64,000 nt of DNA from contig JAFULG010000003.1 of NCBI GenBank assembly GCA_017473435.1, positions 124,001 to 188,000 on the forward strand. Reading direction: 5' to 3'. This document shows positions 1 through 64,000 of this stretch, piece by piece. Source of the stretch: Clostridia bacterium. GTDB taxonomy: Bacteria; Bacillota; Clostridia; Oscillospirales; Acutalibacteraceae. Position 1 is the first letter of the stretch. Every line of letters starts with the position of its first letter. The notes under the pieces are model-generated. The model saw nothing but the letters and a program-made list of their open reading frames with translations, was not told the DNA's origin and ran no database searches. The position numbers were made by a program, and so were the translations under genes.

Positions 1-1868
1 AAGCCTATGAATATATGGGCTGTCATAAAGTAAAAGATGAAAAGGATCTTTTCTCCTTCCGTGTATGGGCTCCTCACGCAAGAGCCGTAAGCGTTATCGG
101 TCAGTTTAACGACTGGGATGAAAGCCGCGGCGTTATGACAAAAATCAACGATGCCGGTATGTGGGAATGCTACCTCAGCGGAGTAAAAGCTTTTGACGCT
201 TATAAATTTCTTGTCACCGCTGCCGACGGCAAAAAAAACGCCAAAGCTGACCCCTATGCCTTTCATACTGAAACAAGACCGGGAACGGCCTCAAAATATT
301 TTGAGCTTGACGGCTACAAATGGAGCGACAGCAAATGGCAGAAGCAAAAGGAGACCGTAAATGTTTATGCTTCACCTATGAACATTTACGAGGTGCATGC
401 CGGCTCCTGGAAGCAGCATAAAGACGGTAACCCTTACACCTACCGCGATCTTGCAAAAGAGCTTGTTCCCTATGTAAAGGATATGGGTTACACCCACATT
501 GAATTCATGCCCCTTTCGGAATATCCCTTCGACGGTTCCTGGGGCTATCAGGTAACAGGTTATTTTTCCGCAACCTCCCGCTTCGGCACACCCCACGATT
601 TCATGTATCTTATTGATACCTGCCACAAAAACGGAATTTCCGTTATACTTGACTGGGTGCCCGCCCACTTCCCCAAGGATGAGCACGGACTCAGAATGTT
701 TGACGGAGAGGCCTGCTACGAATACAAGGACCCCAAAAAGGGCGAACACAAGGAATGGGGCACAATGGTATTCGACTTCGGCAGAAACGAGGTTATCTCC
801 TTCCTTACAAGCTCAGCCGCCTTCTGGTTTGACAAATACCACATAGACGGACTTAGGGTTGACGCTGTTGCCTCTATGCTCTACCTTGATTACGGCAGAG
901 AAAACGGTCAGTGGGTCGCTAACAAATACGGAGGTAACGAAAACCTTGAGGCTGTGGAATTTTTCCGCAAGCTTAACAGCGGTATTTTCCGCGAGTTCAA
1001 AAATCCCCTTATGATTGCAGAAGAAAGCACCGCCTGGCCTCTTGTGACCAAGCCTGCCGATATCGGCGGTCTCGGCTTCAACTTCAAATGGAATATGGGA
1101 TGGATGAATGATGCACTGAAATATTTCTCAATGGACGGTCTTTCAAGAAAGTTCAACCACAATCTTCTCACCTTCTCATTTTTCTATGCTTTCTCGGAAA
1201 ACTTCGTTCTTCCCATTTCTCACGATGAGGTTGTACACGGCAAATGCTCTCTTATAGGTAAGATGCCCGGCGAATACGAGGACAAATTCAGAGGTATACG
1301 TTCCTTCTTCGGTTATCTTATGGCTCACCCCGGTAAGAAACTTACCTTTATGGGTCAGGAATTCGGACAGTTCATTGAATGGAAATACGACAGCGGTCTT
1401 GACTGGGTTCTGCTCGACTACGAAAAGCACCGTCAGTTAAAGGAATATGTAAAAAAGCTCAACCATATTTATCTTAAGCATCCCGCCCTCTGGGAAATTG
1501 ATTACAGCTGGGAAGGCTTCAAATGGCTCGTAAGCGATGACCACACCAACAGTGTAATTGCTTTTTCAAGAAGAGACTCAAAGGGCGAAGAGTTAATAGT
1601 TGCCGCAAACTTCACCCCCGTAACCAGAAAAAAATACTCCTTTGGTGTTGAAAACGAAGGTGTCTACGAGGTTATCCTCAACTCAGACGACACAGCCTTC
1701 GGCGGAGAAGGAAAAGGCACCAAAACAAAGGTTACTTCGAAGAAAAAAGGAATGCACGGTTTCGATAACAGCATCACGCTGGATCTCCCCGGACTTTCCT
1801 TCCTTCTTCTGAAATACAAAGGCAAGCCCGCTAAAAAACCAGTCAAAAAAACATTACAAAATAAATAA
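1..1868 (+). CDS. glgB: 1,4-alpha-glucan branching enzyme, 5' end cut by window edge
   Basis: GH13 branching enzyme that creates alpha-1,6 branches in glycogen, in the cytoplasm. The first ATG is at 15, but the frame is open to base 1 and reads AYEYMGCHK, matching the usual AYEYLGAH of the family, so the true start lies outside the window. Counting from the Met at 15: a CBM48-like N-terminal domain (about 10-95), then the catalytic barrel with DWVPAHF (213-219), GLRVDAV with nucleophile Asp283, AEES with acid/base Glu336, and HDEV with Asp404. A Lys-rich tail ([11 protein letters not shown]) ends the protein. First gene of a tight glgB-glgC-glgD run; glgC follows after 14 bp. Identity is secure. 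Confidence 0.95.
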
Positions 1869-1882
1869 CAGGAGGAATTACT

Positions 1883-3097
1883 ATGCTCAAGAAAACAGAA
1901 TGTCTCGCTATGCTTCTTGCAGGCGGACAGGGCAGCAGACTTGGTATCCTTACCAAAAACATTGCAAAGCCGGCAGTACCCTACGGCGGTAAATACCGCA
2001 TCATTGACTTCCCTCTTTCAAACTGTATCAATTCCGGTATTGAAACAGTAGGTGTTCTCACCCAGTATCAGCCCCTCGAGCTGAACGACTACATCGGAAA
2101 CGGTCAGCCCTGGGATCTTGACCGTGCTTTCGGCGGTGTACATATCCTCTCTCCCTATCAGCAGATCAAAGGCACAGAATGGTACAAAGGCACTGCTAAT
2201 GCTATTTATCAGAATATCAACTTCATCGACAGATACAATCCCGAATACGTTGCAGTTCTTTCCGGTGACCACATCTATAAAATGGACTACAACAAGATGC
2301 TCGAATATCACAAGTCAAAGGATGCAGCCTGCACCATCGCAATGCTTGAGGTACCCTGGGAAGAAGCTTCACGTTTCGGTCTTATGTTTGTAAACGACGA
2401 CGGCTCAATCACAGACTTTGAAGAAAAGCCGAAGAACCCCAGAAGCAACAAGGCTTCAATGGGCGTTTACATCTTCACCTGGAGCAAGCTCCGTCAGTAC
2501 CTCATTGATGACGAAGCTAACCCCGAATCACACAACGACTTCGGTCACAACGTTATCCCCGCAATGCACCAGGCCGGCGAGAGAATGTTCGCTTACAAGT
2601 TCGACGGCTACTGGAAGGACGTTGGTACAATCGAAAGCCTCTGGGAAGCAAACCTTGACCTTCTCAATCCCAAGGTTGACCTTGACCTTTCCGACGACAG
2701 CTGGAAGATTTACTCACGCAATCCCATCGCTCCTCCACATTTCATCGCTGACACGGCAAAGGTTGAAAATTCAATGGTAGGCGAGGGCTGTTACATTGCA
2801 GGTGAGGTTGACTACTCCATTCTCTTCTCAAATGTAACTGTTGAGGAGGGTGCAACGGTTAAATACTCAATCGTTATGCCCGGCACAACAATCAAAAAGG
2901 GCGCTGTTGTTGAATATGCTATGATCGCAGAAAACGCAGTTATCGAAGAAGACGCTCATATAGGCGAATGCCCTGAAGCTATCGACAACCTTGAAAACTG
3001 GGGCGTTACCGTTATCGGCGAAAAGGTTACAATCGGTAAGGGCGTCGAAGTAAAAGCAAAAGAAATGATCGACGAAGATATAAAGGGGGTTAAATAA
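1883..3097 (+). CDS. glgC: glucose-1-phosphate adenylyltransferase, catalytic subunit
   Basis: Makes ADP-glucose from ATP and glucose-1-phosphate, the committed step of bacterial glycogen synthesis. The N-terminal nucleotidyltransferase motif [13 protein letters not shown] (about 12-24) is intact, followed by [15 protein letters not shown], the YKMDY metal-site region and FEEKP. The C-terminal third is a left-handed beta-helix of hexapeptide repeats. At 404 aa it has normal length. A ribosome site (GGAGG) at 1871-1875 sits 7 bp before the ATG. Its stop codon overlaps the glgD start by one base (TAATG), which implies translational coupling to its likely partner subunit. Confidence 0.96.
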
Positions 3098-4200
3098 TGG
3101 CTGCTTCAAACGTACTCGGAATTATTTATTCTAACGCTTACGATTCACTTTTAAGCGAGCTTACAAGTGTCCGCACAATGGGCTCTGTTCCCTTTGCAGG
3201 CAGATACAGACTCATCGACTTTGTTCTTTCAAGCATGGTAAACAGCGGAATCGGCAAGGTTGGTGTGAGCACAAAGGCCAACTATCAGTCACTTATGGAT
3301 CACCTTGGTTCAGGTAAGCCCTGGGATCTTTCAAGAAAAAGAGACGGTATAACCTTCCTTCCTCCCTTTGCAGGAGAGGTTTACGAAAACCGCATCAACG
3401 CTCTTGAGGCTATGCTTCCCTACATCTCAAAGTCAACAAACGAATACGTTCTTATGGCTGACTGCAATGTAGTATGCAACCTTGATTACACAGCAATCGT
3501 TGAAGGTCACAAGGCAAGCGGTGCAGATATCACCATCGCTTATAAGAGAGGTATTGCTCCCAAATTAAGCCACGTTATGACTCTCGACATCAGCGATGAT
3601 GCAAAAATCAACGCTATCAAAGTAGGCGAAACTTCTGATACAGCCTGTGACTACTCACTGAACATTATTGTTATGAGCAGAGTGCTCCTCGAAAGACTTC
3701 TTCGCAGCGCTCAGATTATGGGTGCAAAGAATTTTGAAAGAGATATCCTTGCCGCCAATGTGAACTCACTTAACATCAGAGGTCACAAGATTGACACCTA
3801 CGCAAAGGTTATCGACTCACTTCAGAGCTACTACGATATCAGTATGGAGCTTCTCTCCGGCGAATACAGAGATCTCTTCAACGCAGAAAATCCCGTGTAT
3901 ACAAAGGTAAGAGACGATATGCCTGCAATTTACGGAATCTGTGCCGACGCAACCAACTCACTCATTGCAGACGGTTGTATCATTAAGGGTACTGTTGAAA
4001 ACTCAATCCTGTTCCGCGGCGTTCATGTTGCAGAGGGTGCTGTTGTTAAAAACTCAATTGTCATGCAGGACAGCTTCATCAGCGCAGGCGCAAAGGTAAA
4101 CTGTGCAATTCTTGATAAGGACGTTGTAATCAAGCCCAACCGTGAAATCAGCGGTGCTGAAACTTATCCGCTGTACATTGGCAAGGGAATTACTGTTTAA
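3097..4200 (+). CDS. glgD: GlgD subunit of glucose-1-phosphate adenylyltransferase
   Basis: Non-catalytic or modulatory paralogue of GlgC found in Firmicutes, thought to form a heteromer with GlgC. The fold is kept (PFAGRYRLIDF near 30, YVLMADCNVV near 125, C-terminal beta-helix repeats). The N-terminus reads ASNVLGIIYSNAYDSLLSELT and lacks the Gly-rich GGxGxRL loop and catalytic Arg/Lys of GlgC, so it is unlikely to be active alone. 367 aa. The start is fixed by the TAATG overlap with glgC and the AAGGGGG ribosome site at 3083-3089. A structured repeat directly follows the stop. Confidence 0.93.
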   Translation: MAASNVLGIIYSNAYDSLLSELTSVRTMGSVPFAGRYRLIDFVLSSMVNSGIGKVGVSTKANYQSLMDHLGSGKPWDLSRKRDGITFLPPFAGEVYENRINALEAMLPYISKSTNEYVLMADCNVVCNLDYTAIVEGHKASGADITIAYKRGIAPKLSHVMTLDISDDAKINAIKVGETSDTACDYSLNIIVMSRVLLERLLRSAQIMGAKNFERDILAANVNSLNIRGHKIDTYAKVIDSLQSYYDISMELLSGEYRDLFNAENPVYTKVRDDMPAIYGICADATNSLIADGCIIKGTVENSILFRGVHVAEGAVVKNSIVMQDSFISAGAKVNCAILDKDVVIKPNREISGAETYPLYIGKGITV

Positions 4201-4208
4201 AAACAAGT

Positions 4209-4259
4209 AAAGTTCTTTGGTTACTTTCTTACAAGAAAGTAACGCCCCGCGGCGAGCGA
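4209..4259 (+). repeat. 3'-gene structured repeat, type A (copy A1)
   Basis: Lies 9 bp after the glgD stop. It has the box AAAGTTCTTTGG, a hairpin at 4220-4243 (GTTACTTTCTT / AAGAAAGTAAC, perfectly paired) and a GC-rich end CGCCCCGCGGCGAGCGA. The same architecture occurs at 5791, 10031(-), 25517, 32577, 51145 and 52873(-), with compensatory changes in the hairpin arms. Origin and function are unknown. Confidence 0.8.
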
Positions 4260-4265
4260 CAGTTA

Positions 4266-4320
4266 CAATTGCCCTCGCCGGGCAGGCAACACTTTTTTGA
4301 AAAAAGTGTTCAAAAAACTT
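4266..4320 (-). repeat. 3'-gene structured repeat, type C (copy C1), inverted to A1
   Basis: Read on the minus strand: AAGTTTTTTGA, then a hairpin AACACTTTTTT / AAAAAAGTGTT, then GCC...CGGCGAGGGC, so it is a diverged relative of the type A repeat. With A1 it forms a tail-to-tail pair filling the glgD-glgA gap. It is the one copy not placed behind a gene in its own orientation. Confidence 0.6.
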
Positions 4321-4358
4321 CCTCTTTTCGCATTTTTTCAGAAAGGACCACTTAAACT

Positions 4359-5783
4359 ATGAAAGTATTATACGTAGCAAGTGAGGCATTGCCCTTTATG
4401 GCCAGTGGCGGACTCGGCGATGTTGCCGGTTCGCTTCCTCAGGCTCTGCGCAAAAGACTTATCGGTTGCAGAGTCGTAATGCCTCTTTATGACACAATCA
4501 AGCAGGAATGGAAGGACAAAATGACCTTTGTTACAAACATTTCCGTTCCCGTTGCATGGAGAAGACAATACTGCGGCATCTTCCAGGCAAAGCACGAGGG
4601 CGTAATCTACTACCTCATCGACAACCAGTACTACTTCAAGCGTGACACGATCTACGGTCACTACGATGACGCGGAACGCTTCACCTTCTTCTCACGCGCC
4701 GTACTTGAAATTCTTCCCGTAGTTGACTTCAAGCCTGACATTATCCACTGTAACGACTGGCAGTCAGCTCTCACCCCTGTTTTCTACTCAACAATTTACA
4801 GCAAGGATCCCTGGTATCAGGGTATCAAAACTGTTTTCACAATCCACAACATCCAGTATCAGGGAACTTACGGTATGGAGCTTGTTAACGACGTTATCGG
4901 TCTCAATCCCGCTGATACCGACATTGTTGAATACGACGGTGACGTTAACTTTATGAAGGGCGCTATCGAATGTGCAAACAAGGTAACAACAGTTTCACCC
5001 TCTTATGCAAACGAAATCCTTGATCCCTGGTACAGCCACGGACTTGATACCATTCTCCGTGATCGTCAGTGGAAGCTTCAGGGAATCCTCAACGGTATTG
5101 ACACAATTAACTATGACCCCGAAACCGACGAAAGTATTGTAAGAAACTACACCGTTAAGGATGTAAAAGAAGGCAAAGCCGAAAACAAACGTCAGCTTCA
5201 GGAAAATATGGGTCTTCCCCAGCGAGCAGATGTGCCTGTTATCGGTCTTGTTACACGTTTGGTTTCTCACAAGGGACTTGATCTTATCAAGGGTATCCTT
5301 GACGAGCTTCTCTACACAAGCGATGTTCAGGTTGTTGTTCTCGGTTCAGGTGACTGGCAGTATGAAAACTTCTTTAAGGAGATGGCTAACAAATATCCCG
5401 ATAAGCTCGGCGTGAGAATCGGATTTGTTCCTTCTCTTGCAAGAAAAATTTATGCCGGCGCCGACCTCTTCCTTATGCCCTCCAAGAGCGAGCCCTGCGG
5501 ACTTTCACAGATGGTTGCTCTTCGCTACGGCACAGTACCAATCGTTCGTGAAACCGGCGGTCTTCGTGACTCAATTTCCGACAGCGGCGACGGCAAGGGC
5601 AACGGCTTCACCTTCAAAACCTACAACGCTCACGATATGCTCGGTGCCATCAGAAGAGGTCTTGACGCTTATGCTGACAAGGCTCATTGGGACGAGCTTG
5701 TCGTACGAGCAATGGAATGTGATTGCAGCTGGGGCAAGAGTGCAAACGAGTACATTAAGATGTACAAAGAGCTTTTAAAGTAA
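4359..5783 (+). CDS. glgA: glycogen synthase (ADP-glucose)
   Basis: GT5 glycosyltransferase that extends alpha-1,4-glucan from ADP-glucose. The N-terminal Rossmann domain opens with VLYVASEALPF and SGGLGDV, the ADP-glucose loop (family form KTGGLADV, here SGGLGD). FTIHNIQYQG lies near 163 and PSKSEPCGLSQM, with the conserved catalytic-region Glu, near 377. 474 aa is typical. The ribosome site AGAAAGGA lies just before the ATG. It is separated from glgD by 158 bp of inverted repeats, so it may have lower or separate expression from glgBCD. A module-bearing repeat follows the stop. Confidence 0.95.
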   Translation: MKVLYVASEALPFMASGGLGDVAGSLPQALRKRLIGCRVVMPLYDTIKQEWKDKMTFVTNISVPVAWRRQYCGIFQAKHEGVIYYLIDNQYYFKRDTIYGHYDDAERFTFFSRAVLEILPVVDFKPDIIHCNDWQSALTPVFYSTIYSKDPWYQGIKTVFTIHNIQYQGTYGMELVNDVIGLNPADTDIVEYDGDVNFMKGAIECANKVTTVSPSYANEILDPWYSHGLDTILRDRQWKLQGILNGIDTINYDPETDESIVRNYTVKDVKEGKAENKRQLQENMGLPQRADVPVIGLVTRLVSHKGLDLIKGILDELLYTSDVQVVVLGSGDWQYENFFKEMANKYPDKLGVRIGFVPSLARKIYAGADLFLMPSKSEPCGLSQMVALRYGTVPIVRETGGLRDSISDSGDGKGNGFTFKTYNAHDMLGAIRRGLDAYADKAHWDELVVRAMECDCSWGKSANEYIKMYKELLK

Positions 5784-5790
5784 AAACTCT

Positions 5791-5960
5791 AAAGTTCTTT
5801 GGCATCGTCGCCGAAGCGCGTCCTGCGGACGATAAAGCGAGGCGAGGATGGCATAGCGGTCAAAATCGCTCGGCGCTCCAAGCCGAAAAGCGATTTTGGG
5901 AACCACAAGAGGACTCTTTCTTTCAAGAAAGGTAACGCCACGCGGCGAGCGATAAAACAA
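5791..5960 (+). repeat. type A repeat carrying a ~110-bp inserted module (copy A2)
   Basis: Starts 7 bp after the glgA stop with AAAGTTCTTTGG (5791-5802). About 110 bp of extra sequence (about 5802-5910) follows, then the usual CTTTCTTTCAAGAAAGG hairpin core and GCGGCGAGCGATAAAACAA end. The module contains a CGTCCTGCGGACG palindrome and a CAAAATCGCT / AGCGATTTTG stem. The reverse complement of the same module sits inside the repeat at 39388-39558. Confidence 0.75.
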
Positions 5961-5980
5961 ATTATATAATTACAAACAGC

Positions 5981-6015
5981 AAAAGCAGGTGTAAGTCAGC
6001 ACCTGCTTTTGTCAT
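5981..6015. terminator. bidirectional intrinsic terminator, glgA/guaB
   Basis: Perfect 11-bp stem AAAAGCAGGTG / CACCTGCTTTT with T-runs on both sides, lying between convergent glgA and guaB. Confidence 0.75.
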
Positions 6016-6031
6016 TGTCTTTATATAAAAA

Positions 6032-6094
6032 AGTTAAGGGGGCGTTGCCCACTTAAACCCCTATGAGCTTTTGTAAAAGCTCAACCAAAACTTT
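6032..6094 (-). repeat. 3'-gene structured repeat, type B (copy B2)
   Basis: On the minus strand it begins 10 bp after the guaB stop: AAAGTTTTGGT, hairpin GAGCTTTT-AC-AAAAGCTC, then GGGGTTTAAG and the imperfect GGGC/GCCC hairpin. It pairs tail-to-tail with copy A2. Related copies are at 25646-25703 and 39388-39558. Confidence 0.7.
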
Positions 6095-6104
6095 ACTTTT
6101 TTAA

Positions 6105-7684
<1,580 letters not shown>

Positions 7685-7747
7685 GACCTAAACAGAATTT
7701 TTTTGTAAAATTTATTATTTATAACGCCTTATTAAAGATTTTACCCC

Positions 7748-7776
7748 TTGACCCATTCGGAATACTGTTATATAAT
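7748..7776 (+). promoter_or_regulatory. trpS promoter
   Basis: TTGACC (7748-7753), 17-bp spacer, TATAAT (7771-7776). The start codon is only about 38 bp downstream, leaving no room for a T-box leader. Confidence 0.8.
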
Positions 7777-7814
7777 ACTTAAAATAAAGCAATCTCCCGA
7801 AAGGATGACATAAA

Positions 7815-8846
7815 ATGGAAGAAAAAATCATCGTTCCCGAAAATGAACAGCCTGAAAGAAAAAAGAAGATTCTTTCCTGCATTCAGCCCTCGGGCATTCC
7901 TACCCTCGGCAACTACCTCGGAGCTCTCAAAAACTGGAAGCTTCTTTCCGATGAGTTTGACTCTGCCTTTGCTGTTGCTGACCTTCACGCAATTACTGTA
8001 AGACAGGACCCCAAAAAGCTCCGTCAGCAGATTACAGAGGTTTTCGCTCTGCTGCTTGCAATCGGCCTTGACCCTGACAAAAGCATAATTTTCATTCAGA
8101 GCCAGGTGCCGGCTCACGCACAGCTTGCATGGATTCTCAACTGTTACACACAGTTCGGTGAAATGTCAAGAATGACACAGTTCAAGGATAAGTCACAGTC
8201 CCACGCCGACAACGTAAACGTAGGCCTTTTCTCCTACCCCGTGCTTATGGCGGCTGATATTCTTCTTTATCAGGCAGACCTTGTTCCCGTTGGCGCAGAC
8301 CAGAAGCAGCACCTTGAAATTGCAAGAGACATTGCTTCACGCTTCAACGGAATTTACGGCAAGACCTTCACCATTCCTGACCCCTACATCGGCAAGCAGG
8401 GTGCAAGAGTTATGTCACTTCAGGATCCTATGAAAAAGATGAGCAAGTCCGACCCGAATCCCAAATCCTTTGTTTCGGTTTTTGACGAGCCTAATACCAT
8501 TATGAAGAAAATCCGCAGTGCCGTTACCGACTCCGAGGGCGGAGTTTACTACGGTGAGGGCAAGGAAGGCATCAATAACCTTATGGGCATTTACTCCTGC
8601 TGCACGGGACTTTCAATGGAGCAGATTGAAAGAGACTTTGCCGGCAAGGGCTACGGCGATTTCAAAAACGCTGTCGGTGAGGCTGTTGTTGAAGAGCTTC
8701 GTCCCGTCCGCGAGCGTTTCAATATGCTGATGAAGGATCAGGCATATCTGATGCAGCTTGCAGACAAGGGAGCTGAGAACGCTTCACGCATTGCTGACAG
8801 AACGCTTCACAAGGCAATGAAAAAGTGCGGATTTATTGTGAAGTAA
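7815..8846 (+). CDS. trpS: tryptophanyl-tRNA synthetase
   Basis: Class I aminoacyl-tRNA synthetase charging tRNA-Trp. The signature QPSGIPTLGNYLGAL (24-38; HIGH-equivalent region) and KKMSKS (207-212) are both present, with ADLHAIT (55-61) and VGADQKQHLE lining the active site. 343 aa is normal. The ribosome site AAAGGA is 9 bp before the ATG. Monocistronic between its own promoter and a terminator. No T-box is visible, which is unusual for a Clostridia aminoacyl-tRNA synthetase gene but not rare. Confidence 0.96.
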   Translation: MEEKIIVPENEQPERKKKILSCIQPSGIPTLGNYLGALKNWKLLSDEFDSAFAVADLHAITVRQDPKKLRQQITEVFALLLAIGLDPDKSIIFIQSQVPAHAQLAWILNCYTQFGEMSRMTQFKDKSQSHADNVNVGLFSYPVLMAADILLYQADLVPVGADQKQHLEIARDIASRFNGIYGKTFTIPDPYIGKQGARVMSLQDPMKKMSKSDPNPKSFVSVFDEPNTIMKKIRSAVTDSEGGVYYGEGKEGINNLMGIYSCCTGLSMEQIERDFAGKGYGDFKNAVGEAVVEELRPVRERFNMLMKDQAYLMQLADKGAENASRIADRTLHKAMKKCGFIVK

Positions 8847-8859
8847 GAACAAAAAATCA

Positions 8860-8899
8860 GCTCACGGAAGAAGAAATTCTCCGTGAGCCTTTGTTTTTT
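8860..8899. terminator. bidirectional terminator, trpS / secreted hydrolase
   Basis: GCTCACGGA / TCCGTGAGC stem with TTTGTTTTTT on the plus side and GATTTTTTG on the minus side, between convergent genes. Confidence 0.85.
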
Positions 8900-9905
8900 A
8901 TAATCCGAAAAATGCAAGGATTTTATCGAACAGATTTCGAATAAAAGCGATAATCTTCGCAAATCCTGTAACTGTTTTACCCTCTTCAGCCTTATCGTTA
9001 GTCTGAAGTGAAAGCCAGCTTATAATTCCGTCAGGACTTTCAAAAGTGATTGTGTTACCTAAACCGTCAACAGTTGTTGAATAGTAGAACTGCTCACCCG
9101 AGTCCATAAACATATCATTTGTAACAGCACCCCAGATGTAATGCTCCTTGTCGTGGGCATCCTGCTTCAGACCGGATGCCCACACAGCCTCGGTGAAGGA
9201 TGTGAAGCGTAAGCCCTCAGGGCGGTTGGTGATTTCCTTAAGGTAATCAAAGGTCGTTACAGCCATAGCGGTTGTTGCACTCGCGTAAAAGTCCTTATCG
9301 CAGTTAAATGTCCAGATTGAAGTATCTGCAAGCTTTTCAATCTCACCCGAGGTGGGATTATAAAGGGAAGCAATAGGCATAGCAGCCGCAAAGAAATCGG
9401 GATACTTCGTCACCATATGCCACACCATTGAGCCGCCGGTTGAATAACCGCTTATGTAAATGCGTGAGGTATCAATTTTATCAGCGTTTACTGAAACAAA
9501 ATAATCAATAGTCGCCTTAAGGGATGCACAGCCAGTTTCGTACCAGTTGTGGGTAATATCCTTTGAGGAGCGGGGTGCAAGGAGAAATGCTCCGCCTGCA
9601 TTTTTAAAGCGTGACTGATATTCGGGTGATGCCCAGTTGCTGAATCGGTACCACTCGAGCTGTGCTCTCGGCTTATCGCCCGATTTTGCACCGTGAAGCC
9701 ATATCATAAGGGGATACTTCTCACCCTTCTTGACCTCGGGTGAATAATAAACATAATCTAACTCACCGGGGCATTCTCCGTCAAGGAACCATGTGTCAAG
9801 CACATCGTTGCCGATTGAGAGGCTTTCAGCGGAAGCGGAAAAGCTCAACGCTACACAGCCTGCAAGCATAAGCGCGCACATTAAAACCGAAATAATCTTT
9901 TTCAT
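8898..9905 (-). CDS. exported alpha/beta-hydrolase (esterase, PHB-depolymerase-like) with amphipathic C-tail
   Basis: Predicted secreted serine hydrolase. An N-terminal signal peptide ends near SFSASA|ES; an LAGC at 14-17 also fits a lipobox, so lipoprotein processing is possible. An LHGA oxyanion-region motif (70-73) and the nucleophile elbow GYSTGG (Ser155) place it with polyhydroxybutyrate-depolymerase or feruloyl-esterase-like hydrolases. The catalytic His is probably within DAHDKEH. The last ~20 residues (FAKIIAFIRNLFDKILAFF) form an amphipathic tail like those of the proteins at 27079, 44035 and 51624. 335 aa. The substrate is unknown; a plant cell-wall ester or peptide is plausible. 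Ribosome site GGAGG. Confidence 0.75.
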   Translation of the reverse strand: MKKIISVLMCALMLAGCVALSFSASAESLSIGNDVLDTWFLDGECPGELDYVYYSPEVKKGEKYPLMIWLHGAKSGDKPRAQLEWYRFSNWASPEYQSRFKNAGGAFLLAPRSSKDITHNWYETGCASLKATIDYFVSVNADKIDTSRIYISGYSTGGSMVWHMVTKYPDFFAAAMPIASLYNPTSGEIEKLADTSIWTFNCDKDFYASATTAMAVTTFDYLKEITNRPEGLRFTSFTEAVWASGLKQDAHDKEHYIWGAVTNDMFMDSGEQFYYSTTVDGLGNTITFESPDGIISWLSLQTNDKAEEGKTVTGFAKIIAFIRNLFDKILAFFGL

Positions 9906-9935
9906 AATATTTCCTCCATATCATTTCTTGAGCAA

Positions 9936-9964
9936 ATTATAACAGAATGTAACGATTGTGTCAA
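9936..9964 (-). promoter_or_regulatory. promoter of the secreted hydrolase gene
   Basis: Minus strand TTGACA (9964-9959), 17-bp spacer, TATAAT (9941-9936). Both hexamers match consensus. Confidence 0.85.
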
Positions 9965-9980
9965 TGAAATATGCATGCAA

Positions 9981-10013
9981 AAAGGTCACGGATTTATCTT
10001 TTTCCGTGACCTT
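9981..10013 (-). terminator. terminator downstream of the BIG2 protein gene
   Basis: GGTCACGG / CCGTGACC stem followed on the minus strand by TTTTTGC. It follows repeat copy A3. A near-identical hairpin follows copy A4 at 25589-25630. Confidence 0.7.
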
Positions 10014-10030
10014 TACATTTGCAAAAATTT

Positions 10031-10088
10031 GTTTTATGACCTCGCCGGTCGGGCGTTCTTTCTTGTAAGAAAGAACCAAAGAACTTTT
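10031..10088 (-). repeat. 3'-gene structured repeat, type A (copy A3)
   Basis: Minus strand: AAAAGTTCTTTGG, hairpin GTTCTTTCTT-AC-AAGAAAGAAC, then GCCCGACCGGCGAGGTCAT and AAACAAA, starting 7 bp after the stop of the gene at 10095. It is almost the same subtype as copy A4. Confidence 0.8.
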
Positions 10089-10094
10089 CTTGTT

Positions 10095-12740
10095 TTATCT
10101 TTCAACAAGCATATTATGATATCTGCCCATCCAATAAGGAAGTGAATAAGTTGTTGAGCCTTCCATTTCACCGGGATTATACGCTCCGTCCATCACATAG
10201 CTTGAGCCGTTGTACTTGTGGAGTGCTCTTTCATCAGCAGGAGCAACTGCCCACTCATACTTTGTAAGTCCGATAATCATACCGATAAGCTTAAGAGTCT
10301 GATTATCTGAATTCCAGAAGGGAGGAACATAACCGTCTGCACTGAAGGAAAGCTCCTCTGTTTCACCGATGCCCACATCGTCAAGGTCAAGCTCATATAT
10401 ATCGTCACGCTTGGAGTTACTTGCACCGAGGCGGCGAAGATCAATGGGATGACGGTTAACTACCCATGCGGCTGTGTCAACAAGGTTGTTGCCGTAGGCG
10501 TCAGTCTTAACCTCATCGGGATATGCAAGCTGATAAATATAGTACCAGAGTGCGTTTTCACTGAAGCTCATTGAATACCACCAGCTGTCAATTGCCTCTC
10601 TGTAATAAGCGAGAAGCTCCTCATCATCCTCAAGCTGGAAAAGAGTGTAGAAGCCGAGCATTGCCATTTCCTCGTCAGAATAGTTGAGGATAATTCTGTA
10701 AAGCGTATTGAAAAGCTTTGTGCCCACAAGAGGACGGAGAATAAAGCCGAGAACGGGTGAAACGCCGTTAACAACCTCAAGGATGCACATATCATAACGA
10801 TCCTTATTCTGAGTCATAATCTCTGCAAACTCATAGCTTTCATCAAGAGCTGCCATCCTATACTCGTCTTCCCACTTCTGATTGCCTGTAATGTAAGCGG
10901 CAACCTTAAAGCCGGTAAGCATAACAAGTGCATTAAGTCCTGCGCCGCCGAGAACCTGTCCGTTGTGGAAATAGGTTCTTGAGAACTTTGCCCATGTTGT
11001 AGGCTGACCTGAGCCGTCTACCATTGTGTATGAGTTATCCGAAAGATGCTGAGCAAACTTTTCCATTGTTTCCTCAAGCATTGCCTTTAATTCGGGATCC
11101 TCCGGAGCAAGGATATCATAAGCGAGCTTGTAAAGGAAAAGGTGACCGATAATTTCATCGGAGCTTGTGTCGCCCTTATAAACAATATCAGAAACATCGT
11201 AATCGGCACCGATAAGGTCATTCCAGAGCCTTTCGGGAATTGTGCCTGTAGCGTTCACCTTAAGACCTCTGTAGTTTTCATTATGGAGAAGGAAGTCGCT
11301 TCCGTCACCGTAGGTCTTTGTTGACATACCCGTTGCGGTGCCGTCACCGTTGTGTGACCAGTAAGCATATCCGTCATAGTCGCTGTGACCTGCTTCCTTC
11401 TCACTCTTGAAGGAATAGGTTCTTGCCCAGAAGCCTTCAAGGAGTCTTGTGCGCATTGCATACTCACCTTCGGTGGTATTGGGATCTGCCCAGCCCTCTG
11501 TATTGAAAAGAGCAAGGTTGTCATTTCCCTCAAAGTCCTGAACGTAGGAGCGCTTACCCGACTTCATATATTTTTCGTGCATTTCCGTAAAAGCATCGGC
11601 AGGACTCATAAAAGGAATATTCTGTGAATAGTCACCGCCTACAAGCATTGCCTCATTGGTGTAATACTTACCCTTTTCGTAGTCGTTTGCACTGCCGTTT
11701 CTCTGTGCACGGCTATAAGCTTCAACTGTGCCCTCACGCATTGAGATATATGTAAGAAGAAGCACAGCCTCAACGGAAAGAGTTGCTGTCTTTCTTGCGG
11801 CTTCAATTTCTTCCTTTGTAGCATTGGGATCGTTTTTGAGCACGGCGTAACGCATAAGCTCACCGCCACCGTACATTGATGTCCAGAGACCGTCGTTATC
11901 GCTTTCCTCGGGAATCCATTCACCGTCAATAAGATAAGCATTGGAAACCATACCGCGTCTAGCAACATACTTCTGTGTTTCCTCACTCATCATTGCCGCC
12001 TTGTCAGTACCGCTGATAGGAAGCATTTCGATATGTGAATAGCCTTCCTCCATAACTGTCCAGATACCATTTTCACCATCGGCAAAAATAGCAAGCACCT
12101 TACCGTCGGTCGTATCGTTTGCGTAAAAATATCTGTCGCCCATAAAGCGCTGCTCAACGTCTCTTTCGTTTTCAGCCTTTTCATCTGTACGGAGCACACC
12201 GTAAGCAGTAATTTCCCACTTCGCACCGTCTGCTGTTACAGCAGTCTGAGCCTCAGCGTATTTTGATGCATCGGAAACCTCAGCAGGAACATCCTTACTA
12301 TCCTTTTCGTAACGGGTAACAATCTTCTGAAGGTTTGAGCTTTCCTTTACTGCCTCACCGGTAAAATCCACCTTCTTAAGGCCATTCTCCTTAAGCTTGG
12401 TGCTTTCTTTTACAACCTTAAGTTTAACACTATCTGTAACGCCGTCGCTGTTTTCCGCAGTGATTACGGCTTCACCCTCCTTGAGAGCGGTAATTCTGCC
12501 CCAGATGTCAACGCTTGCAACATCGGCAGGCTGAACATTCCAGGAAAGAACTCTGTTTTCTGTATTCGCCATTACGGAGTCAATAGTTCTGCTGTCGCCG
12601 ATTTCAAGCTCCCAGTTTTCAGGAACGATAAGCCTTAAAACAGCTTCGTCATTTGTGACGTTTCCGTCCGTTGCCATTGCCGGCACACACAGGCCCATAA
12701 GCATAACAAGTGCAAGCAATAAGGCTATGATTTTCTTCAT
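10095..12740 (-). CDS. large secreted protein with BIG2-like domain and predicted helical-toroid region
   Basis: Not recognised as a named family. A clear signal peptide (MKKIIALLLALVMLMGLCVPAMA) is followed by a BIG2-like Ig domain (about 30-110: LRLIVPENWELEIG, SWNVQPADVASVD, ALKEGEAVITA). The remaining ~750 residues are rich in aromatic and helical segments (GLWTSMYGGGELMRYAV near 290, TSSDEIIGHLFLYKLAYDIL near 525, DGSGQPTTWAKFS), reminiscent of (alpha/alpha) toroid folds of polysaccharide lyases or heparinase-like proteins. No catalytic set could be assigned. 881 aa. Ribosome site AAAGGAGAG. It has its own promoter and probably acts outside the cell or at the wall. Confidence 0.65.
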   Translation of the reverse strand: MKKIIALLLALVMLMGLCVPAMATDGNVTNDEAVLRLIVPENWELEIGDSRTIDSVMANTENRVLSWNVQPADVASVDIWGRITALKEGEAVITAENSDGVTDSVKLKVVKESTKLKENGLKKVDFTGEAVKESSNLQKIVTRYEKDSKDVPAEVSDASKYAEAQTAVTADGAKWEITAYGVLRTDEKAENERDVEQRFMGDRYFYANDTTDGKVLAIFADGENGIWTVMEEGYSHIEMLPISGTDKAAMMSEETQKYVARRGMVSNAYLIDGEWIPEESDNDGLWTSMYGGGELMRYAVLKNDPNATKEEIEAARKTATLSVEAVLLLTYISMREGTVEAYSRAQRNGSANDYEKGKYYTNEAMLVGGDYSQNIPFMSPADAFTEMHEKYMKSGKRSYVQDFEGNDNLALFNTEGWADPNTTEGEYAMRTRLLEGFWARTYSFKSEKEAGHSDYDGYAYWSHNGDGTATGMSTKTYGDGSDFLLHNENYRGLKVNATGTIPERLWNDLIGADYDVSDIVYKGDTSSDEIIGHLFLYKLAYDILAPEDPELKAMLEETMEKFAQHLSDNSYTMVDGSGQPTTWAKFSRTYFHNGQVLGGAGLNALVMLTGFKVAAYITGNQKWEDEYRMAALDESYEFAEIMTQNKDRYDMCILEVVNGVSPVLGFILRPLVGTKLFNTLYRIILNYSDEEMAMLGFYTLFQLEDDEELLAYYREAIDSWWYSMSFSENALWYYIYQLAYPDEVKTDAYGNNLVDTAAWVVNRHPIDLRRLGASNSKRDDIYELDLDDVGIGETEELSFSADGYVPPFWNSDNQTLKLIGMIIGLTKYEWAVAPADERALHKYNGSSYVMDGAYNPGEMEGSTTYSLPYWMGRYHNMLVER

Positions 12741-12790
12741 AAATAACTCTCCTTTTGTGTTTTTTCGTCAGCTTAACTGACTTCTTTTAC

Positions 12791-12820
12791 ATAATAACAC
12801 TTTGACTCTTTAACCGTCAA
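12791..12820 (-). promoter_or_regulatory. promoter of the BIG2 protein gene
   Basis: Minus strand TTGACG (12820-12815), 18-bp spacer, TATTAT (12796-12791). Confidence 0.6.
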
Positions 12821-12854
12821 GGTGTTTTATCTTTATTTAAATTTTGTTTATTAA

Positions 12855-12897
12855 ATTAAAAGCGCCGCCGCTTACTGTTCATGTAAACGGCGGTGCT
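12855..12897 (-). terminator. terminator of the cation ATPase gene
   Basis: GC-rich stem (AGCACCGCCG / CGGCGGCGCT, one mismatch) followed by TTTTAATTT on the minus strand, 12 bp after the stop. Confidence 0.7.
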
Positions 12898-12908
12898 GTC
12901 AATTATTT

Positions 12909-15584
12909 TTATTTGTTTTTAGCTACAGCTCTCTGAATTGCCTTGATGACTTCAACAATGGGAACTACAAGGAAGGCAAGTCCGATTGAAATAGCATAAG
13001 CCTTTGCGTCAAGGTGAGTGAACTCGAACATATCTGCAAGGAAGGGAACTTCAATAATTGCAGTTGTAAGAAGAAGAGAAGCTACCATAGCAATGTAAAG
13101 AACAACGTTATGTGACTTCTGACCGAGACTCATTGCAACAGCAGAGCCTCTCTGTGAACGCATATTAAAGGAGTGGAAAATTTCACACATTGACATTGTA
13201 AGGAATGCCATAGTCATACCCTCTTCACAGTTTTCAATGTTTGTAAACTGCCAGTGACCTGTTTCAAGGAACTCACCGATAAAGAACGCAGCAAGTGTAA
13301 GAAGTGTAACAAGCACACCCTGATAGAACACGTCAAAGCCCATTCCGCCGGCGAATATTCCTTCCTTACTGCTTCTGGGCTTACGCTGCATAATATCTCT
13401 TTCAGGCTTTTCAAGTCCGAGAGCAAGAGCAGGAATACTGTCTGTTACAAGGTTAATGAAAAGAAGGTGAACGGGTTTAAGAATTGTAAAGTTAAGAATT
13501 GTTGCGGCAAAAATTGAAAGTACCTCGGAAAGGTTTGAGCCGAGAAGGAACTGGATAGCCTTTCTGATATTGTCGTAAATTCTTCTGCCTTCTGAGACAG
13601 CACCTACGATTGTTGCAAAGTTATCGTCAGCAAGAACCATATCCGCAACATTCTTTGTAACGTCAGTACCCGTAATACCCATACCGATACCGATATCAGC
13701 GCTCTTGATAGAGGGAGCATCGTTAACACCGTCACCTGTCATAGCGGTAATCATACCCTTTGCGCGCCATGCATTAACAATTCTTGTCTTGTGTTCAGGC
13801 TGAACACGGGCATATACACGGTACTCTGCAACCTTATGAGCAAAGTCCTCATCACTGATTTTATCAAGCTCAGCACCGGTGATAGCCGCAGAAGCGTCGT
13901 TAAGAATACCAAGCTCCTTAGCAATAGCAACAGCGGTATCCTTATGGTCACCGGTAATCATAATGGGAGTTATACCTGCACTGCGGCACTCTGTAATAGC
14001 ATCCTTAACCTCGGGACGTACAGGGTCAATCATGCCTGAAAGGCCTACAAATACAAGATCGGTTTCGTTTTCCTCTGTCGTCATTTCACCGGGAACAGCC
14101 GAAAGCTTTTTCATTGAAAGTGCAAGCACACGAAGAGCTCTGTCAGCCATAGCCTTGTTGTTCGCCATAATCTTATCCATAACCTCAGAAGTCATGGAAA
14201 CCTCTTCACCGTCAATAATTGCTGTACTGCAACGGCTGAGCACAACGTCAGGAGCGCCCTTTGTAAACTGAATGTAGGCGCCGTCATACTCATGTACGGT
14301 GGACATCATCTTTCTGCCTGAATCAAAGGGAAGCTCTGCAACTCTGGGATATTTAACCTTAAGATCGTTTTTATTGAGATCTCTGGAAAGAGCGTAATAA
14401 ACAAGCGCTGCCTCGGTGGGTTCACCGTTAACCTTGTCACCTTCAACCTCTGCATCAGTACAAAGCGCCATGCCTGTTGCAAAGAAATCCTTGTCGGAGC
14501 AGAAGGCTTCAACAACGGTCATCTTATTCTGAGTAAGAGTACCGGTCTTGTCCGAGCAGATAATCTGTGCACAGCCGAGAGTTTCAACAGCTGTGAGTTT
14601 ACGGATAATAGCGTTCTTCTTTGACATATTTGTAACGCCGATTGAAAGAACAATTGTAACAACAGCAGCAAGACCCTCAGGAATTGCAGCAACAGCAAGA
14701 GAAACGGCTACCATAAAGCTTTCAAGGAAAACCTCGAAGCTTACAGCCCCGGTATTCTTATAAGCCATAATTGCCTGGAAGCCGAAAATAAATACGCAGA
14801 TACCGAGAACAAGCCATGTAAGAATCTTTGAAAGCTGTGAAAGCTTGATCTGAAGAGGAGTCTGTCCTTCTTCAGCCTGAGCAATAGCGTCAGCGATTTT
14901 ACCCATTTCGGTGTCCATACCGGTTGCAACAACAACAGCCTTGCCTCTGCCGTAAACAACAGTAGATCCCATATAAGCCATGTTCTTTCTGTCGCCGAGA
15001 GCAATTTCGTCATTCTCCTTACCGCCGAGAACCTCAATAAGCTTTCCTACGGGAACAGATTCACCGGTAAGTGCAGCTTCTTCAATCTTCATGCTTGCGC
15101 ACTCAAAAATACGGCAGTCAGCGGGAACAGCATCACCTGCTTCAAGAATAACTACGTCACCGACAACAAGATCTTCACTTCTTACGTTTACCATTTTACC
15201 GTCACGGTAAACCTTACTTGTTGCGGCAGACATTTCCTGAAGCGCCTCAATAGCGGCTTCCGCCTTACTCTCCTGGAGAACACCGAGAACGGTGTTGATA
15301 ACAACAACCACAAGAATAATAACTGTGTCTGTAGGGAACACAAAACCCTTTGCCTCAAACCATTCCGTAACCGCAGAAACGATTGCGGCAATGATAAGAA
15401 TAATGATCATCGGGTCAGAAAGCTGCTCAATAACTCTTTTGAACATTGTTTTTTTCTTACCCTCTTCGAGCTTGTTCTTACCGTTTTTCTCAAGGCGCGC
15501 CTGAGCCTCACTTTCGGCAAGACCGTTTTCCGACGAGGCTACATGTGTAAATACCTCTTCGGATGAATGCAGATAATGTTTCAT
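12909..15584 (-). CDS. P2-type cation-transporting ATPase (Ca2+/Mn2+ efflux)
   Basis: Plasma-membrane P-type ATPase of the SERCA/PMC1 class. It has an N-terminal cation-ATPase domain, GESVPV in the actuator, PEGLAAVVTI in M4 (ion-binding Glu), the phosphorylation motif CSDKTGTLTQNKMT, and MTGDGVNDAPSIKSADIG in the hinge. The frame opens at 15638, but the start is set at MKHYLHSSEEV because GAAAGGAAAA lies just before that ATG (891 aa). Family members are usually called Ca2+ pumps. Here the gene sits behind a yybP-ykoY riboswitch and terminator, and this RNA class responds to Mn2+, so Mn2+ export is a likely physiological role (inference). Confidence 0.92.
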   Translation of the reverse strand: MKHYLHSSEEVFTHVASSENGLAESEAQARLEKNGKNKLEEGKKKTMFKRVIEQLSDPMIIILIIAAIVSAVTEWFEAKGFVFPTDTVIILVVVVINTVLGVLQESKAEAAIEALQEMSAATSKVYRDGKMVNVRSEDLVVGDVVILEAGDAVPADCRIFECASMKIEEAALTGESVPVGKLIEVLGGKENDEIALGDRKNMAYMGSTVVYGRGKAVVVATGMDTEMGKIADAIAQAEEGQTPLQIKLSQLSKILTWLVLGICVFIFGFQAIMAYKNTGAVSFEVFLESFMVAVSLAVAAIPEGLAAVVTIVLSIGVTNMSKKNAIIRKLTAVETLGCAQIICSDKTGTLTQNKMTVVEAFCSDKDFFATGMALCTDAEVEGDKVNGEPTEAALVYYALSRDLNKNDLKVKYPRVAELPFDSGRKMMSTVHEYDGAYIQFTKGAPDVVLSRCSTAIIDGEEVSMTSEVMDKIMANNKAMADRALRVLALSMKKLSAVPGEMTTEENETDLVFVGLSGMIDPVRPEVKDAITECRSAGITPIMITGDHKDTAVAIAKELGILNDASAAITGAELDKISDEDFAHKVAEYRVYARVQPEHKTRIVNAWRAKGMITAMTGDGVNDAPSIKSADIGIGMGITGTDVTKNVADMVLADDNFATIVGAVSEGRRIYDNIRKAIQFLLGSNLSEVLSIFAATILNFTILKPVHLLFINLVTDSIPALALGLEKPERDIMQRKPRSSKEGIFAGGMGFDVFYQGVLVTLLTLAAFFIGEFLETGHWQFTNIENCEEGMTMAFLTMSMCEIFHSFNMRSQRGSAVAMSLGQKSHNVVLYIAMVASLLLTTAIIEVPFLADMFEFTHLDAKAYAISIGLAFLVVPIVEVIKAIQRAVAKNK

Positions 15585-15636
15585 ACTGTGTTTTCCTTTC
15601 GTTTTTATATTTTTTCCAATTATTTCACTATATATC

Positions 15637-15682
15637 AAAAAAGACCTTTAACGAAGCGTTTTTAAACTTCGTTAAAGGTCTT
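15637..15682 (-). terminator. riboswitch expression-platform terminator
   Basis: Minus strand AAGACCTTTAACGAAG / CTTCGTTAAAGGTCTT (near-perfect 16-bp stem) then a T-run. The 5' arm includes the CCTTT that closes aptamer helix P1, so the two structures are mutually exclusive. Confidence 0.9.
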
Positions 15683-15755
15683 GCTACCGGATTTGGCTTG
15701 CAAACCAGCCTAACGGCACGATGTTGATTTGCAACAGAGAGCTACTCCCCTTTAA
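15671..15755 (-). promoter_or_regulatory. yybP-ykoY (manganese) riboswitch aptamer
   Basis: The minus strand carries the class hallmarks: AAAGGGGAGTAGC (15753-15741), an internal ATCAACAT segment, a GCC-TTAGGCTGG region and the closing TAGCAAGACCTTT, with P1 formed by AAAGG/CCTTT. It lies in the leader of the P-type ATPase gene, directly before a terminator. Family knowledge: Mn2+ binding stabilises P1 and permits read-through. Confidence 0.9.
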
Positions 15756-15766
15756 TTTACTTTATC

Positions 15767-15795
15767 ATTTTAACATATACATAAAAAAATGTCAA
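15767..15795 (-). promoter_or_regulatory. promoter of the riboswitch-ATPase transcript
   Basis: Minus strand TTGACA (15795-15790), 17-bp spacer, TAAAAT (15772-15767). The -35 box overlaps the stop codon of the upstream gene. Confidence 0.75.
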
Positions 15796-16991
15796 CACGT
15801 CACCGTTTCTTTTTCAGTTTCAGCGACATCCATCTTTGCTTTTTTACCTGTACCTAAAAGCATATAAACGTAAACAGCAATAACCGAAGGAACCGTTGTG
15901 CACATTGCAAGCAGCACATCATAAAATGTATCGTACAGCGGATAAAGAGCGGTATTGTAAGCGCCCCTGCCGAACACCTTGAACAAAAAGCTGTCATCTG
16001 TAGGACCCCAATAGAAGCCCTGATTAGTTGTACCCCAGATAAAATCTCCTATAAATTCGCTGACTTCCCAGGCAGGCATTATAAAGCAGGAAAAGAGAAA
16101 TGCAAAAGCAGCAATGATAAACACATTTTTTCTACTGTCAGCCTTAACAAGGGTAAGAGCAATATAATAACCGCCCATAACACAAAGAACGCCTGAAATA
16201 AGATGAAGGAAAAGATCAAATCTCGGCACAATATTGTAAAGCCATACATAATTACCGCAGTAAGAGCCAAGAAAAACAATAACTGTTATAAGACTCTGAG
16301 CACGGTAGCTGACTCTCGAAAAGAAGGTGCCCTCAGGGAAAACGATGTGAACAAGAGTTATCGCAAAGGTTGCAATAAGGTTAGCACAAAGAAGAATAGC
16401 CTCCGCGCGGTTTTCCATAACAATAAAAGCATAAAGCATACTGGCTCTTGTACACCACCAAAAGGTGATATCAAAAACAGAGCAATCCTTCATCAGCTTG
16501 GTTTTCTCGGTAATGAATTTATTTTCAGCCCATTTTCTGAAAGAGATCTTATTTTTATGCTTTTTTATTTTTATAAACATATGTTTATTTTTCACACGCT
16601 GGTATATGTACATTCCTGCGGTTGTAAAAATACCGCCAAGAAGAGTTATAAGCATATCCTCATCGGTATCAAGCAGATATCTCTGCCCGTCAAGAGACAT
16701 TGCAAGCCCTACAAGTCGGTAAAGCCAATGCTCATTGGTTACGAAATCAGCGTGAAGCAGATTTGTTCCCCTGTAAAAGTCAATGAAGAATTCCGCAATT
16801 TCTGCAATTATCGCTGCCGTTCCGGCAGTACACACACCCGCAATTACGTTAAGCGTAAGCTCATTGCTGTTTTCAGCCTTTTTTATTCTCTGAAAAATCA
16901 GATATCCGAAAAAAGCCGCCACTACTCCCAGAAGAAACTGAATCAGTATATCCCATTCTCCTATATTATCCGAAAGTCGCTGCAAGATCAT
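15792..16991 (-). CDS. multi-pass membrane protein, DUF2238/YjdF-like, internally duplicated
   Basis: About ten hydrophobic segments in 399 aa, with no export signal other than the first membrane helix. The C-terminal half contains FDLFLHLISG, WEVSEFIGDFIWG and YDTFYDVLLA, a pattern resembling the DUF2238 (YjdF-like) membrane family. The N-terminal half repeats it as EIAEFFIDFYRG ... LDTDEDMLITLLGG, suggesting duplication and fusion. Function is unknown. The stop lies over the promoter of the Mn2+ ATPase transcript; 23 bp separate it from the next upstream gene at 17015, so co-transcription with that gene is likely. Confidence 0.6.
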   Translation of the reverse strand: MILQRLSDNIGEWDILIQFLLGVVAAFFGYLIFQRIKKAENSNELTLNVIAGVCTAGTAAIIAEIAEFFIDFYRGTNLLHADFVTNEHWLYRLVGLAMSLDGQRYLLDTDEDMLITLLGGIFTTAGMYIYQRVKNKHMFIKIKKHKNKISFRKWAENKFITEKTKLMKDCSVFDITFWWCTRASMLYAFIVMENRAEAILLCANLIATFAITLVHIVFPEGTFFSRVSYRAQSLITVIVFLGSYCGNYVWLYNIVPRFDLFLHLISGVLCVMGGYYIALTLVKADSRKNVFIIAAFAFLFSCFIMPAWEVSEFIGDFIWGTTNQGFYWGPTDDSFLFKVFGRGAYNTALYPLYDTFYDVLLAMCTTVPSVIAVYVYMLLGTGKKAKMDVAETEKETVTC

Positions 16992-17014
16992 ATAAAGTAC
17001 GCCTCTTTTGATAG

Positions 17015-17590
17015 TTATTTTATTTCAAGCACCTTTGCATCGCCCACGCTCACCGACGTTATTACACAACGTCCTTTATAAATTTTAAGCGTTGCCGAAC
17101 CGGTAAACTGTTTTTTATAGTTTATTATATCAGATATATAATATGACAGATTGTTAATATCAAAATCGTATATTCTGTCGGGAGCTTCAAAAAAAGCTTC
17201 AAGCTCCTGCCTGTTTTTGTATTGCTCACCGCAGAAATTATAGTTTTCGTAAAGAACATCCGCCGAATTGTATCCGCCAAGCAGATAAGCTCCGCCCTCA
17301 TCCCTGTCGGTTGTTTTTGCAAAGCCTTCATCATCGGTATAAACAAAAAGCTTTTCCTTTGAAAAATAAAAGCCGTCGGTCACAAGGCAAAAGCCTGTTT
17401 CGTTATATCCGGAAATACCCTTGAGCTTCACCTCATACTCCGTGCCCTTTTCAATTATCACTTCATCACTTATGTTGGCTGGATGAAGCGGCGAATTAAG
17501 ATAAACAATCAAGGCAGTACCAATAGTAAGAAGCACCGCAAACACGGCTGTCATAATTTTTGTCAAGGTCTTTTTTGCCTGCAAGCTCAT
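17015..17590 (-). CDS. membrane-anchored GDYXXLXY-like protein (paralogue 1)
   Basis: One N-terminal membrane helix (IMTAVFAVLLTIGTALIVYL) and an extracytoplasmic domain. The start is set at MSLQAKKTL (upstream frame to 17623) because GGAGGTG precedes that ATG. It shares with the next upstream gene (17710) the opening VIIEKGTEYEVKLKGIS (versus TVIEKGGKYTLKYSYIS), an ENYxF segment and the ending KIYKGRCVITSVSVGD (versus CVYKDYAVVSELYIGD), so the two are diverged duplicates. The role is unknown; see the HTH/DUF2157-like partner at 18339. Confidence 0.55.
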   Translation of the reverse strand: MSLQAKKTLTKIMTAVFAVLLTIGTALIVYLNSPLHPANISDEVIIEKGTEYEVKLKGISGYNETGFCLVTDGFYFSKEKLFVYTDDEGFAKTTDRDEGGAYLLGGYNSADVLYENYNFCGEQYKNRQELEAFFEAPDRIYDFDINNLSYYISDIINYKKQFTGSATLKIYKGRCVITSVSVGDAKVLEIK

Positions 17591-17612
17591 CTTAAACACC
17601 TCCAAAGCATAA

Positions 17613-17641
17613 ACCTTCCGCACAGTATTCTATGCGGAAGG
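17613..17641 (-). other. leader hairpin before the gene at 17015
   Basis: CCTTCCGCA / TGCGGAAGG perfect 9-bp stem just upstream of the GGAGGTG ribosome site. No T-run follows, so a mRNA leader structure is more likely than a terminator. A TATAAT-like box lies immediately upstream on the minus strand. Confidence 0.5.
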
Positions 17642-17709
17642 TATTATAACATTGCTCACCTAAAAAATAAATAAATGTTAACAATTTGTAATTTTTATTT
17701 TACAAAAGG

Positions 17710-18342
17710 TTATTTGTGCCTCAAAATCAGCTCATCACCGATGTAAAGCTCACTGACAACGGCATAGTCCTTGTAAACGCAAAGCGTGACCTTGCCGTCA
17801 AGGGGCATCTGATAAAGCTGACCTATATATCCCTCGTCATACATAAATTCCTCGTAGGAATCAATAGGTCTGACCTCATCCTCGCACAGAAGTATTCCTA
17901 ACTCGGCAAGCTCCTTAAGGCCGAAATCGGGATTGACAAACTCGTAATTTTCAAAGTAAAGATAGAAAAGGTTGTAGTTATATTTCAGGCGGTTATAATC
18001 CGTTGCACCGACACTCAGGTCATCGGTGTCGTAAAAGTTCACATCACCCTTTTCATCCGTTTCAACACCAACCATACTGTAGCTTCCAATCCAGCCGCCG
18101 TAATTGAACTTATGCTCGACAACCGAAGCATAACGCTCCTCAACCCGATAAAGCTCCTCTGTGTTTATGTACATATAGCTTTTATTCATGTGGGATATAT
18201 AGCTGTACTTAAGCGTATACTTGCCGCCCTTTTCGATAACTGTATCAATGAGCCTGTTTTCACAGGCTATAAAGCCCACGGGGAAAAGGAGCTGAATGAG
18301 AGCGACAGCCAAAAGAACCGCAATTATTCTTTTATTCTTCAT
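17710..18342 (-). CDS. GDYXXLXY-domain-like membrane protein (paralogue 2)
   Basis: 210 aa with an N-terminal hydrophobic helix (IIAVLLAVALIQLLFPVGFI) and an exported domain containing GGKYTLKYSYIS, which fits the GDYXXLXY family signature as G-K-Y-x-L-x-Y. The ATG overlaps the stop of the HTH/DUF2157-like gene by 4 bp (ATGA), so the two are translationally coupled. In the known family these proteins sit beside DUF2157 membrane proteins, as here. Role unknown. Confidence 0.65.
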   Translation of the reverse strand: MKNKRIIAVLLAVALIQLLFPVGFIACENRLIDTVIEKGGKYTLKYSYISHMNKSYMYINTEELYRVEERYASVVEHKFNYGGWIGSYSMVGVETDEKGDVNFYDTDDLSVGATDYNRLKYNYNLFYLYFENYEFVNPDFGLKELAELGILLCEDEVRPIDSYEEFMYDEGYIGQLYQMPLDGKVTLCVYKDYAVVSELYIGDELILRHK

Positions 18343-19865
18343 TGCAAGCCCTCCTCTCCCTCAGCAAGGGAAGAAAGCTTTTCTTTTTCCCTGATGCGTG
18401 AAATTTTAAGGTTGATGAAAAGCAGCACCGCACCGCAGACAATCAGCAGAAGTCCCGTCACAATAAGCCCCATGTCAAGCAGATAAAGTTTTGCAAGCAC
18501 CGTGACACAGGAAAGGATGAAGCCGAGGTTGAGGTGAAGGAGCTTTCTCTCCTTTGCACCGTAAACGATGAGCATAATAAGTGCCGCAAGGCAGACAAGG
18601 AAGCTCACACTGAAAATGCACTTCTGAACAAGTTCATAGGCTTCATGGCTTTCTCCGAGATAATCCTCATCAAAAAGATATTCAAGATAAACGATGATGT
18701 TATATGCCGCAAGTGCACAGGTGAAAAGTGCCGCATAAACACGCAGATAAACATTCTGCGGTCTTGTTTTTTCCGAAAAGATAAGCACAATAGGAAGAAG
18801 TCCGAGACCAAGCATAAGCCCGTTGACCCAACCGTCGGCAACATAACCCGGTGAAAAGATTACCGCAAGGAAGCAAAGTGCCGCCGCAGAGGCAGGAAGT
18901 CCCAGTACACGGTAAGGCGAAACAAAGTCCGTGTGCTTTTGACCCACAATAAAGCAAAGCACCGAGGCAAGCATAACAACCGATATCCACGCATCTTCAA
19001 CAGGTGTCCTGAAAACGGTAAAGCAAGCAGAAGCTACAAGCCCACCGAAGTTAAGCCATGAGGCAAAGGTGTGGCGGATGATGTTGCTTTCCTTTTTATA
19101 AAGTCTGCCCGAAGCATAAAAGGCAACAGCGATTAACACAACCTGAACGAGCACAACAAGTATAAAGCTTACAACCTGACTGAGGTCTGAGTTTTTGTTC
19201 AGACAATGAAATTCACTGTCCTCAAGGAAAAAGTTGAACCACAATGCACCGCACACCTGATAAACGGCAAGAGGTGAAAGTGTTTTAAACACAAGCATAA
19301 GCACAAGGGCGCTCAACGTAAAAAGCAGATACATCCAGCTATCGCTCACCCAGTTATAATGAGTGTTGACATTGCCTAAAACAACGGCTGTTGTAACAAT
19401 CACACCCAACAGCCACAGCACCGATGCACCCTCGCACCATGGAAGACTGTCCTTTTTCTTTATATATGTATAAATACCCACGCTCTGACCGAGAAGAGCA
19501 GGAACAAAGCAGGTGAGAATTTTCAACGCATCGGGGAAGCTCTTCCAGAATTTAATGAAGATCATCACCACGCCCGCACCGATGAGCAGACATCCGAGAA
19601 TTGAAATCACGGTAACTAGGGTGTTGCCGAAAAGGAGTTTTTCTTTTTCTTCGGCGGTATTTCTCTTTTTACCGTAAATAAGCTCCTCAACCTCAATTCC
19701 GAAAACATCTGCAAGTGCAAGCAGAATTTCAAGGTCAGGCTGGGTTCTGTCTGTCTCCCAGGATGAAACCGTCTGCCTTGTGACGTGTATTTTAGCCGCA
19801 AGCTCTTCCTGGGTCATACCGTTAAGACTACGATGTTTTTTAATGCTCTTTGAAATTTTACTCAT
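18339..19865 (-). CDS. Xre-type HTH domain fused to a polytopic membrane domain (DUF2157-like)
   Basis: Residues 1-70 form a Cro/C1 helix-turn-helix (MTQEELAAKIHVTRQTVSSWETDRTQPDLEI matches the HTH_3 pattern). The following ~430 residues contain about 12 membrane helices. The architecture suggests a membrane-tethered transcription factor. The start at MSKISKSIKK is chosen over a GTG at 19874 because AAAGGA lies 11 bp upstream of this ATG. Coupled to a GDYXXLXY-like protein and its paralogue, it heads a three-gene operon that could sense envelope state (inference). Confidence 0.75.
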   Translation of the reverse strand: MSKISKSIKKHRSLNGMTQEELAAKIHVTRQTVSSWETDRTQPDLEILLALADVFGIEVEELIYGKKRNTAEEKEKLLFGNTLVTVISILGCLLIGAGVVMIFIKFWKSFPDALKILTCFVPALLGQSVGIYTYIKKKDSLPWCEGASVLWLLGVIVTTAVVLGNVNTHYNWVSDSWMYLLFTLSALVLMLVFKTLSPLAVYQVCGALWFNFFLEDSEFHCLNKNSDLSQVVSFILVVLVQVVLIAVAFYASGRLYKKESNIIRHTFASWLNFGGLVASACFTVFRTPVEDAWISVVMLASVLCFIVGQKHTDFVSPYRVLGLPASAAALCFLAVIFSPGYVADGWVNGLMLGLGLLPIVLIFSEKTRPQNVYLRVYAALFTCALAAYNIIVYLEYLFDEDYLGESHEAYELVQKCIFSVSFLVCLAALIMLIVYGAKERKLLHLNLGFILSCVTVLAKLYLLDMGLIVTGLLLIVCGAVLLFINLKISRIREKEKLSSLAEGEEGLQ

Positions 19866-19972
19866 AAACTTCACCGTCCTTTCTGTTGGTGTGCTTTAAT
19901 TTTATCATTAAAAATATAATAAATAAATAATTTTTAACTAAAAAAGACACGCAACAATATGTTGCAAGAACG

Positions 19973-20449
19973 CTATTTATCCAAAAGTGAAAAATACACA
20001 TCCATTTCTCGACTGATACCTTCAATAAACAATCTGCACTCTTCATCCTTTACAAGCAATCTTCCTACCTTTTTAACACGGCGGAGAAAACGACGGTCAA
20101 CCTTTGTTTCGGTAAAGTTACGCACTATAGGGCAGATTCCGCCACCTCTTATATCAGGAATCACTTTTAGTCTGCCATCAGGGGTAATATAAGGAAAGAA
20201 GGGGAAAATCATACAGGAAAGAGGGCGCTCCTGTCGGTCACAGCTTCCGTCACATACGCAAAGCCGTACACCGTCCTTTTCGGTTACAGAAAGCTTTGTT
20301 TCCTCAAAAGGAAAAAGGAGCATTCCGGTGTCCTTGTCACCCTTGCAGCAAGCCTTATCGCATAAAAGTCCGCAATCCTTTTTCAGCGGTGTTTTATCCT
20401 CCATTACAGCCTTTGCATTTTTATAAAGCCTCTGATATTTGTTTTTCAT
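19973..20449 (-). CDS. Cys-rich YkgJ-like zinc/iron-chelating protein
   Basis: 158 aa with a cluster CGLLCDKACCKGD (about 26-38), LCVCDGSCD (about 63-71), RPLSCMIFPFFP (76-87) and a later GGGICP. The CxxxCxxxCC plus RPxxC pattern resembles the YkgJ-type metal- or Fe-S-binding families. No membrane segment. The start is set at MKNKYQRLYK, with AAGGGA 9 bp upstream. Monocistronic, no clear promoter. Function unknown. Confidence 0.6.
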   Translation of the reverse strand: MKNKYQRLYKNAKAVMEDKTPLKKDCGLLCDKACCKGDKDTGMLLFPFEETKLSVTEKDGVRLCVCDGSCDRQERPLSCMIFPFFPYITPDGRLKVIPDIRGGGICPIVRNFTETKVDRRFLRRVKKVGRLLVKDEECRLFIEGISREMDVYFSLLDK

Positions 20450-20576
20450 CCTCAATCATCCCTTACTTTTGTACACTCTCCCACCGCTTTGCGGCCTGAT
20501 GGAGAGATTCTTCTTTCTTTTAATAATATTGCACAATTATTATACAGTATTTTCTAAAGGAAAGATACATTTTCGG

Positions 20577-20605
20577 TTGAAAATTAATCTTTTTTGTGGT
20601 ATATT
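20577..20605 (+). promoter_or_regulatory. promoter of the DUF1846 gene
   Basis: TTGAAA (20577-20582), 17-bp spacer, TATATT (20600-20605), about 43 bp before the ATG. Confidence 0.7.
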
Positions 20606-20647
20606 ATTGGATAGAGTTTTTTTCAACGAAATCGTGAGGGATAAAAA

Positions 20648-22132
20648 ATGAGAATTGGTTTTGACAACGACAAATATATAAGATCACAGTCTGAGCATAT
20701 AAGAAAAAGACTGTCTCAGTTTGGAGGCAAGCTCTATCTTGAGTTCGGCGGCAAGCTTTTTGACGATAATCACGCAGCAAGAGTGCTTCCCGGCTTTGAG
20801 CCCGACAGTAAGCTTAAAATGCTTCTTGAGCTTAAGGATGAAGCAGAAATTGTTATCGCCGTAAGCGCAAAGGCAATTGAGCAGAAAAAGCTGCGCCGTG
20901 ACCTTAATATTTCCTACGACAAAGAGGTCCTCCGACTCATCGACCTTTTCGGAAGTGTCGGTCTTTTTGTCGGAAGTGTAGTTGTCACCCAATATGACGG
21001 ACAGAGAGCCGCCGACATATTCAAAGAAAGACTCAAAAACCTCGGCATAAAGGTTTTCACTCACTATCTCATTCCCGGCTACCCCTCCGATGTACCCCTT
21101 ATCGTTTCCGAAAACGGCTACGGCAAGGATGAATATGTTGAAACCCAGCGCAACATTGTTGTTGTAACTGCTCCCGGACCGGGAAGCGGAAAAATGGCAG
21201 TCTGCCTTTCACAGCTTTACCACGAGCATTTAAGAGGCGTTGAAGCAGGCTATGCAAAATTCGAAACCTTCCCCATATGGAATCTCCCTCTCAACCACCC
21301 CGTCAATCTCGCATACGAGGCAGCAACCGCCGACCTTAACGATATGAATATGATTGACCCCTTCCATCTTGAAGCCTACGGCAAAGCAACGGTCAACTAC
21401 AACCGTGATGTTGAAATCTTCCCCGTGCTTCAGGCGATCTTTACAAAAATCTACGGTTTTTCACACTACAAGTCTCCCACGGATATGGGTGTAAACATGG
21501 TAGGTAACTGTATTACAGACGACACCGTTGTATGCGATGCCGCAAAGCAAGAAATTCTGCGCAGATATTATAACTGCCTTTGCGACGCCCGCTCCGGCAT
21601 AGGACAGAGCAAGGAGAAGGACAAGATGCTTCTTCTTATGAACAAAGCAGGAATAAGCCTTGAGGACAGACTCGTTGCCCAGAGAGCCAACCGCATTGCA
21701 GAAGAAACAGGCAAGCCTGCCGCTGCAATAGAGCTTGACGACGGCACCATCGTAATCGGTAAAACAAAAGAGCTTTTAGGTGCTGCTTCAGCTGCAATAC
21801 TCAATGCACTCAAGCACCTTGCAGGTCTTGACGACAAGCTTCTGCTTCTGCCCGAGCACCTTATTGAACCGGTTCAGGGGCTTAAGGTAAACTACCTTGG
21901 CAGTAAGAACCCCCGACTTCACGTTGACGAAGTTCTTGTTGCTCTTTCCGTAAGTGCCGCAACAGATGAGGATGCCGCCAAGGCGCTCGCCTGTTTGCCT
22001 GAGCTCAAAGGCTGTCAGGCTCACATTTCGGTAATTCCTTCAAGTGTTGACTCAATCATGTTCAACAAATTAGGCTTACAGCTCACCTGCGAGCCTGAGT
22101 TTGAAAAAACAAAGCTTTTCCATGTAAAATAA
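20648..22132 (+). CDS. DUF1846 (UPF0371) family protein
   Basis: Conserved cytoplasmic protein of unknown biochemical role, common in anaerobic Firmicutes. It opens with RIGFDNDKYIRSQSEHIRKR and contains the Gly-rich TAPGPGSGKMAVCLSQLYHEH (about 178-198), resembling a nucleotide-binding loop, and ENGYGKDEYVETQRN. 494 aa matches the family. Cytoplasmic, with no signal peptide. Monocistronic between its own promoter and terminator. Confidence 0.9.
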   Translation: MRIGFDNDKYIRSQSEHIRKRLSQFGGKLYLEFGGKLFDDNHAARVLPGFEPDSKLKMLLELKDEAEIVIAVSAKAIEQKKLRRDLNISYDKEVLRLIDLFGSVGLFVGSVVVTQYDGQRAADIFKERLKNLGIKVFTHYLIPGYPSDVPLIVSENGYGKDEYVETQRNIVVVTAPGPGSGKMAVCLSQLYHEHLRGVEAGYAKFETFPIWNLPLNHPVNLAYEAATADLNDMNMIDPFHLEAYGKATVNYNRDVEIFPVLQAIFTKIYGFSHYKSPTDMGVNMVGNCITDDTVVCDAAKQEILRRYYNCLCDARSGIGQSKEKDKMLLLMNKAGISLEDRLVAQRANRIAEETGKPAAAIELDDGTIVIGKTKELLGAASAAILNALKHLAGLDDKLLLLPEHLIEPVQGLKVNYLGSKNPRLHVDEVLVALSVSAATDEDAAKALACLPELKGCQAHISVIPSSVDSIMFNKLGLQLTCEPEFEKTKLFHVK

Positions 22133-22142
22133 AAAAACATAC

Positions 22143-22179
22143 ACTCCGCAAGAATTAATTTCCTGCGGAGTTGTTTTTT
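22143..22179 (+). terminator. terminator of the DUF1846 gene
   Basis: ACTCCGCA / TGCGGAGT stem followed by TGTTTTTT. Confidence 0.85.
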
Positions 22180-22220
22180 CGCCAAAAGGAATATTTTTAC
22201 TGTTTTTTGTTATATTTTTA

Positions 22221-22249
22221 TTGACAAACAATAAAATATGTGTTATTTT
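22221..22249 (+). promoter_or_regulatory. promoter of the DUF2975-HTH-DUF4173 operon
   Basis: TTGACA (22221-22226), 17-bp spacer, TATTTT (22244-22249); the ATG is 36 bp downstream. Confidence 0.7.
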
Positions 22250-22285
22250 ATGGCTGTGACACAGAATAAAAAGGAGGATTTTCCT

Positions 22286-22726
22286 ATGTACACAACAGAT
22301 AAAAGCACAAAAATAACCTTTTATGTAACATATTTTTTTGGCGTAATCCTTATCGGACTGATGCTCTTCGCCTACCCGATTGCTAAAAACGTTTTAGGCC
22401 CTACTCAAAGAACCGCTTACCTTTCGGCAGTAATAGCCTTTTACATCTGCTGTCCAGCCGCATGGGTTGCCCTTTACAAAATCCGCAAGCTTCTCAAAAA
22501 TATTCTTGCCGATACAATTTTCACAAACGAAACTGTTAAACTTCTTCATCAGCTCTCATGGTGCTGCGGCTTTGTTGCGGCGGTCTGCTTCATCACAATT
22601 TACTTCTGCCACATTTTCTTCACCTTCTGCATCGGTGCCGCTCTGATGTTCCTGCTTTTGCGAGTGCTTCGCAATGTTATGGGCAAGGCAGTAGCAATCA
22701 AGGAAGAAAACGAGCTTACTATTTAA
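22286..22726 (+). CDS. DUF2975-like membrane protein
   Basis: 146 aa with four predicted membrane helices in the order typical of DUF2975 (YoaS-like) proteins. The start MYTTDKSTKITF follows an AAGGAGG site at 22270-22276; an ATG further upstream lacks one. An HTH regulator follows 15 bp later, the usual YoaS/YozG-like arrangement. It probably modulates or is regulated by that regulator. Exact role unknown. Confidence 0.7.
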   Translation: MYTTDKSTKITFYVTYFFGVILIGLMLFAYPIAKNVLGPTQRTAYLSAVIAFYICCPAAWVALYKIRKLLKNILADTIFTNETVKLLHQLSWCCGFVAAVCFITIYFCHIFFTFCIGAALMFLLLRVLRNVMGKAVAIKEENELTI

Positions 22727-22741
22727 CGGAGGATTTGTCAG

Positions 22742-22954
22742 ATGCCGATTATCGTAAATTTAGATGTTATGCTTGCAAAAAGAAAAATGTCCTCCGGTGA
22801 GCTTGCGGAAAAGGTGGGCATCACTCAGGCTAACCTTTCCATACTCAAAACAGGCAAGGCAAAGGCTGTCCGCTTTTCCACCCTCGAAGCAATATGCAAG
22901 CACCTTGAATGTCAGCCGGGAGATATACTCGAATTCCGTAATGAGGAGGAATAA
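22742..22954 (+). CDS. YozG-like Cro/C1-type HTH regulator
   Basis: 70-aa single-domain DNA-binding protein: MLAKRKMSSGELAEKVGITQANLSILKTGKAKAVR gives helices 1-4 and CQPGDILEF is the usual end of this small family (compare Bacillus YozG). Ribosome site CGGAGG 8 bp before the ATG. Sits between two membrane-protein genes in one operon and probably autoregulates it. Confidence 0.88.
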   Translation: MPIIVNLDVMLAKRKMSSGELAEKVGITQANLSILKTGKAKAVRFSTLEAICKHLECQPGDILEFRNEEE

Positions 22955-22956
22955 AT

Positions 22957-24744
22957 ATGAACAATAACAACAGCTCATATCAGTATCAATCCTTCACCCC
23001 CGCCTACAAGCCCGAGTCCCCCGATATCAAGGGCAGGGATATTTTCACCTTCATCGCAATTTTCGGTGCATCCTTTGTTTTTTCACTTTGTGCCGTGCCT
23101 TTTTCACCTGATATTTTTTATTACAGTCAGCTCGGTAATTATACAAAGCTGCTTTGCCTTTGCGTTATCTTTGCCGCTTCCCTGATTTATGTGAAAAGGG
23201 AAAAGGGGGCTTCAAGGCTCACAACGGCATTTTACGCCCTGTGCACTGTGTGTATTATGCTTTCATACGCCGTTAACGGCGGTGAATTTTACTGTGCTCC
23301 TGCCTTCCTTTACCTTGTAGGAGCAATGTGCGTCACAAGAACGGGAAGCCTCACTCAAAGGCGTGAAAGCTACCGCTACCTTTTTGAGGAGCTCAGGGAC
23401 ATTTTCGGCTATCCCCTTAAATACTGTCTCGTGCCCCTTAAGGCGATTTTCGGCAAAATACATTTTAAAAAGAACAAAAAGCTCAACGGTGCTCTTCTAG
23501 GCGGACTTTTCGCTCTGCCCGTTGTTGCCGTGCTTTTCGGTCTGCTCTCCTCAGGCGATGCCGCATTCAGCAATGTTACATCAACGCTGACGGATTTCAT
23601 TGAAAAGATTTTCGAAAAGCTGTTTGACGATTATTTTGAAAATTTCCTCATCCTCGGCGAATCGGCAATTTCAACCCTGATTTTCGGCACATCGATTTTC
23701 TCGGCACTTTTCTGCTTCCGTAACGGCTTTCAGAAAAAAGCCAAGGCACACTCAAAAAAGGCAAAAAGTGTCACCACCGATGTTATCCCTCAAAATGTAG
23801 CCTCGGGCTTTTTCGTGCTCATCTGTCTGCTTTATGTTTTCTATCTGTTTTCACAGCTTTCCTATTTCTTCGGTGCCTTCTCGGGCAAAATTCCCCTTGC
23901 GGTCAACATGACCCTTTCCGAATATGCAAGGCGTGGCTTTTTTGAGATGAGTACAATTTCATTTATCAACCTCGGCCTGATTGCCCTTGGTATAATTTTT
24001 GTCAAACGCCGTGAAAACGGAAAACCCGCACCGCTGTTCAAGGCTGTTTTCACCTTCCTCTGCCTTCTCACGGAGCTGCTCATAATCACCGCAATGTCAA
24101 AAATGGCACTTTACATCACAGAGCTCGGACTCACCCACAAGCGTATACTTGTCTGCATAATCGACATTCTGCTTTTTGCAACGGTGCTCTGCGTGCTTAT
24201 CAAGCTTTACAGGACTCGCTTCCCTTATATGAAAATCATCGTCAGCCTTTGCTGTGCGGTGCTGAGCCTTTATACGCTCGTCGGCGACGGCATGCTGATT
24301 GCCGTCTTCAACACCGAGGCTTACCTTAAGGGCTACCACAAGGAGCTTGATATTGCAACCGTGTGCTACGAGGGTGACAGCTACTTTGCCGTCAGAAAGC
24401 TTCACGAGGTTGTAAAAGCCGCACCTGAAAAGGATATAGAGGTAAAATATGAAATCGGCAGCCTTCTGCTCCCCTACACCGGTGATTACAACCTTGAAGG
24501 TTGGCTGAAAAGGAGCACACTCAAAAGCTTTTTCGACTCTTATAATCTTCCCGACTTCCTTTTCTGGAAATATATGATAGACAACCCGGATTTTGCCGAG
24601 ACCTGCAGGTACACCTATGACAATTACGACCGCTCCTCTGTTTACGACGAAGAAACCGGAACCTACAAAGATATTTACCACAGATATGACGACCCGGCGT
24701 ATGCTCACCTGTATGCTGATTATGAGTATGTTTTTGTACAATGA
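22957..24744 (+). CDS. DUF4173-like polytopic membrane protein
   Basis: 595 aa with about 12 membrane helices. LFGLLSSGDAAFSNV (near 190) matches the DUF4173/DUF4153 hallmark of a helix followed by sADxxF. The C-terminal ~150 residues form a soluble Tyr/Asp-rich domain with no recognised motif. The ATG is 2 bp after the HTH stop, so the two are coupled. Function unknown; likely the effector membrane protein controlled by the HTH regulator. Confidence 0.7.
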   Translation: MNNNNSSYQYQSFTPAYKPESPDIKGRDIFTFIAIFGASFVFSLCAVPFSPDIFYYSQLGNYTKLLCLCVIFAASLIYVKREKGASRLTTAFYALCTVCIMLSYAVNGGEFYCAPAFLYLVGAMCVTRTGSLTQRRESYRYLFEELRDIFGYPLKYCLVPLKAIFGKIHFKKNKKLNGALLGGLFALPVVAVLFGLLSSGDAAFSNVTSTLTDFIEKIFEKLFDDYFENFLILGESAISTLIFGTSIFSALFCFRNGFQKKAKAHSKKAKSVTTDVIPQNVASGFFVLICLLYVFYLFSQLSYFFGAFSGKIPLAVNMTLSEYARRGFFEMSTISFINLGLIALGIIFVKRRENGKPAPLFKAVFTFLCLLTELLIITAMSKMALYITELGLTHKRILVCIIDILLFATVLCVLIKLYRTRFPYMKIIVSLCCAVLSLYTLVGDGMLIAVFNTEAYLKGYHKELDIATVCYEGDSYFAVRKLHEVVKAAPEKDIEVKYEIGSLLLPYTGDYNLEGWLKRSTLKSFFDSYNLPDFLFWKYMIDNPDFAETCRYTYDNYDRSSVYDEETGTYKDIYHRYDDPAYAHLYADYEYVFVQ

Positions 24745-24777
24745 GATAAGCAGGCTTGACACGGAGAACTCTTCTTA

Positions 24778-24806
24778 TTGACACCTTCGCATAAATAGGC
24801 TATAAT
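24778..24806 (+). promoter_or_regulatory. trmB promoter
   Basis: TTGACA (24778-24783), exactly 17 bp, TATAAT (24801-24806): perfect consensus. Confidence 0.9.
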
Positions 24807-24838
24807 CTACACCGAAAACTAAATCCGAGGTGTTAACC

Positions 24839-25510
24839 ATGAGAATGAGAAAAAAGAAGTACCTTGACGAAAGACTTGACGCAGTAAAAAGCTACATCCT
24901 TGACACCGACAGAGAGGAAAGGGATTTTGAAAAGGCAGTGCAGATAAAAGAGCACTTTGACCTCGCGGAGCTTTTCGGTAACGAAAACCCCGTTCACCTT
25001 GAAATCGGCTGCGGAAAGGGACAGTTTGTTTGCGAGATGGCAAAAAGATGTCCCGACATAAATTTCATTGCTGTTGAAAAGGACAGAAATGTTATTGTTG
25101 CCGCCGTTGAAAAAATTGAACGGGCGGGACTTACCAACGTCCGCTTTATTTCAGGCTGTGCGGAGTATCTGCCGAGGTTCATCCCCTCACACAGCATTGA
25201 GAGAATTTACCTCAACTTCTCCTGCCCCTTCCCCAAGGAGAAGTACAGAAAGCACCGACTCACCCACAGCTTTTTCCTTAAGATTTACCGTGAGCTTCTC
25301 AAAGAGGACGGAGACATTCATCAGAAGACAGACAATATGCACTTTTTCGAGTTCTCCCTTCAGGAATTCAGCTCGGAGCATTTCAGGCTTGAGAATGTTT
25401 CACTTGACCTTCACAACAGCGGCTTTGAGGGCAACATTGTGACGGAATATGAAAAGCGGTTTTCTGATTTAGGTCAGCCGATTTACAGGCTGGAAGCAAA
25501 GCCGATGTAA
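24839..25510 (+). CDS. trmB: tRNA (guanine-N7)-methyltransferase
   Basis: SAM-dependent enzyme making m7G46 in tRNA. Motif I LEIGCGKGQFV (about 53-63), AVEKD (SAM ribose contact), the family segment NFSCPFPKEKYRKHRLT (usual NFSDPWPKxRHxKRRL) and DGDIHQKTDN are visible. The NFSDPWPK Asp is Cys here, a noteworthy substitution since this Asp is near-invariant; the rest is standard. Start at MRMRKKKY, with GAGG 8 bp upstream. 223 aa. Confidence 0.93.
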   Translation: MRMRKKKYLDERLDAVKSYILDTDREERDFEKAVQIKEHFDLAELFGNENPVHLEIGCGKGQFVCEMAKRCPDINFIAVEKDRNVIVAAVEKIERAGLTNVRFISGCAEYLPRFIPSHSIERIYLNFSCPFPKEKYRKHRLTHSFFLKIYRELLKEDGDIHQKTDNMHFFEFSLQEFSSEHFRLENVSLDLHNSGFEGNIVTEYEKRFSDLGQPIYRLEAKPM

Positions 25511-25516
25511 AAAAAG

Positions 25517-25576
25517 AAAAGTTCTTTGGTTCTTTCTTACAAGAAAGAACGCCCGACCGGCGAGGTCATCAAACAA
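25517..25576 (+). repeat. 3'-gene structured repeat, type A (copy A4)
   Basis: 6 bp after the trmB stop: AAAAGTTCTTTGG, hairpin GTTCTTTCTT-AC-AAGAAAGAAC, then GCCCGACCGGCGAGGTCATC and AAACAAA. Same subtype as copy A3 on the other strand 15 kb away. Confidence 0.8.
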
Positions 25577-25588
25577 AATCAAAAAATA

Positions 25589-25630
25589 AGGGTCACGGAA
25601 ATGATAAAATCCGTGACCCTTTGCTTTGTT
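25589..25630. terminator. bidirectional terminator, trmB / M28 peptidase
   Basis: GGGTCACGG / CCGTGACCC stem flanked by A- and T-runs. It is nearly identical to the hairpin after copy A3 (9981-10013). Confidence 0.75.
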
Positions 25631-25645
25631 GTTTAATTTAATTAG

Positions 25646-25703
25646 CAAGGGGCTTTGCCCCTTGAACCCCACAAGCTTTTGTAAAAGCTTGACCAAAACT
25701 TTT
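25646..25703 (-). repeat. 3'-gene structured repeat, type B (copy B1)
   Basis: Minus strand, 10 bp after the M28 peptidase stop: AAAAGTTTTGGT, hairpin CAAGCTTTT-AC-AAAAGCTTG, TGGGGTT and a second hairpin CAAGGGGC-AAA-GCCCCTTG. Faces copy A4 tail-to-tail. Confidence 0.8.
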
Positions 25704-25712
25704 CTTGTTCGC

Positions 25713-26930
25713 TTACTGCTTTGCGCCGTTATCAAACATTTCAAGTGCCTTAACACTTGCCGCAAAGCAATCTGCAAGACAGGATGCGTTAAGTGCATCA
25801 GGAGTGTCAAGTCTTGTGTGATAAAAGTCAGGAAGAGCGTGGTTAAGAGCAGTAACACCCGTTGCTCTCATGCCTGCCTGAGCAAATGCTGCTGAGTCTG
25901 TTGCGCCGCCGAGAGGAGGAACAAAGCCCTTTTTAACGGGGATATTGAGCTCCTGACAAGCCTCATAGAACAGGTCGGAAACATCCTTGTCAACCTTAAC
26001 TGTTGAGTTGAGGTCGCGGTAGTTTACCATAAGCTGCTCGTTCTGAGCAATTGTATCATAAGAGAACACGAAGGTGGGAACATCCTCGAATTCCTTACAG
26101 TGCTTTTCAGCCCAGGCCTTTGCACCGCGAAGACCTGCTTCCTCAGAACCTGTGAGAACAACACCGATTTCAGTATTTTCAAACTCAATGCCCTCATCGT
26201 GGAGCATCTTGAGGATAGCCATACCGATGTAACAGCCGGAAAGGTTGTCGTTTGCACCGTCAACGATTCTCTTTTCGTTCCACATAAAGTAGAGACCGAA
26301 CCAGACGGGAATAAATACGCAGGCAACAAGACCTAGTGTTTTTGCAAGATCGTCACCGAGTACGCCTGCAACCTTAAGAATGGAAATGATAAGTGTGTAG
26401 AACGCACCGATAAAGCAGACAATCATATGAATGTCAAAGCCGAGGTATGAAAACTTGTACTTGAAAGGCCATTCCCAAGCTGCGTCGGGGTGACCGTTGA
26501 AGATGATTCTGCGCTTAACCTCACCTGTGGGCTTTTTGAAGCCTGCAGCATTGTGACCTGTCTTTTCGGGGAAAAGCTTGTCAACAACCTTTTTGTAAAG
26601 ACCGAACTGAAGCACACAGAGAGTAAGACCGAGAGCGATTGCAATGATTGAAACAACCGGAACAAAGAAGTAAGCTGCAAGAGCAACAAAGCAGCAGGTG
26701 ATTGTGATGTAAATCCAGCCGAGGAAGGCGTTGGGATTTTCCTTAAATCCTTCAACATAAACTGTATCACAGCCGAGCTTTTTCATTTCCTCTGCGCAGT
26801 ATTCACAAGCCTGCTTTTCACCAAGCTCACCGGGACCACGCTTTTCAAACTTTGTGCAGATATGAGTAATTTCATCAATCATATACTGTGCTGCAACGTC
26901 TTTTTTGTCAATGATTTTTTTTAGATCCAT
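25713..26930 (-). CDS. membrane-embedded M28-family zinc aminopeptidase
   Basis: M28 peptidase core with metal ligands visible as FNGHPDAAWE (His-x-Asp), DGANDNLSG (bridging Asp), TGSEEAG (catalytic and ligand Glu), YDTI and FYHTRLDTPD (ligand His). Unusually, two pairs of hydrophobic helices lie N-terminal to and inside the core (WIYITITCCFVALAAYFFV, IIAIALGLTLCVLQF, IVCFIGAFYTLIISI, LGLVACVFIPVWFGLYF), so the enzyme is anchored. No signal peptide; the active site may face the cytoplasm. Start MDLKKII is preferred over an ATG six bases earlier because of AGGAG spacing. 405 aa. Confidence 0.82.
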   Translation of the reverse strand: MDLKKIIDKKDVAAQYMIDEITHICTKFEKRGPGELGEKQACEYCAEEMKKLGCDTVYVEGFKENPNAFLGWIYITITCCFVALAAYFFVPVVSIIAIALGLTLCVLQFGLYKKVVDKLFPEKTGHNAAGFKKPTGEVKRRIIFNGHPDAAWEWPFKYKFSYLGFDIHMIVCFIGAFYTLIISILKVAGVLGDDLAKTLGLVACVFIPVWFGLYFMWNEKRIVDGANDNLSGCYIGMAILKMLHDEGIEFENTEIGVVLTGSEEAGLRGAKAWAEKHCKEFEDVPTFVFSYDTIAQNEQLMVNYRDLNSTVKVDKDVSDLFYEACQELNIPVKKGFVPPLGGATDSAAFAQAGMRATGVTALNHALPDFYHTRLDTPDALNASCLADCFAASVKALEMFDNGAKQ

Positions 26931-27078
26931 TTTCATTTTCTCCTTTCAGTAAATGGAATATTTAACAAGAATAATTTACCACATTCATCCGAAACATTTT
27001 TTAACAAACTGTTAACTTAAAACTAAAAAAAGTAAAACGGAACGCTTCTCTGACGTTCCGTCTTAAACATACACAGAT

Positions 27079-28623
27079 TTATTTTATTGAAAGTGAAATT
27101 TCGCCTTTTAAAAATCCTGTTAAGAATCTGAACAAAGCGGCAAGAAAACGGAAAAGACTTGCAAGTGAGCTGGTTCCGGTTTTTCCGTAATCTTCATCAG
27201 GTGTAACCTCAGCCATGTTATTATTGTTGTCCATAAACTGCGGATATACATCCTGATCGGATACATTGTAGTCGTTATTCATAATCACAAGACTTATACC
27301 CTCAATCGCAGCCCAATAGTTGTGATGAAGATTCTTTATATACCATGTATTCTCAGGAAGAAGTCCTGTTGAAGCATCTATTTTATGGTCAGGCGAAATA
27401 TATTTGCTGTTTTCAGGCGAAACAGAATCAAGATAAGCCTTACTGAGCACCTTACCGAAATTTGCGGCAGTTGCTCCGAAGGTTTGTCTGGGAATTGCGG
27501 TATCACCGTCACCCTGAACAGCGGCACCCTTATAAATAGGATAATCAGGGAAGTTGTACTTTGCAAAAATGTTGTATCTTACGCCATTTTTTCTCATTTC
27601 CATAAGAGTTGCCGAGTGGTTTACCTGCACCTCATTGTAATAATCTCTTATCTTTGTGATAAGATTTGCATACTCGTTCTCATAGCCGCCAAAGATAAAG
27701 CTGATGGCTTTATCAAGATTACCCTCAGTTACCATTGCCCAGTATGAAGGCCATGAAGCGAAGCTGTCGCGGAGAACAGGAGGCAGAAGATCACTCTTTA
27801 TTCTGTCCACAAGTAAATCTATAGCATCAGATGTAAAGCCGAGCACCTTAACCTGATCAAAAAGCTCAACAAGAGTGCCTACAAGAGCAGCAACGGCATC
27901 ATCCTCGATAAGATCCTTGTTTTCAATATACCAGTTTACGAAATTATCAACAGCTTCAGGATCAAGGTAAATTTCACCTGTATAAAGAGCCGTCATAAAA
28001 TCGATACCGTCAATTGACGGAGCAAAGTAGGAAATATCATCTACGTATTTTTCAGCATGCTCCTTATTCATTTCCACATAAGCGGCAATAACATTTGCAC
28101 CGTAGCAGCGCCCTACAATGTTGACTTTATCTGCATCTGTTGCCTCAATAACTCTGTCAATATATGCGGCAAGCTCGTCACCGGTTACCATAGGGCTCAG
28201 TCTCCAGTCATACCAGAAGCGATAGTCCCACATACCGTAGCCCTCAGATTTAACTGCAACCTCAACTGTTGACGAGTGCTTTGCAGGATGTGACCCATTG
28301 CTTGCTTCACCGTTTTTATCAAGTGCGGAATCACCGTAAATACCCACGAAAATATCGTGGAATTTCTTTGCCCAGGTCTTATAATCATCAGATATCATAC
28401 CAAAAAGAAATTCAGTTAAAAGATCCTTGCCGTGATCCTTAAGAACAGCCTCAAGGTCAATGTCAAAATCTGAAACCAGTTTGCCGTCAGCGCTGTAAAT
28501 ATCATTGGTCTGCGCGCCTGTTACGTAGATTGTGGGGTATTCCTTATATTCCGCCGCAAAAGCAGGAACGCATAAAGAAAAGATAAGCACAACGCTTAAA
28601 AATAATGACATAAGCTTTTTCAT
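27079..28623 (-). CDS. secreted lipase-like alpha/beta-hydrolase with Cys nucleophile elbow
   Basis: Signal peptide MKKLMSLFLSVVLIFSLCVPAFA|AE. The strand-helix around VNIVGRCYGANVIAAY places Cys173 where lipases have Ser (GxSxG becomes G-R-C-Y-G). DYRFWYDWRLSP upstream is LCAT/lipase-like. GDGDTAIP offers an acidic residue and NLHHNYW a His, so a Cys-His-Asp triad as in dienelactone hydrolase is possible. It ends with an amphipathic tail (SLFRFLAALFRFLTGFLKG) like those at 8898, 44035 and 51624. 514 aa. The substrate is unknown, and loss of activity cannot be excluded. Confidence 0.7.
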   Translation of the reverse strand: MKKLMSLFLSVVLIFSLCVPAFAAEYKEYPTIYVTGAQTNDIYSADGKLVSDFDIDLEAVLKDHGKDLLTEFLFGMISDDYKTWAKKFHDIFVGIYGDSALDKNGEASNGSHPAKHSSTVEVAVKSEGYGMWDYRFWYDWRLSPMVTGDELAAYIDRVIEATDADKVNIVGRCYGANVIAAYVEMNKEHAEKYVDDISYFAPSIDGIDFMTALYTGEIYLDPEAVDNFVNWYIENKDLIEDDAVAALVGTLVELFDQVKVLGFTSDAIDLLVDRIKSDLLPPVLRDSFASWPSYWAMVTEGNLDKAISFIFGGYENEYANLITKIRDYYNEVQVNHSATLMEMRKNGVRYNIFAKYNFPDYPIYKGAAVQGDGDTAIPRQTFGATAANFGKVLSKAYLDSVSPENSKYISPDHKIDASTGLLPENTWYIKNLHHNYWAAIEGISLVIMNNDYNVSDQDVYPQFMDNNNNMAEVTPDEDYGKTGTSSLASLFRFLAALFRFLTGFLKGEISLSIK

Positions 28624-28658
28624 ATTAATACTCTCCTTTACATCCGTATCATATTTTG

Positions 28659-28687
28659 ATTATAGAACAATCTCACTTAAATGTCAA
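28659..28687 (-). promoter_or_regulatory. promoter of the secreted lipase-like gene
   Basis: Minus strand TTGACA (28687-28682), 17-bp spacer, TATAAT (28664-28659). Confidence 0.85.
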
Positions 28688-28820
28688 TAAACCGTGAATA
28701 AAACTGTATTTTTTTTGAATCCAACTCAAAAAAATGCATTTTGCTTACTTCAAGAGTTTTTTCATGTTTTTTTTAGATAAAATTACCTTTAATATTGTAT
28801 AGTTTTTTATTGAATTTATA

Positions 28821-28849
28821 TTTACAACTTGCAAAATTAATGTTAGAAT
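28821..28849 (+). promoter_or_regulatory. nifJ promoter
   Basis: TTTACA (28821-28826), 17-bp spacer, TAGAAT (28844-28849), 65 bp before the ATG in a very AT-rich gap (28624-28914) with nothing else visible. Confidence 0.65.
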
Positions 28850-28914
28850 ATCAAGTGGTAATTTCTTTGCAAATTATTTTTGAAAAAAATTAAAATATCA
28901 GGAGGAAATATCCA

Positions 28915-31900
28915 ATGGCAAGAAAAATGAAAACCATGGACGGTAATAATGCCGCTGCTCACGTATCCTATGCATTTACTGAAGTAGCCGGTATTTATCC
29001 TATTACACCTTCAAGCCCTATGGCTGACTATGTTGATCAGTGGTCAGCTCAGGGTCTCAAAAACATTTTCGGCACAAGAGTAAACGTTGTTGAAATGCAG
29101 TCCGAAGCCGGTGCCGCAGGTACAGTTCACGGCTCACTCGGTGCAGGTGCACTCACAACAACCTACACAGCATCACAGGGTCTTCTTCTTATGATCCCCA
29201 ACATGTACAAAATCGCCGGTGAGCTTCTTCCCTGCGTTTTCCATGTTTCCGCACGTTGTGTAGCTTCTCACGCTCTTAACATTTTCGGTGACCATTCAGA
29301 CGTTTACGCCTGCCGTCAGACAGGTTTCGCAATGCTCGCTGAAACAAACACTCAGGAGGTTATGGACATCGGCGCTGTTGCTCACCTTGCATCAATCAAG
29401 AGCCGCGTTCCCTTCCTCAACTTCTTTGACGGCTTCCGTACATCTCACGAGCTTCAGAAAATCGAAGTTTGGGATTTTGACGACCTTAAGGAAATGTGCG
29501 ATATGGACGCTGTTGAAGCCTTCCGCAAGAGAGCTCTTAACCCCGAGCGCCCCGTAATGCGCGGTTCTCACGAAAACGACGATATCTTCTTCCAGAACAG
29601 AGAAGCCTGCAACAAGTATTACGAAGCAGTTCCCGGTATCGTTGAAGAATATATGGATAAGGTCAACGCCAAGCTCGGCACAGACTACAAGCTCTTCAAC
29701 TACTACGGTGCTCCCGATGCTGAAAAGATCATTATCGCTATGGGCTCAATCAACGACGTAGCAGAAGAGGTTATCGACTACCTCACAGCAATGGGTGAAA
29801 AGGTAGGTCTTGTTAAGGTTCGCCTTTACAGACCCTTCTCCGCAAAGCATCTTCTTGCAGCTATCCCCGAAACAGTTAAGAAAATTGCAGTTCTCGACAG
29901 AACAAAGGAACCCGGCTCACTCGGCGAACCTCTTTATCTTGACGTTGTTACTGCTCTTGCAACAAACGGCAGAGCTGACATCAAGGTTATCGGCGGACGC
30001 TACGGTCTCGGTTCAAAGGATACACCTCCTTCAAGCATCTTTGCTATCTTCAACGAGCTTAAAAAGGATGAACCCAAGCCTCAGTTTACTCTCGGCATTG
30101 TTGACGACGTAACAAATCTCTCACTTGACGAAGAGGCAGCCCCCAACACAGCTGCAGAGGGCACAATCGAATGTAAGTTCTGGGGTCTCGGCGGTGACGG
30201 TACCGTTGGTGCTAACAAGAACTCCATCAAGATTATCGGTGACCATACAGATAAGTACGTTCAGGCTTACTTCCAGTACGACTCCAAGAAGACAGGCGGT
30301 ATCACAATTTCTCACCTGCGCTTCGGCGACAAGCCCATCAAGAGTCCCTACTACATCAACAAGGCTGACTTCGTTGCCTGTCACAACCCCTCATATATCG
30401 ACAAGGGCTTCAAGATGGTTAACGACGTTAAGCCCGGCGGTGTATTCCTTATCAACTGCCAGTGGTCAGACGAGGAGCTCGATGCACATCTCAACGCAGA
30501 AGCAAAGAGATATATCGCAAAGAACAACATCCAGCTTTACACAGTTAACGCTATTGACCTTGCTGTTAAGGTTGGTATGGGCAAGAGAACAAACACTATT
30601 CTCCAGTCCGCATTCTTCGCTCTTGCAAACGTTATGCCTTCAGATGAGGCAATTCAGTATATGAAGGACGCTGCAACAAAGTCCTACCTCAAGAAGGGTC
30701 AGGATATTGTTGACGCTAACCACAACGCTATCGATGCAGGTGCAACCGCTTACCACAAGGTTGAAGTTCCCGCTGCATGGGCAGAGGCAGAGGACAACAC
30801 TGTTGCTGCTAAGTCCGAAGGCGCAGAAAAGCTTGTTAAGATGGTTGACACAATCCTTAAGCCCGTTGGACTTATGGAAGGCTCATCACTTCCCGTTTCC
30901 GCTTTCGTTGATCACGTCGACGGTACCTTCGAGCACGGCGCATCAGCTCACGAAAAGAGAGGCGTTGCTGTTCTGGTTCCCGAATGGGATCCCACAACCT
31001 GTGCAAAATGTAACCAGTGTGCTTACGTTTGTCCTCACGCTACAATCCGTCCCTTCGCTATGAACGAAGAAGAAGTTGCAGCAGCTCCCGCACAGATGAA
31101 GAAGGCAGACAAGCCCGTTGTTAAAACAAACTACACCTACACTCTTGCTGTTTCTCCTATGGACTGTATGGGCTGCGGCGTATGTATCGGCGTATGTCCC
31201 ACAAAGTCACTCAAGATGGTTTCTAAGGAATCACAACTTGCCGAGCAGGAAGTATTCGATTACTGCGTAGCTAACGTAACAGAAAAGGAAGAAACAACAA
31301 AGGTTATCAACGTTGTTTCAAGCCAGTACAAGAAGCCTCTCCTCGAATTCTCAGGCTCATGTGCAGGCTGTGCAGAAACATCCTATGCACGTCTTGTAAC
31401 ACAGCTCTTCGGTGACAGAATGTACATCTCCAATGCTACAGGCTGTTCATCAATCTGGGGCGGTCCTGCAGCAACCTCACCCTATACCGTTAACAAGGAC
31501 GGTCACGGTCCTGCATGGGCTAACTCACTCTTCGAGGATAACGCAGAGCACGGTCTCGGTATGTACTACGGCCAGGATGCTATCCGTTCAAGACTTATCG
31601 ACGATGTTAAGGCAATGGTAGCTTCCGACGAATGCAAGGCTGAAGTAAAGGCAGCAGGTGAAGAATACCTTGCAACTCTTGAAGACGGCGAAAAGAACGC
31701 AAAGGCTTCAAAGGCTCTCGCTGCAGCCATCGAAGCTGCAGGTGCAACATGCGCACTCTGCAAGGACGTTCTTGACAATAAGGAATACCTTTCAAAGAAA
31801 TCTGTATGGATCTTCGGCGGTGACGGCTGGGCATACGATATCGGTTACGGCGGTCTTGACCACGTTCTTGCTTCCGGTAAGAATGTAAACGTAATGGTAT

Positions 31901-32463
31901 TTGATACAGAAGTTTATTCCAACACCGGTGGCCAGGCTTCAAAGGCTTCAAACATCGGTCAGGTTGCACAGTTTGCTGCAGCAGGTAAGGACATCAACAA
32001 GAAGAGCCTTGCTGAAATCGCAATGAGCTACGGCTATGTATACGTTGCACAGATTGCTATGGGTGCTAATATGAATCAGACCCTCAAGGCAATTCAGGAA
32101 GCAGAAGCATATGACGGTCCCTCTCTTATCATCGGCTACTCACCCTGTGAGATGCACTCAATCAAGGGCGGTATGGTTAACTGCCAGGCTGAGATGAAGA
32201 AGGCTGTTGAATGCGGCTATTGGAATCTCTTCCGCTTCAATCCTGCTCTTAAGGCAGAGGGCAAGAATCCCTTCACCCTTGACAGCAAGGAGCCCAACGC
32301 AGAGTATCAGGCATTCATCAAGAATGAAGCACGTTACACAAGACTTATGCGTGAGTTCCCCGACAGAGCAGAAGCACTCTTCAAGAAGAGTGAGGATGTT
32401 GCAAAGGCAAGATATGCACATCTTCTCAAGCTTAAGGATCTCTATGCTCCCGACGCTGAATAA
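28915..32463 (+). CDS. nifJ: pyruvate:ferredoxin (flavodoxin) oxidoreductase
   Basis: Single-chain PFOR converting pyruvate and CoA to acetyl-CoA, CO2 and reduced ferredoxin, central to anaerobic fermentation. Domain order: pyrimidine-binding domain (AHVSYAFTEVAGIYPITPSSP), transketolase C-like, gamma domain, two 4Fe-4S clusters (CAKCNQCAYVCPHA and CMGCGVCIGVCP, about 700-765), a proximal-cluster Cys in CAGCAETSY, and the TPP domain (GGDGWAYDIGYGGLDH, SNTGGQ). 1182 aa is full length. Ribosome site AGGAGG. The codon bias suggests high expression. Confidence 0.97.
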   Translation: MARKMKTMDGNNAAAHVSYAFTEVAGIYPITPSSPMADYVDQWSAQGLKNIFGTRVNVVEMQSEAGAAGTVHGSLGAGALTTTYTASQGLLLMIPNMYKIAGELLPCVFHVSARCVASHALNIFGDHSDVYACRQTGFAMLAETNTQEVMDIGAVAHLASIKSRVPFLNFFDGFRTSHELQKIEVWDFDDLKEMCDMDAVEAFRKRALNPERPVMRGSHENDDIFFQNREACNKYYEAVPGIVEEYMDKVNAKLGTDYKLFNYYGAPDAEKIIIAMGSINDVAEEVIDYLTAMGEKVGLVKVRLYRPFSAKHLLAAIPETVKKIAVLDRTKEPGSLGEPLYLDVVTALATNGRADIKVIGGRYGLGSKDTPPSSIFAIFNELKKDEPKPQFTLGIVDDVTNLSLDEEAAPNTAAEGTIECKFWGLGGDGTVGANKNSIKIIGDHTDKYVQAYFQYDSKKTGGITISHLRFGDKPIKSPYYINKADFVACHNPSYIDKGFKMVNDVKPGGVFLINCQWSDEELDAHLNAEAKRYIAKNNIQLYTVNAIDLAVKVGMGKRTNTILQSAFFALANVMPSDEAIQYMKDAATKSYLKKGQDIVDANHNAIDAGATAYHKVEVPAAWAEAEDNTVAAKSEGAEKLVKMVDTILKPVGLMEGSSLPVSAFVDHVDGTFEHGASAHEKRGVAVLVPEWDPTTCAKCNQCAYVCPHATIRPFAMNEEEVAAAPAQMKKADKPVVKTNYTYTLAVSPMDCMGCGVCIGVCPTKSLKMVSKESQLAEQEVFDYCVANVTEKEETTKVINVVSSQYKKPLLEFSGSCAGCAETSYARLVTQLFGDRMYISNATGCSSIWGGPAATSPYTVNKDGHGPAWANSLFEDNAEHGLGMYYGQDAIRSRLIDDVKAMVASDECKAEVKAAGEEYLATLEDGEKNAKASKALAAAIEAAGATCALCKDVLDNKEYLSKKSVWIFGGDGWAYDIGYGGLDHVLASGKNVNVMVFDTEVYSNTGGQASKASNIGQVAQFAAAGKDINKKSLAEIAMSYGYVYVAQIAMGANMNQTLKAIQEAEAYDGPSLIIGYSPCEMHSIKGGMVNCQAEMKKAVECGYWNLFRFNPALKAEGKNPFTLDSKEPNAEYQAFIKNEARYTRLMREFPDRAEALFKKSEDVAKARYAHLLKLKDLYAPDAE

Positions 32464-32530
32464 ATCGGCTTAAGATAAGCGCACACAAACGCGCTGACGT
32501 AACTGTTAAGTTAACAACTTAATATAAGAA

Positions 32531-32563
32531 AAGAGCAGACTTCAGGGTCTGCTCTTCTTCTTC
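32531..32563 (+). terminator. nifJ terminator
   Basis: AGAGCAGAC / GTCTGCTCT stem followed by TCTTCTTC. A weak T-tract, but a strong stem. Confidence 0.7.
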
Positions 32564-32576
32564 GGGCGCAAAAAGC

Positions 32577-32640
32577 AAAAGTTCTTTGGGTCACCTTTCT
32601 TTCAAGAAAGGTGACGCCCCGCAGCGAGCGATAAAACAAT
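32577..32640 (+). repeat. 3'-gene structured repeat, type A (copy A5)
   Basis: Downstream of the nifJ terminator: AAAAGTTCTTTGGG, hairpin GTCACCTTTCTT-TC-AAGAAAGGTGAC, then GCCCCGCAGCGAGCGATAAAACAA. It is the only type A copy that follows rather than precedes the terminator. Confidence 0.8.
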
Positions 32641-32668
32641 TGAAAAACATACGCACACGTGATATAAT
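32640..32668 (+). promoter_or_regulatory. promoter of the 74-aa membrane protein gene
   Basis: TTGAAA (32640-32645), 17-bp spacer, TATAAT (32663-32668). The -35 box abuts the end of repeat A5. Confidence 0.75.
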
Positions 32669-32699
32669 TTAATCAAGAAAAATAAAGGAGGCTTGTACA

Positions 32700-32924
32700 T
32701 TGAAAAAACTTGCCGTTTTATTTTCAGTCCTCACCCTCATTCTCTCCCACGCTATGTGCATTGTTGTGGCATCAAATTACGCCTCTATGCTCTGCGGAAT
32801 TGAGCACGCGGGCTTCAGCGCTCCTGCATCCACAGCCTTCCTTTATGCAATACCCTTTATTATAGGTATAATAATCTGTGCCGTTCTCACCTGTGTGTTT
32901 TATAAAAAATCAAAAAATAAATAA
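32700..32924 (+). CDS. small membrane protein, TTG start
   Basis: 74 aa with two hydrophobic helices (LAVLFSVLTLILSHAMCIVVA; FLYAIPFIIGIIICAVLTCVFY) and a basic C-terminus (KKSKNK). Start TTG with AAAGGAGG 8 bp upstream and a consensus promoter, so expression is likely. No family recognised. Confidence 0.7.
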   Translation: MKKLAVLFSVLTLILSHAMCIVVASNYASMLCGIEHAGFSAPASTAFLYAIPFIIGIIICAVLTCVFYKKSKNK

Positions 32925-33004
32925 ATTACCGTGGACACTTTCTATATTTTTTCCGTCTTACTTAATGAAACCGGTTTTAATAAAACAGAAAGTGAAATAA
33001 AATT

Positions 33005-33820
33005 ATGTCAAAGCTTTACGGCGGATTGCGTGAGCTTAAAAACGGTGGTATGAATTTTTATGATGTGCTTACATATTACGCCGACTTACCGCTGTCCGCA
33101 TTCGCCCATAAAACCGGCATTATAAAAAAGAAAGAAGGAAACAATATGGCAAGAATAAGAAATCAGGCATCTGTAGACTTAAGAAGCTTCACCCCCGAGG
33201 CTCTGAAAAAGATAAAAAGTATAATGAATGTTCATCTTATTATGTTGCCCGAAAATCCGACTCCTGAATTCACCGAGGCTTACACCTCTATAGAAAAGAC
33301 GAATGTCATGACCGAAATTAATGTTTCGGGTAATGCTTCTATTTTTAATGGTATGACAATTCTTACAAAGAATGACCTCGCCGCAAACAGTCTTGTCGTA
33401 TGTAACGGTTTTACTGTTCTAAGAGATATACCCGCAGAAATGAATATAAGGGTTATCATAAACGGCTCTCTCGTAAAATCCCCCGATGCTTTCATCGAGG
33501 CACTGAAAATTAACGGCACCATTTACAAAATAGATAATGATGCAAATATTATAAGACCCGTGGCAGAAATCGATTTGGACAGAAATTTTATGAATAATAT
33601 AAAAGCAAAAACCGTCATACTTTCCTGCGGAAAGGCAACCATTTCCGATGAAGTCACGGAAGAAATGCTTTCGGAAAAACAGATTAAGTTTATAGCTGCG
33701 AGAAAAATAATAGCTCGCAAGGAACTTCACGGATACATACAGGCAAACAGCGAAGGTGTGGGCAAAATCTTAACAACGGAAGAAAAAGAAAAGAAGAAAA
33801 GATTTTTCAGGTGGAAATAA
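33005..33820 (+). CDS. uncharacterised protein linked to an ECF sigma factor
   Basis: Soluble 271-aa protein without signal peptide or membrane helix. The central part has short beta-strand-like repeats (TEINVSGNASIFNGMTILTKND ... LVVCNGFTVL ... RVIINGSLVK ... LKINGTIYKID), suggestive of a beta-helix or bactofilin-like fold, and the C-terminus is basic (EEKEKKKRFFRWK). An internal ATG (MARIRNQ, codon 48) has the stronger ribosome site (AGAAGGA), so a shorter form is possible. One base separates its stop from the sigma gene, implying co-translation. It might regulate or scaffold the sigma factor; not a recognised anti-sigma domain. Confidence 0.6.
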   Translation: MSKLYGGLRELKNGGMNFYDVLTYYADLPLSAFAHKTGIIKKKEGNNMARIRNQASVDLRSFTPEALKKIKSIMNVHLIMLPENPTPEFTEAYTSIEKTNVMTEINVSGNASIFNGMTILTKNDLAANSLVVCNGFTVLRDIPAEMNIRVIINGSLVKSPDAFIEALKINGTIYKIDNDANIIRPVAEIDLDRNFMNNIKAKTVILSCGKATISDEVTEEMLSEKQIKFIAARKIIARKELHGYIQANSEGVGKILTTEEKEKKKRFFRWK

Positions 33821-33821
33821 A

Positions 33822-34322
33822 ATGGAAAATCATCCCGCAGAATTATTTGACGAGCTATGGAGCAGATACAACCGAAAAATTTACGCCTACTTCCGCCGAC
33901 AGTTTGACCGGCACACCACCGAGGATTTGTGTCAGCAGACCTACCTTAATGCGTGGCGGTATATATCAGCCTACACCGTCGGAGGAATAAAGCAGAACAA
34001 GTCCTGGCTTTTCACCGTAGCGAGAAATGTCAGAAACGACCATCTGCGTTATGTTCAGCTTCACAGCATGAATTTCCGATACGAAAGCTTGTACGAAACC
34101 GACATAACCGTGGAATGTAACATTGACGAAAGCATAGCGCTGCAAAAGGCACTTTCAAGCCTTAGCGAGGACGAAAAACAGCTGCTCGCCATGGCACAGC
34201 ACCTTTCAAGCAAGGAGATAGGCTCGGTGCTTGGTATTTCCGCCTCAGCTGTACGAAGCAGAATACAGAAAGCTAAAATCAAGTTAAAGACTATGCTTGT
34301 TGAAAAAGATAACAACGGATGA
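33822..34322 (+). CDS. ECF-type RNA polymerase sigma factor
   Basis: 166 aa. Region 2 (FDELWSRYNRKIYAYFRRQ, EDLCQQTYLNAWRYI, SWLFTVARNVRNDHLR) and region 4 (LSEDEKQLLAMAQHLSSKEIGSVLGISASAVRSRIQKAKIKLK) are both complete. No classical transmembrane anti-sigma gene adjoins it; the upstream unknown gene is its only operon partner. Its 3' end carries the promoter of the next gene. Confidence 0.9.
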   Translation: MENHPAELFDELWSRYNRKIYAYFRRQFDRHTTEDLCQQTYLNAWRYISAYTVGGIKQNKSWLFTVARNVRNDHLRYVQLHSMNFRYESLYETDITVECNIDESIALQKALSSLSEDEKQLLAMAQHLSSKEIGSVLGISASAVRSRIQKAKIKLKTMLVEKDNNG

Positions 34323-34328
34323 TATAAT
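34300..34328 (+). promoter_or_regulatory. promoter of the methyltransferase-like gene
   Basis: TTGAAA (34300-34305), 17-bp spacer, TATAAT (34323-34328), mostly inside the sigma gene. Confidence 0.7.
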
Positions 34329-34347
34329 ACACTTGTGAGGTGATTCC

Positions 34348-35019
34348 ATGTCAAAAAAATTATTTGTTCAGGCTATTGTAAAATTCCTTGCAGGTGTAAT
34401 CCTTGTGGGATTACTTGTATTTTTACCTGCAGGCACTCTTTCTTTTGTTGGTGGTTGGATTTTAATGGGCATACTTTTTATACCGATGTTTTTCGCAGGC
34501 ATCGTTATGATGTTTAAAAATCCCTCTCTTTTAAAAAGTCGTCTTGACGCAAAGTAAAAGCAGAAGGAGCAGGACCTTGTTGTAAAATTGAGCGGTCTGA
34601 TGTTCCTTGCAGGCTTTGTTGTTGCGGGACTCAACTACCGTTTCGGATGGCATAAGCTACCCGACGCTGTTGTTATTGTTTCCGCAGTTACTTTTGTTAT
34701 CGCCTACATACTTTATGCCGAGGTGATGCGTGAAAACACCTATCTTTCCCGAACTATTGAGGTGCAGGAAAATCAGAAAGTAATCGACACGGGGCTTTAC
34801 GGAATTGTAAGGCACCCGATGTACAGCGCTACCTTGCTTTTGTTTTTATCAATGCCCCTCGTTTTAGGCTCGGTTTATTCATTCCTTATCTTCCTTGTTT
34901 ACCCCTTTATCATCGCAAAAAGAATTAAGCACGAGGAGGAATTCCTTGAAAATGAGCTTGCAGGCTATGCCGAATATAAGAAAAAAGTGAAATACAGGCT
35001 TATCCCCTTTGTATGGTAA
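34348..35019 (+). pseudogene. isoprenylcysteine carboxyl methyltransferase-like gene with in-frame stop
   Basis: The reading frame is continuous from the ATG at 34348 (ribosome site GAGGTG) to the stop at 35017-35019 except for a single TAA at 34555-34557, after SRLDAK and before KQKEQDLVVKLSG. Relatives usually read AKEKEKEQ here, so GAA to TAA is the likely event. The downstream part keeps the family signature DTGLYGIVRHPMYSATLL and KRIKHEEEFLENELAGYAEYKKKV. The first four or so helices lie on both sides of the break. Possible outcomes are a true pseudogene, two interacting fragments through reinitiation at the ATG at 34588, or a sequencing error. Confidence 0.8.
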
Positions 35020-35029
35020 TATATTTTAA

Positions 35030-35058
35030 TTGCAAAACTCCTCATATAATGGTATAAT
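35030..35058 (+). promoter_or_regulatory. promoter of the EamA-nhaC unit
   Basis: TTGCAA (35030-35035), 17-bp spacer, TATAAT (35053-35058). Confidence 0.7.
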
Positions 35059-35090
35059 TTGTCAAATCCATTATACGGGGAGTAAATTTT

Positions 35091-35504
35091 ATGTGGTTAA
35101 TTTTCGCTTTATTTTCCGCAGCTTTTGCGGCACTTACGTCAATTCTCGCCAAGGTAGGCATTGACGGAGTAAACTCCAACCTTGCAACAGCAATAAGAAC
35201 TGTTGTTGTGGTTGTTATGTCCTGGGGTATGGTTTTTCTTACTAACGCTCAAAGCGGCATTACGGAAATCAGCAAAAAGAGCTGGCTCTTCCTTATACTT
35301 TCAGGTCTTGCAACAGGTGCCTCCTGGCTTTGCTATTACAAGGCTCTGCAGATAGGCGACGCCTCAAAGGTTGTCCCCGTTGATAAGTTAAGCGTAGTTA
35401 TCACCCTTGTGCTTGCCTTTGTTTTTCTCCATGAGCAGTTTACGTCAAAATCGCTCATCGGCTGTATTTTAATCGGCATCGGCACTCTTGTTATGGTTAT
35501 TTAA
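35091..35504 (+). CDS. half-size EamA/DMT-family transporter
   Basis: 137 aa with five hydrophobic helices and one EamA domain (full transporters have two). SILAKVGIDGVNSNLATAIRT and ASWLCYYKALQIGDASKVVPVDKLSVV match the family. Such single-domain members act as dimers. GGGGAG ribosome site. nhaC follows 17 bp later, so it is likely co-transcribed. Substrate unknown. Confidence 0.85.
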   Translation: MWLIFALFSAAFAALTSILAKVGIDGVNSNLATAIRTVVVVVMSWGMVFLTNAQSGITEISKKSWLFLILSGLATGASWLCYYKALQIGDASKVVPVDKLSVVITLVLAFVFLHEQFTSKSLIGCILIGIGTLVMVI

Positions 35505-35521
35505 GGAGCTTATATATTTTT

Positions 35522-36814
35522 ATGGAAACACTTTTTCTCGTACTTTTCACCGTTATTCTCACGGTGTTCATCTCTCTTGATTGGTCAATAGTTGCAGCAC
35601 TGCTGATAGGTCTTTTCCTCTTTTCGCTTTATGCGAAGCTCAAGGGTAACAGCCTTAAAGCAATTGCAAAAATGATTATCGACGGAGCCAAGACCTCCAA
35701 AAATATCCTTATAGTGTTTTTCCTTGTAGGTATTCTCACCGCCCTTTGGCGCGATTGCGGAACGATTCCCACAATCATCGCGTATACCGTTGACCTGATT
35801 AAACCCGAATCCTTTATCTTTATGACCTTTGCCCTTTGCTGCCTTGTGTCCTTCCTTATCGGCACATCCTTCGGCTCAGCGGCAACAATGGGCGTAATCT
35901 GCGTTACTATGGGCATGGCTATGGGAGCAAATCCCGTACTCACCGGAGGAGCAATGCTTTCGGGCGTGCTTTTCGGTGACAGATGCTCACCCGTTTCAAC
36001 AAGCGCTCTTCTGGTCAGTGAGCTTACGCACACAAACATTTATGAAAACATCAGACGTATGTTAACAACCGCAGCTGTACCCTTTGCCGTTACAAGTGTT
36101 ATTTATATCATTGCAGGCTTTTTCTCCCATACCGGCGAAAGCAAAACTGATATTGTCTCTCTTTTCTCAAAAGAAGTGATCTTAACTCCCCTTGCGCTTA
36201 TTCCGGCGGCAGTTATTCTCATCCTTGCGCTTTTTAAGGTGAAAACAAGATATTCTATGCTCTGCAGTATCATTGCCGCTTTTTTTGTAAGCCTTTTTGT
36301 GCAGAAAACGGAAATCACAGAGCTTCTGAGCTTTGCTGTTACAGGCTATAAGGCAACTCTGCCCGAGCTTTCCGCAATGCTCAACGGTGGCGGAATCTCT
36401 TCAATGGTCAGAGTGCTTCTTATAGTGTGTATTTCCTCGGCTTATTCGGGAATTTTCAACGCTACCGGTATGCTCACCGCTCTTATAAAAAAGCTTGATG
36501 CTATAGCAGATAAAACAGGAAGCTTTGCCGTTACGGTTTTTGTTTCAATTTTCACCTCGGCAATTTCCTGCAATCAGACCCTTGCAATCATACTTTCAGA
36601 CAGTCTTTGCAGTAAGCTTGAAAAGGACAACAAGCAATTCGCAATCGACCTTGAAAATTCCGTTGTGGTCATCGCTCCCCTTATTCCCTGGTCAATTGCA
36701 GGTGCTGTTCCTCTCACCTCGGCAGGTGCACCTACGGCGAGCCTTTTAACAGCGTTCTACTTATACCTTCTTCCGCTTTATTATCTTATTGTCAGACGAA
36801 AAAAATCCATTTAA
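35522..36814 (+). CDS. NhaC-type Na+/H+ antiporter family protein
   Basis: 430 aa polytopic membrane protein, about 11-12 helices. SFLIGTSFGSAATMGVICVTMG and GVLFGDRCSPVSTSALLVSELT are typical of the NhaC family ion-binding core. The ribosome site before the ATG is AGGAG (35503-35507). Operon with the EamA gene. Role probably sodium or pH homeostasis, although some relatives exchange organic anions or amines. Confidence 0.85.
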   Translation: METLFLVLFTVILTVFISLDWSIVAALLIGLFLFSLYAKLKGNSLKAIAKMIIDGAKTSKNILIVFFLVGILTALWRDCGTIPTIIAYTVDLIKPESFIFMTFALCCLVSFLIGTSFGSAATMGVICVTMGMAMGANPVLTGGAMLSGVLFGDRCSPVSTSALLVSELTHTNIYENIRRMLTTAAVPFAVTSVIYIIAGFFSHTGESKTDIVSLFSKEVILTPLALIPAAVILILALFKVKTRYSMLCSIIAAFFVSLFVQKTEITELLSFAVTGYKATLPELSAMLNGGGISSMVRVLLIVCISSAYSGIFNATGMLTALIKKLDAIADKTGSFAVTVFVSIFTSAISCNQTLAIILSDSLCSKLEKDNKQFAIDLENSVVVIAPLIPWSIAGAVPLTSAGAPTASLLTAFYLYLLPLYYLIVRRKKSI

Positions 36815-36892
36815 TTCTTTGTTTACAAAATATCAACAGTCAACTTATAAAAACGGAATACATTTATATTAACAAATAAAGGAGAATTTATT

Positions 36893-37456
36893 ATGAAAAA
36901 GCTTTTATCCGTACTGCTGGCAATGATGATGCTTTTAACTGTAGTATCCTTCGGCGCTTCAGCAGCAGACGACACCAACATAGCAAGAATGTGGATATGC
37001 TCAGAAATGAGCACAAATTCAGGTATAGGTCATATTTTCCTGTATTTTGAAAATCTCACAGATAAAACAATTACCGTAGGCAAATATAAGGTTGCTCCCC
37101 ACGGAGATGTTTCCGTAGGCTGTTTCGGAACGGAAGGACCTGATGGTGCAGGCGTATACTATAACCTTGAAACCTACCTTACCCACTACAATCAGCTTAT
37201 GGGCCTTTCAACAGAGCTTACTGCCGCTGAGCTTGAGGCAACAAACAGAAAGCTCAACAGCTTTGACCGTTGGGATCCTATTTTTAACTGCAACTACTTT
37301 GCACTTTTAGGCTGGAACGCCGGTTCAGACAGCGATATCGCCTTCCTTATCTTCCCCGGCCTTACCAGATTCTTTATCCGTCTCAAGGGCGGTATTGCTA
37401 ACCCCTACGATCCCTTCACAAGAAATGCTCCCGTTGTAAAACAAAGCACATTGTAA
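36893..37456 (+). CDS. secreted protein of unknown function
   Basis: 187 aa. A signal peptide (MKKLLSVLLAMMMLLTVVSFGASA|AD) is followed by a compact domain opening IARMWICSEMSTNSGIGHIFLYFENLT and containing FDRWDPIFNCNYFALLGWNAGS. The His-Phe and Asn-Cys segments recall Cys-protease/LRAT-like or DUF4105-like folds, but no family can be assigned. No C-terminal amphipathic tail. Ribosome site AAAGGAG. Confidence 0.6.
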   Translation: MKKLLSVLLAMMMLLTVVSFGASAADDTNIARMWICSEMSTNSGIGHIFLYFENLTDKTITVGKYKVAPHGDVSVGCFGTEGPDGAGVYYNLETYLTHYNQLMGLSTELTAAELEATNRKLNSFDRWDPIFNCNYFALLGWNAGSDSDIAFLIFPGLTRFFIRLKGGIANPYDPFTRNAPVVKQSTL

Positions 37457-37459
37457 CAT

Positions 37460-37508
37460 AAAGGACGCGTCGGCCATCTTCAAGCCAATGCGTCCTTTCC
37501 GCTTTTAT
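37460..37508 (+). terminator. terminator of the secreted protein gene
   Basis: AAAGGACGC / GCGTCCTTT stem with a 21-nt loop, followed by CCGCTTTTATT. Confidence 0.7.
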
Positions 37509-37529
37509 TCATTATTAATTTTTTCACCC

Positions 37530-37558
37530 TTGACTGCAGTTGTAATTACATATATAAT
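37530..37558 (+). promoter_or_regulatory. promoter of the GH36 gene
   Basis: TTGACT (37530-37535), 17-bp spacer, TATAAT (37553-37558). Confidence 0.75.
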
Positions 37559-37588
37559 GTAATGGAATAATATAGAAGGAGAAGAACT

Positions 37589-39271
37589 ATGTATACTTTA
37601 GCATCAAAAATCAGAGTAAACAATGCAACAGTAAGCCACAAGGACTTTGACAACTGCCACTTCAGCTTTGAGCTTAAGGATGACGGCAAGTTTATCAAGG
37701 GTATCCTTAAAGCAAAAACCGATATGGTAATGGACACCTTTGCTGTAACAAAGCCTATGGAATACGCTGATGACACCCTTTTCTTCGGAAACGGTTATCA
37801 GTCCTGGTCAACCTCTATGGAATACAAAAGAGGCGACAAAACCCACGACATCATCTCTGCCGCAAGAAAGCTCGGTGGATTTGCAGAATTTGCCGCAGGT
37901 GAATTCGCAGACTACACCTTCAAGTCATACGTTCACTACGGCAAGCGTAACTTCTTCCGCGCATACACATATACATATCTTCGTAAAAAGGGCGACTACA
38001 ATATAACAATCTACGGTTCAAAAAGTGAAAGAAAGGGCTTCACAATTTTTGAAGCTGATATGACCGCAAACACCTTTACCGTAAGAAAAGACGTTGAAGG
38101 TCTTAATCTTACAGCAGGTCAGGAATACGAAATGTTCGACATCGCAATCATCGAAAACGAATACGAAAAGGCATTCGATGAATACTTCTTCGATTTTATC
38201 GGCGTTAAGGAACCCAGAATCAAGCACCTTGCAGGCTACACCTCATGGTACAACTACTTCTCAAAAATCACAGAAGAGATCTGTCTTCGCGATCTTGACG
38301 GTATGGACAGAGCCAAGGAGTGCGTTGATATTTTCCAGCTTGACGACGGCTTCCAGACCGCTACAGGTGACTGGCTCAGCGTTGATAAAAAGAAGTTCCC
38401 CAACGGCCTCAAGAGCCTTGCAGACAAAATCCACGACAAGGGCTACCTCGCAGGTATCTGGCTTGCACCCTTCTGTGCACAGATTACAAGTAAGGTTGCC
38501 AAGGAGCATCCCGATTGGCTTATCAAGGATGAAAAGACCGGTAAAAAGCTTCTCCGCCACATTGGCTGGGGCGGTGCTTACGCTTTTGATATTTACAACG
38601 AGGGCGCAAGAGAATATATCAAGCACTTCTTCGATGTTATCCTCAATGACTGGGGATTTGATATGGTTAAGCTCGACTTCCTCTTCACCCAATGCCTCTC
38701 TCCGAGATACGGTAAGACCCGCGGTGAAATCATGTGTGATGGTGTGGACCTTCTGCGTGAAGCCTGTGGCGATAAGCTCATTCTCGGTTGCGGTGTTCCT
38801 CTCGGTGCATGTATGGGTATTTTTGATGCCTGCCGTGTAACCTGCGACGTTAACAAGGTATTCAAGGGCAACCTTCTCAATGTTGCAAGAATCAACAATG
38901 AGGTTCCTTCCGCTCAGGGCGCAATCAACAACACCATCTTCCGCCGCCACCTTGACGGCAGAGCCTTCTGCAACGACCCTGATGTTCTTTTCCTCAGAAA
39001 GGAAAACCTCACCTTCACCGACGAGCAGAAATATCTCCTCGGTAAAATCAACGCAGTTTGCGGTAACGTTCTTTTCGTCTCCGACAACGCAGGCGACTAT
39101 GATTACAAATCACTCACCCTTATGAAGGAATTCTTCACACAGAAGGATTACAAGGTAACAGCCGCTGAATATATCACCTCCTCAATCATCAAGCTTGACT
39201 TTATTGAGGACGGCGTTGAAAGAAGCATGAACTTCGATATCAAGAACGGTAAGACCTGGGGACTGGTGTAA
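37589..39271 (+). CDS. GH36-family alpha-galactosidase-like glycosidase
   Basis: Cytoplasmic retaining glycosidase of the GH36/GH-D clan, 560 aa. The barrel is recognised by WYNYFSKITEE, FQLDDGFQTATGDWLSVDKKKFPNGL, GIWLAPFCAQ, DMVKLDFLFTQ (nucleophile Asp) and GVPLGACMGIFDACRVTCDV (acid/base Asp). The N-terminal beta-domain is shorter than in classical GH36 enzymes. No signal peptide, so it acts on imported oligosaccharides. The substrate could be alpha-galactosides or another alpha-linked sugar; a GPH sugar symporter lies 3 kb downstream. Ribosome site GAAGGAGAAG. Confidence 0.88.
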   Translation: MYTLASKIRVNNATVSHKDFDNCHFSFELKDDGKFIKGILKAKTDMVMDTFAVTKPMEYADDTLFFGNGYQSWSTSMEYKRGDKTHDIISAARKLGGFAEFAAGEFADYTFKSYVHYGKRNFFRAYTYTYLRKKGDYNITIYGSKSERKGFTIFEADMTANTFTVRKDVEGLNLTAGQEYEMFDIAIIENEYEKAFDEYFFDFIGVKEPRIKHLAGYTSWYNYFSKITEEICLRDLDGMDRAKECVDIFQLDDGFQTATGDWLSVDKKKFPNGLKSLADKIHDKGYLAGIWLAPFCAQITSKVAKEHPDWLIKDEKTGKKLLRHIGWGGAYAFDIYNEGAREYIKHFFDVILNDWGFDMVKLDFLFTQCLSPRYGKTRGEIMCDGVDLLREACGDKLILGCGVPLGACMGIFDACRVTCDVNKVFKGNLLNVARINNEVPSAQGAINNTIFRRHLDGRAFCNDPDVLFLRKENLTFTDEQKYLLGKINAVCGNVLFVSDNAGDYDYKSLTLMKEFFTQKDYKVTAAEYITSSIIKLDFIEDGVERSMNFDIKNGKTWGLV

Positions 39272-39274
39272 GAC

Positions 39275-39316
39275 AGGGCCAAGGGCCGGGTAGGGGCGTG
39301 CATTGCGCGACCGCAC
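39275..39316 (+). repeat. GGGCCAAGGGCC-type dispersed repeat fragment
   Basis: Contains GGGCCAAGGGCCGGGTAGG and GGGGCGTGCATTGCGCGACC just after the GH36 stop. The same GGGCCRAG unit recurs inverted at about 52660-52698, where it forms the C-terminus of a small ORF. Confidence 0.45.
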
Positions 39317-39344
39317 CATAGCGTTTAAGTTAATAACAAAGCTG

Positions 39345-39375
39345 AAGCACAAGGTTTTCCGCCTTGTGCTTTTAA
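39345..39375 (+). terminator. terminator of the GH36 gene
   Basis: AAGCACAAGG / CCTTGTGCTT perfect stem followed by TTAATT. Confidence 0.75.
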
Positions 39376-39387
39376 TTATCTGTTTCA

Positions 39388-39558
39388 TCAAGGGGCTTTG
39401 CCCCTTGATGCTCTCTTGCGGTCCCCAAAATTTCTTTGCACCTTGGAGCGGTGCAGAAATTTTGACCGCTGCGCCATCCTCACCTCGCTGTTTCGTCCGC
39501 AGGACGCGCTTCGGTGACGATGCCCACAAGCTTTTGAAAAAGCTTGACCAAAACTTTT
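39388..39558 (-). repeat. type B repeat carrying the ~110-bp module (copy B3)
   Basis: Minus strand, behind spoIIE: AAAAGTTTTGGT, hairpin CAAGCTTTTTCAAAAGCTTG, then the module (about 39409-39522), then CAAGGGGC-AAA-GCCCCTTG. The module aligns over its whole length with 5802-5910, and its stem CAAAATTTCT / AGAAATTTTG differs by paired changes from CAAAATCGCT / AGCGATTTTG there. Confidence 0.75.
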
Positions 39559-39585
39559 ATTGTTTTGTGTCACTTGACCCTCACT

Positions 39586-41904
39586 CTACCGTCTCTCAAC
39601 AAGCTTTACTGCTACCGCTGTCAGGTCGTCACCCGTAAAGCGATCCTGCCTTAAGGCGGCAAGCTGAACAATGTGAGCTGCAAGGTCATCCATATTATTC
39701 GTACTCCAGGAAAGCAGCTCGTCGTTTATCCAGCCACAGTCCCCTGCCGTTATTCCGTCACTTACAAGTAACACTATATCACCTGATTTAAGGCTCATCT
39801 TTATTTTAGCAAAGCTTACCTCACGGAGAATACCTAGCGGCAGTGAGCTTTCCTCCACAACGAAAATTTCCCTGTCACTTCTTATAAGACTTATTGCAGC
39901 GCCTGCCTTATAAAACTCCGCCTCCCCTGTATAGAGATTGACACACAAGCCGTCAAGCGTTGCCATTGACTCATCGGTTGACTTCATAATCAGCGATGTA
40001 TTAACAAGCTTTACAGCACTTTCAAATGAAAAACCGCTGCTAACAAGCTTTTGCATAAGCGTCACCGCCATGCTGCTGTCAAGAGCTGCTGAGCTGCCCG
40101 TTCCCATACCGTCACTTAAAAGCACCGCACTGCTGACATCACTTCTTTTACAGCAGGCAACGCTGTCTCCACAGGGAGCATCCTTTACAAAAGGCCGCTG
40201 AGCCGTACCTACAATTAAATAATAGGTTGCCTTCTCTTCAAATCTTATGAAGGTTCCCATATCCGTAACACTTATATCAGGCTCATCAAAAATGTGACCC
40301 GTAACATCTTCAAGTATCTGTTTTATAGCTTTATAGTCCGTCTCAAAGGGTCGTTCAAAGCAGGAAATCTCTACACCCAATCGACCTTCATCACAGCAAA
40401 AGCAGCTGAGTGAGTCAATATATACTCCGTTATCAATAACCACCGACCGCAACGCCATCGACTTCACGCTGTCTATAGTACGGCTTTGCTCAATTTTACG
40501 TGAAAGCTCATCCAAAAAATCTCCCATACCGGAAAACTGTTCCGTAAGAAGTCTACGCATTTCACGGTTTTTGGTTTTTGAGAGCATACTCATACTGTAC
40601 TGGGCCTTGCCCTTGGCTATCTGACCTTTAAGCTCATGAAGCCTTGAACAATGCTTTTCAAGCTGCAGCTTGCCCTTGCCCCTTTTTTCAAGTCCCATTA
40701 TTGCAAGAATATCTCCTGCCGTGGCATCAAAATCCATACTCCAGCAAGCAGTTTTACGGCTGCATCCGTCACATACATTCTGCTGAATTTCAAAAAACAG
40801 CTTGTTTACCTCGGGATTTATCACGCGGTCAAGCCTCTCGCTTACATCATCAACGGTTTTACAGAATGAATATATATTTCCCGAGGCTCTTTTAAGAATT
40901 GAAGCCACCTGCAGGTTTACGATATCATCCTTGACAACACCGTTCTTCCTTACGTATTCCACCGCTTTTGTAAGCCACACCGAAGGCACAAGCATAAATG
41001 CCGCCGTAGCCGCGGCACACTCTATCATCGGAAGCCAGAACACCTCATCAAGTCCGCCGATAACACAACAGCCGCAAAAAGTCATACAGCAAGAAACGCC
41101 TACAGCAACCTGTCCCATAGGAGCAAACGCTCCGCCGATAAGCCCCGAAATGGCAAAAGCAGGAAAAACAAAGCGCCCCTCGGGATCAACGGAAAGAGCC
41201 GCACCGAGACAGACACCGGCTACACTACCCAAGGATGCTCCGTTACAGTACGATGCAAAGCAAATCACAAAGCAACACAAAAGCCTTGCAGGAGAAAAGC
41301 CCTCAGGCTTTATCCCGGAAAAGCACATCACAAAAACAAAAACGCTTATACCCAGGCTCAGCTTATCTCCCATAGGAAGATTAAAAAGTCCTATGCGGCT
41401 CATCGGTGTTCTGAAGCTGCGCATAAAAAAATAACTTGCGCAAAGAGCAATTGCACCTTCTAACACAGCCAGAGCCATACCTATAAAGGTAGTCTCCGAA
41501 AGAGACTGATGAATCACCGCAGAACCTGTAACCGCAACAAAGGAAAGCGCAACGCCTGCTTTACCTGCATCCAGATCTCTGAACCTTTTGTGTAAAATCA
41601 ATCTGATAAGACAGATAAAGCAAAGACTCAGTATGTACCTGACCGTAAGCCCGTAGGAAAATGACGAAAGATAGCCTATAACACTGCCGAGAAAAACTCC
41701 AAGGCAATATTCAAAAGGCACAACCGCAACAAAGGCGTGGGCAAAGGGAGACATATGAGAAAGCACATCGACCTGACTGAAGCAAAAGCCCACCACCGCC
41801 GGCAACACAACAAGCAAGGCTTTATTGAGCCTTTCGTAATCTCTTTCCTTAAGCTTTTCGTCCAGATAATTGTCCGATTTTTCCGCTTCCTTAATTTTTG
41901 TCAA
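39586..41904 (-). CDS. spoIIE: stage II sporulation protein E (PP2C phosphatase)
   Basis: Membrane serine phosphatase that activates sigma-F in the forespore by dephosphorylating SpoIIAA. The N-terminal ~330 residues hold about ten membrane helices, a central Cys-containing linker follows (CDGCSRKTACW), and the C-terminal PP2C domain shows SDGMGTGSSAALDSS, MATLDGLCVNLYTGEAEFYKAGAA, VLLVSDGIT and GDDLTAVAVKL (metal-site Asps). A TTG at 41904 is chosen as start because GAAAGGATGG lies 5-9 bp upstream; the ATG at 41913 would abut that site. It marks the organism as spore-forming or of recent spore-forming ancestry. Confidence 0.92.
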   Translation of the reverse strand: MTKIKEAEKSDNYLDEKLKERDYERLNKALLVVLPAVVGFCFSQVDVLSHMSPFAHAFVAVVPFEYCLGVFLGSVIGYLSSFSYGLTVRYILSLCFICLIRLILHKRFRDLDAGKAGVALSFVAVTGSAVIHQSLSETTFIGMALAVLEGAIALCASYFFMRSFRTPMSRIGLFNLPMGDKLSLGISVFVFVMCFSGIKPEGFSPARLLCCFVICFASYCNGASLGSVAGVCLGAALSVDPEGRFVFPAFAISGLIGGAFAPMGQVAVGVSCCMTFCGCCVIGGLDEVFWLPMIECAAATAAFMLVPSVWLTKAVEYVRKNGVVKDDIVNLQVASILKRASGNIYSFCKTVDDVSERLDRVINPEVNKLFFEIQQNVCDGCSRKTACWSMDFDATAGDILAIMGLEKRGKGKLQLEKHCSRLHELKGQIAKGKAQYSMSMLSKTKNREMRRLLTEQFSGMGDFLDELSRKIEQSRTIDSVKSMALRSVVIDNGVYIDSLSCFCCDEGRLGVEISCFERPFETDYKAIKQILEDVTGHIFDEPDISVTDMGTFIRFEEKATYYLIVGTAQRPFVKDAPCGDSVACCKRSDVSSAVLLSDGMGTGSSAALDSSMAVTLMQKLVSSGFSFESAVKLVNTSLIMKSTDESMATLDGLCVNLYTGEAEFYKAGAAISLIRSDREIFVVEESSLPLGILREVSFAKIKMSLKSGDIVLLVSDGITAGDCGWINDELLSWSTNNMDDLAAHIVQLAALRQDRFTGDDLTAVAVKLVERR

Positions 41905-41913
41905 TGTAACCAT

Positions 41914-42275
41914 CCTTTCATTAGTTTTTCAAAAAGGATTATATATTCATAAGACCACGAAAAATAGCGTTTTTTAGTACGGATAAAAAATAATGCTTTC
42001 CAAACAATTGTATACAAATTTGTATATATCATATTTTTTTGCAACATTTTTTTATTAACTGTATGTAAATTTTATTAAATTATCATTGATTATTTAAACT
42101 ATAAGTGATACTATAAAATAAATTGAGTGCTCAATTTATATAATTTTGACTATTTCATTTTTCATAGTTACCTCATTCAAATTACTGCAAAAACACCGAT
42201 GCTTCAGGCGTCGGTGTTTTTGCATAACAATACAGCTATTTGTTTGACAAAACCTCCAAACTTTACCGCTGTATA
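41914..42275. other. AT-rich intergenic stretch with palindrome and orphan terminator
   Basis: No ORF with a ribosome site was seen. It holds a perfect 16-bp palindrome TATACAAATTTGTATA at 42011-42026 (GntR-type operators look similar), an ATAAATTGAG / CTCAATTTAT inverted repeat near 42119-42140 and, further on, a strong terminator at 42189-42221 that ends no visible gene. A small RNA ending at that terminator is possible. Confidence 0.45.
42189..42221. terminator. orphan bidirectional terminator
   Basis: Perfect 11-bp stem AAAAACACCGA / TCGGTGTTTTT, 113 bp before the GPH symporter ATG and far from the end of any gene. Confidence 0.75.
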
Positions 42276-42304
42276 TTGATAAATCTATCGCCATATACTA
42301 TAAT
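42276..42304 (+). promoter_or_regulatory. promoter of the GPH symporter gene
   Basis: TTGATA (42276-42281), 17-bp spacer, TATAAT (42299-42304). Confidence 0.7.
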
Positions 42305-42333
42305 CTTTTTATCATATAAAAAGGAGAAATTTT

Positions 42334-43821
42334 ATGAAATTCAATCCGTTTTTCATGTTCTCACGGGAAGAAAGTGAAACAAAGGTTGCAAACGACCGAT
42401 TACTTTCCTACGCGGCAGGTCTTACCGGTCAGAATATGACCTATGGCTTTGTTTCGTCGAGACTTTTCGTTTACCTGAACACTATTCTTAAAATCCCCTC
42501 GGAAAAAACCGGCTGGATTACAGGTATCAGCACCCTTTGGGACGCTGTCAACGACCCCCTAATCGGCGGACTTATCGACCGCAGAAAGCACAAGCCCGGA
42601 CAGAAGCTCCGTCCTTTCCTTTTGTGGACACCTGCCATCATAGGCATCCTTGTTTTCCTGATGTTTGTTGACTTCGGCTTACCGGAAATGCAGACCATTG
42701 CCCTCGTGCTTGTTCTTTACATACTCTTTGACGTATTCTACTCCCTGCAGGATATCTCAATCTGGGGTATCGCCGCAATGTCAAGCCCGGATTCCACCGA
42801 ACGAAGGCGTGTAATTCAGTGGATTTCCATTGCCGCAGGTTTAGGCGGAACAATCGCGAGCCTTTTCCCCACGATGAAGGACATCTTTGTCAAAAACGGG
42901 GTTATGTCCGAAAAGAACACTTATGTTCTCGGTGCCGGAATTTTCGCCGTAGGCGGTATGCTCATTGCAATGCTTGCCTACCGTATGAAGGAAAAGGTTG
43001 AGCCTACCGAGGAGGCAGGCAAGACAAGCATAATTCAGGATATTCTTGATTTAAAACACAACAAAACTCTTATCATCGTCTGCCTTGCAAGAACCGTTCA
43101 GAGTATTTCCCTTGCTCTTCCTTGGGAATACTTCTTCGAAACCCAGGGCCTTGCTTACAAAATCGGTGGCTCCGAAATTTCAGGCGGTACCGCACAGGTT
43201 GTTTACGGCTTTATTATGGGTATCCCCGGCGCCTTCGCAATGTTCTTTGCCGTTAAGCTTATCAACAAATTAGGCGGCAACAAAAAGCTTCTCGTGTTCT
43301 CCGAGGTTGCAACCATTGCTGCACGTATCATCGCCTTCTTTGTCGGTGCTAACGACCGTTTCCTCAACATCGGCACCCTTGCTGTTGTTATGGTACTGCT
43401 CGGTACTGCTCAGATTTTCACCAATATGAAGGACATTGCCCACCGCTCACTTCTCACAAACTCCATTGATGAGGTTGAGCTTAAGACAGGCAAGCGCACC
43501 GAAGGTATTGTATTCTCAATGCAGAACTTTGTTTCAAAGCTCACCGGTGCTATTCCCAAGTTCATTCAGGGTTACTTCCTTAAGTGGCTCGGCTTTGACG
43601 CTAATGTTAAGGTAGCTGCAAACCAGACAGTTATCAACGCACAGACCGCGCCCCGCTTCCTCAAATACCGTTGGCATCACTTCATTCTCGGCCCAGCAAT
43701 CGGCTCACTTCTCTATCTCATAGTCATTATTTTCCTTGACAGCGACGATGCAGAACATATGGCAGAGGTTGAGCAGGCACTCAAACGCAAGAGAGAGGCT
43801 GCCGCATATGTAGAGGCTTAA
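42334..43821 (+). CDS. GPH-family (MelB-like) sugar:cation symporter
   Basis: 495 aa, 12 membrane helices. The family signature region GISTLWDAVNDPLIGGLIDRRKHKPGQKLRP (loop 2-3) is present, as are the conserved cation-site Asp (DAVNDP) and loop residues. It imports a glycoside, pentoside or hexuronide with Na+ or H+. Its substrate may feed the GH36 enzyme upstream. A cytoplasmic charged tail (EQALKRKREAAAYVEA) ends it. Distantly related to the second GPH symporter at 57816. Ribosome site AAAGGAG. Confidence 0.9.
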   Translation: MKFNPFFMFSREESETKVANDRLLSYAAGLTGQNMTYGFVSSRLFVYLNTILKIPSEKTGWITGISTLWDAVNDPLIGGLIDRRKHKPGQKLRPFLLWTPAIIGILVFLMFVDFGLPEMQTIALVLVLYILFDVFYSLQDISIWGIAAMSSPDSTERRRVIQWISIAAGLGGTIASLFPTMKDIFVKNGVMSEKNTYVLGAGIFAVGGMLIAMLAYRMKEKVEPTEEAGKTSIIQDILDLKHNKTLIIVCLARTVQSISLALPWEYFFETQGLAYKIGGSEISGGTAQVVYGFIMGIPGAFAMFFAVKLINKLGGNKKLLVFSEVATIAARIIAFFVGANDRFLNIGTLAVVMVLLGTAQIFTNMKDIAHRSLLTNSIDEVELKTGKRTEGIVFSMQNFVSKLTGAIPKFIQGYFLKWLGFDANVKVAANQTVINAQTAPRFLKYRWHHFILGPAIGSLLYLIVIIFLDSDDAEHMAEVEQALKRKREAAAYVEA

Positions 43822-43828
43822 ATTTTTA

Positions 43829-43857
43829 TTGATTTTCGTTTAATATTATGTTACAAT
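43829..43857 (+). promoter_or_regulatory. promoter of the microprotein/secreted-protein unit
   Basis: TTGATT (43829-43834), 17-bp spacer, TACAAT (43852-43857). Confidence 0.6.
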
Positions 43858-43896
43858 GAAGAAAATTAAAAAAACTTATGAAAGGAGAAAACCAAA

Positions 43897-44016
43897 ATGA
43901 CAATTCGTGAAGTAATCAATATGCTTATGGAAATCTTCGCAATGCTCGGCGAAATGTTCGGCGGTCTTTTCAACAAGAGCGAAGATGCAGAAGGCGAAAC
44001 AACACCCGAAGCATAA
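43897..44016 (+). CDS. 39-aa amphipathic microprotein
   Basis: Short gene with a good ribosome site (AAAGGAGA, about 8 bp upstream) and promoter. The first ~27 residues are an amphipathic Met/Phe/Ile/Leu helix (VINMLMEIFAMLGEMFGGLF) and the last ~12 are an acidic tail (SEDAEGETTPEA). It resembles in layout the microprotein at 47196 and the C-terminal tails of the secreted proteins at 8898, 27079, 44035 and 51624. 18 bp upstream of a secreted protein gene, probably the same operon. Function unknown. Confidence 0.7.
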   Translation: MTIREVINMLMEIFAMLGEMFGGLFNKSEDAEGETTPEA

Positions 44017-44034
44017 ACACAGGAGTTTTATACT

Positions 44035-44736
44035 ATGAAAAAAGTTATATCTTTATTACTTGCCCTGCTGATGGCATTTTCACTTACCCTGCCCTCTTTT
44101 GCAGTAAGTGAAGAAAATCAGTACCTTTCAGCCGCAGAGGTTGAAGAAGCAGTTGAAGTTGCTGTTGCAGCTCTCGTCGGCGCATCTGACAACGCAATAG
44201 TTATTGTTGATGATGAGCTTACAGATGACGCAGGCAACACTCCCAAGGAGATTTCAGGTCTTCTTTCAGGCTTTATCTTTGTTGAAAAGGATAAGGCAGA
44301 AGCCGTTGCCGCTGATATCGTTGCAAACTCAAAGTATACCGTAAAGGTTATCGACGGCGGTAAGCAGACAGTTTACTGCAGTATCGATTTTGAAAAGTTC
44401 CCTGAAATTTACGATGCACGCGTTTACCTTGCTGCAATCGAAAAGATTCAGGACAAGTGTGACGAGGTTGCCGCTGAAAACGGAATCGATATCGCAGGCG
44501 GTAACTACTCAGCAATGAGCTACAGCCATGTTGCAGGCGAGCTTGCCCTTCATATGATCCTCGCCGCCCTTTCAAAGGATACAGCAAGCTGGAATCCCAT
44601 TTCAGCCTGGATTTATGAAAGAGCAGGCATTGCAGACCTCAACGTTGACGAAGACAGAGTTCCCGCTGTTCTTCTTCAGGCTTTCGGCGATGCAGTTGTT
44701 AAGCTTATAAGCTTTGTAATTTCAATCATCGGCTGA
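44035..44736 (+). CDS. secreted protein with C-terminal amphipathic tail
   Basis: 233 aa. Signal peptide MKKVISLLLALLMAFSLTLPSFA|VS, an Ala/Val/Glu-rich helical and strand-containing domain with no recognised motif (SAAEVEEAVEVAVAALVGA, VYCSIDFEKFPEIYDARVY), and the ending LLQAFGDAVVKLISFVISIIG. No catalytic residues apparent. It follows the 39-aa microprotein, whose helix it mirrors, suggesting functional pairing. Confidence 0.65.
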   Translation: MKKVISLLLALLMAFSLTLPSFAVSEENQYLSAAEVEEAVEVAVAALVGASDNAIVIVDDELTDDAGNTPKEISGLLSGFIFVEKDKAEAVAADIVANSKYTVKVIDGGKQTVYCSIDFEKFPEIYDARVYLAAIEKIQDKCDEVAAENGIDIAGGNYSAMSYSHVAGELALHMILAALSKDTASWNPISAWIYERAGIADLNVDEDRVPAVLLQAFGDAVVKLISFVISIIG

Positions 44737-44755
44737 TAGATAAAGAAAAAAATTA

Positions 44756-44793
44756 ACCACGGATTTTCAAATCGAAATCCGTGGTATTTTTTT
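44756..44793. terminator. bidirectional terminator, secreted protein / yfbR
   Basis: ACCACGGATTT / AAATCCGTGGT stem, T-runs on both sides. Confidence 0.85.
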
Positions 44794-45376
44794 AGCTGTT
44801 CTGCTCATCCAGGCTTAAATAGAAGGCCGGTACAAACTCTTCAAGAAAGACATCAACCTCGGGAAGAGACATATTTCTTATCGCCTTTTCCGTACTCTGA
44901 TAAGCCTTTTCAAATTCACTGTTACCCGCGTTCTTTTCTTCAATGCACTTGATGAGAGCGGAAATTTTGTCCGCCGCCTTAACAAGCCTCCAGAGGTATT
45001 CATCACCTTCAGCAGGAAAGAAAGCGCTTTCATAGTAAGCCCTCATATCCTCGGGAAGCATAGAAAGAAGCTTATCACAAGCCATCTCCTCAACCTTAAG
45101 AAATTCCCGGCGCATTTCCTCACTGTGATATTTCACGGGGGTTGGCATATCTCCGGTTATAATCTCAGGCATATCATGGTACAAGCCGAGAAAGGCCGCT
45201 CTTTCAGCATTGAGATTTCCGCCGAAACGAATATTTTTTATAACTGCAAGAGCATGAGCAACAGCGGCAACATCGTTGCTGTGCTCACTTATATTTTCCG
45301 CCGACGTGTTGCGCATAAGAGCCCAACGGTTGATATACTTCATTCTTGAATGCATCGCAAAAAAACTGTTTGACAA
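44792..45376 (-). CDS. yfbR: 5'-deoxynucleotidase YfbR-like HD protein
   Basis: HD-domain phosphohydrolase for deoxynucleoside 5'-monophosphates. Motifs ENISEHSNDVAAVAHAL (metal His), GLYHDMPEIITGDMPTPVKY (HD pair) and LVKAADKISALIKCIEE are intact. A TTG at 45376 is chosen as start, giving SNSFFAMHSRMKYINRWALMRN, which aligns with E. coli YfbR ([20 protein letters not shown]) and is preceded by GCGAGGTG at proper distance; a GTG at 45385 lies within that ribosome site. 194 aa. Confidence 0.88.
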   Translation of the reverse strand: MSNSFFAMHSRMKYINRWALMRNTSAENISEHSNDVAAVAHALAVIKNIRFGGNLNAERAAFLGLYHDMPEIITGDMPTPVKYHSEEMRREFLKVEEMACDKLLSMLPEDMRAYYESAFFPAEGDEYLWRLVKAADKISALIKCIEEKNAGNSEFEKAYQSTEKAIRNMSLPEVDVFLEEFVPAFYLSLDEQNS

Positions 45377-45407
45377 AATTTTCACCTCGCAAACAAATTT
45401 AAAAAAA

Positions 45408-45461
45408 TGCAGAATCCGAATACAGAATCAATTCCGAATTCCGTGCTCCGAATTCCGCATT
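45408..45461. repeat. CGGAATTC-type short repeats
   Basis: Imperfect iterations of TCCGAATTC/GAATCCGAA between yfbR and pduL, with ATGCAGAATCCGAA at one end and TCCGAATTCCGCAT at the other, so the segment can fold as an imperfect hairpin. No coding potential. Confidence 0.5.
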
Positions 45462-45487
45462 AAATTATATTTTATTCAGTCCGTCAA

Positions 45488-46060
45488 TTAAAGAATGTCA
45501 CCCTCAAGACCCATTGTGCATGAAGCAGCATTGCTTTCATCAGTATCAATGTGCATTGCAAGTGCATATGAGGGGCTTACTCTGACGATAACGTCTCCGA
45601 AAATGAGTGAACGGCCGTCAGTTTCAACCTTAACGTTAACAATCTGCTTGTCCTGAAGATCATATTTTGCAGCATCCTCGGGAGTCATATGAATGTGTCT
45701 CTTTGCAATGATAACGCCATCCTTAAGCTCAACCTCGCCTTTAGGACCAACAAGCTTACATCCGCCGCTGCCCTCGAGATCACCTGATTCACGGATGGGA
45801 GCCTTTACACCGATTGAACGTGCGTCACCGGCTGAAAGCTCAACCTGAGTTTCAGGGTGAACAGGTCCGAGAATTGATACGCCGGGGAAGCTGCCCTTTG
45901 CGCCGATAACCTGAACTCTTTCCTCACAAGCATACTGACCGGGCTGTGAAAGGTCTTTTTTCTTAGTAAGCTCATAGCCTTCGCCAAAAAGTATGTCAAG
46001 AACTCTGCGACTTACGTGCACGTGTCTTGCTGAAGTTTCTACTAAAACGGGTTTTGCCAT
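45488..46060 (-). CDS. pduL: phosphate propanoyl/acetyltransferase PduL
   Basis: Transfers acyl groups between CoA and phosphate, yielding acyl-phosphate for ATP synthesis. 190 aa with the two duplicated halves of the family and Zn ligands in SARHVHVS (about 10-17) and AKRHIHMTPEDA (about 119-130). No encapsulation peptide and no microcompartment genes nearby, so it probably serves as the housekeeping phosphotransacetylase taking acetyl-CoA from pyruvate:ferredoxin oxidoreductase. Confidence 0.92.
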   Translation of the reverse strand: MAKPVLVETSARHVHVSRRVLDILFGEGYELTKKKDLSQPGQYACEERVQVIGAKGSFPGVSILGPVHPETQVELSAGDARSIGVKAPIRESGDLEGSGGCKLVGPKGEVELKDGVIIAKRHIHMTPEDAAKYDLQDKQIVNVKVETDGRSLIFGDVIVRVSPSYALAMHIDTDESNAASCTMGLEGDIL

Positions 46061-46101
46061 AATGTTTGTCCTCCAATTATTTATAATTTTATTTCTTTAC
46101 T

Positions 46102-47022
46102 TTACCAGAGCTTTTCGGGATAAACTCCGTCATTTACTTTTTCGTTAAGAGCCTGCTTTACAAACGCCTTATCCTCTTTATAGGTAACTCCGTACCATTT
46201 TTCCGTAGTTTCAAGTACCTTTACCTCTGCCTTACCTTCCTTGAGAAGCTCATCAACAACAAAAGGAATGAAATACTCACACTTGAGAGGATTCTCCTTT
46301 ATGCCCTTTTCGAGAAAAGCGGCAAATCTATTTTCAAGCTCTGCCATCATCTCTGTTGAAAAACCCCAGCAGTTCATTGATACTGTTGTACCCTCAGGAA
46401 TATCTGTCCAGGTTGCGCCATCATCCTCAGTAAACTGGATTTTATCACCGTTTATTGCAATCTTTGTTCTTTCAACAATATCAGTAAGATATCCTCTGTC
46501 ATCGGTCTGGCACACGCCTCTTGCGACGCTTCCGTTTTCGGTAAGAGTGTTTTCAACCCTGAAGCCTACCATGCAGAAATCATACTTGTCGCTTTTACCG
46601 CCTTCTTTTATAAGCTCCTGATGCACAAGACGGAAGGTTTCCTTTCCGTAATAATCATCAGCGTTAATAACAGCAAAAGGACCGTCAACTATATCTCTGC
46701 AAGCAAGTACAGCCTGTCCTGTACCCCAAGGCTTAACTCTGCCCTCGGGAACGGTGAAGCCTTCCGGAAGATCATTCATATCCTGGAACGCATAAGCAAC
46801 CTCGATTTTGTCGTCATATCTGCCGTCAGTGATTTTTCTGAAATCCTCTTCGATTTCGTGCTTGATTACAAAAACGACCTTGTCAAATCCTGCTTCAGCC
46901 GCATCGTAAACCGAATAATCAAGAATGATTTCTCCTGAAGGTCCGACGGGATCAATCTGCTTAAGGCCGCCATATCTGCTTCCCATACCTGCAGCCATAA
47001 CAATAAGAGTTGTCTTTTTCAT
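46102..47022 (-). CDS. NDP-sugar/choline-type nucleotidyltransferase
   Basis: 306-aa sugar-phosphate nucleotidyltransferase: VMAAGMGSRYGGLKQIDPVG (about 7-26) is the nucleotide loop, VINADDYYG the metal Asp region, and VARGVCQ and EYFIPFVVDELL lie further on. It lacks the C-terminal beta-helix of GlgC. Start at MKKTTLIVM with AGGAG upstream (frame open to 47082). The substrate cannot be assigned from sequence; relatives in gut Firmicutes sit beside N-acetylhexosamine or choline kinases such as the one at 61780. Confidence 0.85.
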   Translation of the reverse strand: MKKTTLIVMAAGMGSRYGGLKQIDPVGPSGEIILDYSVYDAAEAGFDKVVFVIKHEIEEDFRKITDGRYDDKIEVAYAFQDMNDLPEGFTVPEGRVKPWGTGQAVLACRDIVDGPFAVINADDYYGKETFRLVHQELIKEGGKSDKYDFCMVGFRVENTLTENGSVARGVCQTDDRGYLTDIVERTKIAINGDKIQFTEDDGATWTDIPEGTTVSMNCWGFSTEMMAELENRFAAFLEKGIKENPLKCEYFIPFVVDELLKEGKAEVKVLETTEKWYGVTYKEDKAFVKQALNEKVNDGVYPEKLW

Positions 47023-47053
47023 TATAAGAATCTCCTCTTTTGATTTTTTTATT

Positions 47054-47082
47054 ATTGTACCACTATTTTTTAAAAAACGCAA
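47054..47082 (-). promoter_or_regulatory. promoter of the nucleotidyltransferase gene
   Basis: Minus strand TTGCGT (47082-47077), 17-bp spacer, TACAAT (47059-47054). Confidence 0.55.
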
Positions 47083-47134
47083 TATTTTAAACTATTTATT
47101 AGATTTTATCAAAAATTTACTTACAGGTTAAATC

Positions 47135-47163
47135 TTGACACTGCCGCATTTTAATGATATTAT
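47135..47163 (+). promoter_or_regulatory. promoter of the 43-aa microprotein gene
   Basis: TTGACA (47135-47140), 17-bp spacer, TATTAT (47158-47163). Confidence 0.7.
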
Positions 47164-47195
47164 AATATTGTAAATAAATAAAAGGAGTTGTAACT

Positions 47196-47327
47196 ATGGA
47201 TAATATGAATAAGGTTCTTGACCTCATCACAATGATTTTTGACACAATCAGAAAATATATTCTCCTCGTTCTCGGCAGAGAAGGCGAAATCGAAGGAGAG
47301 GTTCCCAAGTTTCCCTGGGATAAATAA
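47196..47327 (+). CDS. 43-aa amphipathic microprotein
   Basis: Monocistronic short gene with a consensus -35, an AAAGGAG ribosome site 8 bp before the ATG and its own terminator, so it is almost certainly expressed. The sequence has an amphipathic helix (VLDLITMIFDTIRKYILLVL) and an acidic then aromatic tail (EGEIEGEVPKFPWDK). Layout parallels the 39-aa microprotein at 43897. It could bind membrane; toxin-like or signalling roles are possible but unsupported. Confidence 0.75.
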   Translation: MDNMNKVLDLITMIFDTIRKYILLVLGREGEIEGEVPKFPWDK

Positions 47328-47351
47328 AGAACCGTCATAACATCAAAAATG

Positions 47352-47404
47352 AAACAGATGTATTTCAAGGCAATAACACACCTTAAAATGCATCTGTTTT
47401 TTAT
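47352..47404. terminator. bidirectional terminator, microprotein / MgtC-like
   Basis: AAACAGATG / CATCTGTTT stem with a 30-nt loop, T-run TTTTTTATTTT on the plus strand, adjoining the stop of the MgtC-like gene on the other strand. Confidence 0.65.
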
Positions 47405-47405
47405 T

Positions 47406-48128
47406 TTAATCTACATAAAGATCCCTTATACCCTCAAGTGAGCGTATGGCAGAAATCGTAAGTCCGAAGCCTTCCTCGTCGCGAGGGAACACAACAGCCT
47501 TCATAACAACGGAATCGCTTTTTCTCTTTGTCGGTGAAGAGTCTGCATAAAGCACCTCAAGGGTGTGCAGGTTTCCGCCGTAACGTTTTACTATTGTTCC
47601 GATTTCAGCCGCCTGGCGCGACATATTTTCTGCCTCAATGTAAATATTTTTAGACGGGTTACCTCTTGCGACAAAACGCTTAAAGGTGTTAAGTGTAAGA
47701 TAAATGAACAGTGTTGTTACAAGTGCACCTACATAATAACCGGCACCCACAGCAAGACCTATGCAGGAAACCGCCCAGAGTGAAGCTGCCGTTGTAAGTC
47801 CTTTAACCGAAAATCCCTCACGAAGAATTGTACCTGCGCCAAGGAAACCGATACCGCTGATTACCTGAGCGCCCAATCTCGTCGGATCAAAGCTGGCAAG
47901 ACCCTCATATTCAAGGAAAACATACTTTGACGTCATCATTACAAGGGTTGAGCCTACTGCCACAAGAATGTGTGTTCGGAATCCTGCAGGACGGTGAGAG
48001 TGTTCTCTTTCGTAACCGATGATACCGCTGAAAAGAACCGTAAGCAGCATTTTCACAACAGCATCAAGTGCATATTCAACCTGAGGCAGATTCACAAAAT
48101 CCTGCACAGCGTTCCACAAGCTATCCAC
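47406..48128 (-). CDS. MgtC/SapB family membrane protein
   Basis: About five membrane helices then a soluble ACT-like C-terminal domain. The family core GYEREHSHRPAGFRTHILVAVGS and GAQVISGIGFLGAGTILREGFSVKGLTTAASLW is complete. Linked in other bacteria to Mg2+ limitation and acid adaptation, possibly through effects on F-type ATPase. A GTG at 48128 is chosen as start because AAAGGAG lies 9 bp upstream; an ATG at 48137 would abut it. 240 aa. No M-box riboswitch recognised in the leader. Confidence 0.9.
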   Translation of the reverse strand: MDSLWNAVQDFVNLPQVEYALDAVVKMLLTVLFSGIIGYEREHSHRPAGFRTHILVAVGSTLVMMTSKYVFLEYEGLASFDPTRLGAQVISGIGFLGAGTILREGFSVKGLTTAASLWAVSCIGLAVGAGYYVGALVTTLFIYLTLNTFKRFVARGNPSKNIYIEAENMSRQAAEIGTIVKRYGGNLHTLEVLYADSSPTKRKSDSVVMKAVVFPRDEEGFGLTISAIRSLEGIRDLYVD

Positions 48129-48160
48129 CGCGGACATCTCCTTTCAAAACAATAAAATCG

Positions 48161-48183
48161 CACCGAACACATAACGTTCGGTG
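48161..48183 (-). other. leader hairpin of the MgtC-like gene
   Basis: CACCGAAC / GTTCGGTG stem followed on the minus strand by CGATTTTATTGTTTT, about 33 bp before the start. It could be an attenuator or simply a leader stem. Confidence 0.4.
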
Positions 48184-48284
48184 TCACATCAATATCAATT
48201 TTATTAATTATATCACCGCTATTCAAAAAAAGCAACTATCAATTATTAACAAAATACCCTTTAATTATAAGTATATTAAAACAG

Positions 48285-48313
48285 TTGAAAACTTTTTGTT
48301 TTTATGGTAGAAT
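48285..48313 (+). promoter_or_regulatory. secA promoter
   Basis: TTGAAA (48285-48290), 17-bp spacer, TAGAAT (48308-48313). Confidence 0.7.
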
Positions 48314-48363
48314 ATAACATTATGTATTATATAAACTTAATTACTATAAATGAGGTGACATAA

Positions 48364-51120
48364 ATGGGCTTTCTTAAAAAGCTGTTCGGTGACTACTCCG
48401 CAAAGGAAATCAAAAGAGTAAAGCCTCTTGTACAAAAGGTGCTCTCCTATGAAGAAGACTTTGCAAAGCTTACCGACACAGAGCTCAAAGCAAAAACTCC
48501 CGAATTCAAGGAAAGGCTTGAAAAGGGTGAAACTCTTGATGACATTCTCCCCGAAGCATTCGCCGTATGCCGTGAGGCTTCCTGGCGCGTACTCGGTATG
48601 AAGCACTTCCCCGTACAGATTATGGGCGGTATTGTTCTTCATCAGGGCAGAATAGCTGAAATGAAAACAGGTGAAGGTAAAACCCTTGTTGCTACCCTTC
48701 CTGCATATCTCAACGCTCTTTCAGGCAAGGGCGTTCACATTGTTACCGTCAACGACTACCTCGCCCGCCGAGACAGCGAGTGGATGGGTAAAGTTTACCG
48801 CTTCCTCGGACTTACCGTAGGACTTATCGTAAACGGACTTGACAACACCGAACGTCGCAAGGCTTACGCCGCAGACATCACCTACGGCACAAACAACGAA
48901 ATGGGCTTTGACTATCTTCGTGACAATATGGTACTTTACCTCGACCAGAAGGTACAGAGAGGTCACAACTACGCCATCGTCGACGAAGTTGACTCAATCC
49001 TTATAGACGAGGCAAGAACTCCTCTTATCATTTCCGGTATGGGCGGTAAATCCTCGGAGCTTTACTCCGTTGCAAACAGCTTTGTAAACACTCTCAAGTG
49101 TCTTAAAATTGCCGAAACCGACTCAAAAATGAATCTCGAGGATCTTGCCGCAGAAAGCGGTGCAGACTACATCGTAGATGAAAAGCACAAGAGCTGTAAC
49201 CTTACAAAGAGCGGTATTCAGAAGGCTGAGCGCTTCTTCAACATTCAGAACCTTTCCGATCCTGAAAACCTTACTCTTTCACATCACCTTAACATCGCCA
49301 TCAAGGCTCACGGCGTTATGACAAGAGATATCGACTACGTTGTAAAGGACGGTCAGGTGCTCATCGTTGACGAGTTCACAGGCCGTATTATGCTCGGCAG
49401 ACGCTACAACGACGGTCTTCATCAGGCAATCGAAGCCAAGGAAGGCGTAAAGGTTGCCCGCGAAAACAAAACCCTCGCAACCATCACCTTCCAGAACTAT
49501 TTCCGTCTTTACAGCAAGCTTTCCGGTATGACCGGTACAGCTATGACCGAGGTTAACGAATTCAGAGAAATCTACTCTCTTGACGCCGTTGAAATTCCCA
49601 CAAACAAACCTCTTCTGCGCAAAGACAACAACGACGTTATTTTCCAGACAGAGCAGTACAAGTTCAACGCTATTATTGAACAGATTTTACAGTGTCATGA
49701 AAAAGGTCAGCCCGTGCTTGTAGGTACAATCTCCATTGAAAAGAGTGAGAAGCTTTCTGCCGCCCTTAAGAGACGCGGTATAAAGCACAACGTGCTCAAC
49801 GCAAAGCACCACGATAAGGAAGCCGAAATTGTTGCACAGGCAGGTAAGCTCGGTGCAGTTACAATTGCAACCAACATGGCAGGTCGTGGTACCGATATTA
49901 TGCTCGGCGGTAACGCTGAATTCCTTGCAAAGAGTCAGATGAGAAAAATGGAATACTCCGAGGAGCTCATCAGCGAGGCAACAGCCTTCGGTGACACCGA
50001 CAACGAGGATATTATCGAGGCACGTGAAACCTTCAAGCGCCTTGAGAAGCAGTACAAAGAGGAAATAGCTGAGGAAGCTGAAAAGGTACGCGAAGCAGGC
50101 GGTCTTTACATCATCGGTACAGAGCGCCACGATTCAAGACGAATCGACAACCAGCTCAGAGGCCGTAGCGGACGTCAGGGTGACCCCGGTGAAAGCCGCT
50201 TCTTCCTTTCAATGCAGGATGACCTTCTCCGTCTTTTCGGCGGCGACAGAATGATTGCCATTATGAACAGTATGCCCGTTGACAAGGATACACCCATTGA
50301 AAACGGTATGCTTTCAAAGCAGGTTGAGGGTGCACAGCGTAAGGTTGAGGGCAACAACTTTGCCGCACGTAGACACGTTATCTCCTTTGACGACGTTATG
50401 AACCGTCAGAGAGAAATTATTTACACTCAGCGTGATCAGGTGCTCAAGGGTGAGGATATGAAGCCCGTCATCACAAAAATGATTGACGATTCAATCGGTG
50501 ACACCGTTGAATTCTTCTGTCCTGCAAATGTTCCCTCAAGCGAGTGGCATCTCCCCTCACTCAAGGAAAAATACATGGGCTGGCTTACAACCGAGGATGA
50601 TTTCACCGAGGACAGAAAATACAAGCCCGAGGAAATCTACGATACCCTCACAGACCGTGCTCACAAGCTTCACGAGGAGCGCGAGGAGCTTTACGGCGAG
50701 GAAATGATGCGTAACATTGAGCGTGAGATGCTCCTTCGCAACGTTGATATGAAATGGATGGATTACATCGACGCTATGGATGAATTAAAGCGCAGCGTAG
50801 GACTTCTTGCCTACGGTCAGAAGGACCCCGTTGTTGCCTTCAGAGAACTCAGCTATGATATGTTCGACGAAATGACAACCTCAATCCGTGAGGATACAGT
50901 AAAGACCGTACTTGCTGTACGCTTCAAGACCGACGAGGAAATCAAGCGTGAGGAGGTTGCAAAAATCACCTCAACCTCAACCGGCGGTGACGGAAGCGAA
51001 AAAGCAAGACCCGTAAAGAACGAGGGCAAGAAAATCGGCGTTAACGATCCCTGCCCCTGCGGAAGCGGTAAGAAATACAAGAAGTGCTGTGGAAGACCCG
51101 GTGCGGAAGCACAGGGCTGA
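48364..51120 (+). CDS. secA: preprotein translocase ATPase SecA
   Basis: Motor of Sec-dependent export. [20 protein letters not shown] (Walker A, about 100-119), [20 protein letters not shown] (Walker B region), [14 protein letters not shown] and [20 protein letters not shown] (motif VI) are intact, and a C-terminal zinc-binding [18 protein letters not shown] motif is present. 918 aa. Essential, and needed for the many signal-peptide proteins encoded here. A type A repeat and terminator follow. Confidence 0.97.
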
Positions 51121-51144
51121 TAACCAAAAAAGAGAACAAAATGT

Positions 51145-51198
51145 AAAGTTCTTTTGATTACTTTTCTTTCAAGAAAAGTAATGCCATGCGGCGAGCGA
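51145..51198 (+). repeat. 3'-gene structured repeat, type A (copy A6)
   Basis: 25 bp after the secA stop: AAAGTTCTTTTGA, hairpin ATTACTTTTCTT-TC-AAGAAAAGTAAT, then GCCATGCGGCGAGCGA. The hairpin arms differ from the other copies but remain fully complementary. Confidence 0.8.
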
Positions 51199-51214
51199 AA
51201 AAAGCTATTCATAC

Positions 51215-51247
51215 AAAAAGCTGTGGGGTTTTCCACGGCTTTTTTGT
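51215..51247 (+). terminator. secA terminator
   Basis: AAAAAGCTGTGG / CCACGGCTTTTTT stem ending in a T-run. Confidence 0.8.
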
Positions 51248-51258
51248 TGACAAAATTT

Positions 51259-51300
51259 AAACCCACCGCCTGATTTTAGTTTTCAGGCAGTGGGTTATTT
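51259..51300. terminator. hairpin at the end of the Xre regulator gene
   Basis: AACCCACCGCCTG / CAGGCAGTGGGTT stem (one mismatch) overlapping the regulator stop codon, with modest T-tracts on both sides. Confidence 0.6.
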
Positions 51301-51501
51301 TATATCTGTTCTTTCTAAAATATAATCTGTTGAGGTGTTATAAAGATCAGCGAGAGCTATAAGGACATCCGACGGAATATCACGGTAACCTTTTTCGTAG
51401 CGGTTATACTGCGGCTGTTTCATTTTAAGGTAATCCGCAACCTGTTGTTGGGTCATATCGCTGTCCTCGCGCAAATCACGGATTCGCTTATAATATCCCA
51501 T
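51295..51501 (-). CDS. Cro/C1-type (Xre) transcriptional regulator
   Basis: 68-aa DNA-binding protein: RIRDLREDSDMTQQQVADYLKMKQPQYNRYEKGYRDIP is a full HTH_3 domain and the end LADLYNTSTDYILERTD is typical of stand-alone Xre repressors. Divergent from the secreted protein gene at 51624; two matched operator-like dyads lie in the gap, so autoregulation and control of that gene are likely. Confidence 0.88.
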   Translation of the reverse strand: MGYYKRIRDLREDSDMTQQQVADYLKMKQPQYNRYEKGYRDIPSDVLIALADLYNTSTDYILERTDIK

Positions 51502-51521
51502 TAAATCACCGCCTCAAAGTC

Positions 51522-51543
51522 AATATAATCGTTTGGTTATATT
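51522..51543. promoter_or_regulatory. operator-like dyad 1
   Basis: AATATAATC-gttt-GGTTATATT, 9-bp half-sites with one mismatch, overlapping the -35 box of the plus-strand promoter. Confidence 0.65.
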
Positions 51544-51571
51544 GACATTTTATATTATTGGGTGATATAAT
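51542..51571 (+). promoter_or_regulatory. promoter of the zinc-ribbon-repeat secreted protein gene
   Basis: TTGACA (51542-51547), 18-bp spacer, TATAAT (51566-51571), flanked by the two dyads. Confidence 0.8.
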
Positions 51572-51578
51572 ACCTTAT

Positions 51579-51600
51579 AATATAACCGTATGGTTATAAA
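51579..51600. promoter_or_regulatory. operator-like dyad 2
   Basis: AATATAACC-gtat-GGTTATAAA, the same half-site as dyad 1, centred 57 bp away and lying at the expected transcription start. Confidence 0.65.
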
Positions 51601-51623
51601 TATTTTGAAGGAGAAAGAAAAGA

Positions 51624-52571
51624 ATGAGATAATTAACAAGAATTTTATTATCAACAGCAATTTCAATGCTTATGCTGACACTGTGTTGCTTTGAAGCAAG
51701 CGCACTTGAAGATGTGTGTGAACATAGTAGTTTGTCCCAAGATACTGACTATTACATAGGAGATTGCACCTTGGGTGGCGAATTACACTATTACTGCGAT
51801 TTTTGTTTTGAAGAAATATTTGTAACAGTAGAACCCAAAGAACACAACTTAGAAGATTATGAAGAACCTGATTCCTCAACATTCTGTGGAACACAAACAA
51901 TTTATGTTCCTTGTAATGACTGTTCCAGTTTGGTCACAATGACCATTGAAGGAACTCAAAAACATGAATGGGAACCAGATTTCATGTCGCCTACTGATGT
52001 TATTAACAACTGCAACGAAGGCGGAAAATTGCCTTATTATTGTTGCTATTGCGATTCCACAATAGAAGAATACATAGCCCCACAAGAACACTCTATAGAT
52101 TGGATATTTAACAATGATGCAACCTGCACAAAAGACGCCACAAAAACCGCGTATTGTGGAATGTGTCATGAAGGATTTTTTAACAAATTAGAAACCGTTC
52201 CTGTTGAAGGCACCGCACTCGGTCATAACTACAACGAAGAATGGACATTCCTCTTACCTGCAACCTGCACCGACAGAGGCGTACAGATAACAACCTGTAC
52301 CCGTTGTTCAGATATAAAATCCGAGGTTCTTCCTGCAACAGGTCATACAGATAACAACAGCGATAATATCTGTGACGAATGCAACGCAAAGCTTTCAGAT
52401 ACAACCGTTCCCGATGACACCAACCCGGACGATGGCACAACCGATACACCGGAAACACCCGACGAGCCTACAGAGCCCGAAGAACCCAAGAGGGAAGCTA
52501 ATGTATTCTCCTTCCTTACAGAATTCCTGAATAACATTATTGATTTCTTCAAAAAATTATTCAAGCTTTAA
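51624..52571 (+). CDS. secreted Cys-pair repeat protein with amphipathic C-tail; third codon is a stop
   Basis: Exported protein with about five CxxC zinc-ribbon-like units (CDFC, CNDC, CCYC, CGMC, CTRC, CDEC, alternating with ATCT and GH elements such as LGHNYNEEW and ATGHTDNNSDNICDEC), a Thr/Pro/Asp/Glu-rich linker and the amphipathic ending FLTEFLNNIIDFFKKLFKL. The ribosome site (GAAGGAGAA) serves the ATG at 51624, but codon 3 is TAA (51630-51632). Past it the frame gives LTRILLSTAISMLMLTLCC, a normal signal peptide, so M-R-stop-L-T-R was probably M-R-K-L-T-R. Without read-through, translation could only restart at the ATG at 51666, with a defective signal. AT-rich codon use differs from its neighbours. 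Confidence 0.65.
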
Positions 52572-52581
52572 TAAACAGCAA

Positions 52582-52616
52582 AAGGTCGCAGCTTAAAACT
52601 GCGACCTTCGTTTTTG
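52582..52616 (+). terminator. terminator of the zinc-ribbon-repeat gene
   Basis: AAGGTCGCAG / CTGCGACCTT stem followed by CGTTTTTG. Confidence 0.85.
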
Positions 52617-52650
52617 TTTGCGGAGCAACGAGGGCTTCGCTCCCTGCGTT

Positions 52651-52809
52651 TTACATCTCAGGCTTGCTCGGCCCTTGGCTCTCGGCCCTCGGCCCTTTCA
52701 TATAAATCTTTCCGCCCGGCTGCTTTTTACCGTTGGTCTTTGCATCGTACTCACGGATAAAGCCTTCGATTTTTTCGAAGTTGTACGGGTCTTTTTTGCT
52801 GTTTTTCAT
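52651..52809 (-). CDS. 52-aa hydrophilic protein whose C-terminus lies in a repeat
   Basis: Start MKNSKKDPYNFEKIEGF with GAGGGTG 7 bp upstream. Charged and soluble, with no family recognised. The last ~14 residues (GPRAESQGPSKPEM) are encoded by a GGGCCGAG-type repeat also found at 39275, so the reading frame seems to have captured repeat DNA as its C-terminus. Moderate coding evidence. Confidence 0.5.
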   Translation of the reverse strand: MKNSKKDPYNFEKIEGFIREYDAKTNGKKQPGGKIYMKGPRAESQGPSKPEM

Positions 52810-52872
52810 TTTCTCACCCTCTGTTATTTTGTGTAATAAAGAAGTGAAAATTAAAAGCAATTTTTTCTTTTT

Positions 52873-52928
52873 TTCGCTCGGCGCGCGCCGTTACCTTTCT
52901 TGTAAGAAAGGTAACCCAAAGAACTTTT
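52873..52928 (-). repeat. 3'-gene structured repeat, type A (copy A7)
   Basis: Minus strand, 6 bp after the dCMP deaminase stop: AAAAGTTCTTTGG, hairpin GTTACCTTTCTT-AC-AAGAAAGGTAAC, then GGCGCGCGCCGAGCGA. Confidence 0.8.
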
Positions 52929-52933
52929 CTTTT

Positions 52934-53431
52934 TTATACCTTGCTCGGGTCAAGGGAAAGCGTAATGCTCTCACGCTTGGGTGTAAGCTGTGTCAGCTTC
53001 ACGCCTGCTGCTTCAAACATTCTTCTTGAAGCACGGACTGTAGGTGTGGTTTCATACTTGTTTGAAAGGTAAACAACCTCTTTTATACCGCTCTGAATAA
53101 TCGCCTTTGCACATTCGTTGCAGGGGAAAAGTGCAACATAAATTCTACAACCCTCAAGGTTTGCACCACGGTTGTTGAGAATGGCGTTAAGCTCTGCGTG
53201 ACAGACATAAGGATACTTTGTGTCGTAGGTGTCGCCCTCTCTTTCCCAAGGGAATTCATCATCATCACAGCCTGCCGGAAAACCGTTATAGCCCATTGAC
53301 ATAATTCTGTTATTCTGATTCACAATACATGCGCCAACCTGAGTGCTGGGGTCCTTGCTCCTGTAAGAGGAAAGCACCGCAATTCCCATAAAGTACTCGT
53401 CCCAAGATAAATAGTCCTGTCTCTTTGCCAT
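52934..53431 (-). CDS. comEB: dCMP deaminase (ComEB-like)
   Basis: Zinc deaminase converting dCMP to dUMP for thymidylate synthesis. CHAELNAI (Zn His and catalytic Glu) and FPCNECAKAII (Zn Cys pair) are intact; DPSTQVGACIV and GYNGFPAG are family segments. 165 aa. Its ATG lies 19 bp after the U32 gene stop, so it is probably last in a zapA-U32-comEB operon. Confidence 0.93.
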   Translation of the reverse strand: MAKRQDYLSWDEYFMGIAVLSSYRSKDPSTQVGACIVNQNNRIMSMGYNGFPAGCDDDEFPWEREGDTYDTKYPYVCHAELNAILNNRGANLEGCRIYVALFPCNECAKAIIQSGIKEVVYLSNKYETTPTVRASRRMFEAAGVKLTQLTPKRESITLSLDPSKV

Positions 53432-53450
53432 TTTTCCTCATTCCTTTCTA

Positions 53451-55532
53451 TTATTCGGCTCCTCTGTAATACAAGCCTCTTGTATAGTCACCCTTGACCG
53501 CCTTACCCTTACGGTAAGCATCAAGAATTGCATCTGCAATTTCCTTTTTTTCCGTTGTGAAATAGAGGGTAAGATAATCGACACCCTTAATTTCGTCAAG
53601 TCTGTCCGCCATATAAATCGGCTGACTGTTTAAAACCTCACTACAGCCGAAGGAACAGACCACGGGGAATTTTTTGTTCATTCTGTCGGTGAGATATCCG
53701 CCGCCCTTGCACTCCTCACAGTCCCTGCCGTTTTTAACCGGACAGTTCCTTGTGAGCATCAGAGGCAGTCTGCCGTAGGCAATTATGCTCTTTTTTGCAC
53801 CTGTGCCGATTTTTTCAATCTGACCGAGGGTCAACTCAGGTGACAAGGTTATCCCCTTTACACCCAACTCCTCAAAAAAGCCTGCTGAAAAGCTGTTGAA
53901 AACATTGAGAGCAAAGCCCGTATGAATTTCAAAACCTAATTTTTTTGCAATCGCAACAGCATCCAATGTCGAGCAATAAGCAATTTTTAATCCGTGAGTT
54001 TTAAACATCGCGAGTCTTTTTTCCACAAGCTCCTCAGCGCCGAAAATCCCCCTCGGAACCTCAATTCCCACAGAAACAGGCAGGTTTTTCAGCTTTTCCA
54101 CAGAGTTTTCCGCAGTCATAAGAGGAATGTATAAGTTTTCCACATTCTCTAAATTTTCGGGAATACGGCTTACGGAAGCTACTCTGACGTTAAATTTTAC
54201 CTTATTTTTATTTCCGACCGCTTTATTCTGAAGCTCCTTAAGCGTTGAAGGAACATCTACATCTGTAAAGCTATACACCTTTACGGATGCAAGCTTGTTT
54301 TCAAGCTCCTCAAGCACTCTTCTGCGAAGCTCATTTATAACACTTGCAGGCACAATCAGGCCTTCATCAAGGTCAATTTCAATCTTGTTGGCATAAAACT
54401 GTGTGCCGCCGCACTTTGCAATTCTTTCGGAAAGCCCCTCTTTTGTAAGCGGCTTATTGAGTGCCTTCTCGGGAATTGATTCACTTTCAATAAAGACAAG
54501 TCTTCCCTCACATGAGGCGGACAGGCTGACCCTTTCACACTCAAGAACAGTTAAATGAAAATCGACACCGAAGCGCGGCTGCTCCTTTTCATAGAGCTTT
54601 GCGAGGTCCTTTAAAAGTCCGTTTGTTGCAGAGGTAACATCCTCTTTCTGCCTTGTGCCGAACATATCTCTGCCACGGTTATTTTCAAAATACCCATCTG
54701 TAAATCCTGAACGTGAAAATACACCTCTCAGCTTTTTGAGCATATCATCATTCGGCTCACCGTCACGGCTCTGCCTTATAGCGGTTACCGCCGCTGCAAC
54801 ATATTCGGGGCGCTTCATTCTACCTTCGATTTTAAGTGAATCTACACCAAGCTCACGGATTTCACCAATCCTTTGCGCAAGGGATAAATCCTTCAGGCTC
54901 AGGTCAAAGCCCGTACCGCCCTCCGCCGCAAAGGGCAAACGGCAGGGCTGTGCACACAGACCTCTGTTGCCGCTTCGTCCGCCGAACATACTGCTCATAT
55001 AGCACTGACCCGAAACAGACATACAATGTGCCCCGTGGACAAACATTTCAATTTCAACATCGGTGCTGTCGGTTATTTTTTTAACCTCCGCCTTGTTCAT
55101 TTCACGTGGAAGCACAACACGGTCAAAGCCCATTTCTTCAAGAAGCTTTACACCGGCAACGGTCTGCACTGACATCTGTGTTGAAGCGTGGCGTTCAAGG
55201 TCGGGGCAAGCCTTTTTAACAAGCGAGGCAAAGCCCACATCCTGCAGAATAACCGCATCTGCACCGGAAGCACACACATCTTTTAAAACAGCTAAAGCGG
55301 CGGATATTTCACCGTCGCTTATAAGTGTGTTCATTGTAACGTGAACCTTCATGCCGTGGCTGTGGCAAAGCCTTACAGCCTCACCGAGAAGGTCGCCCTC
55401 AAAATTATCCGCCTTTATTCTGGCATTGAAGGCCTTGGCACCCATATACACCGCATCCGCCTTACAGCGCACCGCGGCAACCACCGACTCAAAGGAGCCG
55501 GCAGGTGCGAGTATTTCAACTTTCTTTTTCAT
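53451..55532 (-). CDS. U32-family protein with DUF3656-type extension (RlhA-like)
   Basis: 693 aa. N-terminal U32 domain (EILAPAGSFESVVAAVRCKADAVYMG, EMFVHGAHCMSVSGQCYMSSMFGGRSGNRGLCAQPCR with the cluster of Cys residues) plus a C-terminal region, matching the long U32 proteins whose E. coli member RlhA makes 5-hydroxycytidine in 23S rRNA. CPVKNGRDCEECKGG gives additional Cys near the end. A protease role is less likely for this subgroup. Its ATG overlaps the zapA stop by one base (TAATG). Confidence 0.82.
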   Translation of the reverse strand: MKKKVEILAPAGSFESVVAAVRCKADAVYMGAKAFNARIKADNFEGDLLGEAVRLCHSHGMKVHVTMNTLISDGEISAALAVLKDVCASGADAVILQDVGFASLVKKACPDLERHASTQMSVQTVAGVKLLEEMGFDRVVLPREMNKAEVKKITDSTDVEIEMFVHGAHCMSVSGQCYMSSMFGGRSGNRGLCAQPCRLPFAAEGGTGFDLSLKDLSLAQRIGEIRELGVDSLKIEGRMKRPEYVAAAVTAIRQSRDGEPNDDMLKKLRGVFSRSGFTDGYFENNRGRDMFGTRQKEDVTSATNGLLKDLAKLYEKEQPRFGVDFHLTVLECERVSLSASCEGRLVFIESESIPEKALNKPLTKEGLSERIAKCGGTQFYANKIEIDLDEGLIVPASVINELRRRVLEELENKLASVKVYSFTDVDVPSTLKELQNKAVGNKNKVKFNVRVASVSRIPENLENVENLYIPLMTAENSVEKLKNLPVSVGIEVPRGIFGAEELVEKRLAMFKTHGLKIAYCSTLDAVAIAKKLGFEIHTGFALNVFNSFSAGFFEELGVKGITLSPELTLGQIEKIGTGAKKSIIAYGRLPLMLTRNCPVKNGRDCEECKGGGYLTDRMNKKFPVVCSFGCSEVLNSQPIYMADRLDEIKGVDYLTLYFTTEKKEIADAILDAYRKGKAVKGDYTRGLYYRGAE

Positions 55533-55924
55533 TACTGATTGCCAATTCTGTCAAGCACCGCATCAAGCTCTCGTCTGAGTCTTTCGTTTTCGGCCTGAAG
55601 AGCCTCAACTTCCTTCTTGTGCTTTTCGCTGTCATGTCTTGCAAGGTCAGCCTTACTCTTAGCCGCAGAAGCATCATCAAGGTAATCCTTGATCTGCTCG
55701 CGGAGTCTGTCAGCGGTCACAGTAGCCTTTTTGCTTTCATCGGCATAATCCAGAGCAGCAAGCACTGCCGCCTGGGTTGTGGAAAGTCGGCTGTTAACCT
55801 TCATAATTCCCGCCATTTTTGCATCAAGCTCCTTACCGAGAAGCTGAACGTATCTCGGATCATCCTCCGCGAGGATTGAATAATCAGCGCCCATAATTGT
55901 CACTTTAACTTTATTTGCTGCCAT
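55532..55924 (-). CDS. zapA: cell division protein ZapA
   Basis: 130 aa: the N-terminal globular part KVKVTIMGADYSILAEDDPRYVQLLGKELD matches ZapA, followed by a long helix and a coiled coil (SEKHKKEVEALQAENERLRRELDAVL). It stabilises FtsZ protofilament bundles at mid-cell. It is longer than E. coli ZapA through the coiled-coil extension common in Firmicutes. Confidence 0.88.
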   Translation of the reverse strand: MAANKVKVTIMGADYSILAEDDPRYVQLLGKELDAKMAGIMKVNSRLSTTQAAVLAALDYADESKKATVTADRLREQIKDYLDDASAAKSKADLARHDSEKHKKEVEALQAENERLRRELDAVLDRIGNQ

Positions 55925-55973
55925 AAATTATCACCCTTTCTTTGTGATTGAATATAATATATCTTTCTGTCTG

Positions 55974-57746
55974 TTATTTCTTTATGCTTTCAGCATCAAC
56001 AATTCCGCCCTCAGCCTTTTCGTAGCTTACGGTTACGGTGTCGCCCACGTTGAGGATAACAACACCCTGCTCATCGCTTGCCTTGATTGCAAAGTAGGTG
56101 CCGTCATTTTCAAGGCTGATATAATAAACGCTGTTGCCGCCGATTACGGCTGTACGGATGTCATCTATAACTCCACTCTTTGTAACAAGAGCAACATCGG
56201 GCTTGTCAACCTCTTCACCGCTGTTGTTTGTTGCATTTTCGATTTCCGCAATGTCAACGTCAATTTTGATGTTGTTCATTTTAAGTGTATCAACGTAATC
56301 CTTTGTACATTCAGCAATTGTTGTGCCGGTTGATACAACCTGATAGTTCTGCACGTTAACCATTGCATAACGCCTTACAAGGCTGTCGCTGTCCTTAAGG
56401 GACATAAAGTAGGTAGGCTCACCACTGATATTGAGAAGAATGGGGAAGGTTGCCTGATACTTGTAGTTCTGAACCTCACCCTGAGCCGATGCCATAGCGG
56501 AATATTCCTTTGCGCCGGAAACCTCATAGAAGTTTGCCTCCTTTGTTCTCATATTCATAAGAACAAAGCCGATGATTGCCTGGTCGTTACTTGCAGAAGT
56601 AACACCGGTGTAAGCGTAAACGTCGTCATCCTTGGCAATGTAGTTTGTACCCTCGGTAGCGACCTTAACGCCCTCCTGACCGAGAACGGAGTTGATAAAG
56701 CCGTTCTTGTACTGACCGTAGTAATTAAACTGCTCAACAAGCAGTGCATCGGAATAGATACCGTCGATCCACTGAAGATCCTTGCTTGTTTTTATTTCAT
56801 CAACGGTGTATTCGTTCATTTCACCTGTGATAGCATCAACGATAACAACGCCCTTTACATCCGTACCTCCGAAAAGACCGATGGTCTTATCAAGAACGGT
56901 GCAAAGCCAGAAGGGTCTGCCCTCTTCGTCAATCTCAAAACGGGGTGTGTCAAAAATATAGGTAGGATAGCTGAAGCGCACATGACGCATAAGATATTTG
57001 CCGAAGTGCTCCGTTGTGGCATACTTGATATACTCACCCTCGGGAAGAGTAACAAGCTCAGCCTTCTGGCTTACCATATTTACAACAACATAGCCGGGAA
57101 GACCGCTTTTTGTATTCTTAAGCCATTTGAAAACGTCACCGTAAGCAAGAGTAGTAAGCTTAACGGGGTTGTTTTTATAGTTAATCTGTGTGAATGCAGT
57201 TGAAATTTCAAACTGTGAAACCTTACCGATAGCGGCGAGGTCGCCGAGGGTACGGTTGGCAAGAGCCTTTGCGGAAGCATTATCAAGAACAGGAACACTT
57301 GAGAAATCAGCCTCTGCAATATCACTTGCAAAATTCTTTGTATCATCAACCTCAATGATGTTGCTGTAAGTCTTTGCTCTGAAGAAAACAGATGATGCAA
57401 CATAACCCACACCTACAATCACAACAAGCACACCCGCAATAGCAATAGGCACAAGTGACTTTTTCTTTACATAAGGCGTATATTCGGGTTTAATATGTGC
57501 AGAGCTTGTAATGAAGAGAAGCACCACAAAAATTGCAAGCACCGTTCCGAGGAACATATAGGTGTCCGTGCTTTTGAAGTTGAGGGGAGGAAGCATAAAG
57601 TAATATGCAATTGCTCCGCCGATAATTGTTCCGATGATGCTGATAAGCATTTTTAGTCCGGCCTTTTTGGGAACAAGGTAAGCATTTTTGCCTCTCCCCT
57701 TTCCGTTACCGCCGTTACCTGTAAAATCTACTTTGATGGGTTCCAT
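55974..57746 (-). CDS. large membrane-anchored protein of unknown function (PepSY-like segments)
   Basis: 590 aa: a Gly/Asn/Lys-rich cytoplasmic N-terminus (NGGNGKGRGKNAYL), three hydrophobic helices (ISIIGTIIGGAIAYYFML; TYMFLGTVLAIFVVLLFIT; LVPIAIAGVLVVIVGVGYVAS), then a ~450-residue extracytoplasmic region. That region contains PepSY/peptidase-propeptide-like units (GVVIVDAITGEMNEYTVDEI, GFVLMNMRTKEANFYEVSGAKEYSAMASA). No enzyme motif. It is upstream of zapA and shares its direction, so an envelope or division role is conceivable. Confidence 0.7.
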   Translation of the reverse strand: MEPIKVDFTGNGGNGKGRGKNAYLVPKKAGLKMLISIIGTIIGGAIAYYFMLPPLNFKSTDTYMFLGTVLAIFVVLLFITSSAHIKPEYTPYVKKKSLVPIAIAGVLVVIVGVGYVASSVFFRAKTYSNIIEVDDTKNFASDIAEADFSSVPVLDNASAKALANRTLGDLAAIGKVSQFEISTAFTQINYKNNPVKLTTLAYGDVFKWLKNTKSGLPGYVVVNMVSQKAELVTLPEGEYIKYATTEHFGKYLMRHVRFSYPTYIFDTPRFEIDEEGRPFWLCTVLDKTIGLFGGTDVKGVVIVDAITGEMNEYTVDEIKTSKDLQWIDGIYSDALLVEQFNYYGQYKNGFINSVLGQEGVKVATEGTNYIAKDDDVYAYTGVTSASNDQAIIGFVLMNMRTKEANFYEVSGAKEYSAMASAQGEVQNYKYQATFPILLNISGEPTYFMSLKDSDSLVRRYAMVNVQNYQVVSTGTTIAECTKDYVDTLKMNNIKIDVDIAEIENATNNSGEEVDKPDVALVTKSGVIDDIRTAVIGGNSVYYISLENDGTYFAIKASDEQGVVILNVGDTVTVSYEKAEGGIVDAESIKK

Positions 57747-57815
57747 GTGTATCTCCTTTTTAATTAGTTTCTATGTTAATTATTGGCTTTTCAGGCTGAA
57801 TATGTCAGTCCGAAA

Positions 57816-59249
57816 TCAATATTTTCTTGAAAGCTTTCTTTCTGCTTCTTCTCTTGTAATTTTACCTACGTTGTAGTCAGCCATAACCTGAACGTCCTTG
57901 TCGTTGAGCTTGTAGAAGCTCCAGATAGCAAGAGCAATCACAAGACCGATAATGGGAACTGCGTTGTAGGTAAACCAGAGACCGTCAAGAGCCTCAGCAG
58001 TCTGCTGTGCACGTGCATTAATTGCCTCGAGAGCCTCAAAGCTGTCAACACCGTCAAAGGTCTTGAAGTCGAACACGCCGAGAAGTGCAAGACCGAGTGA
58101 GCCGGAAATTGCAGCAGCAAGCTTAACGGCAAAGGTCTGGATAGCAAAGGTGATACCCTTTGCCTCGGTGCCTGTTGTGTACTGACCGTACTCTGCACAG
58201 TCGGGGGTAAAGGTGAAAGAAAGAACACCGATAATACCCAAAGGAATTGAACGAAGCATAAAGATAATTGTGAAAATAACAAAGCTATTTCTTGCAAAAT
58301 CGGGAACAAGAAGAAGTGAGAATACGATTGAAGCAATAACGGAAATCTTGAAGAGCTTTGTCTTGTCCATTTTTCTGATAATCTTGGGAACAAGAAGAGC
58401 CATAATAAGCTGAGGAAGAGCTGCAACAGTACCTGTAATAAGAGATGCAAGGGTGTTATTAAAAATATAATATGCAGTAATAAGGTGAAGTGCATTATAG
58501 GTCTGTGCGCCTGAGTAGAAAATATAACCGATATAATAGATAAGAAGATATTTGTTGCTTACGATATACTTAAGCATTCTTCTTACGGTGAACTGCTCCT
58601 CGTCAATACTCTTGTTTCTTTCCTCGCACTTGTAGCAAACGGGGAACATTGTTGCGGCAGCGACAATAGCAACGATTACAGCAACCCAGCCGTATCCGAG
58701 ACCGATATGCTCACTGATAAGAACAGTAACGAGAACCGTAGTAAGAGCTGAACCTACGCCACCGGTAATACCTTTAAGTGAAAGAACAGTGTTTCTCTCT
58801 TCAATATTACTTGTCATTGCAGTAATTATACCGAAGGCAGGAACGTCACAAAGAGTGTAAGCGGTATCCCACAGAATATAAGCAATTGCAAACCATGCAA
58901 GCTTGAAGGCTTCACTTGTTGTAGGTGTGTTGGGAACAATGAAAATTGCGATTGTGGAAATGGGAGTCAAAGCGCAGGCAATTTTAAGCCAAGGAATATA
59001 TTTCTTGCCGCTTTTGAAGGTTATCTTATCAAAGATAACACCGAAAAGAGCATCGTTTACTGCATCCCATACTTTAACTGCAAGCATAACCGATGCTGAC
59101 TTGATAGGATTCACGCCTATGAGAAGAAGGAAGGTTGTGAGATATGCGGCAACCATATTGTAAATCATATTCTGACCGAAAAAGTAAAAATAATAGCTTT
59201 TTCTTTCCGTGGAATTGGTTTGCCACAAGGGATTTTTGTTAGGTTTCAT
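57816..59249 (-). CDS. GPH-family (MelB-like) sugar:cation symporter
   Basis: 477 aa with 12 membrane helices. VKVWDAVNDALFGVIFDKITFKSGKKYIPW carries the conserved Asp and loop pattern of GPH transporters, and TFTPDCAEYGQYTTGTEAKGITFAIQTFAVKL the second signature. The charged C-terminus DYNVGKITREEAERKLSRKY is cytoplasmic. Substrate unknown. Own promoter; no sugar-enzyme neighbour. Confidence 0.9.
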   Translation of the reverse strand: MKPNKNPLWQTNSTERKSYYFYFFGQNMIYNMVAAYLTTFLLLIGVNPIKSASVMLAVKVWDAVNDALFGVIFDKITFKSGKKYIPWLKIACALTPISTIAIFIVPNTPTTSEAFKLAWFAIAYILWDTAYTLCDVPAFGIITAMTSNIEERNTVLSLKGITGGVGSALTTVLVTVLISEHIGLGYGWVAVIVAIVAAATMFPVCYKCEERNKSIDEEQFTVRRMLKYIVSNKYLLIYYIGYIFYSGAQTYNALHLITAYYIFNNTLASLITGTVAALPQLIMALLVPKIIRKMDKTKLFKISVIASIVFSLLLVPDFARNSFVIFTIIFMLRSIPLGIIGVLSFTFTPDCAEYGQYTTGTEAKGITFAIQTFAVKLAAAISGSLGLALLGVFDFKTFDGVDSFEALEAINARAQQTAEALDGLWFTYNAVPIIGLVIALAIWSFYKLNDKDVQVMADYNVGKITREEAERKLSRKY

Positions 59250-59304
59250 AATGCTTTCTCCTTTTCTGCCTTACCGCAATAAGGCAAAAATAATTATACA
59301 GTTT

Positions 59305-59333
59305 ATTCTACCATTAACCGCCCGTTTAGTCAA
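59305..59333 (-). promoter_or_regulatory. promoter of the second GPH symporter gene
   Basis: Minus strand TTGACT (59333-59328), 17-bp spacer, TAGAAT (59310-59305). Confidence 0.7.
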
Positions 59334-59435
59334 TGATAAAACTTATTTTTACTTTTATTTAATACGCCTGAATAAATCACAGCATTAAAAGTAATACTAT
59401 TGACAAAACAATCAAATCCCAAAAGGAGCTTCAAC

Positions 59436-59783
59436 ATGAAAAAAACATCTGTAATTATAGCGATCTCTCTGCTCATAGCCCTTGTTTTTGTTCTTGCCGC
59501 CTGCGGTGACAACACTAAAAACGACATAGAAAACGGTATGACTACGCTAAAAAACGATATAACCTCAATGATGGACGGAATGAGTTCAGCGGTCAGCGAC
59601 CTTGACAACAGCCTTACAGCAGAGGGTAATGTAACAAAGGAAACAGGCTCAACCGGACTTTTTGAGGATATGACCTCCGATAAAGTCTCAACCGGACCGA
59701 GCACCTCCTCAACCACATCAGGAAGCTTTGCAACAACCTCAGAGCCATCTTCTGTAAAGCCTGCTGACTCCCTTGCAGAATAA
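59436..59783 (+). CDS. small lipoprotein
   Basis: 115 aa with a type II signal peptide ending in the lipobox LAAC (VIIAISLLIALVFVLAAC|GDN). The mature part is a short helical stretch (IENGMTTLKNDITSMMDGMSSAVSDLDNSL) and a Ser/Thr-rich, probably disordered tail. Ribosome site AAAAGGAG. No family recognised. Surface-anchored. Confidence 0.8.
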   Translation: MKKTSVIIAISLLIALVFVLAACGDNTKNDIENGMTTLKNDITSMMDGMSSAVSDLDNSLTAEGNVTKETGSTGLFEDMTSDKVSTGPSTSSTTSGSFATTSEPSSVKPADSLAE

Positions 59784-59789
59784 ACTTAT

Positions 59790-59822
59790 CCGACTCCGTT
59801 TTAAAAACGGAGTTATTTTTTT
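59790..59822 (+). terminator. terminator of the lipoprotein gene
   Basis: ACTCCGTTTT / AAAACGGAGT stem followed by TATTTTTTT. Confidence 0.85.
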
Positions 59823-59926
59823 GAAAAAATATGCTATAATTTGAAAGGATTTTCCTTTTTCAAACGTATTACCTATGAATTCATCGGCGAAGAATTCACA
59901 AAAAAAGAATTTCAGAGGTGTTCAGA

Positions 59927-60379
59927 ATGAAAAAGATTTCAGCAATTATCATCACCGCAATCATTCTTGTTACAGCAATCGCAGGTACAGCTCTTGCGGC
60001 AAGAAGCGCAAACCGTGCAAATTTTGTTGATTCCGACAATAACGGCATCTGCGACAACAGAGCAGAAAGCTGTCCTGCACAGAGCGCAGGCAAAAACTGC
60101 AACAGTGCAAACTACGCCGACAGCGACAACGACGGCATCTGCGACAACAGAGCAGAAAAACGCCCTGCACAGAGCGCAGGCAAAAACTGCAACGGTGCAA
60201 ACTACGCCGACAGCGACGACGACGGCATCTGCGACAACAGAGCAGAAAAACGCCCTGCACAGAGCGCAGGCAAAAACTGCAACGGTGCAAACTATGCCGA
60301 CAGAGACAACGACGGCATCTGCGACAACAGACCGTCAAACGGCAAAGGTCAGAGTGCCCGCTGCAAAGGCAACAGATAA
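59927..60379 (+). CDS. secreted protein of four tandem Ca-loop (TSP3-like) repeats
   Basis: 150 aa. A signal peptide (MKKISAIIITAIILVTAIAGTALA) is followed by four 30-residue repeats of the form ANYADSDNDGICDNRAEKRP...AGKNC. Each has a DxDxDGxCD loop like thrombospondin type-3 or dockerin calcium sites and two Cys (one in the loop, one at the repeat end) that could pair. It lies 36 bp before an ECF sigma/anti-sigma pair and may be in the same operon. Probably a Ca2+-binding cell-surface or secreted protein. Confidence 0.8.
   Translation: MKKISAIIITAIILVTAIAGTALAARSANRANFVDSDNNGICDNRAESCPAQSAGKNCNSANYADSDNDGICDNRAEKRPAQSAGKNCNGANYADSDDDGICDNRAEKRPAQSAGKNCNGANYADRDNDGICDNRPSNGKGQSARCKGNR
60011..60370 (+). 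repeat. 90-bp tandem repeat, four units
   Basis: Units begin at 60011, 60101, 60191 and 60281 (AACVGTGCAAA). Units 2 and 3 are nearly identical in DNA, indicating recent duplication; units 1 and 4 have diverged, and unit 4 degenerates at its end. Confidence 0.9.
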
Positions 60380-60415
60380 ACTTTAACAAAAAGCTTTCAC
60401 GGAAGGAGGAGGAAT

Positions 60416-60919
60416 ATGCGAAGCGAAGAAGAAGCAAACAGAGCCCTTGAAAAATACGCCGATATGATAAGGCGCATCTGTATGGTTAATCTTAAAAGCT
60501 ACGCCGACACGGAAGATATTTTTCAGACGGTTTTTATAAAGTATGTTCTTTCTCCGAAGGTGTTTGAAAGCGAGGAGCACGAAAAATCCTGGTTTATCCG
60601 GGTAACAATGAACTGCTGCAGAGATTATTTCAGAAGCTTACAGCTCAGACGCACTGAGCCCCTTGACGTACTCAGAGACTACGAGGCTTCCCTTTCAGAT
60701 GAAGCTTCGGAGGTTCTCTCGGCAGTTCTCAGCCTTCCGCAAAAATACCGAGAGCCTGTTTATCTGTGCTATTACGAAGGATATACGGCACCCGAAGCGG
60801 CAGTGCTTCTGGGCAAAAACGCAAACACCGTTTACACTCTTTTAGCAAGAGCAAAAAAATTATTACGCAAGGAATTGGCAGGTGAAGAGGATGAAAAATC
60901 AGATACACTCAGCGTTTGA
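60416..60919 (+). CDS. ECF-type RNA polymerase sigma factor
   Basis: 167 aa with region 2 (YADMIRRICMVNLKSYADTEDIFQTVFIKYV, KSWFIRVTMNCCRDYFR) and region 4 (LPQKYREPVYLCYYEGYTAPEAAVLLGKNANTVYTLLARAKKLLRKEL). Ribosome site GGAGGAGG. The downstream anti-sigma gene overlaps by 29 bp. Not closely similar to the ECF factor at 33822. Confidence 0.92.
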   Translation: MRSEEEANRALEKYADMIRRICMVNLKSYADTEDIFQTVFIKYVLSPKVFESEEHEKSWFIRVTMNCCRDYFRSLQLRRTEPLDVLRDYEASLSDEASEVLSAVLSLPQKYREPVYLCYYEGYTAPEAAVLLGKNANTVYTLLARAKKLLRKELAGEEDEKSDTLSV

Positions 60920-61649
60920 CGAAATAAAAGCCGAACAGAAGCTGAAAACAGATACAAAGTATTTTCTTCATGAGCTTTACAACAAAGATGAGGCTCCTGA
61001 ACCAAAAGCTAAAAAAGGGCTTATCCTCGCACCGATCGCTGCCGTACTCGCCGTAGTGTTAAGCCTCGGCATATTTACAACCGCCGTGCCGGTAAGTGCG
61101 GTAAGCTTTGATGTTGAAAACACCTCGGTTGAGCTTGAGCTTAACAGTCTCAACAAGGTAGTGAAGGTCAACTGCTTCGGAGAATCCGAAGACTTTTCCG
61201 AATTGAAGCTTAAAAATCTCGACTGCGAGAGTGCAGTTTCGCTCATTATAGAAAAATCGAAAAGCTGTAACGCCGATATTTCCTCTGCGGTGCTGACCGT
61301 AAACTGCAAAAGCGCCGTAAAAGCTGAAAGGCTTGCTGACACAATTACCGAAAAAGACAGCACAGGCTTGACTGTAAGCTGTCACTCATCACACAGCAAG
61401 CTCCGCGAGACGGCACACTCTCACGGCATAAGCACGGGAAAATATCAGGCTTACCTCACCTTAAAGGAATACGAGCCGGATTTAAGCCTTGACGATATAC
61501 AAAAGCTCTCTATGAATGAGCTGAAAGAAAAAATAAGCAGTTACACTAACAGTCAGCCGACAGACAGCAGCACACCTCAGCCTCAACAAAGCACTTGTCA
61601 TAACGGCACAACAGACGGCGGCGGCAAGCATCACGGACATAACAAATAA
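60891..61649 (+). CDS. RsgI-like transmembrane anti-sigma factor
   Basis: 252 aa: a short cytoplasmic N-terminus (contacts the sigma factor), one membrane helix (LILAPIAAVLAVVLSLGIFTTAVP) and a periplasmic RsgI-type domain opening VSFDVENTSVELELNSLNKVVKVN. The C-terminus is Gln/Ser-rich and ends His-rich (GGGKHHGHNK). In well-studied RsgI proteins this domain begins with an Asn-Pro autocleavage site; here Asn is followed by Thr. Start ATG 60891 with GGTGA 5 bp upstream is preferred over a GTG at 60882. Confidence 0.82.
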   Translation: MKNQIHSAFDEIKAEQKLKTDTKYFLHELYNKDEAPEPKAKKGLILAPIAAVLAVVLSLGIFTTAVPVSAVSFDVENTSVELELNSLNKVVKVNCFGESEDFSELKLKNLDCESAVSLIIEKSKSCNADISSAVLTVNCKSAVKAERLADTITEKDSTGLTVSCHSSHSKLRETAHSHGISTGKYQAYLTLKEYEPDLSLDDIQKLSMNELKEKISSYTNSQPTDSSTPQPQQSTCHNGTTDGGGKHHGHNK

Positions 61650-61651
61650 GC

Positions 61652-61689
61652 ATCTGTCCTGTAACATTTGTTGCAGGACAGATATTTTT
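61652..61689 (+). terminator. terminator of the sigma/anti-sigma unit
   Basis: ATCTGTCCTG / CAGGACAGAT stem followed by ATTTTTG. Confidence 0.85.
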
Positions 61690-61710
61690 GTAAAAAAACT
61701 TCTCAAACAG

Positions 61711-61738
61711 TTGAAGCATTTATTTTTTTTGCTATAAT
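61711..61738 (+). promoter_or_regulatory. promoter of the kinase gene
   Basis: TTGAAG (61711-61716), 16-bp spacer, TATAAT (61733-61738). Confidence 0.6.
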
Positions 61739-61779
61739 ATAGGCATACTCAGTTTTAAAGCACAGGAAGGAGAAAGCTT

Positions 61780-62886
61780 ATGTTAACAAATGAAATCAAG
61801 GTTGCCTTTGAGGCATTCGGTAAAGACGGCAATATTATAAGCGTAAACCAGATTACTGCAGGTCTTATCAATGCAACCTATCTTATCGAAACCGACATAA
61901 AGGAAAAATATATTCTTCAGAAAATCAACTCCTTTGTTTTCAAGAATCCCGACGGACTTATGAAAAACATTGTAGGTGTAACAAAGCACCTTTCAGAAAA
62001 AATCAAGGAATACGGCGGAGACTACAAGAGAGAAACCCTCAACTTCCAGCCCTGCAATGACGGTAATTATTATTTTACCGACGAAAACGGCGGTGTATGG
62101 AGAATGTACATTTACGTTGACGAGGCACGCACCTACAACAAGCCCGAAAGCAGTGACACCTTCAGAAGCGCCGGCTGCACCTTCGGCCGCTTTATGAAGC
62201 TGCTCGCAGACTACCCTGCTGATACACTCTTTGAGACGATAGCAAACTTCCACAACACCCCTGCAAGATACGAAAACTTTCTCAAGGCAGCTGAAGCCGA
62301 TATCAAGGGGAGAAAGGCTGTGTGTCAGGATGCCATTGACTTTGTAAACGCACGCAAGGACGACACCCACAGACTCACCGACCTTATCAAAGAGGGCAAG
62401 CTCCCCTTAAGAGTTACTCACAACGACACAAAGCTCAACAATGTGCTTTTCGACCTTGCAACGGATAAGAGCATCTGTGTAATTGACCTTGATACAATTA
62501 TGCCCGGCCTTTCAATGTACGACTTCGGCGACAGTATCCGCTCCGGTGCCAACAAGGCAAAGGAGGATGAGGACGACCTTTCAAAGATTGGCATTGATCT
62601 TGAGCTTTTCGAAGCATACGCCGACGGCTACCTCAGCGAAACCGCAGACAGCCTCACCGACACCGAGCTTGAAAACCTCGCCTTCGGAGCAAAACTGATG
62701 ACCTTTGAGTGCGGCATGAGATTCCTGACCGACTACCTTGAGGGTGACGTTTATTTCAGAACAACCCACCCCGAGCACAACATTGTAAGAGCAAGAAATC
62801 AGTTTAAGCTTGTAGCCGACATGGAAGAGCATATGGACGAAATGAACGCCATTGTGATGAAGTATAAAGAGAAGTATAAGAAGTAA
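61780..62886 (+). CDS. APH-fold small-molecule kinase (N-acetylhexosamine/choline kinase-like)
   Basis: 368 aa with the aminoglycoside-phosphotransferase fold: ITAGLINATYLIETD and YILQKIN (nucleotide lobe), LRVTHNDTKLNNVLFD (Brenner-type catalytic loop) and CVIDLDTIMPG (metal Asp). Overall closest in feel to N-acetylhexosamine 1-kinase (NahK) of the lacto-N-biose pathway, but choline or homoserine-type substrates cannot be excluded. No sugar-operon neighbours; the nucleotidyltransferase at 46102 could act on its product. Confidence 0.82.
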   Translation: MLTNEIKVAFEAFGKDGNIISVNQITAGLINATYLIETDIKEKYILQKINSFVFKNPDGLMKNIVGVTKHLSEKIKEYGGDYKRETLNFQPCNDGNYYFTDENGGVWRMYIYVDEARTYNKPESSDTFRSAGCTFGRFMKLLADYPADTLFETIANFHNTPARYENFLKAAEADIKGRKAVCQDAIDFVNARKDDTHRLTDLIKEGKLPLRVTHNDTKLNNVLFDLATDKSICVIDLDTIMPGLSMYDFGDSIRSGANKAKEDEDDLSKIGIDLELFEAYADGYLSETADSLTDTELENLAFGAKLMTFECGMRFLTDYLEGDVYFRTTHPEHNIVRARNQFKLVADMEEHMDEMNAIVMKYKEKYKK

Positions 62887-62899
62887 GATGATACAGAAG

Positions 62900-62943
62900 C
62901 ACCCCGACCTTACGTTTTAGTGTAAGGTTGGGGTGAGGTTTTC
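62900..62943 (+). terminator. terminator of the kinase gene
   Basis: CACCCCGACCTTAC / GTAAGGTTGGGGTG long stem (one G-T pair) followed by AGGTTTT. Confidence 0.8.
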
Positions 62944-62945
62944 AT

Positions 62946-63176
62946 AATGCGGAGCATCTCTATCAGCTTCGTGAGAAGCTGTATATCATCAACAGCGTAA
63001 GCTTTGGATGTAATCCGTCGCAGACGGAATGTAATCATCCCAAAGGGATGCATGTAATCCTTTCGCAGAAAGGTATGTAATCAATCCGAAGAAGGGCATA
63101 CACCAAGGTGATTACATACAGCTTCGCTGATTACATACGCTTGACGGTGATTACATACCAATCCTTCGGATTGGAT
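62946..63176. repeat. ATGTAATC/GATTACAT hairpin array
   Basis: ATGTAATC at 63008, 63029, 63052 and 63075, then its complement GATTACAT at 63110, 63129 and 63149, spaced 19-23 bp within each block. Between them lie mini-hairpins: CAGCTTC-GTGA-GAAGCTG (before the first octamer), CCGTC-GCA-GACGG, ATCCC-AAA-GGGAT, CCTTTC-GCA-GAAAGG, AGC-TTC-GCT and CCAATCC-TTC-GGATTGG. The two octamer blocks are inverted, so the element as a whole can also fold on itself. No coding sense. It fills the gap between the kinase gene and the tRNA terminator. Confidence 0.85.
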
Positions 63177-63208
63177 AAAAAACGACAAGCGATTGCTTGT
63201 CGTTTTTT
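63177..63208. terminator. bidirectional terminator downstream of tRNA-Arg
   Basis: Perfect 14-bp stem AAAAAACGACAAGC / GCTTGTCGTTTTTT, directly after the encoded CCA of the tRNA on the minus strand. Confidence 0.9.
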
Positions 63209-63282
63209 GGCACCCTCTGCGGGAATCGAACCCACATCTAACCCTTAGGAGGGGTTTATTCTATCCATTGAACTAAGAAGGC
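63208..63282 (-). tRNA. tRNA-Arg (anticodon CCT)
   Basis: Minus strand cloverleaf: acceptor GCCTTCT / AGAGGGT, D-arm GTTC..GAAT, anticodon arm AACCC-CTCCTAA-GGGTT (anticodon CCT), T-arm GTGGG-TTCGATT-CCCGC, discriminator G and an encoded CCA. Reads AGG codons. Confidence 0.95.
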
Positions 63283-63305
63283 GTATTCTGTTTTTGTGCC
63301 CTCAT

Positions 63306-63334
63306 ATTCTATCATCCTTTTTGATTATTGTCAA
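63306..63334 (-). promoter_or_regulatory. tRNA-Arg promoter
   Basis: Minus strand TTGACA (63334-63329), 17-bp spacer, TAGAAT (63311-63306). Confidence 0.8.
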
Positions 63335-63426
63335 CTTTTTTACCCTCTTATAAACAGACCCTTTTATAATTTTAAAAATTTTAACATTCTTTCCGTTACA
63401 TCACAACAGTTTACGCAACAAAAATC

Positions 63427-63455
63427 TTGACATTGTAAATAAATGATGATAAAAT
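63427..63455 (+). promoter_or_regulatory. promoter of the acyl-CoA synthetase gene
   Basis: TTGACA (63427-63432), 17-bp spacer, TAAAAT (63450-63455). The ATG is about 218 bp downstream, giving a long leader (to 63672) in which no known riboswitch was recognised; a second TATAAT-like box lies near 63638. Confidence 0.65.
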
Positions 63456-63672
63456 TTGCTTTATATGTAAAATGCCATAATTCTTTTTTAGTGCTCATTT
63501 TGCATGTAAATCACATAAAGAAAGGCCGTGACGCTTATAAGACCTGAAGCTTGTGTTGAACACAGAAAATTACAGAAAACATTTTTTGAGAGAAATAATT
63601 ATAATACTTTTAAATCATAGCAGTTTAACTGTTTTTATATAATATAAATTCAAAATACGGAGTAATAAAAAA

Positions 63673-64000
63673 ATGAAATTACCTGAAATAGATATGAACC
63701 CGGTTATGGGCAGACCCTATCCGGAAACCACAATGTTCGGTGTTATCGCCGAAAGCGCAAAGAGAGTTCCCAATGCCCCCGCCCTTGACTTTATGGGTAA
63801 AATCACAACCTTTTCAGAATTCGTAAAAAAAATTGAACAGGCAGCAGGTGCATTCCTTAACTACGGCATTAAAGAAGGCGACAAGGTTACGATCTGTATG
63901 CCCAACACACCTCAGGGCATCATCTGTCTTTACGCTCTTAACCGTATCGGTGCAGTTGCAAATATGGTGCATCCCCTTTCATCAAAGAAAAATATCACCT
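63673..64000 (+). CDS. acyl-CoA synthetase (AMP-forming), 3' end beyond the window
   Basis: Open frame from the ATG at 63673 to the window edge (109 codons seen). MKLPEIDMNPVMGRPYPETTMF is followed by APALDFMGKITTFSEFVKKIEQAAGAF, IKEGDKVTICMPNTPQGIICLYALNRIGAVANMVHPLSS, the typical N-terminal part of AMP-binding acyl-CoA synthetases (ANL superfamily). The ATP-binding and acyl-specificity motifs lie outside, so the substrate cannot be judged. Confidence 0.85.
   Translation, partial: MKLPEIDMNPVMGRPYPETTMFGVIAESAKRVPNAPALDFMGKITTFSEFVKKIEQAAGAFLNYGIKEGDKVTICMPNTPQGIICLYALNRIGAVANMVHPLSSKKNIT

What the first reader, a model, noticed from the sequence alone, without database searches (positions are those of the whole stretch)
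4209..52928. Superfamily of structured repeats attached to the 3' ends of genes, with covarying hairpins
Seven type A copies (4209+, 5791+, 10031-, 25517+, 32577+, 51145+, 52873-) share AAAGTTCTTTKG, a hairpin built round CTTTCTTNCAAGAAAG, and a GC-rich end containing CGAGCGA or GGCGAG. The outer arm bases differ between copies (GTTAC/GTAAC, GTTC/GAAC, GTCACC/GGTGAC, ATTACTT/AAGTAAT) but stay complementary, so the structure, not the sequence, appears conserved. All seven read in the direction of the gene that precedes them; six begin within about 25 bp of its stop codon, and the nifJ copy lies beyond that gene's terminator. A random mobile repeat would not be expected to keep one orientation, so a role in 3'-end formation, mRNA stability or RNA-protein binding is plausible.
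Basis: seen in the sequence. Interest (0 to 1): 0.85.

Follow-up and report, generated by a model that had tools for sequence, protein, structure and literature searches.

The report
Triple-helix RNA tails behind bacterial genes
One bacterial genome carries at least 145 copies of a short repeat, most of them starting within 40 bases after a gene's stop codon and pointing the same way as the gene, whose sequence is predicted to fold in the messenger RNA into a triple helix plus a pseudoknot and would likely protect the end of the message from digestion.

Summary
The seven copies belong to a family with 149 model matches in this genome (145 distinct places at E up to 0.01; a floor). In 135 of 149 the preceding called gene is on the same strand, and 120 start within 40 nt of its stop codon; random intergenic points give 11.9%. 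All 20 close pairs are tail to tail, and 116 of 148 precede a terminator-like hairpin. The 5' motif matches the hairpin's purine arm letter for letter in parallel (203 of 221 readable copies; never antiparallel only), the signature of a pyrimidine-motif triple helix. The GC-rich end is an H-type pseudoknot, fully paired in 205 of 257. Orthologous genes in a related species often keep the element with a different but self-consistent sequence. No Rfam family matches at threshold. Most likely it is a dispersed 3'-UTR RNA module that protects mRNA ends; the main rival is a REP-like mobile DNA. The hairpin alone fits class IV intrastrand triplex motifs (Holder 2015); strict 3'-end placement and the pseudoknot are new. 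All functions are untested.

The parts
4209..4259 (+). Copy 1: third strand AAAGTTCTTTGG, hairpin GTTAC..GTAAC, pseudoknot GCC-C-CGC-GGC-GA-GCG; 8 nt after the stop of the 3097-4200 ORF (nucleotidyltransferase with GlmU-like hexapeptide domain)
5791..5952 (+). Copy 2, interrupted: third strand 5791-5802, 113 bp palindrome-rich insert 5803-5915, then hairpin core 5916-5931 and pseudoknot to 5952; 7 nt after a starch/glycogen synthase ORF (stop 5783)
10038..10087 (-). Copy 3: GACC/GGTC pseudoknot type; after the 881-aa ORF 10095-12740
25518..25567 (+). Copy 4: GACC/GGTC pseudoknot type; after a Methyltransf_4 ORF (TrmB-like, name recalled; stop 25510); terminator-like hairpin at 25591-25618
32578..32631 (+). 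Copy 5: hairpin GTCACC/GGTGAC, pseudoknot with one first-stem mismatch; 114 nt after the pyruvate:ferredoxin oxidoreductase ORF, beyond a terminator-like hairpin
51145..51198 (+). Copy 6: hairpin ATTACTTTTC/GAAAAGTAAT; 24 nt after the secA stop (51120)
52874..52927 (-). Copy 7: GGC/GCC first-stem type; after the deaminase ORF 52934-53431

Best explanation
It is a dispersed element, at least 145 copies in this genome, that sits mostly within 40 nt after stop codons and before a terminator-like hairpin, and is predicted to fold in the mRNA 3' untranslated region into a pyrimidine-motif triple-helix hairpin followed by an H-type pseudoknot, which likely blocks 3'-to-5' exonucleases and so would stabilise the message. 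Steps seen in the sequence: copy number, orientation, stop-codon anchoring, tail-to-tail pairs at convergent genes, a following terminator-like hairpin, covariation of the hairpin, parallel letter matching of the third strand, and covariation of the pseudoknot stems. Inferred steps: transcription as part of the 3' UTR; formation of U.A-U and C+.G-C triples in the RNA major groove, where the short linker would cross the deep groove of the outer stem as pseudoknot loops do in A-form RNA (recalled geometry, not modelled); stalling of PNPase- or RNase R-like enzymes just outside the footprint of a terminating ribosome, so that the reading frame and stop codon stay intact. Dispersal between genes is inferred from copy-number variation; its enzyme is unknown.
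For: Orientation and anchoring: 135/149 same-strand upstream gene, 120/149 within 40 nt, against 11.9% of 3000 random intergenic points; 129/149 have an open frame of 60+ codons ending within 60 nt upstream, mirror control 34/149. Replicates in the genus: G015 34/38, G025 25/28, mixed others 28/30, G023 7/11. 20/20 close pairs are convergent, and in 14 both members follow their own gene's stop by 34 nt or less. Terminator-like hairpin within 130 nt downstream in 116/148, letter-shuffled 10, reverse direction 21/149. Third strand: full-length parallel match in 203/221, antiparallel-only 0, parallel-only 81; 18 of 32 mixed-sequence genotypes against permutation mean 8.9, maximum 14 in 5000; further variants in relatives; two informative column pairs 100% matched against at most 66% when slid. 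Pseudoknot: fully paired in 205/257; permuted second-stem partners mean 38, maximum 56; first stem, two flipped types, mean 172, maximum 181. Same gene in G015: 99 reciprocal-best pairs with readable 3' ends, both carry it 19, G000 only 15, G015 only 3, neither 62 (Fisher p 1.5e-8). Of 18 parsed shared pairs the third strand differs in 10, and in 8 of those both still match; the pseudoknot differs in 14, both fully paired in 10. Precedents: 3' stem-loops block 3'-5' exoribonucleases (PMC7509114, passages); the MALAT1 3' triple helix is protective (PMC11411715, abstract start in listing); pyrimidine intrastrand triplexes form in RNA (PMC4666352, introduction passages).
Against: No RNA data: transcription, folding and any effect on decay are untested. 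A terminator hairpin already follows most copies and could itself block exonucleases. Copy number among genomes of one genus runs from none detected to about 149, so it is dispensable. The triplex hairpin without pseudoknot occurs in other families next to start codons or facing other ways, and the anchoring is absent in G007 (0 of 2 with flank) and G058 (0 of 3), so the hairpin itself does not imply a 3'-end role. C+.G-C triples need protonation, and the commonest types have one. Eighteen of 221 copies lack the full third-strand match and 52 of 257 a fully paired pseudoknot. In 14 of 149 the nearest upstream called gene is on the other strand, and 11 overlap a called ORF (simple longest-ORF rule). 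In one search two of the five measures (number of covarying pairs 63/500, further types 500/500) do not exceed shuffles, having only two column pairs. Energy folding is only moderately better than shuffles (z -1.8 to -4.2).
Confidence: 0.45

Rival explanations
1. A REP-like mobile DNA repeat: the triplex hairpin and pseudoknot are single-stranded DNA structures read by a transposition enzyme, and the 3'-end placement reflects insertion at stop-codon-proximal sites plus removal of harmful insertions.
For: Copy number differs greatly between species; secA of the best-scoring named relative (85% identical) lacks it; the related hairpin sits elsewhere in other families; in G007 the hairpin is carried in a longer dispersed non-coding repeat; REPIN doublets are inverted pairs (PMC3116915, passages), as the 20 pairs here are.
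Against: No link with Y1 transposases: 12 of 19 element-bearing and 9 of 15 element-free genus genomes have one (Fisher p 1.0), and the 2-3 kb loci of the own-genome Y1 matches carry no copy. Single copies outnumber paired ones (109 to 40) and mostly keep the third-strand match (88 of 97 readable). In 14 of 20 pairs each member follows its own gene's stop by 34 nt or less. Structure is kept at sites shared with G015. A linker of 0-1 nt across 3-6 bp suits A-form RNA better than B-form DNA (recalled geometry).
Confidence: 0.3
2. A 3'-UTR landing site for an RNA-binding protein or trans-acting RNA that co-regulates the tagged mRNAs, with the triplex and pseudoknot as recognition surface.
For: Loop bases GA in 198 of 205 fully paired pseudoknots, near-constant AAAG leader and spacing.
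Against: Tagged genes in the window differ in function (glycogen metabolism, methyltransferase, PFOR, secA, deaminase); gene sets are only partly shared between species.
Confidence: 0.15
3. It is a terminator or part of 3'-end formation.
For: Location near gene ends.
Against: In the copies printed no T run follows the hairpin directly, and a separate terminator-like hairpin with T run follows in 116 of 148.
Confidence: 0.05

Closest known systems
Intrastrand triplex motifs (PIT elements, ITxF class IV; Holder et al. 2015, PMC4666352; sections 15, 16, first part of 20 and passages read)
   Same: Hoogsteen strand at the 5' end, then pyrimidine arm, then purine arm in one strand; dispersed intergenic copies with large differences between related genomes.
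   Different: [quoted passage not shown] Here: A/U-rich pyrimidine motif, fixed orientation after stop codons, attached pseudoknot, covarying third strand.
REP / REPIN elements with RAYT transposases (PMC3116915, passages; others in listing)
   Same: High-copy extragenic hairpins with a conserved 5' tag (tag recalled); some inverted pairs.
   Different: No RAYT/Y1 link, single copies are the rule, strict gene orientation, triplex and pseudoknot.
Eukaryotic ENE / MALAT1 3'-end triple helices (PMC11411715, abstract start; ENE details recalled)
   Same: Triple helix at or near an RNA 3' end (here predicted).
   Different: Third strand comes from 5' of the hairpin, no poly(A) tract is involved, and it lies between stop codon and terminator.
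Riboswitches with triplex pseudoknots (SAM-V, PMC6061858, abstract start in listing)
   Same: H-type pseudoknot and major-groove triple helix in bacterial RNA.
   Different: There the triplex is part of the pseudoknot and binds a ligand (5' leader position recalled); here triplex and pseudoknot are separate and 3' of genes.

Membership tests
Intrastrand triplex motif, class IV | 5' Hoogsteen pyrimidine strand, pyrimidine arm, purine arm, with a parallel stem of 6-15 nt | tested here: met
   203 of 221 full-length parallel matches of 5-9 nt; the 8 with a 5-nt tract fall short. The loop-length limit of 1-6 nt was not applied
Intrastrand triplex motif, class IV | Triplex actually forms | not testable with these tools
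   sequence only
REP/REPIN | Co-occurring RAYT/Y1 transposase with flanking copies | tested here: not met
   no association in 34 genus genomes; own-genome Y1 loci without copies
REP/REPIN | Inverted doublets as the main unit | tested here: not met
   40 of 149 copies in 20 pairs
Intrinsic terminator | GC-rich hairpin directly followed by a T run | tested here: not met
   copies read; a separate terminator-like hairpin follows in 116 of 148
H-type pseudoknot | Two crossing stems supported by covariation | tested here: met
   strongest for the second stem
Any Rfam 15 family | Match to a covariance model at its gathering score | tested here: not met
   window at gathering score gave only a tRNA; 7 loci at E up to 1 gave one overlap with an element, L20_leader on L302, E 0.64, 24 bits against a gathering score of 58.7
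ENE-like stability element | Protects RNA from 3' decay | not tested
   needs experiment

The most novel reading that the evidence does not exclude
Bacteria of this genus cap many of their mRNAs with a portable triple-helix-plus-pseudoknot knot directly behind the stop codon, a bacterial counterpart of the eukaryotic 3'-end triple helix, spread from gene to gene and kept at the same genes while its sequence is swapped.
Probability: 0.35. Interest if true: 0.88.

Novelty: new variant of a known kind. Interest (0 to 1): 0.78.

Why it matters
If the fold forms, this is a natural RNA triple helix with hundreds of copies and a third strand whose sequence follows the duplex, a rich data set for triple-helix rules. 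It would also be a 3'-UTR module spread through one genus, testable with ordinary reporter and probing experiments, and a case where one can ask whether a dispersed repeat became a working part of mRNAs.

Tried and rejected
Third strand pairing antiparallel with the hairpin arm: a full antiparallel match exists in 122 of 221 copies, always beside a parallel one, never alone. Third strand pairing with A-rich sequence downstream: own-copy runs equal permuted ones in G000 (4.28 against 4.29) and G015 (4.47 against 4.48), are about equal in G023 (5.18 against 5.12) and slightly higher in G025 (4.90 against 4.65) and mixed others (5.57 against 5.33), so a minor role in relatives is not excluded. 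RAYT/Y1 link: none. Phage or viral origin: one window copy has no match in 50,697 phage records, and one exact subtype pattern has none in viral contigs. Named carriers: model R1 finds none in 80 secA loci of named relatives. Clean empty sites: by eye, 3' regions of orthologs without the element could not be aligned, so insertion boundaries and target duplications are undetermined. Literature: nine searches listed no description of this element that I recognised; the 224-motif paper that I wanted is not held, so absence from print is not established.

Limits: the own-genome count is a floor because 150 candidates were scored (149 at E up to 1, 146 at 0.01); one palindromic site is matched on both strands. 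Gene calls are a longest-ORF rule. Of 266 copies collected, 9 were dropped for no hairpin and 36 more for no readable third strand or purine tract before the parallel count. The pseudoknot parser picks the best fit, and its permutation test uses the 205 already paired copies. The ortholog sets were sampled around elements, some reciprocal best pairs are weak (down to 24% identity), and some one-sided calls are decayed or missed copies. In one search my type label lumped unreadable copies with the T type; one search repeats that count without them.
Full report
WHAT IS THERE. The seven reported copies are real. In the genome that holds the window (2.56 Mb, 91 contigs) the 12-base motif occurs 78 times, with none for the pattern read backwards. 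A covariance model built from 75 copies, 67 of this genome and 8 of relatives, finds 149 matches at E up to 1, 146 of them at E up to 0.01, with only 150 of 2,665 candidates scored, so the count is a floor. One palindromic site is matched on both strands. I fetched and printed all 149.

ANATOMY. An A-rich leader ending in AAAG is followed by a 5-9 nt pyrimidine tract, a G, a hairpin whose upper half is pyrimidine on the 5' arm and purine on the 3' arm and whose outer pairs vary, then G(C/G)C, 0-2 nt, a 3-5 nt arm, G(G/C)C, GA, and the complement of that arm. The outer hairpin pairs covary.

TRIPLE HELIX SIGNATURE. The pyrimidine tract is a mirror, not an inverted or direct, repeat of the hairpin's 5' arm, so it matches the purine arm base for base in parallel (T with A, C with G). 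TTCTTT goes with AAGAAA, TTCTTTT with AAGAAAA, TTTTTTT with AAAAAAA in this genome; relatives add TTCTTTTT, TTTTCTTTT, CTTTCTTTT, CTTTCTTTC and CTCTTTT with their matching purine arms. Full-length parallel matches: 203 of 221 readable copies; antiparallel only: none. On 28 aligned rows the two informative column pairs match in every row and lose this when slid. This is what a pyrimidine-motif triplex requires; the fold itself is predicted, not shown.

PSEUDOKNOT. First stem GCC/GGC (187) or GGC/GCC (18) and 24 kinds of second stem are fully paired in 205 of 257 copies. ViennaRNA, which cannot draw pseudoknots, gives the hairpin plus one or other of the two stems in the four window copies tested.

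PLACE. 135 of 149 copies follow a same-strand gene, 120 within 40 nt of its stop, against 11.9% at random. With a direct frame test 129 of 149 have a stop within 60 nt, mirror control 34; 34/38 in G015, 25/28 in G025, 28/30 in mixed others, 7/11 in G023, but 0/2 in G007 and 0/3 in G058. In 17 or 18 copies the motif overlaps the stop codon. All 20 close pairs are tail to tail; one further pair was a single palindrome seen on both strands and was dropped. Pair members differ in triplex type in 13 of 14 pairs readable on both sides, where 62% would be expected (p 0.011). A terminator-like hairpin with T run follows 116 of 148.

SPREAD AND AGE. 18 of 33 other genomes of the genus have matches at E up to 0.01, from 1 to 68, the rest none; these are incomplete assemblies. 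Of 25 genomes from other genera only one, G058, had weak matches. Of 295 genomes of the order (own included) 12 match; I read 24 of the 26 listed non-own places and by eye all show the triplex hairpin without pseudoknot. In the loci examined it lies by start codons, faces the other way or lies elsewhere. Exact-pattern searches show sparse, lineage-specific expansions (4 of 391 genomes of the class and 7 of 295 of the order, own included) with no match for the reversed pattern. SecA of the best-scoring named relative (85% identical, a roe deer rectum Clostridia MAG) runs from stop to terminator without the element. Yet between this genome and G015 the element is shared at the same genes far above independence (19 both, 15 and 3 single, 62 neither of 99). 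At 17 of 18 parsed shared genes the sequence has changed in at least one part, while both copies keep the third-strand match in 16 and the pseudoknot in 14. Gain, loss and sequence exchange thus go together with retention of structure.

HOW IT LIKELY WORKS. Structure, orientation, distance to the stop and a terminator-like hairpin beyond it point to an mRNA 3' element. A triplex-clamped hairpin and a tight pseudoknot right behind the space a terminating ribosome needs would stop 3'-to-5' exonucleases before they reach the stop codon. Known 3' stem-loops and triple helices protect RNA in this way (PMC7509114, passages; PMC11411715, abstract start). This step is inference. The REP-like rival explains copy-number variation and the other placements of the hairpin, but not readily the pseudoknot, the per-gene anchoring of pairs, or the structure kept at shared sites; it lacks a linked Y1 transposase.

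COMPARISON AND NOVELTY. By form the hairpin part fits class IV intrastrand triplex motifs, 4% of the motifs in that survey (PMC4666352, section read). The example studied there had no strand bias and was treated as DNA. I found no report of an orientation-fixed, stop-codon-anchored triplex plus pseudoknot family in nine searches of an open-access library, which is not proof of absence.

Noticed in passing
window 5803-5915; L034, L057, L066, L074, L076, L087: A second, GC-richer palindrome-rich repeat of about 110 bp or more (GGCATCG...AGAGGACT) interrupts several copies at or near the hairpin, in either orientation.
   Followed up: partly
downstream of elements, e.g. window 25591-25618: The terminator-like hairpins recur as families in the fetched 470 kb (GGTCACGG..CCGTGACC 17 copies, 16 of them within 200 nt behind an element; CACCG..CGGTG 32, 22 behind; GCAGGTG..CACCTGC 13, 9 behind).
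   Followed up: partly
convergent pairs, e.g. L190, L211: The two copies of a tail-to-tail pair are of different triplex type in 13 of 14 readable pairs, as if complementary tails are avoided.
   Followed up: partly
L304 1501-1876, L351 434-647: In relative G023 copies stand in tandem about 130-146 bp apart.
   Followed up: no
L352, L164, L298, L305: In relative G007 the triplex hairpin lies in a longer dispersed non-coding repeat near contig ends, with a GTCC-GCAA-GGAC hairpin in place of the pseudoknot.
   Followed up: partly
L383-L392 (G481, G346): Two genomes of other families in the class have their own expansions of a TTTTTTG // AAAAAAG triplex hairpin, 26 and 12 exact copies.
   Followed up: partly
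window 10095-12740, minus strand: 881-aa ORF without any Pfam match at E up to 0.001.
   Followed up: no
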